In this document: piece after piece, positions 1 through 64,000 of the stretch | How the letters are laid out: the number at the start of each line of letters is the position of its first letter | Numbering within the stretch: position 1 is the stretch's first letter | Assembly (NCBI GenBank): GCA_022496805.1 | Contig: CM040104.1 | Location: forward strand, 8,655,650-8,719,649 | Direction of reading: 5' to 3' | Source of the DNA: Pohlia nutans | Taxonomy: Eukaryota > Streptophyta > Bryopsida > Bryales > Mniaceae | DNA length: 64,000 nt | Position numbers and translations under genes: made by a program | The notes under the pieces: generated by a model | What the model saw: only the letters and a program-made list of their open reading frames with translations | Databases searched by the model: none | Told to the model about the DNA's origin: nothing

Positions 1-100
1 GGTCATTCCTCATTTTGGATTTTATAACTCGCCAGCAGCTGCGGCTTAGTGTGTTCTAGTCTATGTAGTTACAAATTGGCAGATTTGCACAATTTTGTAC

Positions 101-400
101 AAGGCAGAAGTGTTCTAGTCTATGGAGTTACAGGTTTTTTGTATAGGACCATTTTGTATAAGGCAAAAGTGTTCTAGTCTATGGAGTTACAGGTTTTTTG
201 TATACGACCATTTTGTTTAAGGCAGACTTTGTTACAACTCTGTAGAATTGCCCCATTTTGTATAAAGCAGACTTTGTTACAACTCTGTAGAATTGCCCCA
301 TTTTGTATAAGGTAGACTTTGTTACAACTCTGTCGAATTGCCCCATTTTGTATAAGGCAGACTTTGTTACAACTTTGTAGAATTGCCCCATTTTGTATAG
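101..400. repeat. Tandem minisatellite, 59-bp then 45-bp units
   Basis: Two units of about 59 bp, each containing 'ctatggagttacaggttt', are followed by four near-identical 45-bp units beginning near 222, 267, 312 and 357, each containing 'gcagactttgttacaact' or a close variant. Because 45 is a multiple of three, the minus strand stays open through the array as a 15-residue repeat. I read this as a by-product of the period rather than a gene. Confidence 0.85.
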
Positions 401-589
401 AGTGTGTTTATTGTAACTTCAATTCTAGAATGCCAGTGGCAAAGTACTTCAGTTTTAGAATGCCAGTTCTACAATGCCAGTTGTTCAATTTTAATGTAAC
501 TTCACTTAGAATGCCACTTCTTCCATTTTAATGTTACTTCACTTAGAATGTCAGTGGCAAAGTACCATCGCAGTGACAAATACCACGCT

Positions 590-850
590 CAATACAAACA
601 ATGCTAGTGGCACAATACTCACTTTGATGCGAGCACAAGTACCCACGCACAATACTCAAAATACCAGCACTAGCGTTCCATGCACAATACTCAAAATGCC
701 AGCACAAGTACCCACGCACAATACTCAGAATAGCAGCACTAGCGTCCCATGCACAATACTCAGAATGCCAGCACAAGAACCCATGCACAATACTCAGAAT
801 GCCAGCAACAAGTGCCCATGGACAAAGAACCATGAATGCCAGCACAACTA
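590..850. repeat. Degenerate minisatellite
   Basis: The phrases 'cacaatactcaaaatgcc' and 'agcacaagtacccacg' recur with variation, giving a degenerate array of roughly 30-65 bp units. Open frames on both strands here are low-complexity consequences of the repeat. From 850 to 1140 I see nothing recognisable. Confidence 0.7.
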
Positions 851-1141
851 CCCGTGAAATCTTTGGCAAGTTCCAAACCAACTACCATACAAAATCAAAG
901 AGCATTATTAGCCATATGCAACATGAATTCATCAAAATCATCGCGAATACTTCAGAAAAAGGAATTATATATATATGACCATGGCAGTGAATTCAACGTT
1001 CGAAAAACAACCATATAAGACGATACCTAAACCGCAATAATCTTGGAACCACAAAAGTTCACAAAAGTTTCTACCCACTCATCTACAATGCGGAACCAAA
1101 AAATACCAAAAATAAAGAACACCTTTCTGTACATTCCACAC

Positions 1142-1960
1142 CTACTTTGGTGTGGCTCCCTTGGCAGCTCTTGTCACCTTTGACACACTCACTCGTTCTG
1201 CAACAGGCTTCTTGCCACCCCTTCCAAGATGCCCTTTCTTTCCAGAATCTTTTGTGGCCGTAGGACTTCTCTCCTCACCCTCGCCTGGGTCCATTTCACT
1301 GTGGTGCTCACCCTCCTCACCTCCTTCCGCCCTTGCACTGTCGCTCCCTGTGCCCTCTTCATCGCTGCCATCCTCAAATTTGTCCATCTTTTTGGAGTCC
1401 CTCGGAGTGACTTGTATCTCCTCCACAGGTATAATCTTTTGGACTCCCCTCCTGCGTTTTGGTGAAGGCTTATCCACTCCAACCTCTGTGACCACACCTC
1501 TTCTATGCTTGGGAGAGCGAGAGCCCTTTGCAGCTCCCGTGTCATTGCTCTTCCCCCTGCTACGTTCACTGTTGCCTCTCTCATGACTGTTGGCTCTCCC
1601 AATTGCAGCCTCTATACCCCGCCCCTCTGCTGAAGTGCTGCCATTGCCATAATTCCTCTTGAAATTATCTATAGATCTTGGTGTGAAAACCTACTCCTCA
1701 ATGCTTTCAAGATCTGCATTTTTCTGAGGGACTTTCTTGCGTTTGGGAGAGTTGTGTCCTACATCCATGCCATCGTCCTGCCCATCTACTTGCCCTCGCT
1801 TGTTGGTTTGAGTCAATACTTTAAGCCTCGGGTCTGTGGGAAGTTCCAATTGCCGTGAAAAAACTCAAAAGCTCCAATTGATGGGCTCTATGCATTCGAA
1901 TGTGTTGGACGGTTGTCATTTGTTGACAATGACCTCGAGGTTCGGCCTACATTTGCAGTC
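1142..1960 (-). pseudogene. C-terminal tail of a ParB-methyltransferase family gene (copy 0)
   Basis: Read on the minus strand, the segment next to 1960 gives VVDCKC, then an E-x5-F stretch at the same distance as in the methyltransferase motif I to motif II interval of the split copy (VLDCHA ... EEDKAIF). A long basic, Ser/Lys/Glu-rich disordered tail follows and ends at a stop at 1142. The tail has nuclear-type basic patches such as KPSPKRRRG. Several stops (near 1690 and between 1860 and 1960) show it is broken or contains an unrecognised intron. The upstream part of the gene is cut off exactly where a transposon-like end begins at about 1961. The tail itself is clearly coding-like. Its assignment to this family rests on spacing plus a few residues and is tentative. 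Confidence 0.45.
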
Positions 1961-2031
1961 AACGACGCTACCGTGCGAGCGTAGAATGGAGAGCGTAAGA
2001 GCGGAGAGCGGTGATTTGGAGAGCGGAGAGC
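1961..2031 (+). repeat. MULE-like terminal repeat (left end of outer element)
   Basis: The segment starting with GCTACCGTGCGAGCG and continuing into repeats of GAGAGCGGAGAGCG matches the right end of the 23-kb element read in reverse (34170-34240). It has the same GCTACCGTGCGAGCG core and GAGCGTGAGCGGAGAGCGG-type run. It faces inwards toward the transposase copy at 2450-5455. Its partner may be the inverted GCTCTCCGCTCTCC run at 44779-44811, but no target duplication links the two. Confidence 0.65.
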
Positions 2032-2449
2032 ATACAATCTTGCTAAATTAAAATTTTGACGTTATTTTTAGAAAATTTTAATCTAAAAATATTTTTTTAC
2101 TATTTATAGTAATTTTAGTGGACCTATGACTGCTGGACCTAAGACCGTGTGTTTGCAGTGCAGAATGTAAAATTTTGCAGTCAATCTGGAAAATGCTGGG
2201 AAAAACAGTATAAATGGATATAATTGGTCTAACATATAGTAGTATATTTTTAAGTTTTTTGTGAACAAATGATCATTGAAGTCACACTTAGGAGGCAATT
2301 ACTCCAATCAACTACAACTTATAGTGTTGTACTCTGTAATAGAAATCTATGATTCTCTTGTCCCTCTAAACCGCAAAACAACCTCAGCAGTCCATTAACC
2401 AATCTTCGGTTTGGGGTTTCCAGGCCACGACAAAACATGGCATCTAAAA
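2032..2449. other. AT-rich subterminal region, no gene seen
   Basis: This is an AT-rich stretch between the terminal repeat and the transposase stop codon. I see no coding sequence. It probably holds the 3' UTR and subterminal DNA of the element. Confidence 0.5.
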
Positions 2450-5400
2450 CTAAGGAATCTTGATAATCCCAGCAGCTATCAGAATCTGCTGGACTTCGTC
2501 CATGCTTAGAGTGGGGACATGGATGAAAGTATCCACTTTGTAGTCTAGCTTGCAAAGGAAGCGAAAGACATAGTAAAGGTGCTTGCAGTTGACGTACATA
2601 CCACACCTTCCAATTGCAGAAGAAGTCATACTGTGATAATGTGGGCACGTACAAGCTGGAAAATTGCAGAGAGTGATGTTGTAAATGTTCGTAATCGGCT
2701 CGTCTCCAGATTGTAGGACAATGCTCGCTCCTAGACCTGGATATGGAAGGAGGTTCACTCGGATAATTGTTGCCTTGACGTTGCGGGCGCTCTCCCACTG
2801 GTTTCTGTGAGCTTCTGCGGGCGCTTTGGGGTTGCGGCGCACGCTCTTGCCGCTCCGGATGGTGGGGACTCGATCAGAAATCGGAGGTTTCGGATGAGTC
2901 CACAACACTGCCTCAAAGAGCTTAGACCCTGCGAAGAGGCACCGTAGCGAGAGCGGAGTCGTAGATTGAAGGTGGAAACCAGCCTCTTGGAGCTCCAAGA
3001 TCTCGTGACGGGACAGATCGGTCCTAGTTAGGACTGGCCAAACATCAGGGATCTCCCGACGCGTTATAACAAACCCATGTTTAGGACCCATTACGCACCT
3101 AGCAATTTGATCCGGACAGCACCAGAAATCTTCTATGTCGCTTCCCTCAGCGCGAAACTTTTGTTTGAGGCCCCTGTAGGTAGGAGCTGCAGTTGCTTTG
3201 CCTCCCCTGACGATGAGCATCTGGCACTTGGAATTGTTGTTTGCCTGTACTGCATGACAACGTGTTTTGGACTTCTGCGTTATCCTCGCAATGTGCCATT
3301 TGGTCACGTCGCAGTCTGTTTCCAAAACGTGTGACGTGAAGGGCATAAGAGTTTCAGAATCAAGTGTCTCCTGTGTAGTTTGGCGGGCAGAAGCTGAACG
3401 TGTCTGGACACGTGGGTGCGAGAATTTTACCTTGTCTGGACGATGGGAGTCACCTTCAGACCCAATAGGCATGTCTAACTTCCTCGTCGTGGAACCAAAA
3501 ACCTCCTCGCCCTCGAGATGCGGTACACGGTTGCAGAAATCTTCACCCCCGGGCATTTCAGCAAGTGCATCAGCTATCTTCTTTCCGTCCTGTAATTGCA
3601 AAGCTCGCTTAAGTTTCAAGTCATGTTTCGAAGGTCCTTTTCCAGACGCTCCGCCATACAAGTACGAACAATAGTTGGTCATTTGCATGAAGGCCCGCGC
3701 CCAGTCGTCGGTGGTTGCTACAAAGAGGTCGGATCCGCGATTGCCCGAAGACTGCAGCCATCTATTGTGAACAGTCTCTGCCAGATTGTAGGTTGGGATG
3801 TCCGCGAGTTCTTCTGGAATAAGGTTCTGATAGACAAGAGGAAGATAAACATGAGAGAAAATAAACACAATTTGAATCCTATGCCAAGATCACATGGTAT
3901 TCAGATAGTCGTAGCCAATGGAAAAATAGAATGTGAGAGTTGAAGAGAATAGAAGGCCACACGGTTTCCATAAATCCTCCCCACTGGCGATAGCGGAAAT
4001 GCCAAAAGGCCAACCAATCTTCTAGTTCCCGGATTGCATCTTCAGTTGCTGCTCCAGAAGAATACCACCATGCCCGAAGCTTTTGATACATCAAATCCGC
4101 CTCAGCCATCGAGGTAGCATCTTCGTATTCTCTGCACAACCTGATGTGCTGGTTCCGGAAGCTTTTTGCAATTAGCTTCTCCGTATGCTTGTGCATGCTT
4201 GTAGACCAATGAAACAAGCACGTCCTCTCCCGGTCCACCATAACCACGGATGGGTCTCCAGATCCATAAACAATGCGTACCGCATTGAAATTAGCTTGTG
4301 CACTATCACACATGAATCCTTTGAAATTAGGGTTAGGAACGCCATTTCTAGCCATCACTTTGTTTAGGCATTTCCAGAAAATGACTTGGCCATCCGTACC
4401 TTCCGTCTGCATGTCACAAACCGTAATGGTCATGACCGTGCAATACGTGGAATCGTAGACGTGACAGGCCAGAGTTGTCCAAAGCTTTACTCGCTTGACG
4501 TGGTCGAACATGACGAAGCAATTCTGAAGGTCCCTTCCCGGCTGCATTCGTCGGACGAGGTCAATTCCACTACCGGGACCGTCCACGAGCATCTTGAATA
4601 GGTATTCTTTGTCTTGGCCTTGACCGGGGAAGATGCTGTCGTGGATGTACTCCATCTTTGCCACCTTCTTTATGTACTGAATCTTGTCAATTTTGCCTTT
4701 ACCTTTCGCGGACGCACGGAAGGATGCGATGATGTTTCGAACATTTGGAGAGCTGAGCATGCGAAACTTGTCCATGACCTGATCCAATTCTGCCCCGCGA
4801 AGCATCTCTTTCGGATCTGGCCCGGCATGGACTAAGAAGTTATCCATGAACTCTTTGCTAGCTGCCAATGCAATTATAGCGGAGTTCTTTGCCGTTGGTG
4901 TCTTCTCAACTTCTGACGCGATCAAGCCCGTGATGGTTTCCATAGATTCCCGGCATTGGCCAGTTGCTACGGGGTGGCGATGGTGTCCTAAATGGATGCA
5001 TGCTCTCCTTCCGATTCGCTTGAGAGTTCTACAATCGCAGGGAGGTGCTCTTGTTTTACTTTGCAAAGATTATGCATGATCTCAGCTGCTGATCGAGAAG
5101 TTTGGGGGGTTTGAGAACAGTGCGTCGCACGAATCGGAGCTTCTACAGTAGAAGTATCAGAGTGGTTAACTAGGATCTCAGTAGAGGCTGCTAACTGAGA
5201 CGGTGTCATACCATACGCTCTATACTGACCAGGATGAAGGAGCCAGTAATAACCATCACGATCCTCACATCTAGCCTGCATGACAGCCTCTTTCACTATT
5301 CCGTAATTCTCTAAAACTTCTTCGGTCAGCATGCTAGACGTTTCTGCGATTCCAAAACGAATGGTGAGGAGATTAGCAAGGACCCTCACAAACCCTTCAT

Positions 5401-5455
5401 CGCCTACGGGAACAACTAGAGGGACTTCATCACCTTCGAAACAAATTGAAGCCAT
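2450..5455 (-). pseudogene. MULE-like transposase, older copy, internally deleted
   Basis: Exon 1 is read from 5455, with an intron of about 135 bp (donor near 3962, acceptor near 3827) before the last exon, which ends at 2450. Order: an N-terminal domain with YYWLLHPGQYRAYG, an acidic SSESEGE linker, then after a frame change the RACIHLGHH zinc-finger remnant, a DDE-type core (VYDSTYC, then CDSAQANFNAV), and a C-terminal SWIM finger (CTC ... CKHLYYVF). Compared with the copy at 19599-27318, about 640 bp between the acidic linker and RACIHLGHH is missing and the frame shifts there, near 4990-5070. The rest is open across both exons. MULE-type transposases carry this core plus SWIM layout; that assignment is by architecture, not by a database match. 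It could act only as a truncated protein. Confidence 0.7.
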
Positions 5456-6005
5456 TCTACACTACATAGGATGTTTAGACACTTGCGATAGTTAGTGGGA
5501 CAAGGAAAGGAGAGTGACTGTATTTATTTTGTAATTAGAGGTAACTGTGATGAATGCCGCCGTTGGTGTTTCTAACTTAGTATACTCTAATTTTACTTTG
5601 TCTCGCAGCAAGGAAACTACGTGGAGGTGTTAGGAGTTGATACCAAGATCGGCAGGCATGGCATCATAAAAGACACTCATGTCAGGATTGGTTAAACTAA
5701 ACTAGGTAGATCGAATCACTGATCAAGATTGCTTTATGTAAAAGACGGCTGCATTAATATTGTAACTACCAACCCTCTGACAGGTGAGCAACTTGCTTCG
5801 AATGTAGATAGCCTATTAAGAAGGAAAGGAACAAATTTTATTGAATTTTCTAGTTTATAAACGGTGGACAATTTGCATGAGTTTTAATATACGGAAACAA
5901 CAACATTACAAAAGTTGTTGACAGTGCAGCCAATTCGAAGGGTAAGATCATGCACGTTGAAAGCGATGCTTTTATTATTAACATAAGTTATAGTACTGTT
6001 GAATC
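5456..6005. other. Intergenic region, no gene seen
   Basis: This lies between the transposase start and the accessory ORF. It is AT-rich, and I find no convincing exon, repeat or RNA gene in it. Confidence 0.4.
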
Positions 6006-6521
6006 CTAATACAAACTGGATATACGAATATGAAAAACTATCGTATAGAAAAGGGTGATACTGACAGCCGGGTCTACATGGAATGTTTTGCATCTACAGA
6101 ATGATAGGTCTAAAGTATGCCTTGCACATTGGAGGAATTGAAGGACTTCATCATCGGATTCTTGGATGTATGTTGTGTTTGGAATAGCATCCCAGAATGG
6201 AGGTTTGGGTTCGTCGTCGAAATGCTCCTCGATAGCGTCGAAGATTGCCTTGGGCACGATTTGAACATCATCGCACTGGACATTGCACGGATCAAGAAGT
6301 CCAAGTATGTCGCAAACATAATGACACCAGATCAACGTCCACAAAACAGGAGGCCAAGGATTGATATTCCAAATTCCACACGGGATATCATGTTGAGCAA
6401 GAATGCCTTTCTCCAGGCGCAAGATAGAGATCCTCGACAGCATTGGATAATCATCGGTGCTGCGACCCGTACCTAGTCTCCATGTCAATTCTTCAAACTT
6501 GCGAAGACGAGAGCCCTCCAT
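6006..6521 (-). CDS. MULE-associated accessory protein, X domain (copy 1)
   Basis: No known family is recognised. The region with IPCGIWNINPWPPVLW, WCHYVCDILGL and EEHFDDEPKPPFWDAIP aligns along its length with the C-terminal half of the gene at 30216-32970 (VPCNIWDGSPRDPMVW, WSHYICELLGL, QEHFDDADEPPLWDSIE). The same domain therefore sits beside two independent transposase copies, which argues that it belongs to the transposon. The conserved part is Trp-rich with an acidic patch, suggesting a compact soluble fold, with no signal peptide or membrane segment. The C-terminal 60 residues look unlike the other copy, and the true end may be a splice site or stop near the FWDAIP segment. The YYW-type domain fused to X in the other copy is not found directly upstream here. 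Confidence 0.6.
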   Translation of the reverse strand: MEGSRLRKFEELTWRLGTGRSTDDYPMLSRISILRLEKGILAQHDIPCGIWNINPWPPVLWTLIWCHYVCDILGLLDPCNVQCDDVQIVPKAIFDAIEEHFDDEPKPPFWDAIPNTTYIQESDDEVLQFLQCARHTLDLSFCRCKTFHVDPAVSITLFYTIVFHIRISSLY

Positions 6522-7313
6522 GAGGAGAGTTGAGATATACTGGGTATATACTCAAGCAAACACTTCGAAAGTGAAATTGAAGGAGAAGCAGAAACTTTTT
6601 GAAGGCAACAGAAACGCTGCAAGTAGTTATACATAAATCGTTAGTCTATGGTTTGAAGGGAACGGATGATTTTAAAAAGAATAAGAATAACGATTGCTAA
6701 CGGCGCAGTTATGGAAGAGGGTTCAAAGACGGCAGATTCCAAGTTCAATGGTAGAGTTCGAACGTGTAGTCTAAATAATAGCTAAGCCATTATTCCAGTT
6801 TCGGCGGAATTGAAAGGGGACAGTGCATTGTCTTTTATACTAAGGACTAGGTCTTTAACAATTTTAAAAGTTGTATTTTAATAGCAGATATGGAGACGTG
6901 CGTGCAGAACTAGGCTACCAAAGTAATCAGACTTTGTCAGACTGGTCTAGCACATTCAAAATTAGATTCTTACAAACTAATCTGAAAGCTTGGCTGACAT
7001 CGAATAATATTTAGGAGACTGCCGGCAGTCGCTGGTTTGCTGGCAGTTTTGTCAGGGGAGATTGATGGACCTCATGAGTGGAAGGTGTGCAAAGATGAGC
7101 GGATGGATGTAGAATGAGGACTTGCCGTTCACTGATTCCTGATGAAGAATAAAAGAGGGAGAGTTGGGCTCATTTGTTCATTGGTGAACAGCTCTTTCCA
7201 GAAGAGCTTGCACATCCGCTTGCTTTTGAGAGTTGTAGTGATGGAATATTGAAACGATGATAGTGATGATAGTGAAACTTAGAATTTGATGATTAACCCA
7301 AAGCATAGGTCAG
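6522..7313. other. Noncoding region, no gene seen
   Basis: I see no recognisable coding sequence. The region may hold promoters for the divergent reading frames on each side. Confidence 0.35.
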
Positions 7314-7612
7314 ATGCAACGCAAGGACCGAGAGAGAAGGAGGGAAAATCAGAGAGAGGGAAAGAAGAAGAGAAAGAAACCGAAGGTAGTATTCTCAAGC
7401 AGGAAGGAGATTGTAGCAAGCCGTATGCGGCAAACAAAGTCTAAATCAAGAGTAGGTGAAATTGATTCTAGTGTCGCAAAGTCCTTACATTTTGGTGAAG
7501 GCGACGTTGTGTGTTTGGCAAGCGGCAACAACCTTGAAAACTTCAACGCACACATTAGAGGTGGCGTACCATCGATTGAAGGATTTATTGGCGAAAAGGA
7601 CGGAGACATTAG
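7314..7612 (+). CDS. Hypothetical protein exon, basic N-terminus
   Basis: The frame starts at ATG 7314 and has a strongly basic Arg/Glu/Lys beginning (KKKRKKPK, possibly a nuclear localisation signal). A mixed-composition region follows (HFGEGDVVCLASGNN), which looks coding. A good donor (GTAAGT) lies at 7613, so I take this as a first or internal exon. No acceptor or following exon could be assigned. It might be a lost exon of a neighbouring element gene. No family is recognised. Confidence 0.35.
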
Positions 7613-7659
7613 AGTAAGTGATAACTACCTCCATGTTCATTTGTTTTCATGAATTTGCA

Positions 7660-8480
7660 AATGAGGCAATGTGATGACTGTTTGTGACATTGTCATGATG
7701 CAACCTCCGCTGTATGAGTATAAGCAGAGCACATGAATTCTAACCAAGAATCAGTAATTTATCGATAATCCTAGTGTGACCCCTGCGCATCTACCCTCTT
7801 TTCGGCCGACGCCAATCAGGTCTCCACGCCAATCACCTCTCCCTCGCCGCTCTCCCATTTGCATCGTGCAGCTCGCCACGTCCACCACAATAACGCTAAG
7901 GTCCAGCTCGCCACGTTTATTTCTCTCAATCTCTATCCTCCCGATATAAACCCAATGAGTTTCTTCATGTGGCTGCGGGCTTCAAGGAAGGGCCAATTTT
8001 CTCTCACCGGGGTCACAAGTGGCTGCGGCTTACATGAGTGGGCAAGTGGCTGCGGCAATGACGAGTGGGCAAGTGGCGAGGGAGAGCGCGGATGAGGGCC
8101 GGAGAAAATCAAGGAGCCGATCAACAAGAAAGCTGATTGGGCAGCCTGTGATCCACGATGAAGGTTGCCGGCTACAAGGGCCACTTGCCACAACGCCCGC
8201 TCCCAGAACTCGCCCCTATTGAAATCCGTAAGCTGCTCGCGTTTTGATGCTCTCTCGTGTGCTCATCCTCATGTATTCAGTCATCTTGCGTGCTCATCAT
8301 CTTTTGTACTCAGTCCGAGTCCAGCTGAAGTTCACTCGTGTACTCCATCATCTTGTGTACTCATCTTTCGGGTTACCATCTAAAACTCACTCGTGTGCTC
8401 AGTCATCTTGAATGTGTACTCAGTCATCTCGGTTCTCATCTTGTGTACTCAGTCATCTCGTGTGCTCATCATCTTGTGTA
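7660..8480. other. GC-rich low-complexity region
   Basis: This contains short direct repeats such as 'gagtgggcaagtggctgcgg' near 8035-8080 and 'cgtgtgctcatcatcttgtg'-like units near 8250-8480. No coding support is seen. A 'ccgctctccc' stretch near 7850 faintly resembles the MULE-like terminal repeat but is too short to call. Confidence 0.5.
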
Positions 8481-8830
8481 CTCAGTCCGAGTCCCGGGAG
8501 TAAGAGTGGGACAGTGGGAGTCCCGGCGTGGCGTTGTTTTGGCGGCACGAGTTTTGAGTCCCATGGAGTCCTGGCGTGGCGTTGCAATGGCGGCATGAGT
8601 TTTGAGTCCCATGGCGGCACGAGTTTGAGTCCCATGGCGGCACGAGTTTGAGTCCCGGGAGTGGGACAAGTGTTAGTCGCGGGAGTGAGACGAGTACGAG
8701 TCCCGGGAGTGGGACGAGTTTCAGTCCCTTGACAGTGGCACGAGTACGAGTTCAGGGAGTGGAACGAGTACGAGTCCCAGGCGTGGCATTCCAATGGCGA
8801 CCTGGGCGTCACGCAGCACGAGTACGAGTT
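8481..8830. repeat. GC-rich minisatellite (gagtcccgggagtgggacga type)
   Basis: Units built from 'gagtcccgggagtggga' and 'cgagtacgagt' repeat with variation, interleaved with 'gtcccatggcggcacgagt' units. Each unit contains the palindrome CCCGGG. The open frames here are Ser/Thr/Arg-rich artefacts of the repeat. Confidence 0.75.
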
Positions 8831-9401
8831 TTGGGACTCGTCACGCAGCACTCCGATGCCACTGGTCTTGCAGCACCCCCGGATCTTGTCATCACGCACT
8901 CTCACCACTCTGAACTTAGCCGTCATGGGACTATCACACCTAGCAGAATATCCCAACACTGCACTCGGACTCGTCACGCAACACTCCCGGGCCTCGTCAT
9001 GTCGCACTCTCCTCACTTAGAACAACTTCGTCATGGGAGTTTCAAGTGCTGTGCGACTCGCCACGGAGAATTATACTCAAAGAAATATGCCAAAGAAGTC
9101 ACTCCAAATTTGATTCTCGTGATTGCTTGATGCAATGCGCGAAGATGGTCAGTGGCGATGGAGCACCCGTGTCGAGCGTCGCTGGAGGACCACCTGGAGG
9201 CATAGCGCGAGGGGCAAGTTCGAGTGGCGCGAGAACAGCCCATCGCACTCAACGCCAAAAAACGCCAAGTGCCTCGGTATGCATCCAAACATTCCAAATC
9301 AAATTTTGCAAAGTCGTGGCTTGTAGCTTCTATCAAACAATAATGTGGAGACGTAGAGCAATGGTGCCCAACCATGGTGTTCAAATTTAATTTACACAAA
9401 T

Positions 9402-9598
9402 TTGAAAACCACGAGGACCCCAGAGGGGGCGGCGCCGACGCCGCCCCCCCTGGAGCCCTTGTGGTTTTAATTGTTTTTTCCCGTGGCGCCACGTCGGGGC
9501 GCCAGGGCGTGACAATTTTTTGAATAAAAATTAAAGACCATGAAGGCTCGAGGGGGGGTGGCGCCGGCGCCGCCCTCGCTGGAGCCCTCGTGGTTTTC
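9402..9598. repeat. Two long GC-rich hairpins in tandem
   Basis: The first hairpin (about 9402-9466) has arms starting 'aaaaccacgagg' and ending 'cccttgtggtttt', meeting at a ggcgccgacgccgcc centre. The second (about 9538-9597) has related arms meeting at a ggcgccggcgcc centre. Another short hairpin ('gtggcgccac') lies between them. This could be a foldback element or a strongly structured upstream region of the gene starting at 9776. Confidence 0.75.
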
Positions 9599-10199
9599 AC
9601 GCCAAGGCGCCACGAATAATGTCTACTTCATTGTCTAACAATAATGTCTCTTTAAATGTCTGCAAATAATGATTGCAAATATTGTTTGCTATAATTTCTG
9701 CTAAAATGTCTGTCAAACATCATTGTGAGATGAATATTCATATGCTTGTGTTTTATTCCAATGTTTATTGTCGTAATGAAGGTTGATCAAAATGTCGTTG
9801 CGGAGACCCAAATTGTTGTTCAGAAGCATGATACGCTCGAGACTCCCCCACTGTCTCCCGTTCCTGAGGTATTTATTCTTTTCTTTGCATTGTTTTAATT
9901 TTAACATTTTGGTGTGAGGTCCTATTATGTTAATGTAAATATGTTTATGATTTCGTTTGTGATCATTGTCGTAGGATTACGCTGCGGACAATGCAGCATT
10001 GTTGGTGGAGATTATTGATCTCAGTGCCTACGATAGTGTTGATCATATTTATTGTATCTGCGAGGACCCCGTTGTCGAGGTCGATAGCTTAGATGTACAT
10101 CGCTCGGCTCGACTTCCAGTACCTCGGTCTTTGTCTCCTCTCCTCCTATCTTTGTCTTCACCTTTTTTCTCTTCTGGTGATAGCACCTCTCCTCCAGTC

Positions 10200-10480
10200 T
10201 CACTTCCGAATTCCCCATTGGGATTTTGTCCCACCTCCCCCCTTGAGTTCGTTCCCTCCTCTCCTCCGGAGTATGTTCCTATTTCTCCCCTTGGGTTCAG
10301 TCCTACCTCTCCATCTGAGTCTGTTTCTTCTTTTCCCCCCGAGTATGTTCCTACCTCTTCGCCAGAGTATATTCCCACCTCTCCGCCGGAGTATGTTCCC
10401 ACCTCTCTGCCGAAGAATGTTCCTTCCTCTCCGGCGGAATATGTTCCTACCTCTCCGCCGGTTTATGTCCCTGCTTTTGT
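10200..10480 (+). repeat. Octad protein repeat resembling the Pol II CTD
   Basis: About twelve 24-bp units encode variants of [YF]-V-P-T-S-P-P-E, for example YVPTSPPE, FCPTSPLE, FSPTSPSE and YIPTSPPE. The arrangement of aromatic, Pro, Thr/Ser and Ser-Pro recalls the RNA polymerase II CTD heptad YSPTSPS but with period eight. It lies in exon 2 of the ParB-methyltransferase gene, upstream of the ParB-like region. Confidence 0.8.
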
Positions 10481-11237
10481 TTCTGCTCCTATTGAGTTTA
10501 TCCCCAATTTCCAGTTACTTCATTCCCTTCACTACCTCCCCTATTCGATCCTCATGACTTTGTTCTCCCGTATTCACGTTATCCGCTACTAGGTGTAGAC
10601 ATTTGTGACTATCGTGGACGCCGCTTTTTATCACGTAGACGGCGTGTTTGTAGACGGTTGGCCTAGCTGTATGCTGACATATTTGCCTTGAGCAAATCCA
10701 TATTATTTCTTAATTCTTCATATATTCTTGATTTTGTTTTTTCAGAATGCTCATCCTGTAATTGTCGAAGCATCAGATAATGAGGATCCTCAGCCAACGC
10801 TAGGAGAATCTGATGCTGATAATAGCGACGACGAAGACCAGGTTACTACAAATTTGACCTCGGTTCAGCTTCGCGCCATCAACACGCTGAATTTGGTAAC
10901 CACGATTGAACAGCTACGGCTCCTGCCAATCAAGGACTCCCGAATTCTGATTCCTCTTTGTCGAATGACCATCATGCCAATTGTGAGACCGACGTTGTCG
11001 TGTGACTTGACACTGCTTGAAGCTGACTTTGTCCATGGTTACCGCGAAGGAGCTGCAGTTTTCTACGTGTCCACGACAGACGAGCATGGCGTTGTCCATA
11101 CCTTCTCCGACGCGGAAAAGCAATCTTGGAATGCGCACTGGAGAGCTGCGGATCTACGTTTCGAGGAGTTCTTGCGCACCAAACCGTCCCTTCAACATCT
11201 GAGCAATGCAAAGTTGTTTGTCTGTGATGGCCACCAC

Positions 11238-11248
11238 CGTCTTCAGGC
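11238..11248 (+). repeat. Left target-site duplication of the 23-kb element
   Basis: The 11-bp sequence CGTCTTCAGGC at 11238-11248 is repeated at 34241-34251. In the gene frame it encodes RLQ and most of the following Ala codon, inside the ParB motif. MULE elements typically make 8-11 bp duplications. Confidence 0.85.
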
Positions 11249-11300
11249 GGGGAAAGCTCGTGCGCGAGCCTAGAGCGTAGAGCGGAGAGCGGAGAGCAGA
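11249..11300 (+). repeat. Left terminal inverted repeat of the 23-kb element
   Basis: It starts GGGGAAAGCTCGTGCGCGAG and continues with GAGCGGAGAGC repeats. It is the inverted counterpart of 34160-34240, imperfect in the outer 35 bases and nearly exact in the GAGAGCGG run. Confidence 0.75.
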
Positions 11301-12764
11301 AATTTCACTTTTACCCAGTAACTTTTGAACAACTTATTTAGTAGATTAGGAAAAATTAGTAAAAAATTAGTCTAAATTTAGTTATTTATCCCACCTAAAA
11401 ATAGTGTTTTACCACATGGTAACTATCCAATAATAGGTAAATGTCTATTTTTGGCACATTTCTGAACATTTACCGAGGTAAAAATGTCTCAGTTTCAGTG
11501 CAGGCCAGTCCCAGGACCAAGCACCGGGACAGTCCCGGGACCAACCACTGGGACAGTCCCCGGGCTGTCCCGGGCAGTCCAGGGACTAACCACCGGGATA
11601 GTCTCCGGGTTGTCCCGGGCAGTCCCGGGACCAACCACTGGTACAGTCCCCGGGCAGTCCTCAGACGAACCACCGGGATAGTCCCCGGGCTGTCCTGGGC
11701 AGTCCCGGGACCAACCCCCGGGACAGTCCTCGGGCTGTCCCGGGCAGTCCCAGGACCAATCCTCGGGCTGTCCCGGGCAGTCTCGGGACCAATCCCCGGG
11801 CTGTCCTGGGCAGGCCCGGGACCAACCACCGGGACAGCCCCCGGACTAACCACCAGGACAGTTCCCGGACCAACCACCGAGACAGTTCCCGGACCAACCA
11901 CTTCTCGCGCTGCAACGCCAACGCTGCCGCCAGCGCTGTCGCCCGAGCTGTCGCATGTGCAGTCGCGCCAACGTTGCTGCCCGTGCTGTCGCCCGTGCTG
12001 TTGTGCCAACGCTGCGGCCCGCGCTGTCGCCCATGCCATCACGCCCACGTTGTCGACTGCGTGAACAGGGATTTCTCGCCATCGTAAGCACCTTGCTTCT
12101 CTCCGCACTCGGCGTCTTCGAATGTCTCCCTCAGCCTCTTCATAATTTCCAGGCACATATTCTTGTTGGTCTAGGGTGGCTTTGCGCCATTGCTGCCTAA
12201 AACCGCGCAGACGATCGATATATTGCTCGTTACATCTCCTGATCATCAAAGTGAAATTAAAATGATGATCTCGAACTCGCGTTCCATCAGTTTTTTTTCC
12301 TCTTCAGAGTCGATATTTCAACATGTGCATTCAGCAGTAAACATTAGTTTTCATGAACTTTATGTCACAATGATGATCATTGCCGGGGTTGCTTGAGAGC
12401 GGAAAGTTCATAGATATGGGAGCAAAATCTGAGGATGTAAAGAATGAGCACTTGCTAGCTCCGCATACGATCATCTCGGTACATTTCTTGATCATCTGTG
12501 AACAATCATTTTAGCGATAAGTCAATGGTGATAAGATTAGTTTCTATATCTTGTTTCTATGGCGTTTCTGAATGAATCTTGATGTTCTTGATTTCTGTAT
12601 TGAGCACATGCATTTTGCCAGGGACAGCTTAGGGATTGTCTCGGTGCTCAGTCCCAGGACTGCCCGGGACAACCCAGACTGTCCCAGTGCTTCACCCCGG
12701 GACTACACAGGATAACCCGGACTGTCCCGGGTGCGTATGTCAGCGCTCGTGATTGTGGAGGCAG
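11301..12764. other. Subterminal AT-rich DNA and GC-rich minisatellite, no gene
   Basis: From 11301 to 11500 the DNA is AT-rich. From 11505 to 11880 'cccgggaccaaccaccggga' and 'cagtccccgggctgtcccgg' alternate as a minisatellite, and the same motif reappears at 12620-12735. From 11900 to 12065 a second array is built on 'cgctgtcgcccgtgctgt'. Long open frames on both strands are repeat artefacts. Confidence 0.75.
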
Positions 12765-13575
12765 GTGCGCATGCGCTTGCACGTGCCAGTGAGAGGGACT
12801 TCGAAAGGAAAGGAAAGGAAGAAACTGATCAAAGACTCTCCAAGGCCAATCATGACTGGGTGCATCCACACTTCTCTCTTCACTCCTAGAAGAATCGCTG
12901 CTGAATGTCGCCTTTGCAAACCTCGTCGGTGTTTCGCTCTATAGCGCGAACTCCGGGCTGACAATAGCAGAGCAGATTCTTGTCAGATTTTTCTTCAGGC
13001 TTCTGCTGCAGTAAGTGGGGGTTCAAGCATCCTTCTACAATGTAGGCATACCCGCCATCTGTCAACTGAGTGCACTCGCACGGAACTCGATTATCCAAGT
13101 AGTTGCCCACGCAGGCATTGCAGACGCGCCCGTGTTGACACTCGCGTCGGCGCGCAGGCGCAAACACGCGTGTGTGCCGCCCGTGCAAACGTGCCCGCGC
13201 TGCCGTCTGTGCCGACTGCCACGCGTACACCTTGCGGTAGGCTCTGTGTGGGCGGACTATCACCAAACCTTGTTCCCCGCTCACTATGTCGAGGGACCTC
13301 TTCGGCCGTCCAAGAAGAAACCCTTTCGTGTTGAAGGGGTGACTATCGCAATATATATGGGTATGTAATCTATTTATGGAAATTGTTTGCTTGCATTTTC
13401 ATTGGGTATTCCGTTTGAATTGATGGACTTATAGGTTTGCACAGTATCATCTAATAGTGGCAAACATGAGATGCAATGTTTAAAATTCATCATGATGGGC
13501 ATTGGAGGGTCTTTGATGAGCTTCTTCCTTCCTCTCTCCGCCGCTCGCGCTGACGCTTGCACGCTGCCGCGCTGT
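12765..13575. mobile_element. Small inverted-repeat element carrying a Cys-rich ORF
   Basis: Arms at about 12765-12860 and 13487-13575 are inverted copies. Both contain a 'gaaggaagaa' stretch followed by 'tcaaaga' and 'ctctccaa' or 'ccctccaa', and both have a 'gcttgcac'-type outer part. They enclose an ORF on the minus strand. The layout fits a non-autonomous, gene-carrying (Pack-type) element, but no target duplication was identified. Confidence 0.5.
12886..13370 (-). CDS. Cys-rich hypothetical protein
   Basis: An open minus-strand frame ends at 12886. It includes RRPKRSLDIV-like basic sequence and then a Cys/His cluster, CQHGRVCNACVGNYL, followed by VPCECTQ and later CYCQPG. The spacing of C and H suggests a zinc-binding module, but I recognise no specific family. 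It lies between inverted-repeat arms and may be a captured fragment. The start is not clear; an upstream PFNTKGFLLG segment suggests the coding region begins before the first Met. Confidence 0.35.
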
Positions 13576-13604
13576 CCAGGTGCTTAGTCCCGCCTCCTTC
13601 TCAG

Positions 13605-14629
13605 CCAATGCTTGTTATTCTTTCCCTAGCTTCTCCCTAGCCGCGTTCTCCTTCTTTGTCTCGCGCTTCTTCTTTTGTTTCGGAGGCTCAGGAGGCTCCT
13701 CATCCGACACATCGTCCGTGGCCTCAACTGCAGTCTCTCCACCGTCAATGGCATTTCGCCCTGCCAGCTCGGTAGAGGGCGTGAAATTTCAATTGCAGTC
13801 AAGATACCACGCTCCTGACTCTAGATGCTTCTTGTTGAATTTCTTGAGCTGATCGGAAGTATACATGCACAAGTCCGACCCCTTCTGAATCCAAGACTCG
13901 AAGTAAAGAGGAAGGGATTCTGCGGGAATGGCCTTCTTTGCCAGCAAGACACGAATGAAATACCTGTAGTTGACCACATGGAAGCGGGAGCATGTGAATT
14001 CGATCGACATACAGCACAGAGCGACAAATGACACAAACTTGCATATCGCCATCAGAATGAATGGTTTGAACAAATCTCAGTGCTTGGTACCCACCTATAG
14101 ACAACCCGTTTGACAGCTTGAGCTGTACCAGGGTACTCTTTGAAAATCGTCTTTTTGTGATAGAGCTTAGAATCCTTCGAGCCAAAGAATGATGAAAATG
14201 CTCTATCCCATAGTAGAATTCGCCAGCTTTCTACGAAGTCACCAGGCTTGCATAGTCCAGGGATTGACCAATCCACGGAGATCATCTTGTCCCTTATAAT
14301 GTCCTCCGTCATGCGTACAACTGCTTCCTCAACCTAATGAATCATGTTACAACTGTGAGCCGTCCAAATCTTGCAATCAAATGTGGAAGAGTTGAAAAAG
14401 CTTAGAAATGTACCTCCGCCCAAAATGAAGCTTTGTTTATCCAAGGATCCCACGTGTTGTCCTTGTCTTCTAGCATGGGAAAGCGATAGGCACGTCTAGC
14501 ATCTTCAGAGGAATTCCACCACCGTAGCCAACGCGCCTTGTACTTTGCATCACTAATAGAGGTGGCAATCTTCTGAAGCTTCTCAATCGTCATCTCTAGG
14601 GGAGAATTCTCACTGAAATGCCAATCAAT
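13605..14629 (-). pseudogene. ParB-methyltransferase family fragment (copy 3), middle exons
   Basis: Three minus-strand exons match the middle of the split gene in order. Exon 14629-14414 has EKLQKIATS and WLRWWNSSEDARRAYRFP (versus DKLQAIATS and WLMWWNSSEQTRVARKFP). An exon at about 14335-14095 has SWRILLWDRAF and KRVVYR. A final exon from about 13975 to 13605 has RYFIRVLLAKKAIP and ESGAWYLDCN, then an acidic and Lys/Glu-rich stretch ending at a stop near 13605. The ParB part and the methyltransferase part are both absent. Upstream sequence is lost at the 14700 insertion, whose far flank does not continue the gene. It lies inside the 23-kb element, near its left end and pointing outward. Confidence 0.7.
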
Positions 14630-14892
14630 CTGAACATGAAAATGTAAGTCATTGATTGGTGAGCAATGAAGATCACAACGTACGGGACGTGGAGGCAGTT
14701 GTCAAACCTCGTTTTCCCAAAAGCGGCTAGTTAGGGTTTCTAGGGCAACTAGGAGTAGTCTTTCCGCCATAAATAGGAGAAGTAATGGCCATAACGGCCC
14801 AGTCATTTATTTAGAGAGAGAGTGGCGTCCGTGCGTAGCCTAGTAGAATTACTGCAGGACTAGATAGACAGCGGATTCCGGTTGGAAACCGG

Positions 14893-16815
14893 ATGGGAGA
14901 CCAGATAGGTGAGGACGGGTCTCCGATGGACCCGGCCACGATCCAAGCATTGAAGTGGGCCGCTTTAAATTGGGCGACCCACTATTCATTCACTCTCTAC
15001 AGTTCCAGTCTTCCGCGCCAGCAGAATTTCGTGCTTCCGGATAGCAGTAGAGTTGATAGTGTGGGACCGGAGTTAGAGCAAAAGGAGCGCCAGAAACTTA
15101 GGCGCAGTTTGCGGAAGAGGAAGAGAGTGCGCCCGGAGTCTGTAGCAATGGCACGGGGAGGAGAGAGTTCTGCAGGAAACCGAATCATGGAGAAGAAGGT
15201 GGTTCCGGTAGTGCCCCAGCATCCGGGCGATTTTGAGATGCTACGCAACGACCTCGCCACCATGAAATGCGAGGAGCTCCTATACCGGAACTGGGACATC
15301 CAAGACACCGGACTACTGGCAGAAGTGCAGGGAAAGCCAGTGCCACCAGCCTTCCGGGGGAACAACATCCGGGGGAAGCGCGCGCATTGGACCTGGGAGC
15401 ACTGGAGCCGAATGTACAACCTTCCAGAGAGCAAGTACGGACTCGAGTCCGGCCAGAAGGGGGACTCGGATTGGGTGAAGGGGCGGTTCTCCGAGATTTC
15501 GGAGAAAGACGGATTCCAGGTGGAGCATTGCCGGATACCCCAGGAGAAGCGGCTGCTCCAATTCCTGGTGCCCATCCTCAGTCCGGATAAGCCCACCACT
15601 GTCACAATTAAGTTGGCGAAGGGTATCTTCTCCGTGCTGCATTACAAGAGGACGATCGGATGGGGAGTTGTAATCCAGGAAATCGTCAACCGGGAGGCCA
15701 TGAAGATAGGAGGATCAAAAGGTTGTCCCATTGCCCCATTCCTTTACCACATGTATGACAAGCACGGATGTCTCACGGACAGGGAGAAGGAAAAATTGGA
15801 GAAACAGCCCTTGCCTGCAGCAGACCGGAGCCCAGCCAAAGCGCGCAAACTCCGTCCGGATGAAAGGAGCCAACCGGAGGAGCGACGGAAGAAAAGGGAG
15901 GAACCGGATGGTGCCAGCCCGCGATCGGAGGAGCGCAGGAAGAGGAGAGAAGACCCGGAAGGAAGACAACCGGGAGGAAGAAGCCCACAAACGGAGGAAG
16001 GGCGAAAGGAGAGAACGGACCCGGTAGGGAACACGAGACCGGAAGGAGAGGGTCCCTCCGTACACGCCCGGGGACAGCAGCCGCAGAAGCGGAAGCGAGT
16101 CATCCGGAGTGACGAAGGGGAGGATTCGGACCTCCGGGAGATTTCTCCTCCCCGGGAGGACGCTTCACCTCTCAGGAAGAAGACCCCGACCCGGATGAAG
16201 ACCACTCCAGTGGACGGTAGAGGTAACCGTACCACCGGAGAACCCGGTCCCAGCAACCGCAGGGCAAATGCGCAGGAAAAAGGGAAACAGAAGGTGGGAG
16301 CAGGACTGGAAGCGGAGACTGGGGAGCAAAACCGGGAGGACGCACCAGACCAAAGGGAGGAGCCCACCCCTGCAGCAGAGCAAAACCGGGAGGCACGACC
16401 GGACGTACCAATCCTCGCGAGAGCGGACGTCATGCTCGGGCCAATCCGGACAGCATTGAACATGGTGGAGGAGCAGTACACTCCACTCTGCAGCGCAGTG
16501 AGGGGAATTGGGAACGTCCTGAGGAGCACGGACGTGAAGGAGTTCCCGGAGATGGTAAGGCAGATCAGGCGGGATGGAAACCGGGCTCGCAAGGAGGCCA
16601 CCGGAACGACCCAGCTCCTGCGGGAACAGAAGAGGGAGCTGAGGCAAGCAAAGCGGACTATACGGATGATGGAGCAACAGAACCGGACCTGCTTCGAGAC
16701 GGTGTTCCGGTTGTTCCGACCGGATGGTGAAGTACAGATCAAGGTAAGGCTGTACAAAAAGATGATGAGCGATTCCGAGGAGGAAGGGGTGGAACGGGTA
16801 AGGAGCATCGTGTAG
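14893..16815 (+). CDS. Element-encoded 640-aa protein, plant-transposon-protein-like
   Basis: ATG 14893 follows a GGTTGGAAACCGG hairpin leader shared by all three copies. Residues about 100-320 form a globular domain (WTWEHWSRMYNLPESKYG, WGVVIQEIVNREAMKIGG, APFLYHMYDKHGCLTDRE) reminiscent of the 'putative plant transposon protein' domain found in plant LTR elements. Residues 320-500 are Arg/Glu/Pro-rich and disordered, and 520-620 is a charged coiled-coil-like region. The frame continues past TAG 16813 as KYAARVEEALVEF to 17163, and copy 2 has Lys in place of the stop, so the ancestral protein was about 755 residues. No gag, protease, reverse transcriptase or integrase motif is present. Function is unknown. 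Confidence 0.7.
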   Translation: MGDQIGEDGSPMDPATIQALKWAALNWATHYSFTLYSSSLPRQQNFVLPDSSRVDSVGPELEQKERQKLRRSLRKRKRVRPESVAMARGGESSAGNRIMEKKVVPVVPQHPGDFEMLRNDLATMKCEELLYRNWDIQDTGLLAEVQGKPVPPAFRGNNIRGKRAHWTWEHWSRMYNLPESKYGLESGQKGDSDWVKGRFSEISEKDGFQVEHCRIPQEKRLLQFLVPILSPDKPTTVTIKLAKGIFSVLHYKRTIGWGVVIQEIVNREAMKIGGSKGCPIAPFLYHMYDKHGCLTDREKEKLEKQPLPAADRSPAKARKLRPDERSQPEERRKKREEPDGASPRSEERRKRREDPEGRQPGGRSPQTEEGRKERTDPVGNTRPEGEGPSVHARGQQPQKRKRVIRSDEGEDSDLREISPPREDASPLRKKTPTRMKTTPVDGRGNRTTGEPGPSNRRANAQEKGKQKVGAGLEAETGEQNREDAPDQREEPTPAAEQNREARPDVPILARADVMLGPIRTALNMVEEQYTPLCSAVRGIGNVLRSTDVKEFPEMVRQIRRDGNRARKEATGTTQLLREQKRELRQAKRTIRMMEQQNRTCFETVFRLFRPDGEVQIKVRLYKKMMSDSEEEGVERVRSIV

Positions 16816-17223
16816 AAGTATGCTGCCCGGGTGGAAGAGGCGCTGGTGGAGTTCCGGGCGCTGGTAGCCGAGGTGCTGACGAGGTGCTCACCCGTACCGG
16901 AACCGGAAGCGGGGTAGACCAGCAACAGGGATGGGAGAGTGCCCCTGTCCGGAAGTGAGATGCAGGAGAACTTCCGGTTGTCCGATGAGGCGCCCCAGGC
17001 AGGAGATTTGGACCGGTTGCTGGGAGTGAGAAGCTCCACCCCGGATCAGACCTCCCAAATGATGGGCGAGATGGAGCCAATTCAGGCCACCGAGCCAAGA
17101 GAAGCAGGTCTGGCTGGGTTTCTGAATCCGGAAGGGGAGATGGCGGAGACGAATGCCCAATAGGGTGAGGATGGAAGGCCAGAGGGTGGACCAGGAGGCA
17201 ACCCGGACGGTCAACCAGTTTAG

Positions 17224-18005
17224 ACATCCTCGTGGACGAGGACTCTCCCAGGTCCTCCCAAACCAAAATTCCAAACCGGACTTTGAATTTAAAAAAAAAA
17301 ATTGTTCGCCATCAAGCGCTCGTGACGTGGCCTGGTGGCCTCCCCCACAGACCCAGTGCACACCTCACTTGACATCCTCGTGAACGAGGACCCTCCAAAG
17401 TCCTCCCAAACCAAAATTCCAAACCGGACTTTGAATTTTTTTTTAAAAAGGTTGTAAGCCATCCAGGGCTCGTGACGTGGCGTGGTGGTCTCCCCAACAG
17501 ACCCAGTGCACACCTCACTTGACATCCTCGTGGACGAGGACCCTCCCAGGTCCTCTCAAACCAAAATTCCAAACCAGACTTTGAATTTAAAAAAAAAAAT
17601 TGTTAGCCATCCAAGGCTCGTGACGTGGCGTGGTGGCCTCCCCAACAGACCCAGTGCACACCTCACTTGACATCCCCGTGGACGAGGACCCTCCCAGGTC
17701 CTCCCAAACCAAAATTCCAAACCGAACTTTGAATTTAAAAAAAAAAATTGTTCGCCATCCAGCGCTCGTGACGTGGCCTGGTGGCCTCCCCCACAGACCC
17801 AGTGCACACCTCACTTGACATCCTCGTGAACGAGGACCCTCCAAGGTCCTCCCAAACCAAAATTCCAAACCGGACGTTGAATTTAAAAAAAAAAAGTTGT
17901 TAGCCATCTAGGGCTCGTGACGTGGCGTGGTGGTCTCCCCAACAGACCCAGTGCACACCTCACTTGACATCCTTGTGGACGAGGACCCTTCCAGGTCCTC
18001 CCAAG
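17224..18005. repeat. 149-bp tandem array inside LTR copy 1
   Basis: Five full units and a partial one start near 17225, 17373, 17523, 17671, 17819 and 17969. Each carries 'catcctcgtggacgagga', an A-rich tract of about ten bases, and 'gctcgtgacgtggc'. Copy 2 lacks the array at the corresponding position (about 24440), so it arose or was lost after the copies diverged. The reverse-strand ORFs across it are artefacts. Confidence 0.9.
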
Positions 18006-19228
18006 ATCAGTAGGATCCGGGTTGCAGTGAGAACCGGATCAGGGTAGGGAGTAGGCATTAGACTAGGTAGACTAGCCCGCGTGTGCATAGGCCCTTTTTG
18101 TGTGATAGGTTAGGCGCTTTTGCCAGTAGGATAGGATTGGGATCTTTTGGTTGTGATTTCCCTTGATTTCCGGATCCTGGGTTTGTAGGATCTGGGCGGG
18201 AAATCCGGTCTAGTGGTTGGGGACCACTACTTTTCCAGGGATGCTTGGCATTCTTGGGGTCTTCTTGTATTACTATTTCCTTGAAAGCAAACTGCTGTAG
18301 TGCATTATTCGGAAAGTGTGTATGTGCTGTGGTGTTTGTTTGTGGACTGGTACAGTGGTCAAGAGTCCCTTGGTAACCGGGTAGGCAGTCTGGGTCCTCG
18401 AGTGATTCGGGTGTGAAGTCTGAATATGGTTCTTGGGTGGTTTGAGGACTGTTTGAAAGAGTGGTTTCTAAGTTCCGTACGCTAGGTAATCCGGGTTAGT
18501 GGTTGGGCAGGTAGGAGGAGGTACTCCGGGTTGCACAGAACTCCTGGACGGGTAGTCCGGTTGAGGTGCCAGCACTCGGAAGGTCCAGGCGAGGGGAAAT
18601 ACGGGATTCACGGGAGTTAGACAGGGCGCTAGAATTCCTAAAGGAATAGTTTCGGACTCCCCGGATAGTGGCTATTCCGGTTAGTAAGTCGATGTAGTAA
18701 TTGGGAGAAAGGGGAAACCGGATTGCGCTTGCGTGACACGGCTGCCGGTTGTGTAAAACTAGCAGTTGAAGGGCAGTACGGTAAGTACCCGGGATTAGGA
18801 GTTTTGTGAAGTTAAACCGGAAGGTAGTGAAGTTCCCATCACTTGAATCAGTAGGAAGGGGTGTGTCTTTTAATCCAACACCACTAATGTGAATGGAGAA
18901 CCCTCTGAGGGGAAACAGAGGTTAAATGATACCGGATCAGGTCACAAAGGTGGACCGGGGAGAGGAGGGCTAGTGAAGAGTCCTCCCCGAAAGGATACTG
19001 GATCTAGTTGCAACCGGGTCAGTCAGTAGGGGAAGACCCGGTTCAGTAGGAAAGAGGAATTCAGCTGGTGACAAGAGAGAGAGAGAGATCACCAGTCCGG
19101 GACCATCTCCGGAAACTTCCCACTTCACAGAATCTCCGCGGAACGATAACCCGGAAATCACCTCTACGAGCGTTCTTAATACGAAAAAGTGCGTTCTAGG
19201 GGAATATCCGGTATCACGTGCTACGACA

Positions 19229-19598
19229 ATCCCCATGTGCTCATCTTTATGACTTTACCATTATTGTACAATACTGACACATTTCTAAAAGTTCCGCAAG
19301 TCCATTTTCAAAAAGAATCGGCGAATTCTATATATCACCCCTTGTACTAATCAATTCATTCCTCAATTGAATTTTGGCAAATTAAGATAATGCTCAGTTG
19401 GCGTGCTCAGAATTTCGGCTGCATCCTTTACTTGGTGTTTGAACTAAATGATTGTGTCAGTGATGACCGCATTCATCATTATTTGTTCTCAACGCATACA
19501 TGACCAATATCAAAGTACCATCCAGAATGCAATGACATATTGTCCCTACCTTCTAGTCTGAACCATCCTTGTATTCTTCATACTAAGTTTTGTTTGTC
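19229..19598. other. Putative upstream region of transposase copy 2
   Basis: An AT-rich, non-repetitive stretch leads up to the transposase ATG. It contains TA-rich segments such as 'ttctatatatcacc' near 19330. No coding signal is seen, and it does not continue the gene fragment found left of 14700. Confidence 0.4.
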
Positions 19599-22131
19599 AT
19601 GGCATCCACTGCTGATTGCGATCATTCCTTGGAGACTGCAATCCTTTCAGCGTATGGCTCAAGTGCTCCTGTCTCATTCCCAGTGAATGGCGAGGGAATT
19701 GCTGTTGTGTCCAATAAACATCTCAGTATGCGATTTCATTTTGACGAATCTATATGTCGAGAAGAACATCTTTGATGATTCTAGCCAGTCGTGCCCGTCT
19801 CACACCATTATTCAACAGCCACACGAGAGCCCGGATCTAAGTCGGCGATGGAAGCTTGGACTTGGAAAGTATGATGTCTATGGTCTGCCAAAAACGAAGG
19901 GCTGTGGTATACCACATCCGTCATCTGGATGCACAATCCAGACTCCTCTTCTTAGGAATGTCAAAGTTGACCATGATCTAGATGTGGAATGCACTCCCCT
20001 TTTTGGATCATCCATGTCCGTTAAGCTAGAGTCGGAATCAACTTTGTACATTGCCCTCTCTAGCGATTCGTCTGATGCAGACACGGTCATTGAACGTCCT
20101 CCCATTCACACTCTTGACCCTCCGTCCTCAAAGTCTTATGCCGCTCATAGCCTTGAATCGGCCACTCCTAGATTTGAATCGATCAACATCAACAAGTATC
20201 TTATCCAAGTTGAAGAAACTAGCTACTCTTCCTGGGAAGAAGAACGTGCTCAAGAAACTTGATTACGCCACGATCACCACGATCAAGGTTGACTATCTTC
20301 CTCCCAAATTTGACGGTGACGTAGTGTACGAGTTTCCTGCCATCACGCATTACGCATCTCATACAAACGCAAGAACTTTGCATGGTATGGATAAGAGGTA
20401 CGATGGCCATGTCTGGACTAGAACTATGACAACTAATATTTCCAATCCTCTGGGTTTGTCGTTCCAATCCTCGGTCTGTGTAGGCCACTTGCAGTGTCGC
20501 AACAAGGAATGTGAGTACTTGAAGCGTGCCAATCGCACCTCTCCATTCAATGATACGGAGTTCGAAGGCTGTACGTGGAAGCCATTCATTGTAGACGAAT
20601 CACCTCCAAAGGACTCCACTTTGGTCTGCAAAGTCTGCAAAGAGCCTCCCACTTGTGTGAACAATTGTAGCGCTAAAATATTCTACGTGCATAGTGGGCC
20701 GAACGTCACAAGGGCTTGTATTCATCTTGGACATCACAAGCACCCGATGAAGGTTGGAGACTACCGAGATACCAAGTCCAAGATCAACACTGTCATCGGG
20801 GAGCAAATCGAGAGAACACCATCCGCTACGAAGGGTGCAGTCGTTCTCGAGGCCAGCAAAGAACTTTTAGGTGAGTATCTTCTACGCAGTGAAGACGAAC
20901 CACCCAAAACTCTTAGTTTGGAAGATCTCGTGCCGGTTCTTGACAAGTTCAAGGACATGGGCTCTCCCAGCATTAGAAACAAAGTTGTCACATTCAGATA
21001 CCTCAGGAGGTATGGTGTCATGGACAGTATCACCAAACTTAGAGGACTTAGTAATTGGGCATTCGTCCAAAAAAACATGTTCCATGGACAAGGTGAGGAC
21101 TCTAACAAGGTATTCATTTTCAAAATGTCCGAAATGGGTCCAGGTAGTGGTGTGGATTTGGTCAAGAGGATGCAGACGGGAGGAGATCTTGAGAGCTGTT
21201 GGATCATGTTTGACCATGTCAAACGTGTCAAACATTGGACTACAATGGGTTGCCATGTTTACGACTCTACGTACTGTCGTGTCATGACCATTGCATGCTG
21301 TGACATGCAATCGGAAGACACAGATGCTCACATTGTCTTCTGGAAGAACCTGAATGCCGTCATGGAGAGACATGACGTTCCCAATCCACAATTCATGGGC
21401 TTCATGGCGGATAGTGCACAAGCCAATTGGAATGCACTCAGGATCATCTACGGAAATGGGAATCCCAAAGATCCAATGGTGGACCGAGAGAGGACGTGCT
21501 TCTTTTATTGGTCACAGTCCTTCGAAAAGCATAACAACCAGTACATCGCCGAAGAACTTCGAGAACAGCACAAGCGCCTTTGCATGCAATATAGAGATTC
21601 CACGACCATGGCTGAGGCGGATACGAGATACCTAGCCATCAGGGTTTGCTGGCTGTCTTCTGGAGCTGCATCAGAGACAGCATTGAGACACTTGGATCTT
21701 TGGCTAGCCTTCTGGCACTTCCGATATCGACAATGGGGTGGCTTCATGCAGTTAGTGAGTATGCATTGCTCTTGCAATCTCTTTCTAAAGCACTGCTTTC
21801 TAATCGTCTCTACGTGACATTTCTTGTGATGGACTTCTACAGAACCTTGACGAAGAGGCGTTAGCCGACATGCCGTCCTGCAACCTTGCCGAGACTGTGC
21901 ACAACAAGTGGCTTCAAGCGTCTGGCAACAAAGGTAATTGTCAAACCTCGTTTTCCCAAAAGCGGCTAGTTAGGGTTTCTAGGGCAACTAGGAGTAGTCT
22001 TTCCGCCATAAATAGGAGAAGTAATGGCCATAACGGCCCAGTAATTTATTTGGAGAGAGAGCGGCGTCCGTGCGCAGCCTAGTAGAATTACTGCAGGACT
22101 AGATAGACAGCAGATCCCGGTTGGAAACCGG

Positions 22132-24386
22132 ATGGGCGACCGGATAGATGAGGACGGGTCTCCGATGGACCCGGCCACGATCCGAGCATTGAAGTGGGCC
22201 GCTTTAAATTGGGCGACCCACTGTTCATTCTCTCTCTACAGTTCCAGTCTTCCGTGCTTCCGGATAGCAATAGAGTTGATAGTGTGGGACCGGAGTTAGA
22301 GCAAAAGGAGCGCCAGAAACTTAGGCGCAGTTCGCGGAAGAGGAAGAGAGTACGTCCGGAGTCTGTAGCAATGGCACGGGGAGGAGAGAGTGCTGCAGGA
22401 AACCGAATCACGGAGAAGAAGGTGATTCCGGTAGTGCCCCAGCATCCGGGCGACTTTGAGATGTTGCGCCGCGACCTCGCGACCATGCAATGCGAGGAAC
22501 CCCTGTACCGGAACAGGGATATCTAGGACACTGGAATACTGGCGGAAGTGCAAGGGAAGCCAGTGCCGCCTGCCTTTTGGGAGAACTACATCCGGGGGAA
22601 GCGCACGCATTGGACCTGGGAGCACTAGAGCCAGGCATACAACCTTTCGGACTGCGAGTACGGACTCGAGTCTGGCCAGAAAGGAGATTCGGAATGGGTG
22701 CAGGAATGGTTCTCCGAGATCTCTGAGAAGGACGGATTCCGGGTGGACCATTGCCGAAATCCCCGGGAGAAGCGGCTGCTCCAATTTCTGGTATCCATCC
22801 TCAGCCCGGATAAGCCCACCACCGTCACGATCAAATTGGCAAAGGGTATCTTCTCCGCGCTCCTTTATAAAAGGATAATCAGGTGGGGAGTAGTGATACA
22901 TGAAATTGTAAACCGGGAGGCTATGAAGATCGGAGGAGCAAAAGGTTTTCCCATTACTCCATTCCTTTACCACCTGTATGATAAGCACGGATGTCTCACG
23001 GATCGGGAGAAGGCGAAATTGGAGAAACCAATCCAGCCTCCAGCCGACCGGAGTCCGGGCAAAAAGCGCAAACACCGTCCGGATGAAAGGAGCCAACCGG
23101 AGGAGCGAAGGAAGAGACGGGAGAAACCGGGAGGTACCAGTCCGCGACCGGAGGAGCGCAGGAAGAGGAGAGAAGACCCGGAAGAAAGACAATCGGGAGG
23201 AAGAAGCCTACTAGCGGAGGAAGGGCGAAAGGAAAGGACGGAACCGGTAGAGAACGCAAGACCGGAAGGGGAGGGTCCCGCCGTGCACGCCCGGGGACAG
23301 CAGCCGCAGAAACGGAAGCGGTTCATCCGGAGTGACGAAGGGGAGGATTCGGACCTCCGGGAGATTTCTCCTCCCCGGGAGGATGCTTCACCCCTCCGGA
23401 AGAAGACCTCGATCCGGATGAAGACCACTCGAGTGGACAATAGAGGTGACCGTAACACTGTAGAAGCCGGTCCCAGCAACCGGAGGGCAAGTGCGCAGGA
23501 AAAGGGGAAGCAGAAGGTAGGAGCAGGACCGGAAACGGAGGCTGGGGAGCGAAACCGGGAGGACGCACCAGGCCGAAGAGAGGAGCCCACCCCTGCAGCA
23601 GAGCCAAACCGGGAGGCACGACCGGACGTACCGATTCTCGCGAGAGCGGACGTCATGCTCGGGCCAATCCGGACGGCATTGGAGATGGTGGAGGAGCAGT
23701 ACACTCCACTCTACAGCGCGGTGAGGGGAATTGGGAACGTCCTCCAGAGCACGGACGTGAAGGAGTTCCCGGAAATAGTCAAGCAAATCCGGCGGGAGGG
23801 AATCCGGGCTCGCAAGGAGGCCAGCGGAGTAACCCAGCTCGTGCGGGAACAGAGAAAGGAGCTGCGGCGGGCGAAGCGGGCTATCCGGACCAGGGAACAA
23901 CAGGACCGGACCTGTTTCGAGACGGTGTCCCAGTTATTCCAACCGGATGGGGAAGTACAGACCAAGGCGCGGCTGTACGATGAGCTGATGAGTGATTCCG
24001 AGTAGGAAGACGCAGACTGGGTAAAGAGCATCGTGAAGAAGTATGCTGCCCGAGTGGAAGAGGCACTGGTGGAGTTCCGGGCACTGGCAGCAGAGGTGCT
24101 GATAAGGTGTTCAAGCATGCCTGAACCGGAAGTGGTGGAGACCAGCCACAGGGATGGGAGGGCCCATCTGTCCGGAAGTGAGATGCAGGGGAAATTCCGG
24201 TTGTCTGACGAGGCACCCCAGGCAGGAGAGATGGACCGGTTGCTGGGAGGGAGAGTCCCCACCCCGGATCAGAGCTCCCGGATGATGGGTGAGATGGAGC
24301 CGGTTCAGACCATCGAGCCAGGAGAAGCAAGTCTGGCCGGGTTTCTGAATCCGGAAGGAGAGATGGCGGAGACGGATGCCCAATAG
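22132..24386 (+). pseudogene. Element-encoded protein, copy 2, with stop codons
   Basis: This is a homologue of the ORF at 14893, starting at ATG 22132. In-frame stops occur at about 22523 (copy 1 has CAA), 22627 (copy 1 has TGG) and 24003 (copy 1 has GAG). Otherwise the frame largely holds through the globular domain, the Arg/Glu-rich region and the coiled coil to TAG 24384. It retains Lys where copy 1 has its terminal stop, and so shows the longer original C-terminus, ending FLNPEGEMAETDAQ. Confidence 0.75.
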
Positions 24387-24944
24387 GGTGTGGATGGAAG
24401 GCCAGAGGGTGGGCCAGGAGGCGACCCGGACGGTCAACCGGGTGGCGCGTAATGGCGCGAACCGGTAAGCGAACGGCAGGAGAACTCGGTGAGCAAGGAA
24501 GCGGATTGGAGGGATCGGATCGGGAACAGCTGCTCGGGAGCGGCTGAGTAGTTAGGGTTCCGGGTTTGATGGATCCGGCCTTGTGGGCCCTTGTGCAGTA
24601 GGGTAGGACTCCGTTTGGGAGTTAGGGTGTTAGGATTCTAATGTAAGTTGTAGTGTAGGAAGAGGACTGAATCGTGGGATAGTCCCCCGGTTTTTCCGGA
24701 TCCCGGGTTTTTAGGATCTGCGGGTTCCCCGGATCTGGTCGGCTTTGTGTTTTCTTTTTATCCAGGGATGTTCCTCATTCCTGGGGTCTTCTTGTGTACC
24801 ATTTTTCTCTTTGTAAATAATCATAGGCATACTCTTCTACGAACCGGATTGTTTGTATGTGTGTGTGTGGTTATTGCTTGAGATAAGTGGGCCAATTAGC
24901 CCCTTGGTGACCGGAAGGATTGATCGGGTTGGTCCGTGCTTGGT

Positions 24945-25285
24945 TGCAAGGTGTAATCCGGGTTAGTGGCTGAGTGGATAGGAGGGGGTACTCCGGTCCT
25001 CTCAGAACTCCTGGACGGGTAGTCCGGTTGAGGTGCCAGCACCTGGGTAGACCGTGTGCCAGATGAGTCCGGAATAACCAGAGTAACCGGGTTCTGTTGT
25101 AAATCCAGTTAAGAGTCCGGGTATTGGGAAAACTCGGAGATTGTTTGAATGTGGGTTGTTCTGTGCTTGGTTGCAAGGTATAATCCGGATTAGTGGCTGA
25201 GTGGGTAGGAGGGGGTACTCCGGTCCTCTCAGAACTCCTGGACGGGTAGTCCGGTTGAGGTTCCAGCATCTGGATAGACCATGTG
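24945..25285. repeat. Direct repeat of about 110 bp inside LTR copy 2
   Basis: The segment containing 'ggttgcaaggtgtaatccgg' and 'actcctggacgggtagtccg' at about 24942-25055 is repeated at about 25168-25280. Copy 1 has the unit once (about 18480-18580). Confidence 0.8.
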
Positions 25286-27318
25286 ATACGGAGAGCCGGA
25301 ATGATCAGAGTAAAACGAACTGTTAGGAGTCCAGCCAATTCCGGACACCCCGGATAAGGGTCTATCCCGGTTATCAAGTCGTTGTAGTATTTTGAGAAGG
25401 GGAAAAACCAGGTTGCGCTTAAGTGACCGGCTGTGGGTTTGGGATGAATCTATAGCTGAAGTGCAGTACGGGAATTACCCAGATTGAGGAGTTGAGTTAG
25501 AATAACCGGAAGGTAGTGAAGTTCCCATCACAGAAATCAGTAGGAAGGGTGTGTCTTTAAATCCAGCACCGCTAAATGTAAATGGAGAACCCTCTGAAGG
25601 AAAACTGAGGTTAATGTAAACCGGGTTGAGTTGTTTGGATAGACCGGACAGAGTAGGGTTGGATAAATTCCCAGCTCGGACGAAAACGGGATCTAGCAGT
25701 AACCGGGTCAGTCAGTAGGAGAAGGCCCGGTTCAGTAGGAAAGCGGAACTCAGCTGGTGAGGAGAGAGAGAGAGATCACCAGCCCGGGACCATCTCTGGA
25801 AACTTCCCACTTCACAGAATCTTCGCGAAACGATAACCCGGAAATCACCTCTACGAGCGCTCTTAATACGAAAAAGTGCGTTCTAGGGGAATATCCGGTA
25901 TCACGTGCTACGACAGTAATGACCTCTACGTTGCCACTGTCGACGACTACATTCGCGCGTTCATGCAAGTAGTGGTATACTACCAATTTTTAAAAGGAGA
26001 CGTTGGAGGATCCGGTCCCAGCAAGAACGAACTTAAGTTAAGAAATGCACAACGACGAGCCAGAAGCACGGGCGACCCTAGAGTGCTCAAGGAGGCAATG
26101 CTTGATATGCTTGGAGCTGATGAGTTCTGCATCCGTGAACCTCACCTTGAAGGAGAGGAAGTATTTGGCTCAACCAAGAGAAAGCCGGACCTGCCGCTTG
26201 GAGATGATAGTGAGTCCCATCGGCCGGATACAGTGAACTACTCTCGTCCCCGAGCATCGAAACAAGTTACTCTCTCTAGAGTAGCTTCTCTACCAGCAAT
26301 AGCCGAGGAGAAAGAATCCGAAGCTTTAGAGGTCATCGCATCACTCAAGGAGATTTCAATGTCCCCCGTGAATCCATCCTCACCACCTGCCCTGGAAGGC
26401 GGAATTCAACGTGTTACCGCGGTCCAAGAATCCACTGTGAATGAGCGAATTTGGCACATCGCTCGGCTGCCCAAAACATCTGCCAAGTCGTGTTGGGCGA
26501 TGAGAGCAGTGACTAAGAAGAAGTGCGATGCCAAAATTGTCCGGAATTCGACTAGCACCCCCGCTCCGACGTACACAGGTGAATGGCTAAATGTGAGGTT
26601 GGGCAGGGAGATGACGATCCAATTCTTCTTTTGCCCTGATGATATTGCGTGGTGCGTGAAGGGCACTCGACGCAAGTGGGTGACTCACTTTTCGCCTACG
26701 GAACCAAGGCCCCCAATTCCCGACGTGTGGCCCGTGAAGCTAGGAACGAACCTCAAGCTCAAGGAGATTCAGGCGCTCGAAGCTGCAAGATTTCAGCTCC
26801 CACAAAAAATTCAAGTGTCTCCCAGGAGGCTATTCTCCGATGCACCTCTCCCTTTAGATATGTCTGCTGTCCCAGTGCCATGTGATGCGGACCGATATCC
26901 TGGAAAGCGGAAATCAAAGAAAGTTTGCCGTCAAGCCAACGTTCCCACCTCCAAGCAGTGTCTCAGCATTGATTCATCCAAGATTTTGAAGGCTCAAATC
27001 CGGAGCATTACGATGGTACCACATCCAGGCTATGGGTGCATCATTGCTTTGGACTCTGGAACTCCGCCTACTGTGACGCAATACCAAATTACAGTGAGCT
27101 CCGAACCTGCATGCACGTGTCCTGCATTCAAACAAACCATGGTCAAGTTCGGTAAGAAAGGTGGGTATTTCAGCTACTGCAAGCACATTTATTACGTCTT
27201 CATAAATGTGTGCAAACGTGACCCCAAAGTCGACCTTTTCATGCATGCCCCGACTTTCAGCTTCAACGAAATTAAGCTCCTTCTCGAAAGTGGAATATTG
27301 ACCCGTTCTAAATCATAG

Positions 27319-28500
27319 GTATTTGATTTAGTATATAGATGTAATCCACGTTTGATTATCACTCACGCGTGATTATCACTTGTTTGGGAATAGTCAATTA
27401 GAGTGGGCAAAAGTGTCCGCGAAGGAGGGCTACTACCAATGCACTTGTTGGAGATACAATTGCACACGCAACCCTAATTTAACCCTAGATACTACTCAGT
27501 TGATTTGATTTAGTATATATCCACGTTTGAATATCAAGCCTATCTATTTTTTCCATACTAACTATTGTGTTCAAAATTCATGTTTGACAGCCTTCTCTTT
27601 GTGCTTTCTGTGGATTCTATGTATGCACACTCTGTGACACGGCCATTACAGTCTCTAACCAAGTGACCCAAAAATACAGGAGTATAGACTTTGCATCACA
27701 TGCACAGTAATCTAGTGTTTTAAAACATGGCATCTATCCTTCAAGGCAAACTAAATTACAGTGTTCAAAAACTGCCAAGGTCTTCAAAGCAAATTGCACA
27801 GTGTTCAACAACTGCCAAGGAATTCAAAACTAAGCACAAAGTCTTCTAGAACTCCCAAGGTCTTCATAGTCCTCTACAGAGTAGAAAAAAACTACATAGT
27901 GTTCAAAAACTAAACTGAACTCCCTAGTCCTGTAGAGAGTGCTCAAAAAGGCCATGTACATGTGGGCTTCAGAATGTAGTATCCACAAAGCTCCCCAGTA
28001 CCAAAGTTGCTCCACATTTCAATCATAGTAGCTCCCCATTATCAATTACAAGTGCTCCCCATTTTATTCTAACCAGGCACTGAGGTCGAGTAGCTCGTGC
28101 ACGAGTGCCACCCCTGCCCTATCATTACAATCCAAACCAGCCACCAAATTCAAATGTTTTAAAAAATATTTGCAAGGGGCTGGTCTCAAGTTCCAACCCC
28201 ATGCCTCTTGTTGCTCCCTATCATTCAAACCAGTCCCTGAGATAGAGTAGCTCGTGCACAACGGCTTCCCATTCCATTGCAGCCATCAAATTCTAATTCG
28301 TTTTTATTTTTGCAAGGGGATGGTGTCAAGTGCCACCCTAGCCTCTACTTATCAATCACAGGTGCTCCCATTGCGCGTTCTATCCAGGCAAATTTTGAAT
28401 TGAACAACTACGCCTTATGCAAAATTGAAAGACACCCTCGAGCCAGTCCACAGCAAGGTCAATTATAGACCCTAATCAGAGAACACTAAAATCACCCAAT
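27319..28500. other. Noncoding, degenerate short repeats
   Basis: From 27720 to 28020 phrases like 'gttcaaaaactgccaaggtc' recur in a degenerate array. Near 28085 and 28240 'agtagctcgtgcacgagtgc' and a variant recur; the first contains the palindrome CTCGTGCACGAG. I see no gene. Confidence 0.5.
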
Positions 28501-28531
28501 ACGCCAAAAAAATGGAACACTCACCGATGTC

Positions 28532-29054
28532 CTATGAATCGCAGCTCCCAACCGATTCCACGACCGACTGCGAAGACTCCGAGCTCAGCTCCAGCGGTGC
28601 ACACCTCGTTCCCAGTTTGTCTAGGGCAGCGCACTCATCGTCGATAATCTTCAAAAATTCGGACCCCCCCATAGAAATCTCGTCTCCACTAGTCGCCTCG
28701 CATTCAGTGGGCGCGTATTGTGAATCCGAGCGTTCAAGAGAGGGAGCTCTATCGCACGCGCAGAAGCTCATTTGCAACAGTCCATAGGTAGCGCTGCTAA
28801 AAAGGAATTCAACTTCATGAAAACTAACGCCTGAGAATCGCGCGAGCTCCAACATCTCCCGATCGCAACTGGGAGTCCACCAGAACTCGCCATTTGCGAC
28901 CAAAAGAGCTTGCAGCGCCGTGTGGGGGGGGGAGCAGCCGGGTCAAACAAGCGCGCGAAGAATATACAAAGGTGAGCCAACCTGTTAATGCACCCAATGT
29001 GCGAGGGCGTGCACGAATTTCATCACCAAAGGCGACAGTCTCAGCAGAATTCAT
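28532..29054 (-). CDS. Hypothetical two-exon protein, acidic C-terminus
   Basis: A short upstream exon (about 29054-28985, MNSAETVAFGDEI) appears to splice to a 124-residue frame ending at 28532. That frame holds FWWTPSCDREMLELARFSG and an acidic Ser-rich tail (ELSSESSQSVVESVG). The amino-acid composition looks coding and the tail resembles the SSES linker of the transposase N-terminal region. I recognise no family. It may be a fragment of an element gene; the splice is not certain. Confidence 0.35.
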
Positions 29055-29089
29055 CGCTTACCTACAGAACGACAATGGTGGATGAGAAG

Positions 29090-30215
29090 TCACCCAAAAA
29101 AAATTTACATTGCCTTCAGCAGTTCTGCCTTTGAGCGCCCTCCATACCCGAAGCTTCACCCTTACACATCACATGGTATGTTGTTCAATCATTAGATTTA
29201 GAAAAATAAATATAATATATATTAGATTGCCAAAATCCGGTAGAAGCGACAATTCACCTAAATTAGCACTGAGTGGAAATAAAAACTAAAAGATTCTAAT
29301 CTTACGTAATGTCAAATCGCACCCTCAATCATAAAAAAATGAAAATATAATGCTTCTATACTTACCAACATTATCACCTTCCTTAGCACTTGATTCTCTA
29401 CCTTTTGTAGAAAAACTGAGTGTTGACCTTCATTAGCACGTGATTATCAACATTTTGTAGAAAATCTTAAGGATAATATTAAATTTTTGTTTGTAATCGA
29501 GTTTAGAAGGAATTTATGTTTTAACTTGAATCAACCTTCGTAACTAAATATTGGTGATAGTATTAGTGAATTGAACCGTAAAGATGGAATCTAAAACTAA
29601 TATGTCAAACCGATATAGATGTGTTCCATTGTTGATTATCAATAGTCATGAGTGGACTGTTTCCAATTGTAATGATCATGATTGATCTCCAGCGCCTTTT
29701 ATTAATTTTGTTTGTCCACCTTTTTTGGGCCCAAGGACCACTTCCTACCATTCTTAGACTATCCGGTCTGTTATTCTCGATGACTAGGTCATTATGGTCA
29801 CCGGGTCGAGGGAATTCTAATTCTATCTCCCCAAGCCCTTATTCTCTGCTCCATTTGAAACCACAGATGTTGTGTCTAGAATCAAGAGAGTTAATACTTT
29901 GTTGAGTGAGGCTGCGTTGTGATGTTATGTGCTAGCAGCAGTGACGACTATGATGCATCTGTTGTAGTGTAAATCATAATCTGGATTGCTTAATTCCTAC
30001 ACATAGAGACTGTGATCGTGAATTTCCTTTTAGAGTGTTCTTCAACACTCTAATGGTAGACTTGTTGAATGTCCTCTGTGAATGATGGCATTACAGACTT
30101 TTGTCTGACCTCTCAAAATTTATTATAGTATGTTGTATCACATTCATGTTTGCAACAAAATCTACGTAGTATAATTGCCCTCCTGAGCTTCCAATACTCT
30201 AAGATTATCTACAGA
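29090..30215. other. AT-rich noncoding region
   Basis: AT-rich sequence with no convincing exon. The short open frame at 29648-29905 has no supporting features. Confidence 0.4.
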
Positions 30216-31544
30216 TTATAATTTGAAACTGTAGCTATCTTCAATTGAGTCCCAAAGCGGAGGCTCGTCTGCATCATCAAAGTGTTCCTGCAGTGCAATC
30301 GATAACTCCTCCGGAATGACCTCGTTCACCTCGATGTTGCAAGGGTTCGGTAGGCCTAGCAACTCACATATGTAATGTGACCACATCAGCCGCCACACCA
30401 TCGGGTCCCTCGGAGAGCCGTCCCAAATATTACACGGTACTCCATACCTGTCTAGAACATCTTTGTCCAATAGCATGACAGCCAGATCTATCCAATGAGT
30501 TTTGCAATGTAGAAATTCCCACAGCCACAATTCCACTACTCCCTCAACGGAGGCAATAGGGTACTTCATCTGGAATGTGAACCCATTCCTAGTGACTTCG
30601 GGATACACTGATATGTCCCTACCGCCTAACCCTTTCCATTCATTGTCCGACAAACAATCGTCAATCTGTCAAACTTGTTGTGATGAGTTCAACAAGCCGT
30701 AAGCTCTGTACTGACCAGCAGAAAGCATCCAGTAGTATCCTTCCGGGTCGTCCCCCCTCGTCTGTAGCACACCTAATTCCACGGACCCGTCCCTACTACG
30801 GACTTCTAGCTCCACCATTATTGATGATGCTACTAAGCCAAAACGAACTGCGAGATCTAGGGCCGAAACTCGAGCATACTTATCCCAACCCATTTCAACT
30901 ACCATCATCAGGAATTTCCGACCCCACTGATTCTGCACTGATTCAGTGCGTTTATCATTAAACACTGATTCCGCACGTCATACGTGCATTTAGAAGTGTC
31001 GTTACGGTACGGAAGTGACATGCATTACTAGAGTGTCGATGCAGTGTCTTTTCAATGATTATCAAAAAAGTGTTGTTTCCGCACGAAAGTCGTGCTTGAC
31101 GGAATCCGTGCGTTAATCGTGTATCTACATTACATAGCTAATAAGACACGGATAACATGCGGTTTTAGTTAATGCGGATTCAGTATCGTATACGTATCAT
31201 ATTAATGCCATTTGCTATATTCGTGCGATTTCAGTATCTATTATAATGCAAATTATTTTCGTACGACATCCGTGTACAATATTTTAATATATTTTTGGAA
31301 TCTTTTGGAATCTTTTGGAATATTTTAAAATATTTTATATTATTTTGGAATATGTTGGAATATTCCAAGAATCTTCTTTAAATTATACTTACAGTTTAAT
31401 TTCCCAAAACATTTTTAGATTTACATTTATAGAGTTTAGAAGCAATACACATTAAAATTTCAAAGAAATAACATTTTATATTTTTAGAATTCAAATTTGG
31501 TATCATTGGTTATCATTGTACTTTTCATCATAGGAGCAAAAAAA

Positions 31545-32240
31545 AAATAGCTCACAACCACCACGATTTTGGCAAAAAATAAAAAAATTCAAAATATTAT
31601 GAAAAAAATCCTAGATATAGAAAACGTCCTGCATAATCTAGTGCAAAAAAAAAATTGGAAAAAAAGTTCTTTTCACATAGGTAAAAAAATTCAAAGTCCG
31701 CTGAAAAAAAAAAAACAGCTCACAGCCATGATCTGCCATCACGATTTTGGCAAAAAATTAAAAAATTAAAAATATTATGGAAAAAAACCCTAGATATAGA
31801 AAAAGTCCTGCATAATCTGATGCAAAAAAAAAATTGGAAAAAAAGTTTTTTTCACATAGTTAAAAACATTCAAAGTCCGCTGAAAAAAAAAAAAAACAGC
31901 TCACAGCTATGATCTGCCATCACGATTTTGGCAAAAAATTAAAAAATTAAAAATATTATGGAAAAAAACCCTAGATATAGAAAAAGTCCTGCATAATCTA
32001 ATGCAAAAAAAAATTGGAAAAAAAGTTTTTTTCACATAGTTAAAAACATTCAAAGTCCGCTGAAAAAAAAAAAAAACAGCTCACAGCCATGATCTGCCAT
32101 CACAATTTTGGCAAAAAATAAAATAAACTCAAAATATTCTGAAAAAATTTGTAGATGTAGGAAAAGCCTTGCATGTTGTAGTGCAAAAAAAAGATTTGAA
32201 AAAAGAATTATATACACATGGCAAAAAATAGCCAATGGTT
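31545..32240. repeat. 180-bp tandem array, four units
   Basis: Units start near 31548, 31717, 31897 and 32077, each with 'agctcacagccatgatctgc' (or a variant), poly-A tracts and 'tagatatagaaaaagtcctg'. The last unit is the most diverged. Confidence 0.9.
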
Positions 32241-32284
32241 TCATTCTTTTATAATTATCAAAAGAGTTCCTTTATATGCATGAA

Positions 32285-32515
32285 GAGTTTGAGGTGGTTT
32301 GGTGGTTTGGAGCTTCATCGGCAACTGGGAGGTCGTGAGTTCAAATCCCACCGTTGGCGGTAGAGCTTGGGAAGCTATGGTGGGCCCCATTGTGCGTTTG
32401 GGCAATTTCCGTGTAGTTGAAGTGGGTAGAGAGGAAAATAATTATTTTATATTATTTTTTTATTTTATTTTATTATATATTTTTTAATAATATTAATTTG
32501 ATCAAATTTAGATAT
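32285..32515 (+). repeat. tRNA-derived SINE-like sequence
   Basis: A stretch with 'gtggtttggtggtttgga' and, about 40 bp on, 'ggtcgtgagttcaaatccc' resembles Pol III A and B boxes (GAGTTCAAATCC approximates the B-box consensus). A unique region and a T/A-rich tail at 32440-32510 follow. It does not fold convincingly as a functional tRNA. Confidence 0.5.
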
Positions 32516-33391
32516 AGAAAGAAAATAAAATCTAGATATGGGAAAGATGATGTCGCATGAAAAACGCACTGAATCAGTGTAGTTTTAAAGACGATTAAAA
32601 CACGACATTTGACGAGTATAAAGAGTGCTGAATTCATACGTTTTCAATGGATGTATCAATCGTGTCGAATCAGTACTATATCCGCTTGTACGAACATCGT
32701 GTCATATCAGTGTAGTTGCGATGAATGACGCAACGATGCGGAATCAGTGCGAAAATCGTACGAACCCTTGAAATATCGGAAATCGCACTGAATCAGTGCA
32801 GAATCAGTGGGGTCCGAAATTCCTGATGATAGGAACCTCGTGACCCGTAACGTAGATGCGGGCCATGGAGACAAACGAAAACTCGACAGCTGCAGCAACT
32901 AATGGATCGTGATTGAGATCGCCAACAAGTTTAGGAAGAGGCACACCCTTTGGACTGCATATCTATATGCATTTGCTATCTTCGGTTTCATAAATTACAT
33001 GATGTTGTCACATGGACTATGCCAGCAGTAACTTTAACAAATAGCAAAATTTGCGGCGTTCAATGAGAAATACTCATAGCCGCAATCTTATACTCTGTCA
33101 GAACCGTGACTCAGTTTAGCCTTCTTAATGCACCCTAAACCGAAATCCAAATGGCAAGCATACCTCGATTATCTGGCGTTTTTGGCGGTATGCAACTTGA
33201 TTGCAATGATGCAACTATGCGGCGCTTTCTATATAAAAATTCCATCTTGCAATAGAAGAGTCCATAATATAAGATAGACCAGCCGACGGCCTTTCTGTCG
33301 AACCAAAGCCTTTTTCTGGCCACACATCTGGATGTCAGTTCTGTAGGCATTTTCATAGTCTAAGCCCTTAACAGATTAGAAAACATATACG

Positions 33392-33865
33392 TTGGTTTGG
33401 GAGACTATCATATTGGTAGATGTCCTGTTGGATGGGCGTGGTGTCTATGGTGGGTCTGCAGTTATCATGGAGAGCTTGTTAGATGGGGTCGTCGACATCA
33501 CCAGTGTCTGCGATGACGCTGTACCATTTCAGCCTGCTATTCAAGTGGAGATAGATGGGCAATACGTGCAGCACTCTACTTTCGTTGACCGCGGCAAACG
33601 ACGTGCGAAATTGATTGAGTGTGATGAACCAAAGGTTGCGTTTGATTCGGATCACAATGACAATGCACGCATTGTCAATCATGCATACTCCAAGGTTGGT
33701 AACATTCCTCTTGGTACATATTCCAAGGATTTGCTGGGACACAAGTCTGATCCTACTGTGATGAAACCGTTCAGTAGGGATTTTTTGCTTGGGAAAATGT
33801 CGACCGTTAGGCTAATAGACTCATACAACCGGAATGCAAATGTGAAACGTAGACCATACGGTTGA
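33392..33865 (+). CDS. Hypothetical protein near the right end of the 23-kb element
   Basis: An open frame of up to 157 codons has coding-like composition (DDAVPFQPAIQVEIDGQYVQ, KPFSRDFLLGKMSTVRLIDSY) and ends at 33863-33865. The first plausible ATG is at 33470 (MESLLDGVVDITSVCDD). It lies between the accessory gene and the right terminal repeat. I recognise no family. The FLLG segment faintly recalls the Cys-rich ORF at the other end, but this is too weak to use. Confidence 0.4.
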   Translation: MVWETIILVDVLLDGRGVYGGSAVIMESLLDGVVDITSVCDDAVPFQPAIQVEIDGQYVQHSTFVDRGKRRAKLIECDEPKVAFDSDHNDNARIVNHAYSKVGNIPLGTYSKDLLGHKSDPTVMKPFSRDFLLGKMSTVRLIDSYNRNANVKRRPYG

Positions 33866-34159
33866 TCGCAAAATCAGACTTGCTTTGTGCGGTTGGACAA
33901 CATGTACCTCAACTTCTAATAAAGAGATGCATTTTAAAAGTTTGTTTCTCACCTCTGTAAATGATGTTTTCGACGAAGAAATTCAAATTTACCACAGTCA
34001 AAATATCATAAATGACTGCATTTTTTTTTACTATGGTAAAAAAACTGTTTTCGACACGAATTTACCTACGGAATATTCAAATATGTCAAAGAATATTCGA
34101 ATATGTCAGATAATATTCGAATATTATGTTATTTTTGGTAAAAAGTCTGACAATTATCC

Positions 34160-34240
34160 GCTCTCCGCTCTCCATTTTCCGCTCTGCTCTCCGCTCTCCG
34201 CTCACGCTCTCCCATCCACCGCTCGCACGGTAGCCGCCCT
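34160..34240 (-). repeat. Right terminal inverted repeat of the 23-kb element
   Basis: Repeated GCTCTCCGCTCTCC blocks lead to CGCTCGCACGGTAGCCGCCC at the outer end. Read in reverse this matches the sequence at 1964-2030 especially well and the left end at 11249-11300 in the GAGCGG run. Confidence 0.8.
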
Positions 34241-36668
34241 CGTCTTCAGGCTTGGATGAAAGTCATCTCTCGCGACCACTCGCTAGAGGTGAAATGGCAT
34301 TATTCGGTTGACGCCATCGTCTTGGATACGAAAGGCCGTATTGGGGAGGTTATGCATGTTATGCACGAGATCAACAAGTACGTATATTCTAAAGCAATTC
34401 TAGTCCTTTTTTATTATCTCAGTTTTTCCTTCACAACAATTTGTAAAACGTTATCTTCTCTTGTTGCAGATCAACAGAGAACTCACTTGTCAAGACGAAC
34501 TTGGTACACGATCTGTATCAAGTTCGTAAGTACGAAATGATGACAGTCGAGCAGTTGAAGGGTATCATCAGTCTTGCAGACTACGAACGTGCAAAGACCT
34601 ATATTCCTCAATCGTGGTTTACTCTCCCGGCTGATACTTTAACCACTCTCATATTTCGTGTGAGTCAATCTATTCGCCTCAATCCTTTGAATTCTTCCTC
34701 TCTTATGATTTTCATATATTCGTTCATTTACTGACTTTCCTTTGCGGTGCAGCATGACATTGCAAAGGCTGGCGATACCGAGCTTCGAAGTTATTGTGAG
34801 CACACTCCCGACGAAGACATCACAGAGGATGGCATGAGGGACGCTATGTTGAAGGGCGTCAAAGACAAGACGGAGAAGTTGAAATCAAAGCTGTGCAAAA
34901 TGACTGCAGTTGCTAATCCTCTTTATGGAGACAGATTCTTGCACGAGGTACTTACTTGTCATTTATTTCATTGTCGCATTCCTTTGATCAATGTTCAAAC
35001 CTAATTAATGCGAATTCTGCAGGTCGAAAGACACTACCCTCGCAATTCTCTCAAACCAGACATGCAACTTGACAAGCTGCAAGCCATTGCAACTTCTAAC
35101 GCAAGCCCGGATAGCAAGGTTCAGTGGTTGATGTGGTGGAACAGTTCAGAACAAACCCGGGTTGCGAGAAAGTTCCCCACCAAAACCACCAAGGATATAT
35201 TGAGTAATTGGCTAGACAAGGCCTGTTGGTATGCGGCAGTGAGTATATATTTTCTTCCTCCAGCTGTTAATTTTCAAGATTCAATATCTTTTGTACTAAC
35301 TCTTCTCACTTTGATCACCGCAGTTCATGGAAGCTGCCATCAACACCTTCAGGACCATTGCAGACAAAGATGGGCTTGTAATTAATTACGAGGTAGCTAA
35401 CAAAATTGACGTTTACCTTGAGAATTGGAGAATGAAGCTATGGGACATTGGCTTCCCAGATGTCTTCAAGAGAAACGGCTTCAAAAAAGACGACAACTTC
35501 ACTAAACACGCTGATTCGACCTTCTTGGTCAATCGTGTCATATATCGGTTCGTTACTAAATCTCTCCCAATTTCCACGCTTTGATTCATTTGTTCTTACT
35601 TCATTGATTTCATGTGTTTGATTACCTCTTTTTGTGCAGGTACTTCATGTTTGAGCTGGTTCCAAAAAAAGCTATCACCAAGGATGTTGTACCCCCTTTC
35701 TTGGCCACATGGAGTGATCTGTTTAGTGACACTTGTATGTTTAGCCCTCATCAGATGAAGATTTGGACATCGAATCATCTTCGTAGCGCTGGGTGGTACT
35801 TGGAGTGTGGTCTCAACGCCGTACCGGACGTCGAACGGGCACTTTTTGACTACGCTGAGAATGCGAAGGAAATCATCCTCCTTGACAGTGCCGATGGCTC
35901 GATGGACGAGGTTACGAAAGCCAAAGCGATAGCAAAGATACATGCCCAAGATCTCAAGAAGAAGGAGCAGATGGCGGCCCTTGCTGAGAAACGACTTGCT
36001 AAAGAAGAAGCAAAACGGATTAAAGAAGCCGAGAGGAAACAAGCGAAGAATGAGAAGACCAGATTGAAACGGGCCGAAAAGAACAAAGTTGGCATCACGA
36101 ACGATTCCACGGTGGTTGACGAGGCTCTAAGCAATCGAGCACCAAAGGACGCTGACAAGACTCAGAAACTCCCTCTGATCTCTTCCACGCAAGAACGACT
36201 CACGCAAGGTTCTGTTGTTCATGAGGTTGCATCAGCCTCTCACTCAACGAACGACGAATTCTTTCTGATTTTGTCCTTTTCATCTCTCTTGCCGGAGGAC
36301 AAACCGCCACTTCCTGCCTTCAAAGACATCGTGGCATTTTTGGAGAAGGTACTGCTAGTCTCTCAACATTGCTATCTTGTCTTATCTATCTTAATTTCCC
36401 CTAGTCCTCTAACGCAGTTGCCTCCATGTCTTAAATTCTGATACAGCATAGTGGAAACCGGGATTGAGTGTTCAAAGGTCGCCGCAATGCAAAAGCTACC
36501 ATTGACTTCATATTGGTGGACTACCCGGAGGATCTGCGTGTCTCGAGTGTATCGGACCCTTCCGACGAGATCCAACGTTCGAACAAATTGGATCCTGCTA
36601 CCTTGGATGCCATTTGTGACTTCGCACATCACCACATTCATGACGGTGGGGCCATAGTCGTCATCCAC
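34241..36668 (+). pseudogene. ParB-methyltransferase gene copy 1, middle part (six exons plus half)
   Basis: Exons: 34241-34377, 34470-34659, 34753-34947, 35023-35238, 35324-35547, 35640-36348, then 36447 to the LTR insertion at 36669. Introns are 75-99 bp with good GT/AG sites and the frame runs through all of them. It starts at the second copy of the target duplication, completing the ParB motif as RLQAWMKV. A long helical region follows (WLMWWNSSEQTRVARKFP, GWYLECGLN), then a Lys/Glu-rich coiled coil (35900-36100). Last comes the start of the methyltransferase domain, with FILVDYPED at 36507-36533 in the position of the DPPY catalytic motif and HDGGAIVVIH at the break. One in-frame TGA at 36465-36467 probably replaced a Trp codon. 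Confidence 0.75.
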
Positions 36669-37083
36669 TGTTAACCGTAAATTAGGAGTTATCGGTAGGT
36701 CTACCGATCTGAGTCTTACCTGGGTAATTTTCCAAGTTACCCCAGTAGGTAGATCTAGGAAACACTTTTCTACCGATGTGACCTAACTGTCAGATCTGGT
36801 TGTACTATGGTATAAAAGCAATAGAGCCAACCTCATTGGCACGCCTCATTTTCCTAGATAACTGATTTCTTGCTAGATCGATTCTTTTCTGATTTTTATG
36901 CCTACCAAGCAGCTTTCTGTGTATCATTGTATGCTCTGATCAGTCTATCTCTCCTCGGTTTTGTGATAACCGACCTAGTTTTTAGTATTTGATTATCCAT
37001 TCTGTTAAATTCCTTTTCCTCAGTAGTTATCAAACCTCCTGGTACTGATTACCGAGTAGGTCCCTTACCAAGAGGAGCTACCA
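36669..37083 (+). repeat. 5' LTR
   Basis: 415 bp, TGTT...ACCA. A TATA box (GTATAAAAG) lies at 36810-36818. The sequence immediately inside starts TTTGGCGACC, with a TGG typical of a tRNA primer-binding site; the donor tRNA is not identified. Confidence 0.93.
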
Positions 37084-37254
37084 TTTGGCGACCATCTAGT
37101 GTTCGAATTCTAGAACTCCATTGCTTAAAAACACGGAGTTACCGATCCCGGTACTCTATTATCGACTAGCATCTGTGTGACACCACGCCTTTTTTCTGTC
37201 CTACCAATATCATCCAGTCCGGTTGTCCAAAACTCCAATAGACTAGACTTTCCC

Positions 37255-38600
37255 ATGGCCCGGCGCCACACTAGATCTGCAGGACCGCCGCCCGAGATCG
37301 ACCTCGAGGCTCTCACGATTTCCAACACTTGCATGCACTGGAGCTTCCAGGATTTGCTACCGTCATCGATGTTCCGAGCTCCCTCAACAGCACTCATCCG
37401 ACACAACAGCCTCCACCTTCACTCACACAAGATGAATTACCGACCCCGCGAGAACTCCAAACTGCAAGACATCCGCACTCATCCACTTGGCCGAGGCCAT
37501 CTTCCGACCCGGTACTCCACAACCCAGCAACTACCGGAGAGAACTTACAGTTCACCGACGCAGAACGCGAACGGTTTCGTGCCCAGGCATTTCTACAGTC
37601 CTCGGCCATCCAAGACCGACTTCAACAACTCCTGCCAGAAGACGCAACGGATCAAGAACTTCTCGCAACCCTCGAACCGACTCCTCCATTGGATCTTGAT
37701 TTAGCTGCGTCACGGTTTTACCTGCCCAATTTACGTTTACGCTAGTTTCGACAAGATCAAGGACGTACCCCATCAATGCATCACACGGTGCGCCTACAAC
37801 CGATTCCAGGACACCAATACCCGGTACAGCAGCAATTTTTTGGATATCCTCCTCCACAACACTACCACCAGGTTCGTCCTAGACCTCCTATTCGGTTTTG
37901 CACGTTCTGTAGCTATACCGATCACCCTTCTATTTCCTGTCCCTATAATTTTCCCCAACCACGCCGCATTATGGCCACCGGAGTACCGACCCCAACCTAC
38001 CGATCTGCCGGCGACCCAAGTGTTCAACCCGCGGGTCGACGTCCTACCTCGACCGCTCGAAAGCGGTACCGTATCCTGAGTATAAAACCAGTAAGTGCCC
38101 CGAGACACATTGCCGTAAGTTTGAATCTGCTATTAGATTAAATGGCGAAACGGAAAACATGGTCCATTTGGAATTATTCGGTAATTCTCTCACCGAGAAA
38201 GAGTCGAATTGGTTTGCATACCATAGACGGATACATCCTACTAATACATTGCAAGAGGTATTTATCGCATTCAAAAGGCGCTACCGAACCATCAAAACAG
38301 ACGACTAAACATATATCCAATTTCGTACAATCAATCAGCAACCGAAGGAATCTGTTGATGATTACGCCGAACGTCTCCAGCAACTAGCAGAAAATCTAAC
38401 AGTACCTCTGGATGATATGTTCATGTTGAGCAATTTTCGCTCCGGCTTATTAGAATATCTGCAGGTAGCCATTGTAGGACTCCAACGACACACATTTTCC
38501 GAAGCTATGGACTCGGCACGCACCACAGAAGAAGGTCTACCCAAATCACGACAACCGACTCTTACCTCGACTAGTATCGAAGACAACCCCTGACGTAACC
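37255..38600 (+). pseudogene. Gag region of the LTR element, frame-broken
   Basis: An ATG at 37255 (MARRHTRSAGPPPE) opens a frame that shifts by about 37330 to one with DAERERFRAQAFLQSSAIQD and later PNLRLR and a stop near 37743. A further segment around 38300-38600 carries retrotransposon gag-like sequence (DDYAERLQQLAENL). Several stops and shifts mean no intact capsid is made. It lies directly upstream of the zinc-knuckle/protease frame. Confidence 0.6.
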
Positions 38601-38623
38601 TGAAGTGTACCGGCTGCGGTCGT

Positions 38624-40159
38624 ATGGGCCATGAATGGGGGACATGTTACCGCAACCTGGCCAGTGACTACGGGAAGAAAACCGATACGGCTTCCGTCCA
38701 TCAGATCCAAACTCAGCCAGCACCAACTCCGGTAAGTACCGAAAACCGCCGTACTTCTCGTAGTATAACCCCGGTACAACGGTACCCATGCAATGTATGT
38801 GGATCACTTAAACATCCGGGACATCGTTGTCCACTTCTATTGGATGAGGATGTTAAAAAAGCCATCCAAAACAAACTACCTACCCACTCAGGATCCTCGG
38901 TAGTCATTACCGATGTCCATACAGTAGATGTCTCTCATATCGGCCCTCGCACTCGGAGTCAGACCCAACATCTAGACTCGGTAGTTCCGAACAGTCCCAC
39001 ACCAACTACCGAAGCACCTCGTCCAACCGAGGCGCTCGATTGGCGGGCCCAACAGCAGCTGCGCGAAGAAATGATAAAGACGGTCCGTGAACTACAAGAC
39101 CTCTCGCCATTGGAGCCACCATCACCCCGCGTCACTCCAACCGCTCCGACCAGCACCATCGATTTCTGCGAAACTATTCTTCAACAAATTGAATCACAAA
39201 CAATCCAGGTCAGTCTAAAAAACCTTATGACTATAGCACCTAGTATTACCAAACATATTCACCGCCGTCTCGGTCAGATAACCCCGTCAACCATCCCAGT
39301 TACCGAGCAACCAACAGTGGCAGTCCATTCGGTAGTAGTGATCGACCGTCACATGCCAATCATCTCAGCCAAAATTGGGAGTCATCAATTACATGATGTC
39401 CTGTTGGATGGAGGATCGGGAGTAAATGTCATCACCGAAACCGAGCGACGCAGACTTGGGCTACCGAACCCAACACCGGCACCTTTTAAATTAAGAATGG
39501 CAGATAGTTCCCTCGTCCAACCTCTGGACTTGCTCAGGGACATCACGATCTTCATTCACGGTATTCCCTATATCATTATTCTCACCGTTATTTCTTGCAA
39601 GGATGTCAATTCGGCTTATACATTGTTGCTCGGTAGACCATGGCTCAGGGACGCCCGAGTCATTCACGATTGGGCTAACGACAACATACAGATCATGGGT
39701 AATGGTACCATCTGAACAGTACGGATTAACCGGGAGTTAGGTTTTGAAACCATAGCTCCCGATGCTCTCGTTTGCTACAACTACGTGGAAGGCCTTACCG
39801 ACGAAGAAAAACTTATTCTACTCGAAGTAGAAGAGTTTCTCCTCCCAATTGGAACATTGGCTATTGACGACTTGTGCCAGGGAAACACTACCGAGCTTCC
39901 CTTACCAACCATAACCCATACGGAAGGCAACATGCCTGTTGATGAAATACCGATTCAGGATACCGAGTCGTACCTAGATACCAAACCAATATTGTTTTCG
40001 ACCCGACCTACCGTCCTAATACGACCACCGACCTCGGTAACCAAACACAGCAGCACAGCCACCACCGACACTGTCGCTACGACATACCGAACCGACCACC
40101 TCAGTATCACCGAGGCAAAAACCGTACCGAGCGCCAGGTTCGGCAATACACAACCCTAA
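38624..40159 (+). pseudogene. Nucleocapsid zinc knuckles and aspartic protease
   Basis: Zinc knuckles of the C-x2-C-x4-H-x4-C type appear as CTGCGRMGHEWGTC (near 38606-38650) and CNVCGSLKHPGHRC (near 38791-38832). The retropepsin follows: VLLDGGSGVNVI, with the D-G-G variant seen in plant Ty3 elements, and LLLGRPWL near 39630. A TGA at 39713 interrupts the frame, which continues as INRELGF ... VEGLTDEEKLILLEVEEF to 40159. That tail precedes reverse transcriptase in complete plant Ty3 elements; here the reverse transcriptase is missing. Confidence 0.8.
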
Positions 40160-40517
40160 CGCGCCGCCACTCTCCCAACCTAGTTCGCACCCGCCCACTC
40201 CATTTCTCTTTATTCCACCACCCTATTCATTCATTTCCTTGTCCACCTCTTCTTCTATTTATCCTTCCCTCAACATGCTTTCTTCCGCCACGGTTCTCTC
40301 CCCCTCCCGGTTAGCTCTCCGCCTCCGCCCTCCATCTCCGTCTCCCTCTCTACTTCCCCGGCCGCCACGACCCGTAGCTACAGTTCACCGCCACCGACAC
40401 AATCGACCGAGGCGAATAGCGCGGATTAGAGTTCTTCCTCTTTCTTGCTTGATAGCCGCTTGTTCTTCCACCTCCCGAGAGAAAAGGCGAAGAACTCTCC
40501 CTGTGCATTTTTTCAGG

Positions 40518-42431
40518 ATGACAGGACAGAAGAAAACCGCGGTCGACTGTCGCCGTGGAAGCTCCTCCTGCAACAACCAGGTAGGACCAGACTGGAAAGA
40601 GTTCACGTGCCTACCGCTCAAACACATGGTTGCCTGGCAAGCATTCGCCGCCACCCATCCGGACGAACGCGCGTGGATTCACCGAGTCGGCCTCGAGGGC
40701 TTCGTCAACCTACCGTGGGGACAAGAAATCCGCAAGGATGTTGTGGAGAATTTTATCAACACCGCGCACAGCACCAAACAGCAGTCGATCATCGGAGAAG
40801 CGATCGGGAAGATCTACATTATCACCTCGGAAGACATCACCATCATCCTCCGACTACCGACTGGCACGACTACCGAAGTCAACTACAGCCCGGATCCGGA
40901 GAAGTTCAAATACTGGAGCATCGGTCCCAACGGCCATGAAGCCCTTCACCGACCCAATACCGATGGCTACAGTGTTTCGTTGGGGCCGGCGGAGTTACGA
41001 CCTCGGAAGTATGGTTTACTGCAAGCAATCTACTTTAAGAGGAAGCAGTCCTATACGTCCACGCAGTGCCTCCGTGAGATACACACGGTCGATGAACTCT
41101 CCCTTACAGATACCGGAGCCTCTTGGAACTGGACTCTCTTCATGCTCGGACAGCTTCAGAAGGACCTCGCCGTCATCATGGGAGGCCATTCTCCACTGTG
41201 TCTCTGAGCAGAAATCTGGGATATGCTTCTCCGAGGACAAGAACTAGCCGCCACCACAACCAAACCAGCAGCACCGGTACCCGTTCCGAAAACGACCACA
41301 ACAGCAGCACCGGTACCCGTCCTGAAAACGACCACAACAGCAGCACCGGTACCCGTCCTGAAAACGACCACAACAACAGCACCGGTACCAGTAGCAAGCA
41401 CTGCCACCCGTACTCCGCCTTCCCCAGCACCAGGACGCATGCATCGGTACAAACTACCGAAGAAGCGGACATCACTGCCCCTCTTCTCTACGTTTCCCGA
41501 CTTAGGGATCTCGTCTCGACTTCGCAGTCGCATCACACCGGCACCCACAACTTCCAAACGCAAGAACCGACTCGACCTTACTGACGCCCTAAACGAATTT
41601 GGCAGGAATCCTCGACCCCGAACCGAGCGTGGCGGCTGTTCCTCCTCTACGCACCGATCCTCTCAACGCACTCCGTCTCCACCACCGATTCCGTCACCAA
41701 ATCGCTCATCCTCGACACCACCACAGATCATTGGCGCGAATCCACCACCACAGCCACTGAACCCGCCACTCCAGACTTCAGGTATACTCACTACCGAGGC
41801 CACTCAAACTACCAGTTTCCAAGCTCCTGTGCAAATGGCACCACCCCTGACCTTGGTTCCCCTCGCAATGGAGCACACCGACTCTCCGAATGTTCGGCTC
41901 CATGGACCTCGGAACTTGTTTCAGAATGTCTGCTTCCTTCAACGCACAACAGACACGCTGTCTGAGGTACTTACAGAGGTCTAGACACAAGTTCAACAAC
42001 TCACCATCTCCGACCCGGCAGCACATTAGCGCCAACTTGAGAACGCCCAAAAGCGTATTACTGAGCTGGAGGGTCAACTCGACACCTCCCAAACCGAAGC
42101 ACAACAGCATGCTACCGACCTCGCTGGAATTTGAGAGGACCGTGAACGTGCACGTATCGAAGTCGCCGACCTAACCTAGCGGTTACAAGCCCAGGTAATT
42201 TTCTTGAACACTGCCCAAACGGAACGGGAGCAGCTCAGAGCCGATACAGCGGAACACAGGATCACCATCCACACTCTCAGGCAGGCTTTCCAGACCGAGA
42301 CAGACCTCCGCGCATCCATAACTACCGAACTGCAACACCTAATTACCGAATACGACTCGTTGCACAACCAAGCACAAGAGACCGAGACGGCACTTGACAA
42401 CACCTACCGGATGCTCAACCAATACCGATGA
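40518..42431 (+). pseudogene. Second ORF of the LTR element: plant-mobile-like domain plus coiled coil
   Basis: One frame runs from ATG 40518 to TGA 42429 with stops at 41205, 41982, 42027, 42132 and 42177 but no frameshift. The first 230 codons encode a globular domain (FVNLPWGQEIRKDVVENF, ITSEDITIILRLPTG) resembling domains carried downstream of gag/pol in plant retroelements. A Thr/Pro-Val repeat follows (TTTAAPVPV, 41250-41400), then a Pro/Ser region and a coiled coil (ENAQKRITELEGQL). The order globular, disordered, coiled coil matches the ORF of the giant LTR at 14893, although the sequences do not align by eye. Function unknown. Confidence 0.6.
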
Positions 42432-42804
42432 GCACATCCAGATTTCGTTCCACAACCCCCATCACCGGACTCTACCGACACCAAAATTGTGAACCCCGCC
42501 ATGACGGAAAACGACCCCATCCGAGCTCCTCCACTACCGACGGAGCGCTTTGACTCCCTCTTTAGGGATTCATTTGATGGCCATGAATTACTCAGCCCCC
42601 CCACGCAAGGTAATATCAGTGCACCAGGCACCAGGACACCCAGCCATCCTCGGCACAACTCGCCGAATATCGAGGGGCCTACCGGATCTGAGGACGAAAG
42701 ATTCCGGGTTTCTCGCACCATCCCTAGGCAAACCGGTCCCACTGCGTAGAAATCCCTCCGGTATATCACTGTTTAAAACAAGTTCCAGGTGTGAACTTGG
42801 TTTA

Positions 42805-42816
42805 GTGGGGGGATAG
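42805..42816 (+). promoter_or_regulatory. Polypurine tract
   Basis: The G-rich run GTGGGGGGATAG directly precedes the 3' LTR, as expected for plus-strand priming in LTR retroelements. Confidence 0.85.
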
Positions 42817-43231
42817 TGTTGACCGTAAATTAGGAGTTATCGGTAGGTCTACCGATCTGAGTCTTACCTGGGTAATTTTCCAAGTTACCCCAGTAGGTAG
42901 ATCTAGGAAACACTTTTCTACCGATGTGACCTAACTGTCAGATCTGGTTGTGCTAGGGTATAAAAGCAATAGAGCCAACCTCATTGGCACGCCTCATTTT
43001 CCTAGATAACTGATTTCTTGCTAGATCGATTCTTTTCTGATTTTTATGCCTACCGAGCAGCTTTCTGTGTATCATTGTATGCTCTGATCAGTCTATCTCT
43101 CCTCGGTTTTGTGATAACCGACCTAGTTTTTAGTATTTGATTATCCATTCTGTTAAATTCCTTTTCCTCGGTAGTTATCAAACCTCCCGGTACTGATTAC
43201 CGAGTAGGTCCCTTACCAAGAGGAGCTACCA
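42817..43231 (+). repeat. 3' LTR
   Basis: 415 bp, nearly identical to the 5' LTR, followed by the TCCAC duplication. Confidence 0.93.
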
Positions 43232-44430
43232 TCCACCCTTACGACGTGGTGGTGAAGTCTTCCGTACTCGGATACGCGGAGAGTTATGGGTTCATGGAGT
43301 GGAAAAACTGGGTTTGCATGAATCGCTTGCACTTGTGTCATCCGAGTAAGCAGGAGTTGACGGTATGTTTGTCTATGACCTTTACCTCAACTTGTCCATG
43401 TGTCATCACTCTCAATATAATTGCCTTGGCTTCTGTGTTTCTAGTTTTCATTGTCTTGTGATGTTACAGACGCAGAGATTCGTTGTCTACCTTTTAGTGA
43501 GGAGGGAGGGTTCTACCTTCCAATTCAATCCGGTGTCGTCCATGAACGAGTTCGGAGTGGACCCTGGTTCGGACGAGTGGCTGCAGAACTACACCACCAA
43601 GATTGACCAAGCTATGAACGGCTCTAAGCCCTGGCGTGGACCCAGAGAGAAGAGCAAAGGCTTTTGGCAAGTTCTCATCGAGGCTTGTTCCAAGCTAGGA
43701 GACATTGTTTTAGACTGCCACGCCATGACTGGTGAATCCCTACCACCCTATATAGCTTTGAATCTTTTACATTAAATAGACGTGATTTTGTCTATCTATT
43801 TATAGTACGTTTTTCATAAACATTGTATGTGTATTCCAAGCGCTTCCATTCATGCTTGCAGGAATGTCAATCGCCACCTTGTGACTTTAGAGGAGGACAA
43901 AGCCATCTTTGATGCACTCATCGCTCCTCTGGCGCGTGCGAAGGCTACCCCTCCATCGCCACAGCCTTTCGGATCGAAGCGTTCTCAGGATCCAGACAAC
44001 ATGGAGACAGCAGGTCAAGAGAAGACGTCAGAGTAAGTAAGTTTGATTTTAATTCAAATTCCCTAGCTCCATGACTCTAAACTGATTTCGTGCAGCTGAA
44101 TGTACTAATGTTATCCATATGTGTTATAGCTACTCAATTGGACTGAGCCCTCCTCGACACAAGCCTTTTTTTGCTGCCCGGAGTTTCTTTCCAAGCCCCC
44201 CTAAACCGTTTGAGCTCCCGGTGTACGTGGAGCCACTAGCTAGGGCATTCGCAGAGCATAGTCTAGATGACGTGGACATGACTGAGGGAGTAGCTAATAC
44301 CGGCGTTTCACAGTTCATGGACGTAGAGGCTGCGGAGTCTTCTTGCACCCATAGTTCTAGCTCTTTTTCTAGCTCTTTTTCTAGAACATCATCTTCTACA
44401 CATGAGGACTCCTCTGATGATTCCTTGTAG
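43232..44430 (+). pseudogene. ParB-methyltransferase gene copy 1, 3' part (methyltransferase motif I and tail)
   Basis: The split exon continues after the TCCAC duplication to 43362. Exon 43470-43731 ends in GDIVLDCHAMTG, exon 43862-44032 carries NRHLVTLEEDKAIFDAL, and exon 44130-44430 is an acidic Ser-rich tail ending in TAG. Motif IV (upstream) before motif I (here) is the order of beta-class amino-methyltransferases, in which a C-terminal VLDPF-x-GSG is followed by G-R-x-x-x-G-x-E. The expected FxGxG is altered (HAMTG), and joining 43731 to 43862 at the canonical sites puts the next exon out of frame, so one base has been lost or gained or a splice site has moved. Probably nonfunctional in this copy. 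Confidence 0.7.
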
Positions 44431-44778
44431 TGTACTGTATTTTGCATTTCTATGTTATTTTCTGATTGGTAGTGAGACTAAAAGGGCCACTACACTTGTG
44501 TTCTCATGCCAGCATTCTTTTTTCACGTCACTGTCTTTTGAGGTCGTTGATGCATTCACGAACTGATATATACTTTCTACAATGTTCACCTACATCAGGA
44601 TTAAGCTCACCCCTAAACCGTAAACGCTGATCTAAAATTCAAACTAATTTTGCATGGAGACAACATTAAGACTTCTAAATCACTAAATCATCATTCCTAA
44701 TGGTCCCATGGTCATACACCCTCGCCCCACGGTCATAGGTACTTTTCTCAACTGCTAGAAAAAAATCCCAAAAAAACC
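44431..44778. other. Downstream region, no gene seen
   Basis: Presumed 3' UTR and subterminal DNA between the gene tail and the inverted terminal-repeat run. No coding sequence found. Confidence 0.4.
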
Positions 44779-44811
44779 TACGCTCTCCGCTCTCCGCTCT
44801 CCGCTCTTGGG
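44779..44811 (-). repeat. MULE-like terminal repeat, inverted (possible right end of outer element)
   Basis: CGCTCTCCGCTCTCC repeated and ending CGCTCTTGGGCTC is the reverse of the GAGAGCGG runs at 1961-2031 and 11270-11300. The outer GCTACCGTGCG core is not seen here, so the end may be truncated. Confidence 0.55.
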
Positions 44812-45305
44812 CTCACATACTAGCACCCCCGATTTGTATTGATGTGTGTTTCTTTTTGTATGCCTTATTCTAGGTAGAGTTTAAAAACTCTTGTGGGAAG
44901 CAATAAGGTACTTGAGCAGAGAAGCACAGAATAAGAGTGGAAAGGAGGCGAACAACATTGGGGATTTGCAGCATTAGGAAGTGCTGAATCATGTAAAAAC
45001 ATAAGGAAGTGTATTGTTCTGCTCTGGTGTGATGGAACTGCAGGTTTCCCTTCAATTATTATAGCATTAGGAAGTCCAATCTGCCATTATTTTCCATAGT
45101 GAACGTTGTGTGATCTATGTAGTATATGGACACATAGTTGTCATACTTGAAACCGTCAATGCAACATTAAAATTAGAAAGAACATCAATGCAAAAATAAA
45201 ATTAGAGTTCAGTCTGCCATGTACACTAAATCAGGTCGACTTCAGTTCACCTCGATGTTAATTCATCTTGAAGCCAATTGATAATCGCACCTCAATAGAA
45301 AAAAC

Positions 45306-46236
45306 CAGCTTGAATCGAGCTGAATGAGTGACCCAAGCTAGCTGGGAAAAGAGAACAGCTCACACAATCTCCATCAGCTAGTTTCAAGCTGAAACACTAG
45401 TCCAATATTCAGCTCAAGTCGAGCTAAATAGCTTCATAATCTGATAAGACCTAAACTCCTGTAAGCATTTATGTCCTTAGATAAATCGAAAACCTAATAC
45501 TAAACACAACATACGTGGTATAATGCAAACATTCAGCTCGAATCGAGCTAAACAAACTGACTCCCAAACCTAGATCAAGACCATGATCTAGACTGAAACT
45601 AGTCCAGATCAGCTCGAATTGAGCTGAATGACATCAACTTCTCGTAAAATCTATTCCTCGGATATCAAAATAGGAATTGATCGAAACATAATATATCGAC
45701 ACAAAATATCAGCTCGACTCGAGCTGAAATGCTTAAACCATAAAGCATAGACTACGCATAAAGCAATTCTTTTTGATCGCCTAAAGAACTAAAATCATAC
45801 GCATAATAATATACATTGGAAATATTTCAAATAGATACAAATCCAACAACTAATTTTCAAACTAAAATGCTCAACAAGAGTCAGTGCAAATCAGCTTGAA
45901 TCGAGCTGAATACTTGAAAATGAGCATTTAGGTTACGTAGAATCAAGAAATAAAAATAAACCACCAGTTAGAACACACCATGAGAACGAACTAATGAAGT
46001 CAGTGACGCAGAAACCTCTTACACTTATTTGATATCGAGAGACATTCAGCTCAAAACAAGCTGAATCAACTCAGAGGCTTGTGAATTCACTCTCTGCTAG
46101 TCACGCAAGACATTTAACTCGTATCGACATAAAGGATAACTACAGCTCCTCTTCAATGTTGGCATATGTTATAGCAGACCCCAAAGCTATGAGTCTTCCG
46201 TAGCATGCAAGGCATTTAACTCGTATCAACTTAAAT
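45306..46236. promoter_or_regulatory. Cluster of interrupted palindromes upstream of ParB-methyltransferase copy 2
   Basis: Seven clear copies of a roughly 21-bp palindrome occur at 45306-45325, 45408-45429, 45532-45553, 45608-45629, 45708-45729, 45891-45911 and 46045-46066. The half-site TTCAGCTCGA is followed by one base and its reverse complement. Weaker relatives lie at 45374, 46113 and 46214. Spacing is irregular (about 75-185 bp) and the DNA between is unique, unlike a tandem repeat. The cluster leads up to the gene start at 46266. Multiple sites beside a ParB-like gene suggest binding sites; this is inference. Confidence 0.7.
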
Positions 46237-47717
46237 AGAAACTAATGCTCCTTTCCAATGCAGTCATGGAAGAACAGACGGCAGAGCTCTCGGCGTCCTT
46301 CAAGAAATTCAACGTACCAGAGGACAGAGCAGAAGAGTTTGGAGACGAAATCACTCTGGGAGAGTGTTGGGTTTATGACGAGCCACATCAAGTCGAGTTC
46401 TGGAGCGTGGTGCTCATCCCAACAACAAATAAGCTGGGCTTCATGACGAAGTTTAAGAACTCTCCAGTGAGTCTCCCAGTCTCTCTTTATGAAGAGGTAC
46501 TAGACATCAGCGAAGGGGCAAATGGGTTCCTTTTTGTTACATGTGTAACAAATGACCCAGACTAGACTGAAGAATACCACGTCTCATACATGGTTGAGCC
46601 GCTGAAAACCATATCCTCCATCACTAAACACTGTCGTAGCCTGGAGAACACAGAATATACAGAGCTGCTTAAAGATTTGGAGAAGCACATCAACAGTGGC
46701 CGCTGGAGAACATCAACTGATGGATCGCTACCACCCCGAATCCTAGCAAGCCGGCTGAGGAGTCAGCTGTCTGCTTTCGACCGCATGCGGGCAAATCTTC
46801 AAGCCACAGCTCGCAATATGCTACCCATACATTTTAGTAGAGAGAACAGTAGCCCAGGGCTTAGTCAAGGATCCAAGCTCATTCAAACTCCAGAGACGGA
46901 AAAGAGTGGCACTGGGAAACGAAAGGCAACTGCGTCAACTACAAATAGACGCCCAGCCTCGACTAGTCAGTTCTCTGGTGTGAAGACGCGTCAGATGATT
47001 GCGAACGCGGCTGCTGAGGAGGCGTCTCCATCTGATTCGAATTTTGGGTCCGCCCTTCCGGACATTCCAAAAGATCTCGACACCTCCAAGGCGGATTACA
47101 AGGAATCTCTTCAAGTGTACGAGAAGTACTAGGCGGAATGCACAGATTCCTATATTTTTGGAATTGAGACATCTTACGAGATCTCAATCGACCAACTGGA
47201 GACCCCACCTGCCGACCTAAACATCCGAAGCCTTGAGGACGGTCTGCTCAAGTATACCCTGCATTACCTCCTAGAAATGCCTGACCAGAATAAAAAGCTG
47301 ACCTTGTGCGCAATGCCCATTGGTCTTAAGGAGAGACCCACATCCTGGGAAGAGATCAAGGATGGCCAGTTTTACATGATCAATGGCCAGCACAGCGTGG
47401 AGGCATCCAAGATGATAAGAAGTATGTCCATTTCAGAGAAAGCAAAGAAGAAGTTTGCGAAATGGGACTGCTTCATTGTGTGGAACACAAACCATCCACT
47501 CATACGCAGAATCTCGGCATTCTATAACCGCGTTGACCACTTCCAACATTTTAAACTAACGTGAGCAACGAATATCATAGGAGCCAAAGCTGTATGGAAT
47601 AACCTTGACAGTCCGACACCCCCCAAAGAGGCAATCGAGTTGGGAAGAAGTCAGTTGGCAAAGAGAAGCAAGAAAGACATAGAAAATCAGATGAAATTTA
47701 AGGTAATCATTCATTAC

Positions 47718-47809
47718 AACTCGACATGAGCTGATCTGCAGTCCAGATATTCAAGTGCATTACCGAATCATTTATTGTATCAAATAATCAGCTTGAGTCG
47801 AGCTGATTT
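47718..47809. promoter_or_regulatory. Palindromic sites in intron 1 of copy 2
   Basis: One near-perfect copy lies at 47788-47809 (ATCAGCTTGAGTCGAGCTGA) and a weaker one at 47718-47736, both inside the 146-bp intron 47703-47848. Confidence 0.65.
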
Positions 47810-49232
47810 CTATCGCATCGTACTTACACTTGTGCCTGAACTGTGTAGGAGTTCCTTGAAGCTGTCAAACTCCAATTCGCAATGATTGACGTAAAGAAGG
47901 CCCAGAAAGCCTTGAGCGGTAAAAAAATCAAAGAGCAAGTTGTAAATATCCACAACGAAATAAAGATCATCACCGCCTCCGATGATGTCTACAACCTCTG
48001 GAGCGAGGTCATTTCATGTCAATCGCAAGGGGAGCTCATTGATCCGGAGAGCATGCAGAAATTCAAGAACGTGAAGAACTGGAGCCCAGACAAGGATGGT
48101 GTCCTCAGCCGAGAGTTTTTCAAATGGCTCGGAAACCTCTCAGAGGCGCACTTGAAGAGACTAGCAGAGCACCTCCTAAACAAGCCCGATCCAAAGAGAG
48201 TGGAGGCATATCCGAAAGTGACGATAAAGAAGCCAACAGCAGTCTTGCAAAATTGCTACAGCGCGAAGGATTGGTTGGAGCGATGCAAGCAAAAACAAAT
48301 TGTCAGGAGGCAGATTCATCTGAGCAAGCTAAGTCTAGGACTATTCAGCTCTAGCGGACAGTTCAAAAAGGACAATTGGAAGGAGTTCAAGAAGCAGTAC
48401 AACATCACCAGCGCTTCACTGAATGTCCTACTCACTGGTCCTGGAGAGGAGTTCTTCACTGCAACAAAGCTGTAGTGTAACAAAAACAAAAGTATTGCAG
48501 AGCTCTCCCCATTTGCAGATGAATTCTTCAAGGTATTTCTCTCAAACAAGGGCAGGTTCGTCATTCCATCGGGACACGCGAGCTACCGTCCCTATGACTC
48601 CAAAAACGACATACTTTCGGATTGGAGTGACGATGCATGGAGTGAGTCTATTGTCGATCAGCTGAAGTTAGCAGTCATGGACTTGAGGATGATTCCAGGG
48701 GCACTGGACCAGGGCACATCTTCAAAGGAGACCCCATACTTCTACAAATTCCTATCCGTGTTGGGCAACAAATCCGACCCACATATCACCGACTCCCGAG
48801 TGTGGCTCTGGATCTGTGACGATAGGAATATTGAGTCGCAGATTGTGCATCATATCTACCATTCAGAGCTCATCGAGAAATACAACGTGTACCACGCCAA
48901 ATACGTACCGGCTAAGTACGAGCGACTGGAGGATCTTCCTCCAAACAGCAAGAAGGCCCTCTCAAAAGTTCCGCTTATCTTCCTTAGGAAGAAGGGGTTG
49001 ATGCATAAGAAAAAGTCCATACCGTCTCTACTCGAGGCTCCACAGACTCATACATTTATGACTCCATGAGCTTATATCGAACTAGAGTACATGACCTACA
49101 ACAATGAGTTTCATAAGGAGTTTTACCTGAAGCTCTTGGACTTATTCTGCGATAAGGGGGACACAGTTTTATCAGTATACACGGGAGGAAAACTAATATG
49201 TGCGGCTTGGGTAAATTCTCTAACCAATCTGA

Positions 49233-49416
49233 ATCAGCTCGATTTGACTTAACTTTCTTGCAAAATGACATGCATTCAACTCAATTCGACCTGTTCTGAT
49301 CTTGATAATGATACAGTTTAACATCATCCATGCAGTCCCCCCTGATCAACTGGATTCGAGTTAATTATGACAACACATGAATCGCTTGTCAGAGATTCAG
49401 CTCGAGTCGACTTGAT
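49233..49416. promoter_or_regulatory. Palindromic sites in intron 2 of copy 2
   Basis: Four diverged copies lie in the 247-bp intron 49211-49457, at 49233, 49274, 49345 and 49395. The last reads TTCAGCTCGAGTCGACTTGA. Confidence 0.55.
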
Positions 49417-50465
49417 GTATAATGTAAACTAACACGATATCTGAAATGGCAATGCAGATGAATTGCCTTCAGAATTTTGTCATCGGACCACATGACAAGA
49501 AGACAGAATTCGTGCTGATGTCCGAGAAGGCAACAAACTTAGACAAGGCTGACTTCCTTGAGACGGGATACTCGGTTAGTGAGCAGTTGTATCCGAGGAA
49601 AGGAGACAAGGAGGGAACTTCATCCGGTAAGGGCAAGAGGCCCCGTTGGAACACCAGTTACCTCAAGGCCCACGGAACTGACAAAGGCAAGCCCATCGAT
49701 TTTGACGATGATGAGGAGGAGGATGCTGCAGATGTGCCATTATTGCAAATTCCCATAACCCCACGCGCTGCAATTGCTTCTAGTCACCAACCTACGGATA
49801 GTGACCTTCGTGGATCATCGGACACATCTGTTCTCGGCATGGAGACCCCTAATTCTTCTCAAAGGGTTCGTGGGAAGACGAAGATCGATGTCACAGAAGA
49901 TCCAAGCCATGCACTAGTCAAGTTGGTGACGACGATGAATGCCAAGATGGAAAGCTGGGAGGAGCGCCAGGACGCTCGTGATCGTGAGGCTTGGCAGCGC
50001 GAGTTGGACACCAGAGAGCGCGAGCGAGAGGCTAGAGAGCGCGAGAGGGAACACAGGGATGAGCTGAAGCGGATTTAGAGAGAATATGCATCTCTTGAAG
50101 AGAGATTACTCCTTTTGGTCAAGGGGGTCTTAGAGTCCGTTTCAGGTCCAAGGCCGTTGCAGATGATTGATCCTTCCCAGATCAACGTTGCTCACTTGAT
50201 GCTGACGAACCCAACAGCTACGTCAACTGACAATGGGGCTGCAATTCGCTTGTTGCCTTCCGGGTCCGCAACGCAAACATCAACTCAAGAGGACCCTCCA
50301 TCTCCAGGTCCCGCCTGTAGAGGTGATCGCAGCAACGTCCATATTGAAGAAGATATCACTCTAACGCCGCCAGTTAACATGGACGTCGACCTGCCCGGGG
50401 ACGGCAAAGGGCTCGAGACGACTGGGAGTCTAGTCACTGGTTCACTACCAAGTTCACCTCGATGA

Positions 50466-51375
50466 ACGTTTTAATTTTTCATTTAACTCGAGGGTGAAAG
50501 CACACTACGGTTGTACGAATTTGTAGTCACGACATAGTTTCAAGGCATAGTAAGGGTTTAGACCCAAATTCCTCCTAATTACTTCTACTTTATGTCAAAA
50601 TAATGAATAGGCATAGTCTTACATCTTGCATACATTGAAGATTGCACAAGAAAATTTTATTTGCATGCAAAATATGCATCATTATGAGTACAAAATGTCA
50701 AAGTTTGTACCGTCACAGATTCAAGTTTACATGTTTGTACTCATTTTGTCAACTTATACTTTTAATCTTTACATTTGAAAGAGTTTTACGTAATCTTGTA
50801 CTCTTTAACTACCATGCCTTACTATTTGATTATACTAAATGTTAGTATATAGTTGAAAAACTTGAGAAATATGGGATTTTTGTTGGGGCCCCAAACATGA
50901 GGTTAATGTCAAATTATTTGAATTTTTTTTTGGAATTCAAGTATAAGACTTAATGGTGTAGAGGGGCCAAAAAATTAATTTTGATGGAACTAAAATTTTC
51001 ACTTCCAATTGGCACATCAAAGAATTTTGCCTAAAAATAAGCTCTGGCCCTTCAAAATCCTCTATAGATTCCTTTTTGTACAAGTGTGTACTTGATTTTG
51101 CACTATTTGTACATTTTGTACAATATGGACCAATCGTCACCTTCCGTGTGGCATTCGAATCGGAATCCACTTGACGTGTCGAGCAATCTATGGTGTTGTA
51201 GGTCGGTGCTGGAATATTGAACGTTGTGCGTTTTGTACAATTTGTACAATTTGTACTGTTTGTACAAAACGGCCAGGAAGGCGACCGTAGCGTGCGATGG
51301 CCCTCGAGCCGGGTTAAACTGGGGAATGCTGTCGTGTGAGCGGTGAGCAGTTAGCAGTGAACATTGAGCGGTAAC
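50466..51375. other. AT-rich noncoding region
   Basis: No gene. Short direct repeats 'tttgtacaatttgtac' occur near 51110 and 51230-51260. The open frames are AT-rich and unsupported. Confidence 0.5.
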
Positions 51376-51756
51376 TTCGTAGTATTTTTGAAGACTATGT
51401 TCAGTGAAACAAGCCCTATAACCGTGGTTCGAAGATGAATTTTGAAAAATGTTTCCGACTCAATTAACAGAAATGACCCTATTTCCGTGGCTATTGGGTC
51501 TTTTCGTAGTATTTTTGAAGACTATGTTCAGTGAAACAAGCCCTATAACCGCGGTTCGAAGATGAATTTTGAAAAATGTTTCCGACTCAATTAACAGAAA
51601 TGACCCTATTTCCGTGGCTATTGGGTCTTTTCGTAGTATTTTTGAAGACTATGTTCGATGAAATAGGCCCTATAACCGCAGTTCGAAGATGAATTTTGAA
51701 AATGTTTCCTACTCAATTGATAGAAATGACCCTGTTTCCGTGGCTTTTGGGTTTTT
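51376..51756. repeat. 126-bp tandem repeat, three units
   Basis: Units begin near 51379, 51505 and 51632 with 'cgtagtatttttgaagacta' and include 'cctatttccgtggctattgg'. The third is the most diverged. Confidence 0.9.
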
Positions 51757-51787
51757 TTTTGGTGGAGGGTCCCACCTGAGAGGTACA

Positions 51788-52233
51788 TGATGGTAGCTCT
51801 CCCTAGTATACTACTATTCGGTATGTAGTACCGGGGTAATGAAGGTTACTAAAGAAGGTGTAATTCAACGATATTGAGACAGAATTCTAAGACTGTTTGC
51901 ATTACCGGTAGCGACTTGGTAGTCTGATAGCAACTTAGAACATTTAGACCTTAAGGACAAGCAAGAAAACAACCGGGAAGGAAAGCTTCGGTAGATAGAG
52001 ATATCGGAAAGAAGGAAGTTCGAAAAGAGAATGTAAACTCGTATTTCGAAAAATGTACCTTGCCAATGTGTTTGGCTCTATTGCTTTTATACAAAGTACA
52101 ACCCGATCTGATCTAACTGTCAGATCGGTAAAAAAGTGTTTCCCTAGATCTACTTTCTATGGTAACTTGGAAAATTACCGGAGTAAAAACCCAGATCGGT
52201 AGACTACCGGTAGTTACTAATTTACCGTTAACA
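51788..52233 (-). mobile_element. Solo LTR related to the 36669-43231 element, TSD GTACA
   Basis: Read on the minus strand it begins TGTTAACGGTAAATTAG, matching the start of the 415-bp LTRs, and contains the TATAAAAGCAATAG promoter segment (52085-52093 region). It ends GCTACCATCA. GTACA flanks both sides (51783-51787 and 52234-52238). It is a relic left by recombination between the two LTRs of a related element. Confidence 0.85.
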
Positions 52234-52238
52234 GTACA

Positions 52239-52900
52239 TTCTAATTAGATGGTTTAGAGACTACATTGAATGTTGATGTCATGTACATAGGAAACTAGAC
52301 GCAACAAAGAACAAGTGGGTTTTGTATGTCCACGTTAGAAATTTGATTAATTCGTGTCAAATTTTTAAAGTCTTGTGTTGGATTTCTAACTTGAAAGGTA
52401 TACATTTAAAAAAAATCTCTACAAATATTCTATAGTTCAAAACAGTACAACATCCAATATTTATTTTTTAGTTCAAAAAACAACCTTTCCAAAAAGACTT
52501 CGAATTTTTTTTTTTTTTAAATCATCAGAAATAGAATTTAATATTTTAAGATTAATTTTTTTTTTTTTGAAAATCTCTACACTAAAAAAAGTGTAGAGAT
52601 TTTTACTAAGTAACTAACAATATCACTGAGTAATTAACAAGTCTGCAATGTAATTGTCATTTTGTTGTGTTCTATAGGAATGTCATTCTAAGCATCATTT
52701 TGCTAGCACTTAAAAGTACCTTCTTAGCAAACTCCAAAATTAGAGTCCACGGAGTTGGTGTCAAGTTGCTCTTGAGCTTCAACTCTCCAAGGGAGATGAG
52801 GGAATCGTTGAGAACTAGAGTTTGGGAGTGGGGCCGTGGTTGCGAGTGCCAAGGAACACTGAGCAACAACCTAGGACAGCAAAATATTCAAGGAAGGTAC
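52239..52900. other. AT-rich region with poly-T tracts, no gene seen
   Basis: Low-complexity T and A tracts near 52500-52590, with no coding support. Confidence 0.45.
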
Positions 52901-52919
52901 TTGGACAGAAGGTACTTGT

Positions 52920-55560
52920 ACAGAGTGGGGCTGCATTTCCAGGCTTTGGCTTGGACTTCTTGGAAGAGGTGGAGTCAGCAGGTGATTTGGTAGCTTTTCC
53001 TCTACCACGCTTGCCTTTTTCAGGCTCTGCTACAATGAGCTCCGATGCTGTATTAAGAGCATCATCATCATCCTTCAAAACGTGAATCTGAGTTAGCGGA
53101 AGAGCTGCCTTCTTCTCATCTTCTTCCTCAATAGGAGCGTAGTTTTTAGCACATTCAACATACCATGGGGGAAGCTTGAAACTCAGTGAGCATTAGAAGA
53201 GAACTGAGGCCAAGGGAGAGCTTTGGAATCCTTGGCATTCCCAATTTGATTCTTGCGTTCACCAAAAAAGTCTACGTGTGTTTGGAGACGGTTTGCCCAT
53301 GTGATGCATGCATATGGCGGGAAGAGCAATATAGCGGGAATATGGTGTAGACCAAGAATATGGCAAGAATCCCACCTTGATAATTGGCCGGAATTCACAA
53401 AGCACGGGTGAGAAAATTGACGCCAAGTGATGTGGCGCGAAATGTCACTCGCCAAGATTGTGCTCTATTTGTTGATGGGAACTATGAGAACGAAATTATA
53501 AGCTAAGGAGAACTATCTTGAGGAAGCCGTCCCGGGCCCTCCTTTTGCTTCTAATGCTTGAAGGCACGGAATTGGGTTGCAATAAAAACACAAGATGACA
53601 AGGATTTATCAAGCCAGGCACCAAAAAAATTTGGCATAAACTTGCGTTCAATGGCTCCCTTGTCAAGTAGCTCTCTCTTGAAGTACCTAAAAGAACACCA
53701 AATAAGAAATTGCATATAAAGAGGCGTACTCCATGAAAGAGCCAAACAAGAGAAAAATTGAAATTGGAATGAGAGTGAGGAATTATCATGTATACCTGTA
53801 CATGAGACGTTTCACGGCGTTTTCAGTTCCATTTTGGAGTTTGAAAGCGGTAGTGCGAGAATAGCCATTGTTCTTTTTGAGAATAAAATAGTAAGCACAA
53901 TCCCATAATAAAATCCTCCACTTCTGAACATCTTCATTGATATCGTCCAGGTCACGACGGGCAGACCAATCGATCTAAATCTTCTCTGAGTCTAAGATAT
54001 TGATCACTTTGGATGCAGCAGAATCTTCCAACTGTGGAAGAAAAATAGAAGGATAATATTACCTTTGAGCAAGACATTTGAGCTATAAATTATGCATGTT
54101 AGGTGTTGATACAACTGTCTGACTACACTTGTAGTCAGCGTCAAAGTAACAAATTCTAATGCATGAATGAGTATATTCAATTTAAAAATGTTGAAACATT
54201 ACATACCTCAGCCCAAAATGCTGCTTGTAGAAGCCAACCCTCGAGTGTAGCATTGGTGAATCCAGGAGGCGGGAAATACAAAGCGTCACGGGAGATGGCA
54301 GAAGAGTTCTACCATTTCAGCCAACGCACCCGAAACTACAGTTGAACCACAGTGGTTGAGATCTTCTGAAGCTTCTCAGTTGTGATCTGAGGTTTTTCCT
54401 TGGCACTCTAATGTGCATTGATCTGGAGGAAAATGAATTATGAGTAATTAACATAAAACAACGTTGGGCCAATTGAGAGTAGTGAAGTGCATTGGAGAAT
54501 TTACCTCCACTAAAAACTGAGTGCTTTGGATTTATCTATGGCGAGCATCTTATCATAGTCGGATCTTTTCTTCTTCACTGCCGCCTTCGATGCTAGAGTC
54601 ATAGCGTCACTCAATCCTTTCGTTGTTTGCAACTCTGTTGGTGTTCTTTTATAATAGAGTCGGCATGCTTCGTCGGATACATCAGCAATGTCATGCTGCA
54701 AAAATTGTAGGCAAGAATTAATAAACATGATTTAATTCCCAAAGCATGCAATATTGCAAATGGTGGGTGAAGATTTTGGAGAACATACCTTGTATAAGAA
54801 TGTAATGAACACTTCACTTGTAAGAGGATGCTATGAAAACGAAGACTTTCTATTTTGACATTTCTTATATTCTTCTGGCGTGAGTAAAGATTTGAAATCT
54901 TGCAGGGGTAGAGATCCAAAGCTGTTTATACGGTGAAGTTGATGAATCAACTTTGTCTTCGCGTGAGAGTGCTCCGTAGACCTGAAGAAATTGGAATGAC
55001 AGTGTTATTGGACATCACGAATAATTGAATCAAAAATTTCATAGAAGTACAGGAGTGCGTTGAGGAGAATTCACTTGTTTATATCATTCATCGCCTCTAT
55101 AAGGACTCCTGTGTGGCCCAAAGTCACTAGAAGTCAAGATTCGACTGCATAATGCCAACTAAGGTATGTAGAGTGCCTTGATGCAATGTAGGGGTATCAG
55201 ACCATGAGCCTATGATTCCCGTCCCAAACAAAAAACATTTCGTTTGACAAAATTGAGGGTTTGGGATGAAGCTTCAAGAACTCTTCGAATTCTGAGTTTC
55301 TCTGAATCCAGTGCTCATTCCAAGTGCTCATGAGATCCTAGGAAACATCCATAAAAACGCCGTGATCGTTAGTATTGGAAACATAGAAACATCGATCACC
55401 ACCCCTATAGCCAAACTGGCCAAAAATCTTGCTCAAGCCTCTTTATGTCCAACTAAAGAATTGGCCTAACTAGAAGAAGAGCAACCATCCTACATACAAT
55501 GCATAGAGGAATGAGAAGCTGTTACTTCTTTGCTTAAGGCAAAAAAAGAAGACTCTCGAT
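52920..55560 (-). pseudogene. ParB-methyltransferase family relic (copy 4)
   Basis: Minus-strand segments match the split gene in order. VRPIL and KRLEQDFW (near 55450) correspond to VRPTL and LLEADF. FYVSNTNDHGV matches FYVSTTDEHGV, FEEFLK matches FEEFLR, and FFVWDGNHRL (55209-55240) matches FVCDGHHRL. Next come KTKLIHQLHR, HDIADVSDEACRLYYKRTP (54690), EKLQKISTT with WLKWWNSS (54310-54400), WRILLWDCAYYF (53900), YFKRELLDKGAI (53690) and finally WYVECAKNYAP (53150) with a Lys/Ser-rich tail. Many stops and shifts are present. The methyltransferase domain is not found; the sequence downstream is noncoding and then the solo LTR. It is the most decayed member. Confidence 0.7.
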
Positions 55561-55569
55561 CAAAGCATT

Positions 55570-57200
55570 TGAATCCAATTTTTTCTTCATTCGAAACTGG
55601 ACCTCAGGACCGCTTCACTCTATAGCCGTCCAATTCGAGAGGCCGTGGGATTGAGTGGCCAAACTTTATTGAGAGTCCAAAGAAATCTACTGAAAATAAG
55701 CAATAAAATATAGTTTTCAATTTTGATGAAAAGAAATCAACGGCCTCTCGACCATAGTTTGGGACTTTGGGTTTCCATTCTCGTCCGACCCAAACTTCCT
55801 TTCAAGAGGCCGTTGACTTGGTCAAAAAGTACCGCCACGTAGGCATTTTGGAGAGCAACGGCTGTTGGACCTTGGGCTCTAGTGTGAAGGGTTGCGAGGC
55901 CGAACCCATGGTTTATTGCAATTTGATTGGTGGAAATCGATGGTCTCTCAACCTTTGGCCATAGTGTGAAGCGGCCCTCAGTGTCATCAATTGACAAATC
56001 CTCATCACCATGGGAATCGTCCCAACATCCATCGTGAGGTAGGGCTTCATCAGAATCTTGTAGTTATATGCATCACATTAGTCATGGAAACATATTACCG
56101 TGATATAGTACAATCACTGTAGAAAGATTGCAAAATCAGAACTAACTTTTGAAGATAGAATTGAGCCTACCATGAGGCTCTTGGATGAAAAAAAATGGCT
56201 ATTGAAAGAATCTCAATTTCAAGTCAAAAACAATATTCAAAGTTCCTTTGCATGCTGCTTCTGGAGCCCTGAGTACCCTCTTGGTACCAAGAGGTCCAAT
56301 CGGGCACAATATGCTACATACCATTTTATACCATTACATACCAAGAATGTACCACGAATGCTGCAGTGTCATTGCACTATCCTACCAAAGATATGCATGA
56401 ACGATAATCAACTTGTCACACGTTTTGGTTTGTATACAAGAATACATTATCAATACGATTCACCAATGCACTACCACTCAGATGCTATGTAGAGTGATTG
56501 TAAGCTCTATATCATAATCCCCACATTGGGAATGAAAAGTTAAGAGCTGTAGTGGAACTTGCAAATTCACCGACACAAGAATCTGAGTTTATGGCTATGG
56601 TTGGATCAACTCCATTGCTTACAAACGATACCGACATCGACCCTCTCGGTACCGAGAGACAAACTGAAGGCCAATCATGGAAGAATCTAATAAAGACGAT
56701 TGCACCCAGATCTACTACTTCGATGCCTACAATACCTCCGTGGAGATTTTCACCGACCCTAACACCTACCGTACTGAGGGTAATGTACCCTCTCGGTACC
56801 GAGGGGCTTGAATTGCCAAAATCGAATGACGAGTCCAGAATCTCATATCTGGGCTTTTTTGTCAAATTTGTGAACACGAGGCTCAAATTGGGACTCAAAA
56901 ATTTAAATTTTGTCATAAAAAGCTTATGCTGCCTAGGATCGGTTTGAATTAGGCACGGTGGCACTCGTGCACTTGCTCTCCCATAGAGTGACTATTTTGA
57001 ATGTTAGAGAAAGAGTGCCACCCCTGCCTTATGCAATCCAATCTAAATGAGCGATTAAAAAAATTTAAAAAATTAGAAGAAACCCATGACCAGTGCCACC
57101 CTGGACTCTTGCTATCAATTCCAACCGTTTCCATTTCAGTCAAATCATTTCACTTTGGCGGGGGCTCGCATACAACTGCCATCCCTACCTTTAGCATTCC
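55570..57200. other. Noncoding region with three Kpn-type palindromes
   Basis: No convincing gene. A perfect or near-perfect palindrome built on CCTCTCGGTACCGAGAGG occurs at 56276-56294 (a variant with TTGGTACCAA), 56641-56658 and 56788-56806. The ORF at 56552-56947 spans two of these and has no other support. Confidence 0.55.
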
Positions 57201-57219
57201 AATCTCAAATCGCCAACAA

Positions 57220-58215
57220 CCAAAGGAGTTTTCATCCACAAGGACCACCTTGGTGGATCCAACATCCATTAACTAAAGTCCGAATATGGACCCGGGAGTT
57301 TTTTTGACACTTTTTTTGGAAGTATTACTTGTCCCATATTTTTGGAAGGGTCATGTCAAGGGCTTTTCAACGGTGTGTGACACATTGAAATCGGACCAAA
57401 ACTCCATAAGTTGTGCTCAATTGAACTCTTCAGAATGAACTCTACTTTCTTCAGAATTTCAAATGAGCATAACTTATGGAGTTTTTGTCCAAACGCAACG
57501 TGTAATACACCATTGGAAAGCCCTAGAGAATAGCTTTCCAAAAATATATGACAAGCCATGCATCCAAAAACCGAATGAGAAATGTCCCCGGGTGCATTTT
57601 CGGTCTCTAGTGAGTGGATGTTGAGCTCTTCAAAGTGGTGCTCGTACACGAGCACCCCCTTGCCATGTACACTCACCAACTTAGAACTCTCAAAATCGCC
57701 AACATCCAAAGGAGTTTTCATCCACAAGGACCACCTTGGTGGGTCCAACATCCATTAACTAAAGTCCGAATATAGACTCGGGAGTTTTTTTGACACTTTT
57801 TTTGGAAGTATTACTTGTCCCATATTTTTGGAAGGGTCATGTCGAGGGCTTTTCAACGGTGTGTGACACATTGAAATCGGACCAAAACTCCATAAGTTGT
57901 GCTCAATTGAACTCTTCAGAGTTAACTCTACTTTCTTCAGAATTTCAAATGAGCATAACTTATGGAGTTTTTGTCCAAACGCAACGTGTAATACATCCTT
58001 AGAAAGCCCTAGAGAATAGCTTTCCAAAAATATATGATAAGCCATACATCCAAAAACCGAATGAAAAAGGTCCCCGGGTGCATTTTCGGTCTCTAGTGAG
58101 TGGATGTTGAGCTCTTCAAAGTGGTGCTCGTACACGAGCACCCCCTTGCCATGTACACTCACCAACTTAGAACTCTCAAAATTGCCAACATCCAAAAGAG
58201 TTTTCATCCACAAGG
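57220..58215. repeat. 489-bp tandem duplication
   Basis: The block from 'ggagttttcatccacaagga' (57220s) to about 57706 is repeated from there to about 58205 with over 95 percent apparent identity. The period is a multiple of three, so the minus strand shows two related ORFs of 131 and 152 codons. Each block contains the palindrome GTGCTCGTACACGAGCAC. I see no family signature in the ORFs. Confidence 0.9.
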
Positions 58216-58299
58216 AATGATGAGACCATTGGAATCGACCTTGAGATTTTTCTTGTAGAATGTTTCACTTTGGGAAACAGATGTCACGTCGTCAGGGCA

Positions 58300-59391
58300 T
58301 TTGCTTAGTGGCCCGTCTTCTTCCAGTAGATCCAACTTTCAAGCCGTAATTAGTGGCAAGCCTACGCGTTGTGCACGAACAAACAGTGAGCACCCCGTAA
58401 GCAAGCCCCATCGTACACGAGCACCAATCAGACTTGTCACTCACCCTAGGGAGGGGGTTGAACCATGCTCAAGATGCGCCTGCAAGCTAAAAGCAAGCAG
58501 TGAGCACCGGTAACGAGGCATGTTTGTGTACGAGCACCAGTCAGACTTGTCACTCACGTGATGTTTGTAAAAAATTTTGGTTTCTAGGAAGGGGGCTGAA
58601 CCATGCTCAAGACGCGCTAACAAGCTAGTAACAAACTGTGAGCACCCGTAACGAGGCATGCTCGTGTATGAGCACCAGTCAGACTTGTCACTCACGTGAT
58701 TTTTGATAAAAAAATTGGTTTCTAGAAAGTGGGCTGAACCATGCTCAAGACGCCCTAGCAAGTTAAAACAAGCAGTGAGCACCCGTAACGAGGCATGCTC
58801 GTGTACGAGCATTAGTCCATCCATGTGACGAACGTGATGTTTGTAAAACATTTGGTTTCTAGCAAGTGGGCTGAACCATACTCAAGATGCGCCTGCAAGC
58901 TAAAAGCAAGCAGTGAGCACCGGTAACGAGGCATGTTCGTGTACGAGCACCAGTTAGACTTGTCACTCACGTGATGTTTGTAAAAAATTTTGGTTTCTAG
59001 GAAGGGGGCTGAACCATGCTCAAGACGCGCCAACAAGCTAGTAACAAACTGTGAGCACTCGTAACGGGGCATGCTCGTGTATGAGCACCAGTCAGACTTG
59101 TCACTCACGTGATTTTTGATAAAAAAATTGGTTTCTAGAAAGTGGGCTGAACCATGCTCAAGACGCCCTAGCAGGTTAAAACAAGCAGTGAGCACCCGTA
59201 ACGAGGCATGCTCGTGTACAAGCATTAGTCCATCGATGTGACAAACGTGATGTTTGTAAAACATTTGGTTTCTAGCAAGTGGGCTGAACCATACTCAAGA
59301 TGCGCCTGCAAGCTAAAAGCAAGCAGTGAGCACCGGTAACGAGGCATGCTCGTGTACGAGAACCAGTCAGACTTGTGAGTCACGTGATGTT
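58300..59391. repeat. 138-bp satellite-like array with 414-bp higher-order repeat
   Basis: Units anchored on 'gtgagcacccgtaacgaggc' start near 58501, 58639, 58776, 58914, 59051, 59190 and 59328. Every third unit is most alike, giving a higher-order period of about 413-414 bp. The unit equals 46 codons and the minus strand stays open for long stretches. The array is interrupted at 59392 by the third LTR-like element. Confidence 0.9.
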
Positions 59392-61123
59392 TGTCAAACC
59401 TCGTTTTCCCAAAAGCGGCTAGTTAGGGTTTCTAGGGCAACTAGGAGTAGTCTTTCCGCCATAAATAGGAGAAGTAATGGCCATAACGGCCCAGTTATTT
59501 ATTTGGAGAGAGAGTGGCGTCCGTGCGCAGCCTAGAGGAATTACTGCAGGACTAGATAGACAGCGGATTCCGGTTGGAAACCGGATGGGAGACCAGATAG
59601 GTGAGGACGGGTCTCTGATGGACCCGGCCACGATCCGAGCATTGAAGTGGGCCGCTTTAAATTGGGCGATCCACTGTTCATTCACTCTCTACAGTTCCAG
59701 TCTTCCGCGCCAGCAGAATTTCGTGCTTCCGGATAGCAGTAGAGTTGATAGTGTGGGACCGGAGTTAGAGCAGAAGGAGCGCCAGAAACTTAGGCGCAGT
59801 TTGCGGAAGAGGAAGAGAGTGCGCCCGGAGTCTGTAGCAATGGCACGGGGAGGAGAGAGTTCTGCAGGAAACCGAATCACGGAGAAGAAGGTGGTTCCGG
59901 TAGTGCCCCAGCATTCGGGCGATTTTGAGATGCTACGCAGCGACCTTGCCACCATGAAATGCGAGGAGCTCCTATACCAGAACTGGGACATCCAAGACAC
60001 CGGACTACTGGCAGAAGTGCAGGGAAAGCCAGTGCCACCAGCCTTCCGGGATAGCTACATCCGGGGGAAGCGCACACATTGGACCCGGGAGCACTGGCGC
60101 AATACGTACAACCTTCCGGACAGCGAGTATGGACTCGAGTACGGCCAGAAGGGAGATTCGGAATGGGTGAAGGGGCGGTTCTCCGAGATTTCGGAGAAAG
60201 ACGGATTCCGGGTGGAGCATTGCCGGATACCCCAGGAGAAGCGGCTGCTCCAATTCCTGGTGCCCATCCTCAGTCCAGATAAGCCCACCACTGTCACAAT
60301 TAAGTTGGCGAAGGGTATCTTCTCCGCGCTGCATTACAAGAGGACGATCGGATGGGGAGTTGTAATCCAGGAAATCGTCAACCGGGAGGCCATGAAGATA
60401 GGAGGATCAAAAGGTTGTCCCATTGCCCCATTCCTTTACCACATGTATGACAAGCACGGATGTCTCACGGACAGGGAGAAGGCGAAAATAATTGGAGAAA
60501 CAGCCCTTGCCTGCAGCAGACCGGAGCCCAGCCAAAGCGCGCAAACTCCGTCCGGATGAAAGGAGCCAACCGGAGGAGCGACGGAAGAAAAGGGAGGAAC
60601 CGGATGGTGCCAGCCCGCGATCGGAGGAGCGCAGGAAGAGGAGAGAAGACCCGGAAGGAAGACAACCGGGAGGAAGAAGCCCACAAACGGAGGAAGGGCG
60701 AAAGGAGAGAACGGACCCGGTAGGGAACACGAGACCGGAAGGAGAGGGTCCCTCCGTACACGCCCGGGGACAGCAGCCGCAGAAGCGGAAGCGAGTCATC
60801 CGGAGTGACAGAGGGGAGGATTTGGACCTCCGGGAGATTTCTCCTCCCCGGGAGGACGCTTCACCTCTCAGGAAGAAGACCCCGACCCGGATGAAGACCA
60901 CTCCAGTGGACGGTAGAGGTAACCGTACCACCGGAGAACCCGGTCCCAGCAACCGTAGGGCAAATGCGCAGGAAAAAGGGAAACAGAAGGTGGGAGCAGG
61001 ACTGGAAGCGGAGACTGGGGAGCGAAACCGGGAGGACGCACCAGACCAAAGGGAGGAGCCCACCCCTGCAGCAGAGCGAAACCGGGAGGCACGACCGGAC
61101 GTACCAATCCTCGCGAGAGCGGA
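59392..61123 (+). mobile_element. ORF-containing TG...CA element (copy 3), 3'-truncated
   Basis: It begins TGTCAAACCTCG inside a satellite unit and is nearly identical to copy 1 until 61123, where homology stops in the middle of the ORF. No right end or duplication is present. The truncation point is shared with no other copy, so it was probably a deletion after insertion. Confidence 0.85.
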
Positions 61124-61139
61124 ACATCCTATTCATTAA
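59585..61139 (+). pseudogene. Element-encoded protein, copy 3, frameshifted and truncated
   Basis: From ATG 59585 the frame is close to copy 1 through the globular domain. A short insertion near 60486 ('gcgaaaataattgg' where copy 2 has 'gcgaaattgg') shifts the frame. The original frame then resumes as the Arg/Glu-rich region to 61123, beyond which it runs into unrelated DNA. Confidence 0.8.
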
Positions 61140-61463
61140 ATTGAGAGTATACTCTGAAAATGAGAGTTCTGATGTGCCACAATATCCATGAAATTGCTTC
61201 GAATATGCAACACAAATGGAGTGAAAATGTTACTTTGAAAGATAATTTAAGTACTGGCCATTGAAATGTAACATAATATATGTTTATTTATAGAATTTGC
61301 AAAGAGTAATAGACAATTCTTGAGGAATTGCTGCTTTATATTATGAGAAAGAGGTACAGTAAAATAGCATTTAGGTACAAGATACACAACTAAACTACGA
61401 TTCTCTACATCACTACAGGATACTACGTCTGTATAATAATCGCAAATACAATGCCAAATGGTA
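61124..61463. other. AT-rich noncoding region
   Basis: This lies between the truncated element and the 3' end of the phosphatase-like gene. It probably includes that gene's 3' UTR. Confidence 0.4.
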
Positions 61464-63857
61464 TCATGAATGCGATCGACTCTTAAGTTCAGCTATTGCC
61501 TTCAACTTAAGTTCAGCTACTGCCTTCAACATCTGAGGACCACGAGTATAGCCGGTGTACTTTGAACATCGTTGTTGCGCATTCTCACGCCTTTGTTGCG
61601 CCAACATCCGTTGCTCCCACGTATCTCGAACAAGAGCGGCGCTCTTTCTGGGCAGAAGTCCGTCGTGTGACTGAGTCTGTAGAAGACCCTCATTCAATGA
61701 AGGGTGTCGAGTACGCAAGGGTGCACGAGGAGGCACATCAACACGGGGTAGGGTAGGTGGAGGCGGGACTGTTGATTGCGCGATAGGTTTCGTAGATTGC
61801 CGGTTAGGTTTCGAAGATGCCCGAGGGCATGGCAACGGTTTAGGGTCCAAAGGGGAAGATGCGGAACAAGGTGTATGATTCACAGCCCGAGAGTCAGATA
61901 TATTGGTTCTCAACTTGGATGCTCCACCTGCAGACTACATCGAAGTAACAGATGTATGAGTATATGTTAATAACTCATCACAAGAAAAAGCATGAGATGC
62001 AACAAATGAATGAGTAGTTAACTTCACGCGTACCTCTATCATAATGAGGTCCTCCTCCATCTCAGAATAATCGTAAAGCTTCCTTTGAGGCGGCCCAACA
62101 GCACTTGATCGGGACGTGGGGAAGAAGTCATGCTCGTGATTTCAAAGGCGACGGTGAACTCACACGTCGTGGTCTTTTACCACCGTTGGGTGGGCTATCT
62201 ACAACTCCATCATTGATTGGCTTGACGAAAAAGTCCATTGTCGATTGCGCAGTAGCTGCCGAGTACATGATATGTTCCAATCCACTCTGCGAAATTGCGT
62301 ATTGTCCGTAGTCCAAAATCGAATCAGCAGAAGCAGCGCAACGGTAATCAAAATCATTGACCATATCCGTGCAAGAACGCAATACCTGGATACGAATAGA
62401 TTTCAGAGGGAGGCCTCAACAACAATATGGTTATTGTACTAATGTCAAATCAGCTCGACTCGAGCTAATTGGAGGCAGCGATGGAAATACAACAAACAAA
62501 ACTAAAGCAAGAAAATTATAAATGAGAGAATACTCACGTATGATGCTATGATTAACAGTGCACGCAAGGAGCCAAATCAGAACTACTAAATAATCAACGA
62601 CGAATTGACTGATCCAACGGCAGTGTCTTTGAGCTCTCTATGGCGCTCATGAGTTCATCATATTCTCGTGAATCGGTTTCCTCAATGAGCATCCGACGCC
62701 CGATGTTATCTTCTCTGCGGAAGGACAGCAAGCCCTGACCTCTGCATTGATGTAACCGTTGGATCCAGGGAAGGAGCTCGTCAACCAAGAATCTATCAGA
62801 AGCATGATCTTGCAACCACGACATGGGCAGAACAACATTCTCAGGTTCATTAAGAACGTGCTTTTCACGGCTATCGTCTACGATGATGGTGTTTGAACTA
62901 TTAAACTTCGAATTTGGGGTTTCAAACACTTTGTCCAATGGTTTCAGGAACAAGTCTTTGTTGGTTCCCTTCACTTTTAGGTTCGTCAATTTACCCCGAG
63001 ATCCACGACACTTGATAACACCGCATGAATCCTGCCCCAGTATATTAGACGGGGGTTGTAGATCCTTGAATAAGTAATCGCAAATCAACTTAGTTGTGGA
63101 AGTCGTCATGGAACTCCAGACGGAGACATATGCGACAAGCGATAACTCACGAAGGAACTCAAGGCAGTGCGGACAAACGTAGACTGCCTTGGGACCAACC
63201 GCCGCGGGGAGGACAGAAGAATGTGGTTGCGAGATCTCATTGTACACTTGGTCCTTCGCCATTTGTCTCTGTTCCAAACAGACACAAAGAATACCATTCA
63301 AATCCAGGATGACATTGAGCCACCTGCCTACCACCCTGGATAGAATCGAATGATTGACAGGCTCCACTGCTGCACCTACCGGACTTTGCGATAGACTGGT
63401 CCCCTGTTCAGAAGGGGATAGACAAATGTGCAGACAGTTAAGGACTGCATTGTCACATTTCTAGACAGACCCCAATCATTGCAAGAAAGAAAACGAAATT
63501 CCAACCAAGAACCAGAAACATCAACAGCAACGCACAACGAAACGGAATCGAAAGTCGTGAACAAAGACTTACTGGCTTCTCTGAATGAAGAGTCGTCGAG
63601 GACGGACTAGGAACAACAACTTTGGATGGGGACGGAATGTGGACCTCGAGGAAAACAGCGTCAGGAATGTCTGAGTCATTTTTGCTGTCCATAGGAATGA
63701 CATCATAATCACTTGACACAATTGGACATGTCAATGCTAACCGATCACACTCTACCGCGATGGTGGCCTGTGGTCCTTGGACTTGATCGACACCAGGCAA
63801 ACTTTGTGGACTACGCACATGCTTCGGGGACGCAGCAGGTGAAGGAGCTTCGCTGGG
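61464..63857 (-). CDS. FCP1/NIF-type phosphatase-like gene, multi-exon
   Basis: Exons on the minus strand: 63857-63573 (Ser/Pro-rich), 63403 to about 62594 (catalytic domain), a segment at 62385-62128, and a C-terminal exon at about 61935-61464. The domain shows WLNVILDLNGILCVC in place of the DLDETL motif, CPHCLEFLRELS, LKPLDKVF and NTIIVDDSREKHVLNEPENV. This matches the order of FCP1/SCP HAD phosphatases, which dephosphorylate the Pol II C-terminal domain. The second catalytic Asp of DxDx(T/V) is Asn here, so activity is doubtful. A stop at 62594 and a frame slip near 62150 leave the join to the C-terminal exons uncertain. The 5' end may lie beyond the window. Confidence 0.6.
62449..62470. 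promoter_or_regulatory. Isolated palindromic site in the phosphatase-like gene
   Basis: ATCAGCTCGACTCGAGCTAA is a close match to the palindromes clustered at 45.3-46.2 kb. It lies in the presumed intron between the catalytic exon and the next one. Confidence 0.6.
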
Positions 63858-64000
63858 GAAACAAAGAACAGTGGCGGAGCCTGCGCGATGCGAAAGTGAA
63901 AGAACATGGTATGTAAGAAGTAGCCTTATATTTCACTCAGCAAAAATGAGCAGCATTTACAAAAGAGTGTAGCGTTTACAAGAATCTGCAGCATAGTTGT

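Follow-up and report, generated by a model that had tools for sequence, protein, structure and literature searches.

A giant DNA transposon of Pohlia nutans, probably of MULE kind, with a divergent gene for a protein of predicted ParB and amino-methyltransferase folds

The stretch of Pohlia nutans DNA analyzed here (64,000 nucleotides, "the window") very likely contains a damaged copy of a giant DNA transposon, probably a MULE, whose second, divergently oriented gene encodes a protein joining a ParB fold to a beta-class amino-methyltransferase (MTase) fold. The identity of the element and of the gene, taken by itself, is given slightly higher confidence. This ParB-MTase gene, which the original prediction considered domesticated, is instead a mobile-element gene, located within a transposon featuring terminal repeats, target-site duplications and an adjoining transposase.

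The ParB-MTase gene in the window

The gene occupies the plus strand from about 9777 to 44430. In order, the exons encode an octad-repeat segment (whose membership is probable), the ParB fold with a DGHHR stretch, a helical region, a coiled coil and a C-terminal MTase fold in which motif IV comes ahead of motif I; all the parts originally described are thus present. The features identified are reported below.

1960-44831: the outer transposon in which the ParB-MTase gene lies, with CAACGACGCTACCGTGCG as left end and ...TAGCACCCCCG as right end
2453-3889, 3882-5069 and 4991-5461, minus strand: ORFs representing pieces of the outer transposase gene (from the ORF list)
6009-6551, minus strand: ORF X, conserved; tblastn matches in the inner element and in 6 of 7 other copies
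about 9777-9869 and 9975-10530, plus strand: two 5' exons, probably of the same gene, with the octad repeat (...SPPEYVPT...); from the tandem repeat and the genome copies
10746-11249, plus strand: ParB-fold exon, with DGHHRLQA at the insertion site; from the profile and the structure model of a relative
11249-34240: younger inner transposon inside the ParB exon; 11-bp flanking repeat CGTCTTCAGGC at 11238 and 34241
14665-13723, minus strand: copy 2, a ParB-MTase paralogue fragment inside the inner transposon (tblastn E 3e-16 and 9e-10)
34250-34377, 34470-34659, 34753-34947, 35023-35238 and 35324-35547, plus strand: remainder of the ParB exon, then four helical-region exons
35640-36348, plus strand: exon with helical region and coiled coil
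36447-36668, plus strand: motif IV exon of the MTase (VDYPED), with an in-frame stop close to its start
36669-43231: LTR retrotransposon splitting the MTase coding sequence, with LTRs 98.6% identical and a 5-bp flanking duplication, TCCAC
43232-43362 and 43470-43731, plus strand: MTase core exons, with PWRGPREKS and motif I (VLDCHAMT)
43840-44430, plus strand: last exons, with the end of motif I, RHLVTLEED, a serine-rich tail and the stop
55602-53566, minus strand: decayed third ParB-MTase paralogue (tblastn E 3e-18 for the ParB part, 2e-16 for the helical part)

The window therefore holds one ParB-MTase gene, split by two transposable elements. The inner transposon carries its own transposase (20030-27318), sharing with the outer one 53% identity in the N part and 37% in the C part, as well as the paralogue fragment listed as copy 2. 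For comparison, the 697,796,988-base assembly (332 contigs) was searched for copies, and seven of them, taken from the top of the ParB-exon match list (C3, C6, C9, C18, C19, C23a and C23b), were examined. One of these, C6, aligns across both insertion sites without either insert. Long introns were considered and discarded, as both gaps are insertions with duplications and C6 lacks the inserts.

The window copy is a pseudogene, given the two insertions, an in-frame stop inside exon 36447-36668 and the loss of the splice acceptor before 43840. An alternative exon start at 43862 was rejected, since relatives carry AG/GCGCTTCC at the position equivalent to 43840. The borders of the exons between 34250 and 35547 align alike in five other genome copies. 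The two 5' exons (9777..10530) are only a probable part of the protein: the stretch 9975-10530 shows 74-76% identity in six genome copies and 90% in C9, while 9777-9869 is present in six of the seven copies compared and was not found in C18. The octad repeat corresponds to a 24-bp tandem array of 9.2 copies (10251-10472, by tandem repeat scan), which we take to be similar in style to the RNA polymerase II tail.

A repeated element with a long charged ORF occurs three times in the window (14693-17216, 21932-24439 and 59391-61123; 88-97% identical), and one of its copies begins beside the end of ParB-MTase copy 2. The region 52061-52235 shares 81-83% identity with the LTR of the inserted retrotransposon and is a probable solo or partial LTR. 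A run of long ORFs occupies 46566-50078 on the plus strand; three of them were compared with Pfam, two having no match and one a weak match to Paxillin (E 0.0018, below cut-off). Rfam search and tRNA scan of the window gave nothing useful. Near the window end, at 62597-63460 on the minus strand, lies an ORF for an NLI-interacting-factor-like phosphatase (Pfam NIF, E 3e-14).

Mobile units, transposase linkage and selection

After subtraction of the two later insertions, the outer transposon measures about 13.3 kb. Its ends are those of elements found elsewhere in the genome, and homology between the window and C6 ceases at 44831; its own flanking duplication is imperfect (7 of 9 positions matching, by eye). 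The left end is shared by six of the seven genome copies and the right end by five. Four copies (C18, C19, C23a and C23b) are bordered by target duplications of 9-10 bp; none was found for C6, where both ends are present, while no right end was found for C3 and neither end for C9. Units having both ends span 14.5-18.5 kb, and identity to C23b is 78-97% over common pieces, 95-97% for the long ones (pieces >300 bases). In the outer element the ParB-MTase gene lies on the plus strand, the transposase and ORF X on the minus strand. ORF X was also observed in the inner element (30219-30668, minus strand), its orientation to the transposase differing between the two elements. C9 shares 93-94% identity with the window copy across the ParB part, its homology ending inside the coiled-coil exon, and features a different transposase downstream, on the minus strand.

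Exon borders align across five genome copies. In the frame from ParB to motif I, C23a shows no stop in 924 codons, C18, C19 and C23b one each, and C6 two; at least one splice site is altered in every one of the five except C18, so that each of the five bears a stop, an altered splice site or both. Genome-wide, at least 150 ParB-exon matches (150 scored among 1375 candidates) are distributed over many contigs, a good part of them with stops.

The outer transposase pieces are 84-93% identical in six other copies, and in C18 the frame is open for at least 738 aa, reaching the end of the sequence examined. At least 116 transposase matches were found genome-wide (116 scored among 2246 candidates). 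Among the best 53, a divergent ParB exon is located within 25 kb in 40 cases, one in the other orientation in none, and no ParB exon in 13; in 1000 random shifts, the mean number of linked cases was 0.42 and the maximum 3. The cut at 53 was chosen after identities were seen to drop. The other 63 matches listed include three with a divergent ParB exon, one with the other orientation and 59 with no ParB exon among those listed, bringing divergent linkage to 43 of the 116 transposase matches listed. Some transposase carriers may lack the ParB-MTase gene, the 59 of 63 being drawn from listed matches and not readable as absence.

The transposon is probably of MULE kind, as suggested by target duplications of 9-11 bp and a SWIM-like finger. 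The duplications (9-10 bp at C18, C19, C23a and C23b, 11 bp for the inner element) fall within the 8-11 bp range given for MULEs in the available part of PMC6446971. In a Pfam search no MULE model matched either transposase; SWIM was matched in the inner one only, at an E of 0.01, below cut-off, and the outer kind had no match, its Cys/His pattern being seen by eye only. Comparison of the transposase with the PDB gave no meaningful match.

Selection was evaluated as dN/dS. Between the window copy and C18, values range from 0.098 to 0.159 in all seven exon pieces tested, a set that comprises an MTase exon other than that of motif IV and leaves out window exons B1, B7, C1, C3 and C4 and the two 5' exons; the ParB exon scores 0.103 and the MTase exon 43470-43727 scores 0.159. 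Six comparisons among four close copies, from which C19 was omitted for a 3-base gap, gave 0.29-0.40. The gene is thus under purifying selection, a pattern expected of an accessory gene required by the active lineage.

Folds and motifs of the two halves

Of 540 candidates from public predicted proteins, 412 were matched at E<=0.1 by a profile built on the ParB exons of two copies in the window, so that the observation in the window is not a chance one. Motifs were counted in the best 120 of the 412. The pattern [DE][GR][NHKS][HY]R occurs in 118 of them, twice as DRNHR, and the remaining two lack the stretch. A DG-HR-type motif followed by at least 45 residues is present in 110 of the 120, the other 10 being left out as too short or without the motif; 85 of the 110 terminate exactly in an INK-like triplet, at the same point where the exon ends in the window. 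Alignment A2 comprises 59 of the 110 motif-bearing relatives, and the invariance of DG-HR there is partly by choice. G-x-x-R is presumably the nucleotide-contacting motif of the ParB/sulfiredoxin fold. According to the part of PMC12704722 available, the arginine of this motif is important in the ParB-CTPase fold, whose commonest representative in eukaryotes is sulfiredoxin.

With the structure model of the ParB exon of a relative (P0001), the top rows (1-13) are ParB, Noc, PadC and KorB, followed mainly by SerK, sulfiredoxin and SbnI. Foldseek gave no ParB match at E<=0.001 with this model, and no other family stood clearly above unrelated rows in the structure-match lists, an absence that carries no weight as evidence. 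The ranking of the top rows supports a ParB-N fold, as predicted from the model of a relative rather than of the window copy. At the sequence level, none of 59 members matched Pfam ParBc (PF02195); weak matches were to DUF1015 (three), DUF6551 (one) and the ParB-like PHROG 1033 (two). Searching PDB with the sequence profile of the exon family returned one unrelated match. No relative was confirmed in the viral contigs searched, and the spliced central exons, used as a protein query, gave no match at E<=0.01 among 7998 scored, within length limits that exclude single-exon ORFs.

An intron-bearing, eukaryotic-type ParB-MTase gene was also observed on contig CADCWO010000058.1 (L001, positions 1-4691), labelled as a Synechococcales (cyanobacterial) MAG; the contig is most likely a contaminant or mis-binned. 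This relative shows a ParB exon, helical exons and a single 548-residue exon that reaches from the helical region as far as motif I. Searching with the latter exon retrieved 11 proteins at E<=0.1 (7997 candidates scored), one of them 98% identical.

For the C-terminal half, the model of a relative (P0124) produced matches of which all 50 rows listed are, by title, SAM-dependent amino-methyltransferases. A beta-class amino-methyltransferase fold is supported by this model, whose pLDDT is 62 overall and whose sequence, from a relative and not from the window copy, includes a translated intron. Motif IV precedes motif I (alignment A3). Pfam PF01555 was matched by 4 of 12 members at E<=1, the best score (19.8 bits) being below the cut-off of 26.7, while a PDB profile search with this half matched mainly over the coiled-coil stretch and returned no methyltransferase. 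The two folds originally proposed are thus supported by models of relatives, ParB families ranking first for one half and amino-methyltransferases filling the rows listed for the other.

Motif IV, whose place was fixed by strand order and alignment, reads D-x-P-E in 16 of 17 rows and D-x-H-E in one. The rows comprise five close copies from the same genome, 11 proteins and L001, with 98% identity between L001 and the protein P0121; the alignment (A5) leaves out P0131 and one exon of L001. The canonical [DNS]PP[YFW] is absent at this place in all 17 rows, the aromatic residue being missing throughout, whereas D and E are retained in all. Motif I approximates LD[LIC][TH]A[SMG]TG in most rows reaching that far, with LIAGTG, ASTC and ASTS as exceptions, and an acidic LEED-like segment follows it in a few long rows (L001, P0124, window and genome copies). 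On these motif I features, binding of SAM by the MTase domain is plausible. True methylation, given D-x-P-E in motif IV, is conceivable but somewhat doubtful, and the uniformity of the motif poses a direct question of enzymology.

Possible roles and related systems

The bacterial ParB domain is a nucleotide-switched DNA clamp. If the ParB-like half worked in the same way, it could keep the protein attached to DNA of the element itself, perhaps at repeats of the GAGCGGAGAGC type in the element ends. The MTase-fold domain, with its motif-I and motif-II-like features, would mark this DNA (6mA or 4mC) or, alternatively, block its modification by the host. The element might thereby be shielded from silencing, or its DNA distinguished from that of the host; such an anti-silencing or self-marking role is given slightly less than an even chance. 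The full version, in which a nucleotide-switched clamp owned by the element loads at the end repeats, spreads as ParB does at a bacterial centromere and lays down a private chromatin mark through an amino-methyltransferase fold whose catalytic motif, D-x-P-E, would be new, is unlikely on present evidence.

Other explanations were weighed as well. The original prediction can be read as describing a family of host genes acquired from phage or bacteria, domesticated and only later hit by transposon insertions. Conserved introns, purifying selection and the true splitting of the window copy by insertions would fit such a history, but the copies scored are at least 150 (1375 candidates), on many contigs and in good part with stops; they are found inside units with common ends and 9-10-bp duplications, beside a transposase to which they are linked in 40 of the best 53 cases and 43 of the 116 listed. 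A domesticated host gene is hence highly improbable, and the preferred reading remains that of a transposon gene.

Two further proposals concern what the protein does, and both are compatible with the identity of element and gene. METTL14 is an inactive partner, and by comparison the MTase-fold protein may be catalytically dead and act as a DNA- or SAM-binding platform, for instance in transposition or target choice. The chance of this is put at about even: D-x-[PH]-E replaces the expected [DNS]PP[YFW] in 17 of 17 rows, and the rotifer N4CMT loses activity when SPPY is changed to APPA (PMC8885841, available part), while D and E persist in every row, motif-I and motif-II-like features are retained, and the dN/dS of MTase exon 43470-43727 (0.159, the motif IV exon being outside the test) is close to that of the ParB exon (0.103). 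The protein could also be a co-factor of transposition, serving integration without any epigenetic role, like mudrB of maize. Extra ORFs are frequent in MULEs, mudrB is apparently required for integration (PMC6446971, available part) and the gene is divergently linked to the transposase; yet a methyltransferase fold seems more than a mere co-factor needs, and this proposal is considered rather improbable.

The closest relative in kind of the transposon-borne ParB-MTase protein, set beside it by description, is encoded by Sola1-1_Ec32 of Ectocarpus, a 21.5 kb transposon in which the strand opposite that of the transposase codes for a 1104-aa protein made of ParB plus N4/N6-methyltransferase. 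According to the parts of PMC12477816 available, its authors propose that proteins of this type may bind the transposon encoding them and modify it epigenetically, and cite relatives in green and red algal transposons, the citations including Iyer 2011 and a Bostrychia paper. Both systems feature a ParB-like domain followed by a DNA methyltransferase, oriented against the transposase in a giant transposon; the carrier is a Sola-1 element there, whereas here the transposase is of another kind and the duplications are of 9-11 bp. The claim that no such eukaryotic family had been described does not hold, therefore, and of the overall interpretation the two folds survive, domestication and the lack of a described family being lost. 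The class is already known though barely studied: in the open PMC literature, as far as available, eukaryotic transposon ParB-methyltransferases receive a few lines in one paper and its citations. New here are the type of carrier, the scale, the fold-level evidence, the purifying selection and a motif IV that is uniformly non-canonical. With 412 exon relatives, many copies in the genome, selection and near-identical complete units, the family offers a tractable system for asking if self-marking of DNA is possible for transposons and if a ParB clamp works on chromatin.

Phages join the identical two domains, as fusions of the ParB-CTPase fold with an N6_N4 methyltransferase (PMC12704722, available part). 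A tblastn search of one ParB and one MTase piece of the window against 50,697 phage records gave no match at E<=1. A KDZ lead yielded literature without a connection to ParB. The bdelloid rotifer N4CMT differs in being a host gene with an SPPY motif and a chromodomain, the accessible text of PMC8885841 mentioning no ParB domain. The closest functional precedent, by analogy, is VANC of the Arabidopsis VANDAL transposons, which likewise encode a protein beyond the transposase; VANC is an anti-silencing protein that reportedly makes its elements lose DNA methylation throughout, whereas an epigenetic role is only inferred here and the accessible text on VANC (PMC5735166) names no ParB or methyltransferase domain. 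DNA methyltransferases are carried by eukaryotic transposons in dinoflagellates and charophytes as well, there as C5-cytosine DNMTs within retrotransposons (PMC5890265, available part).
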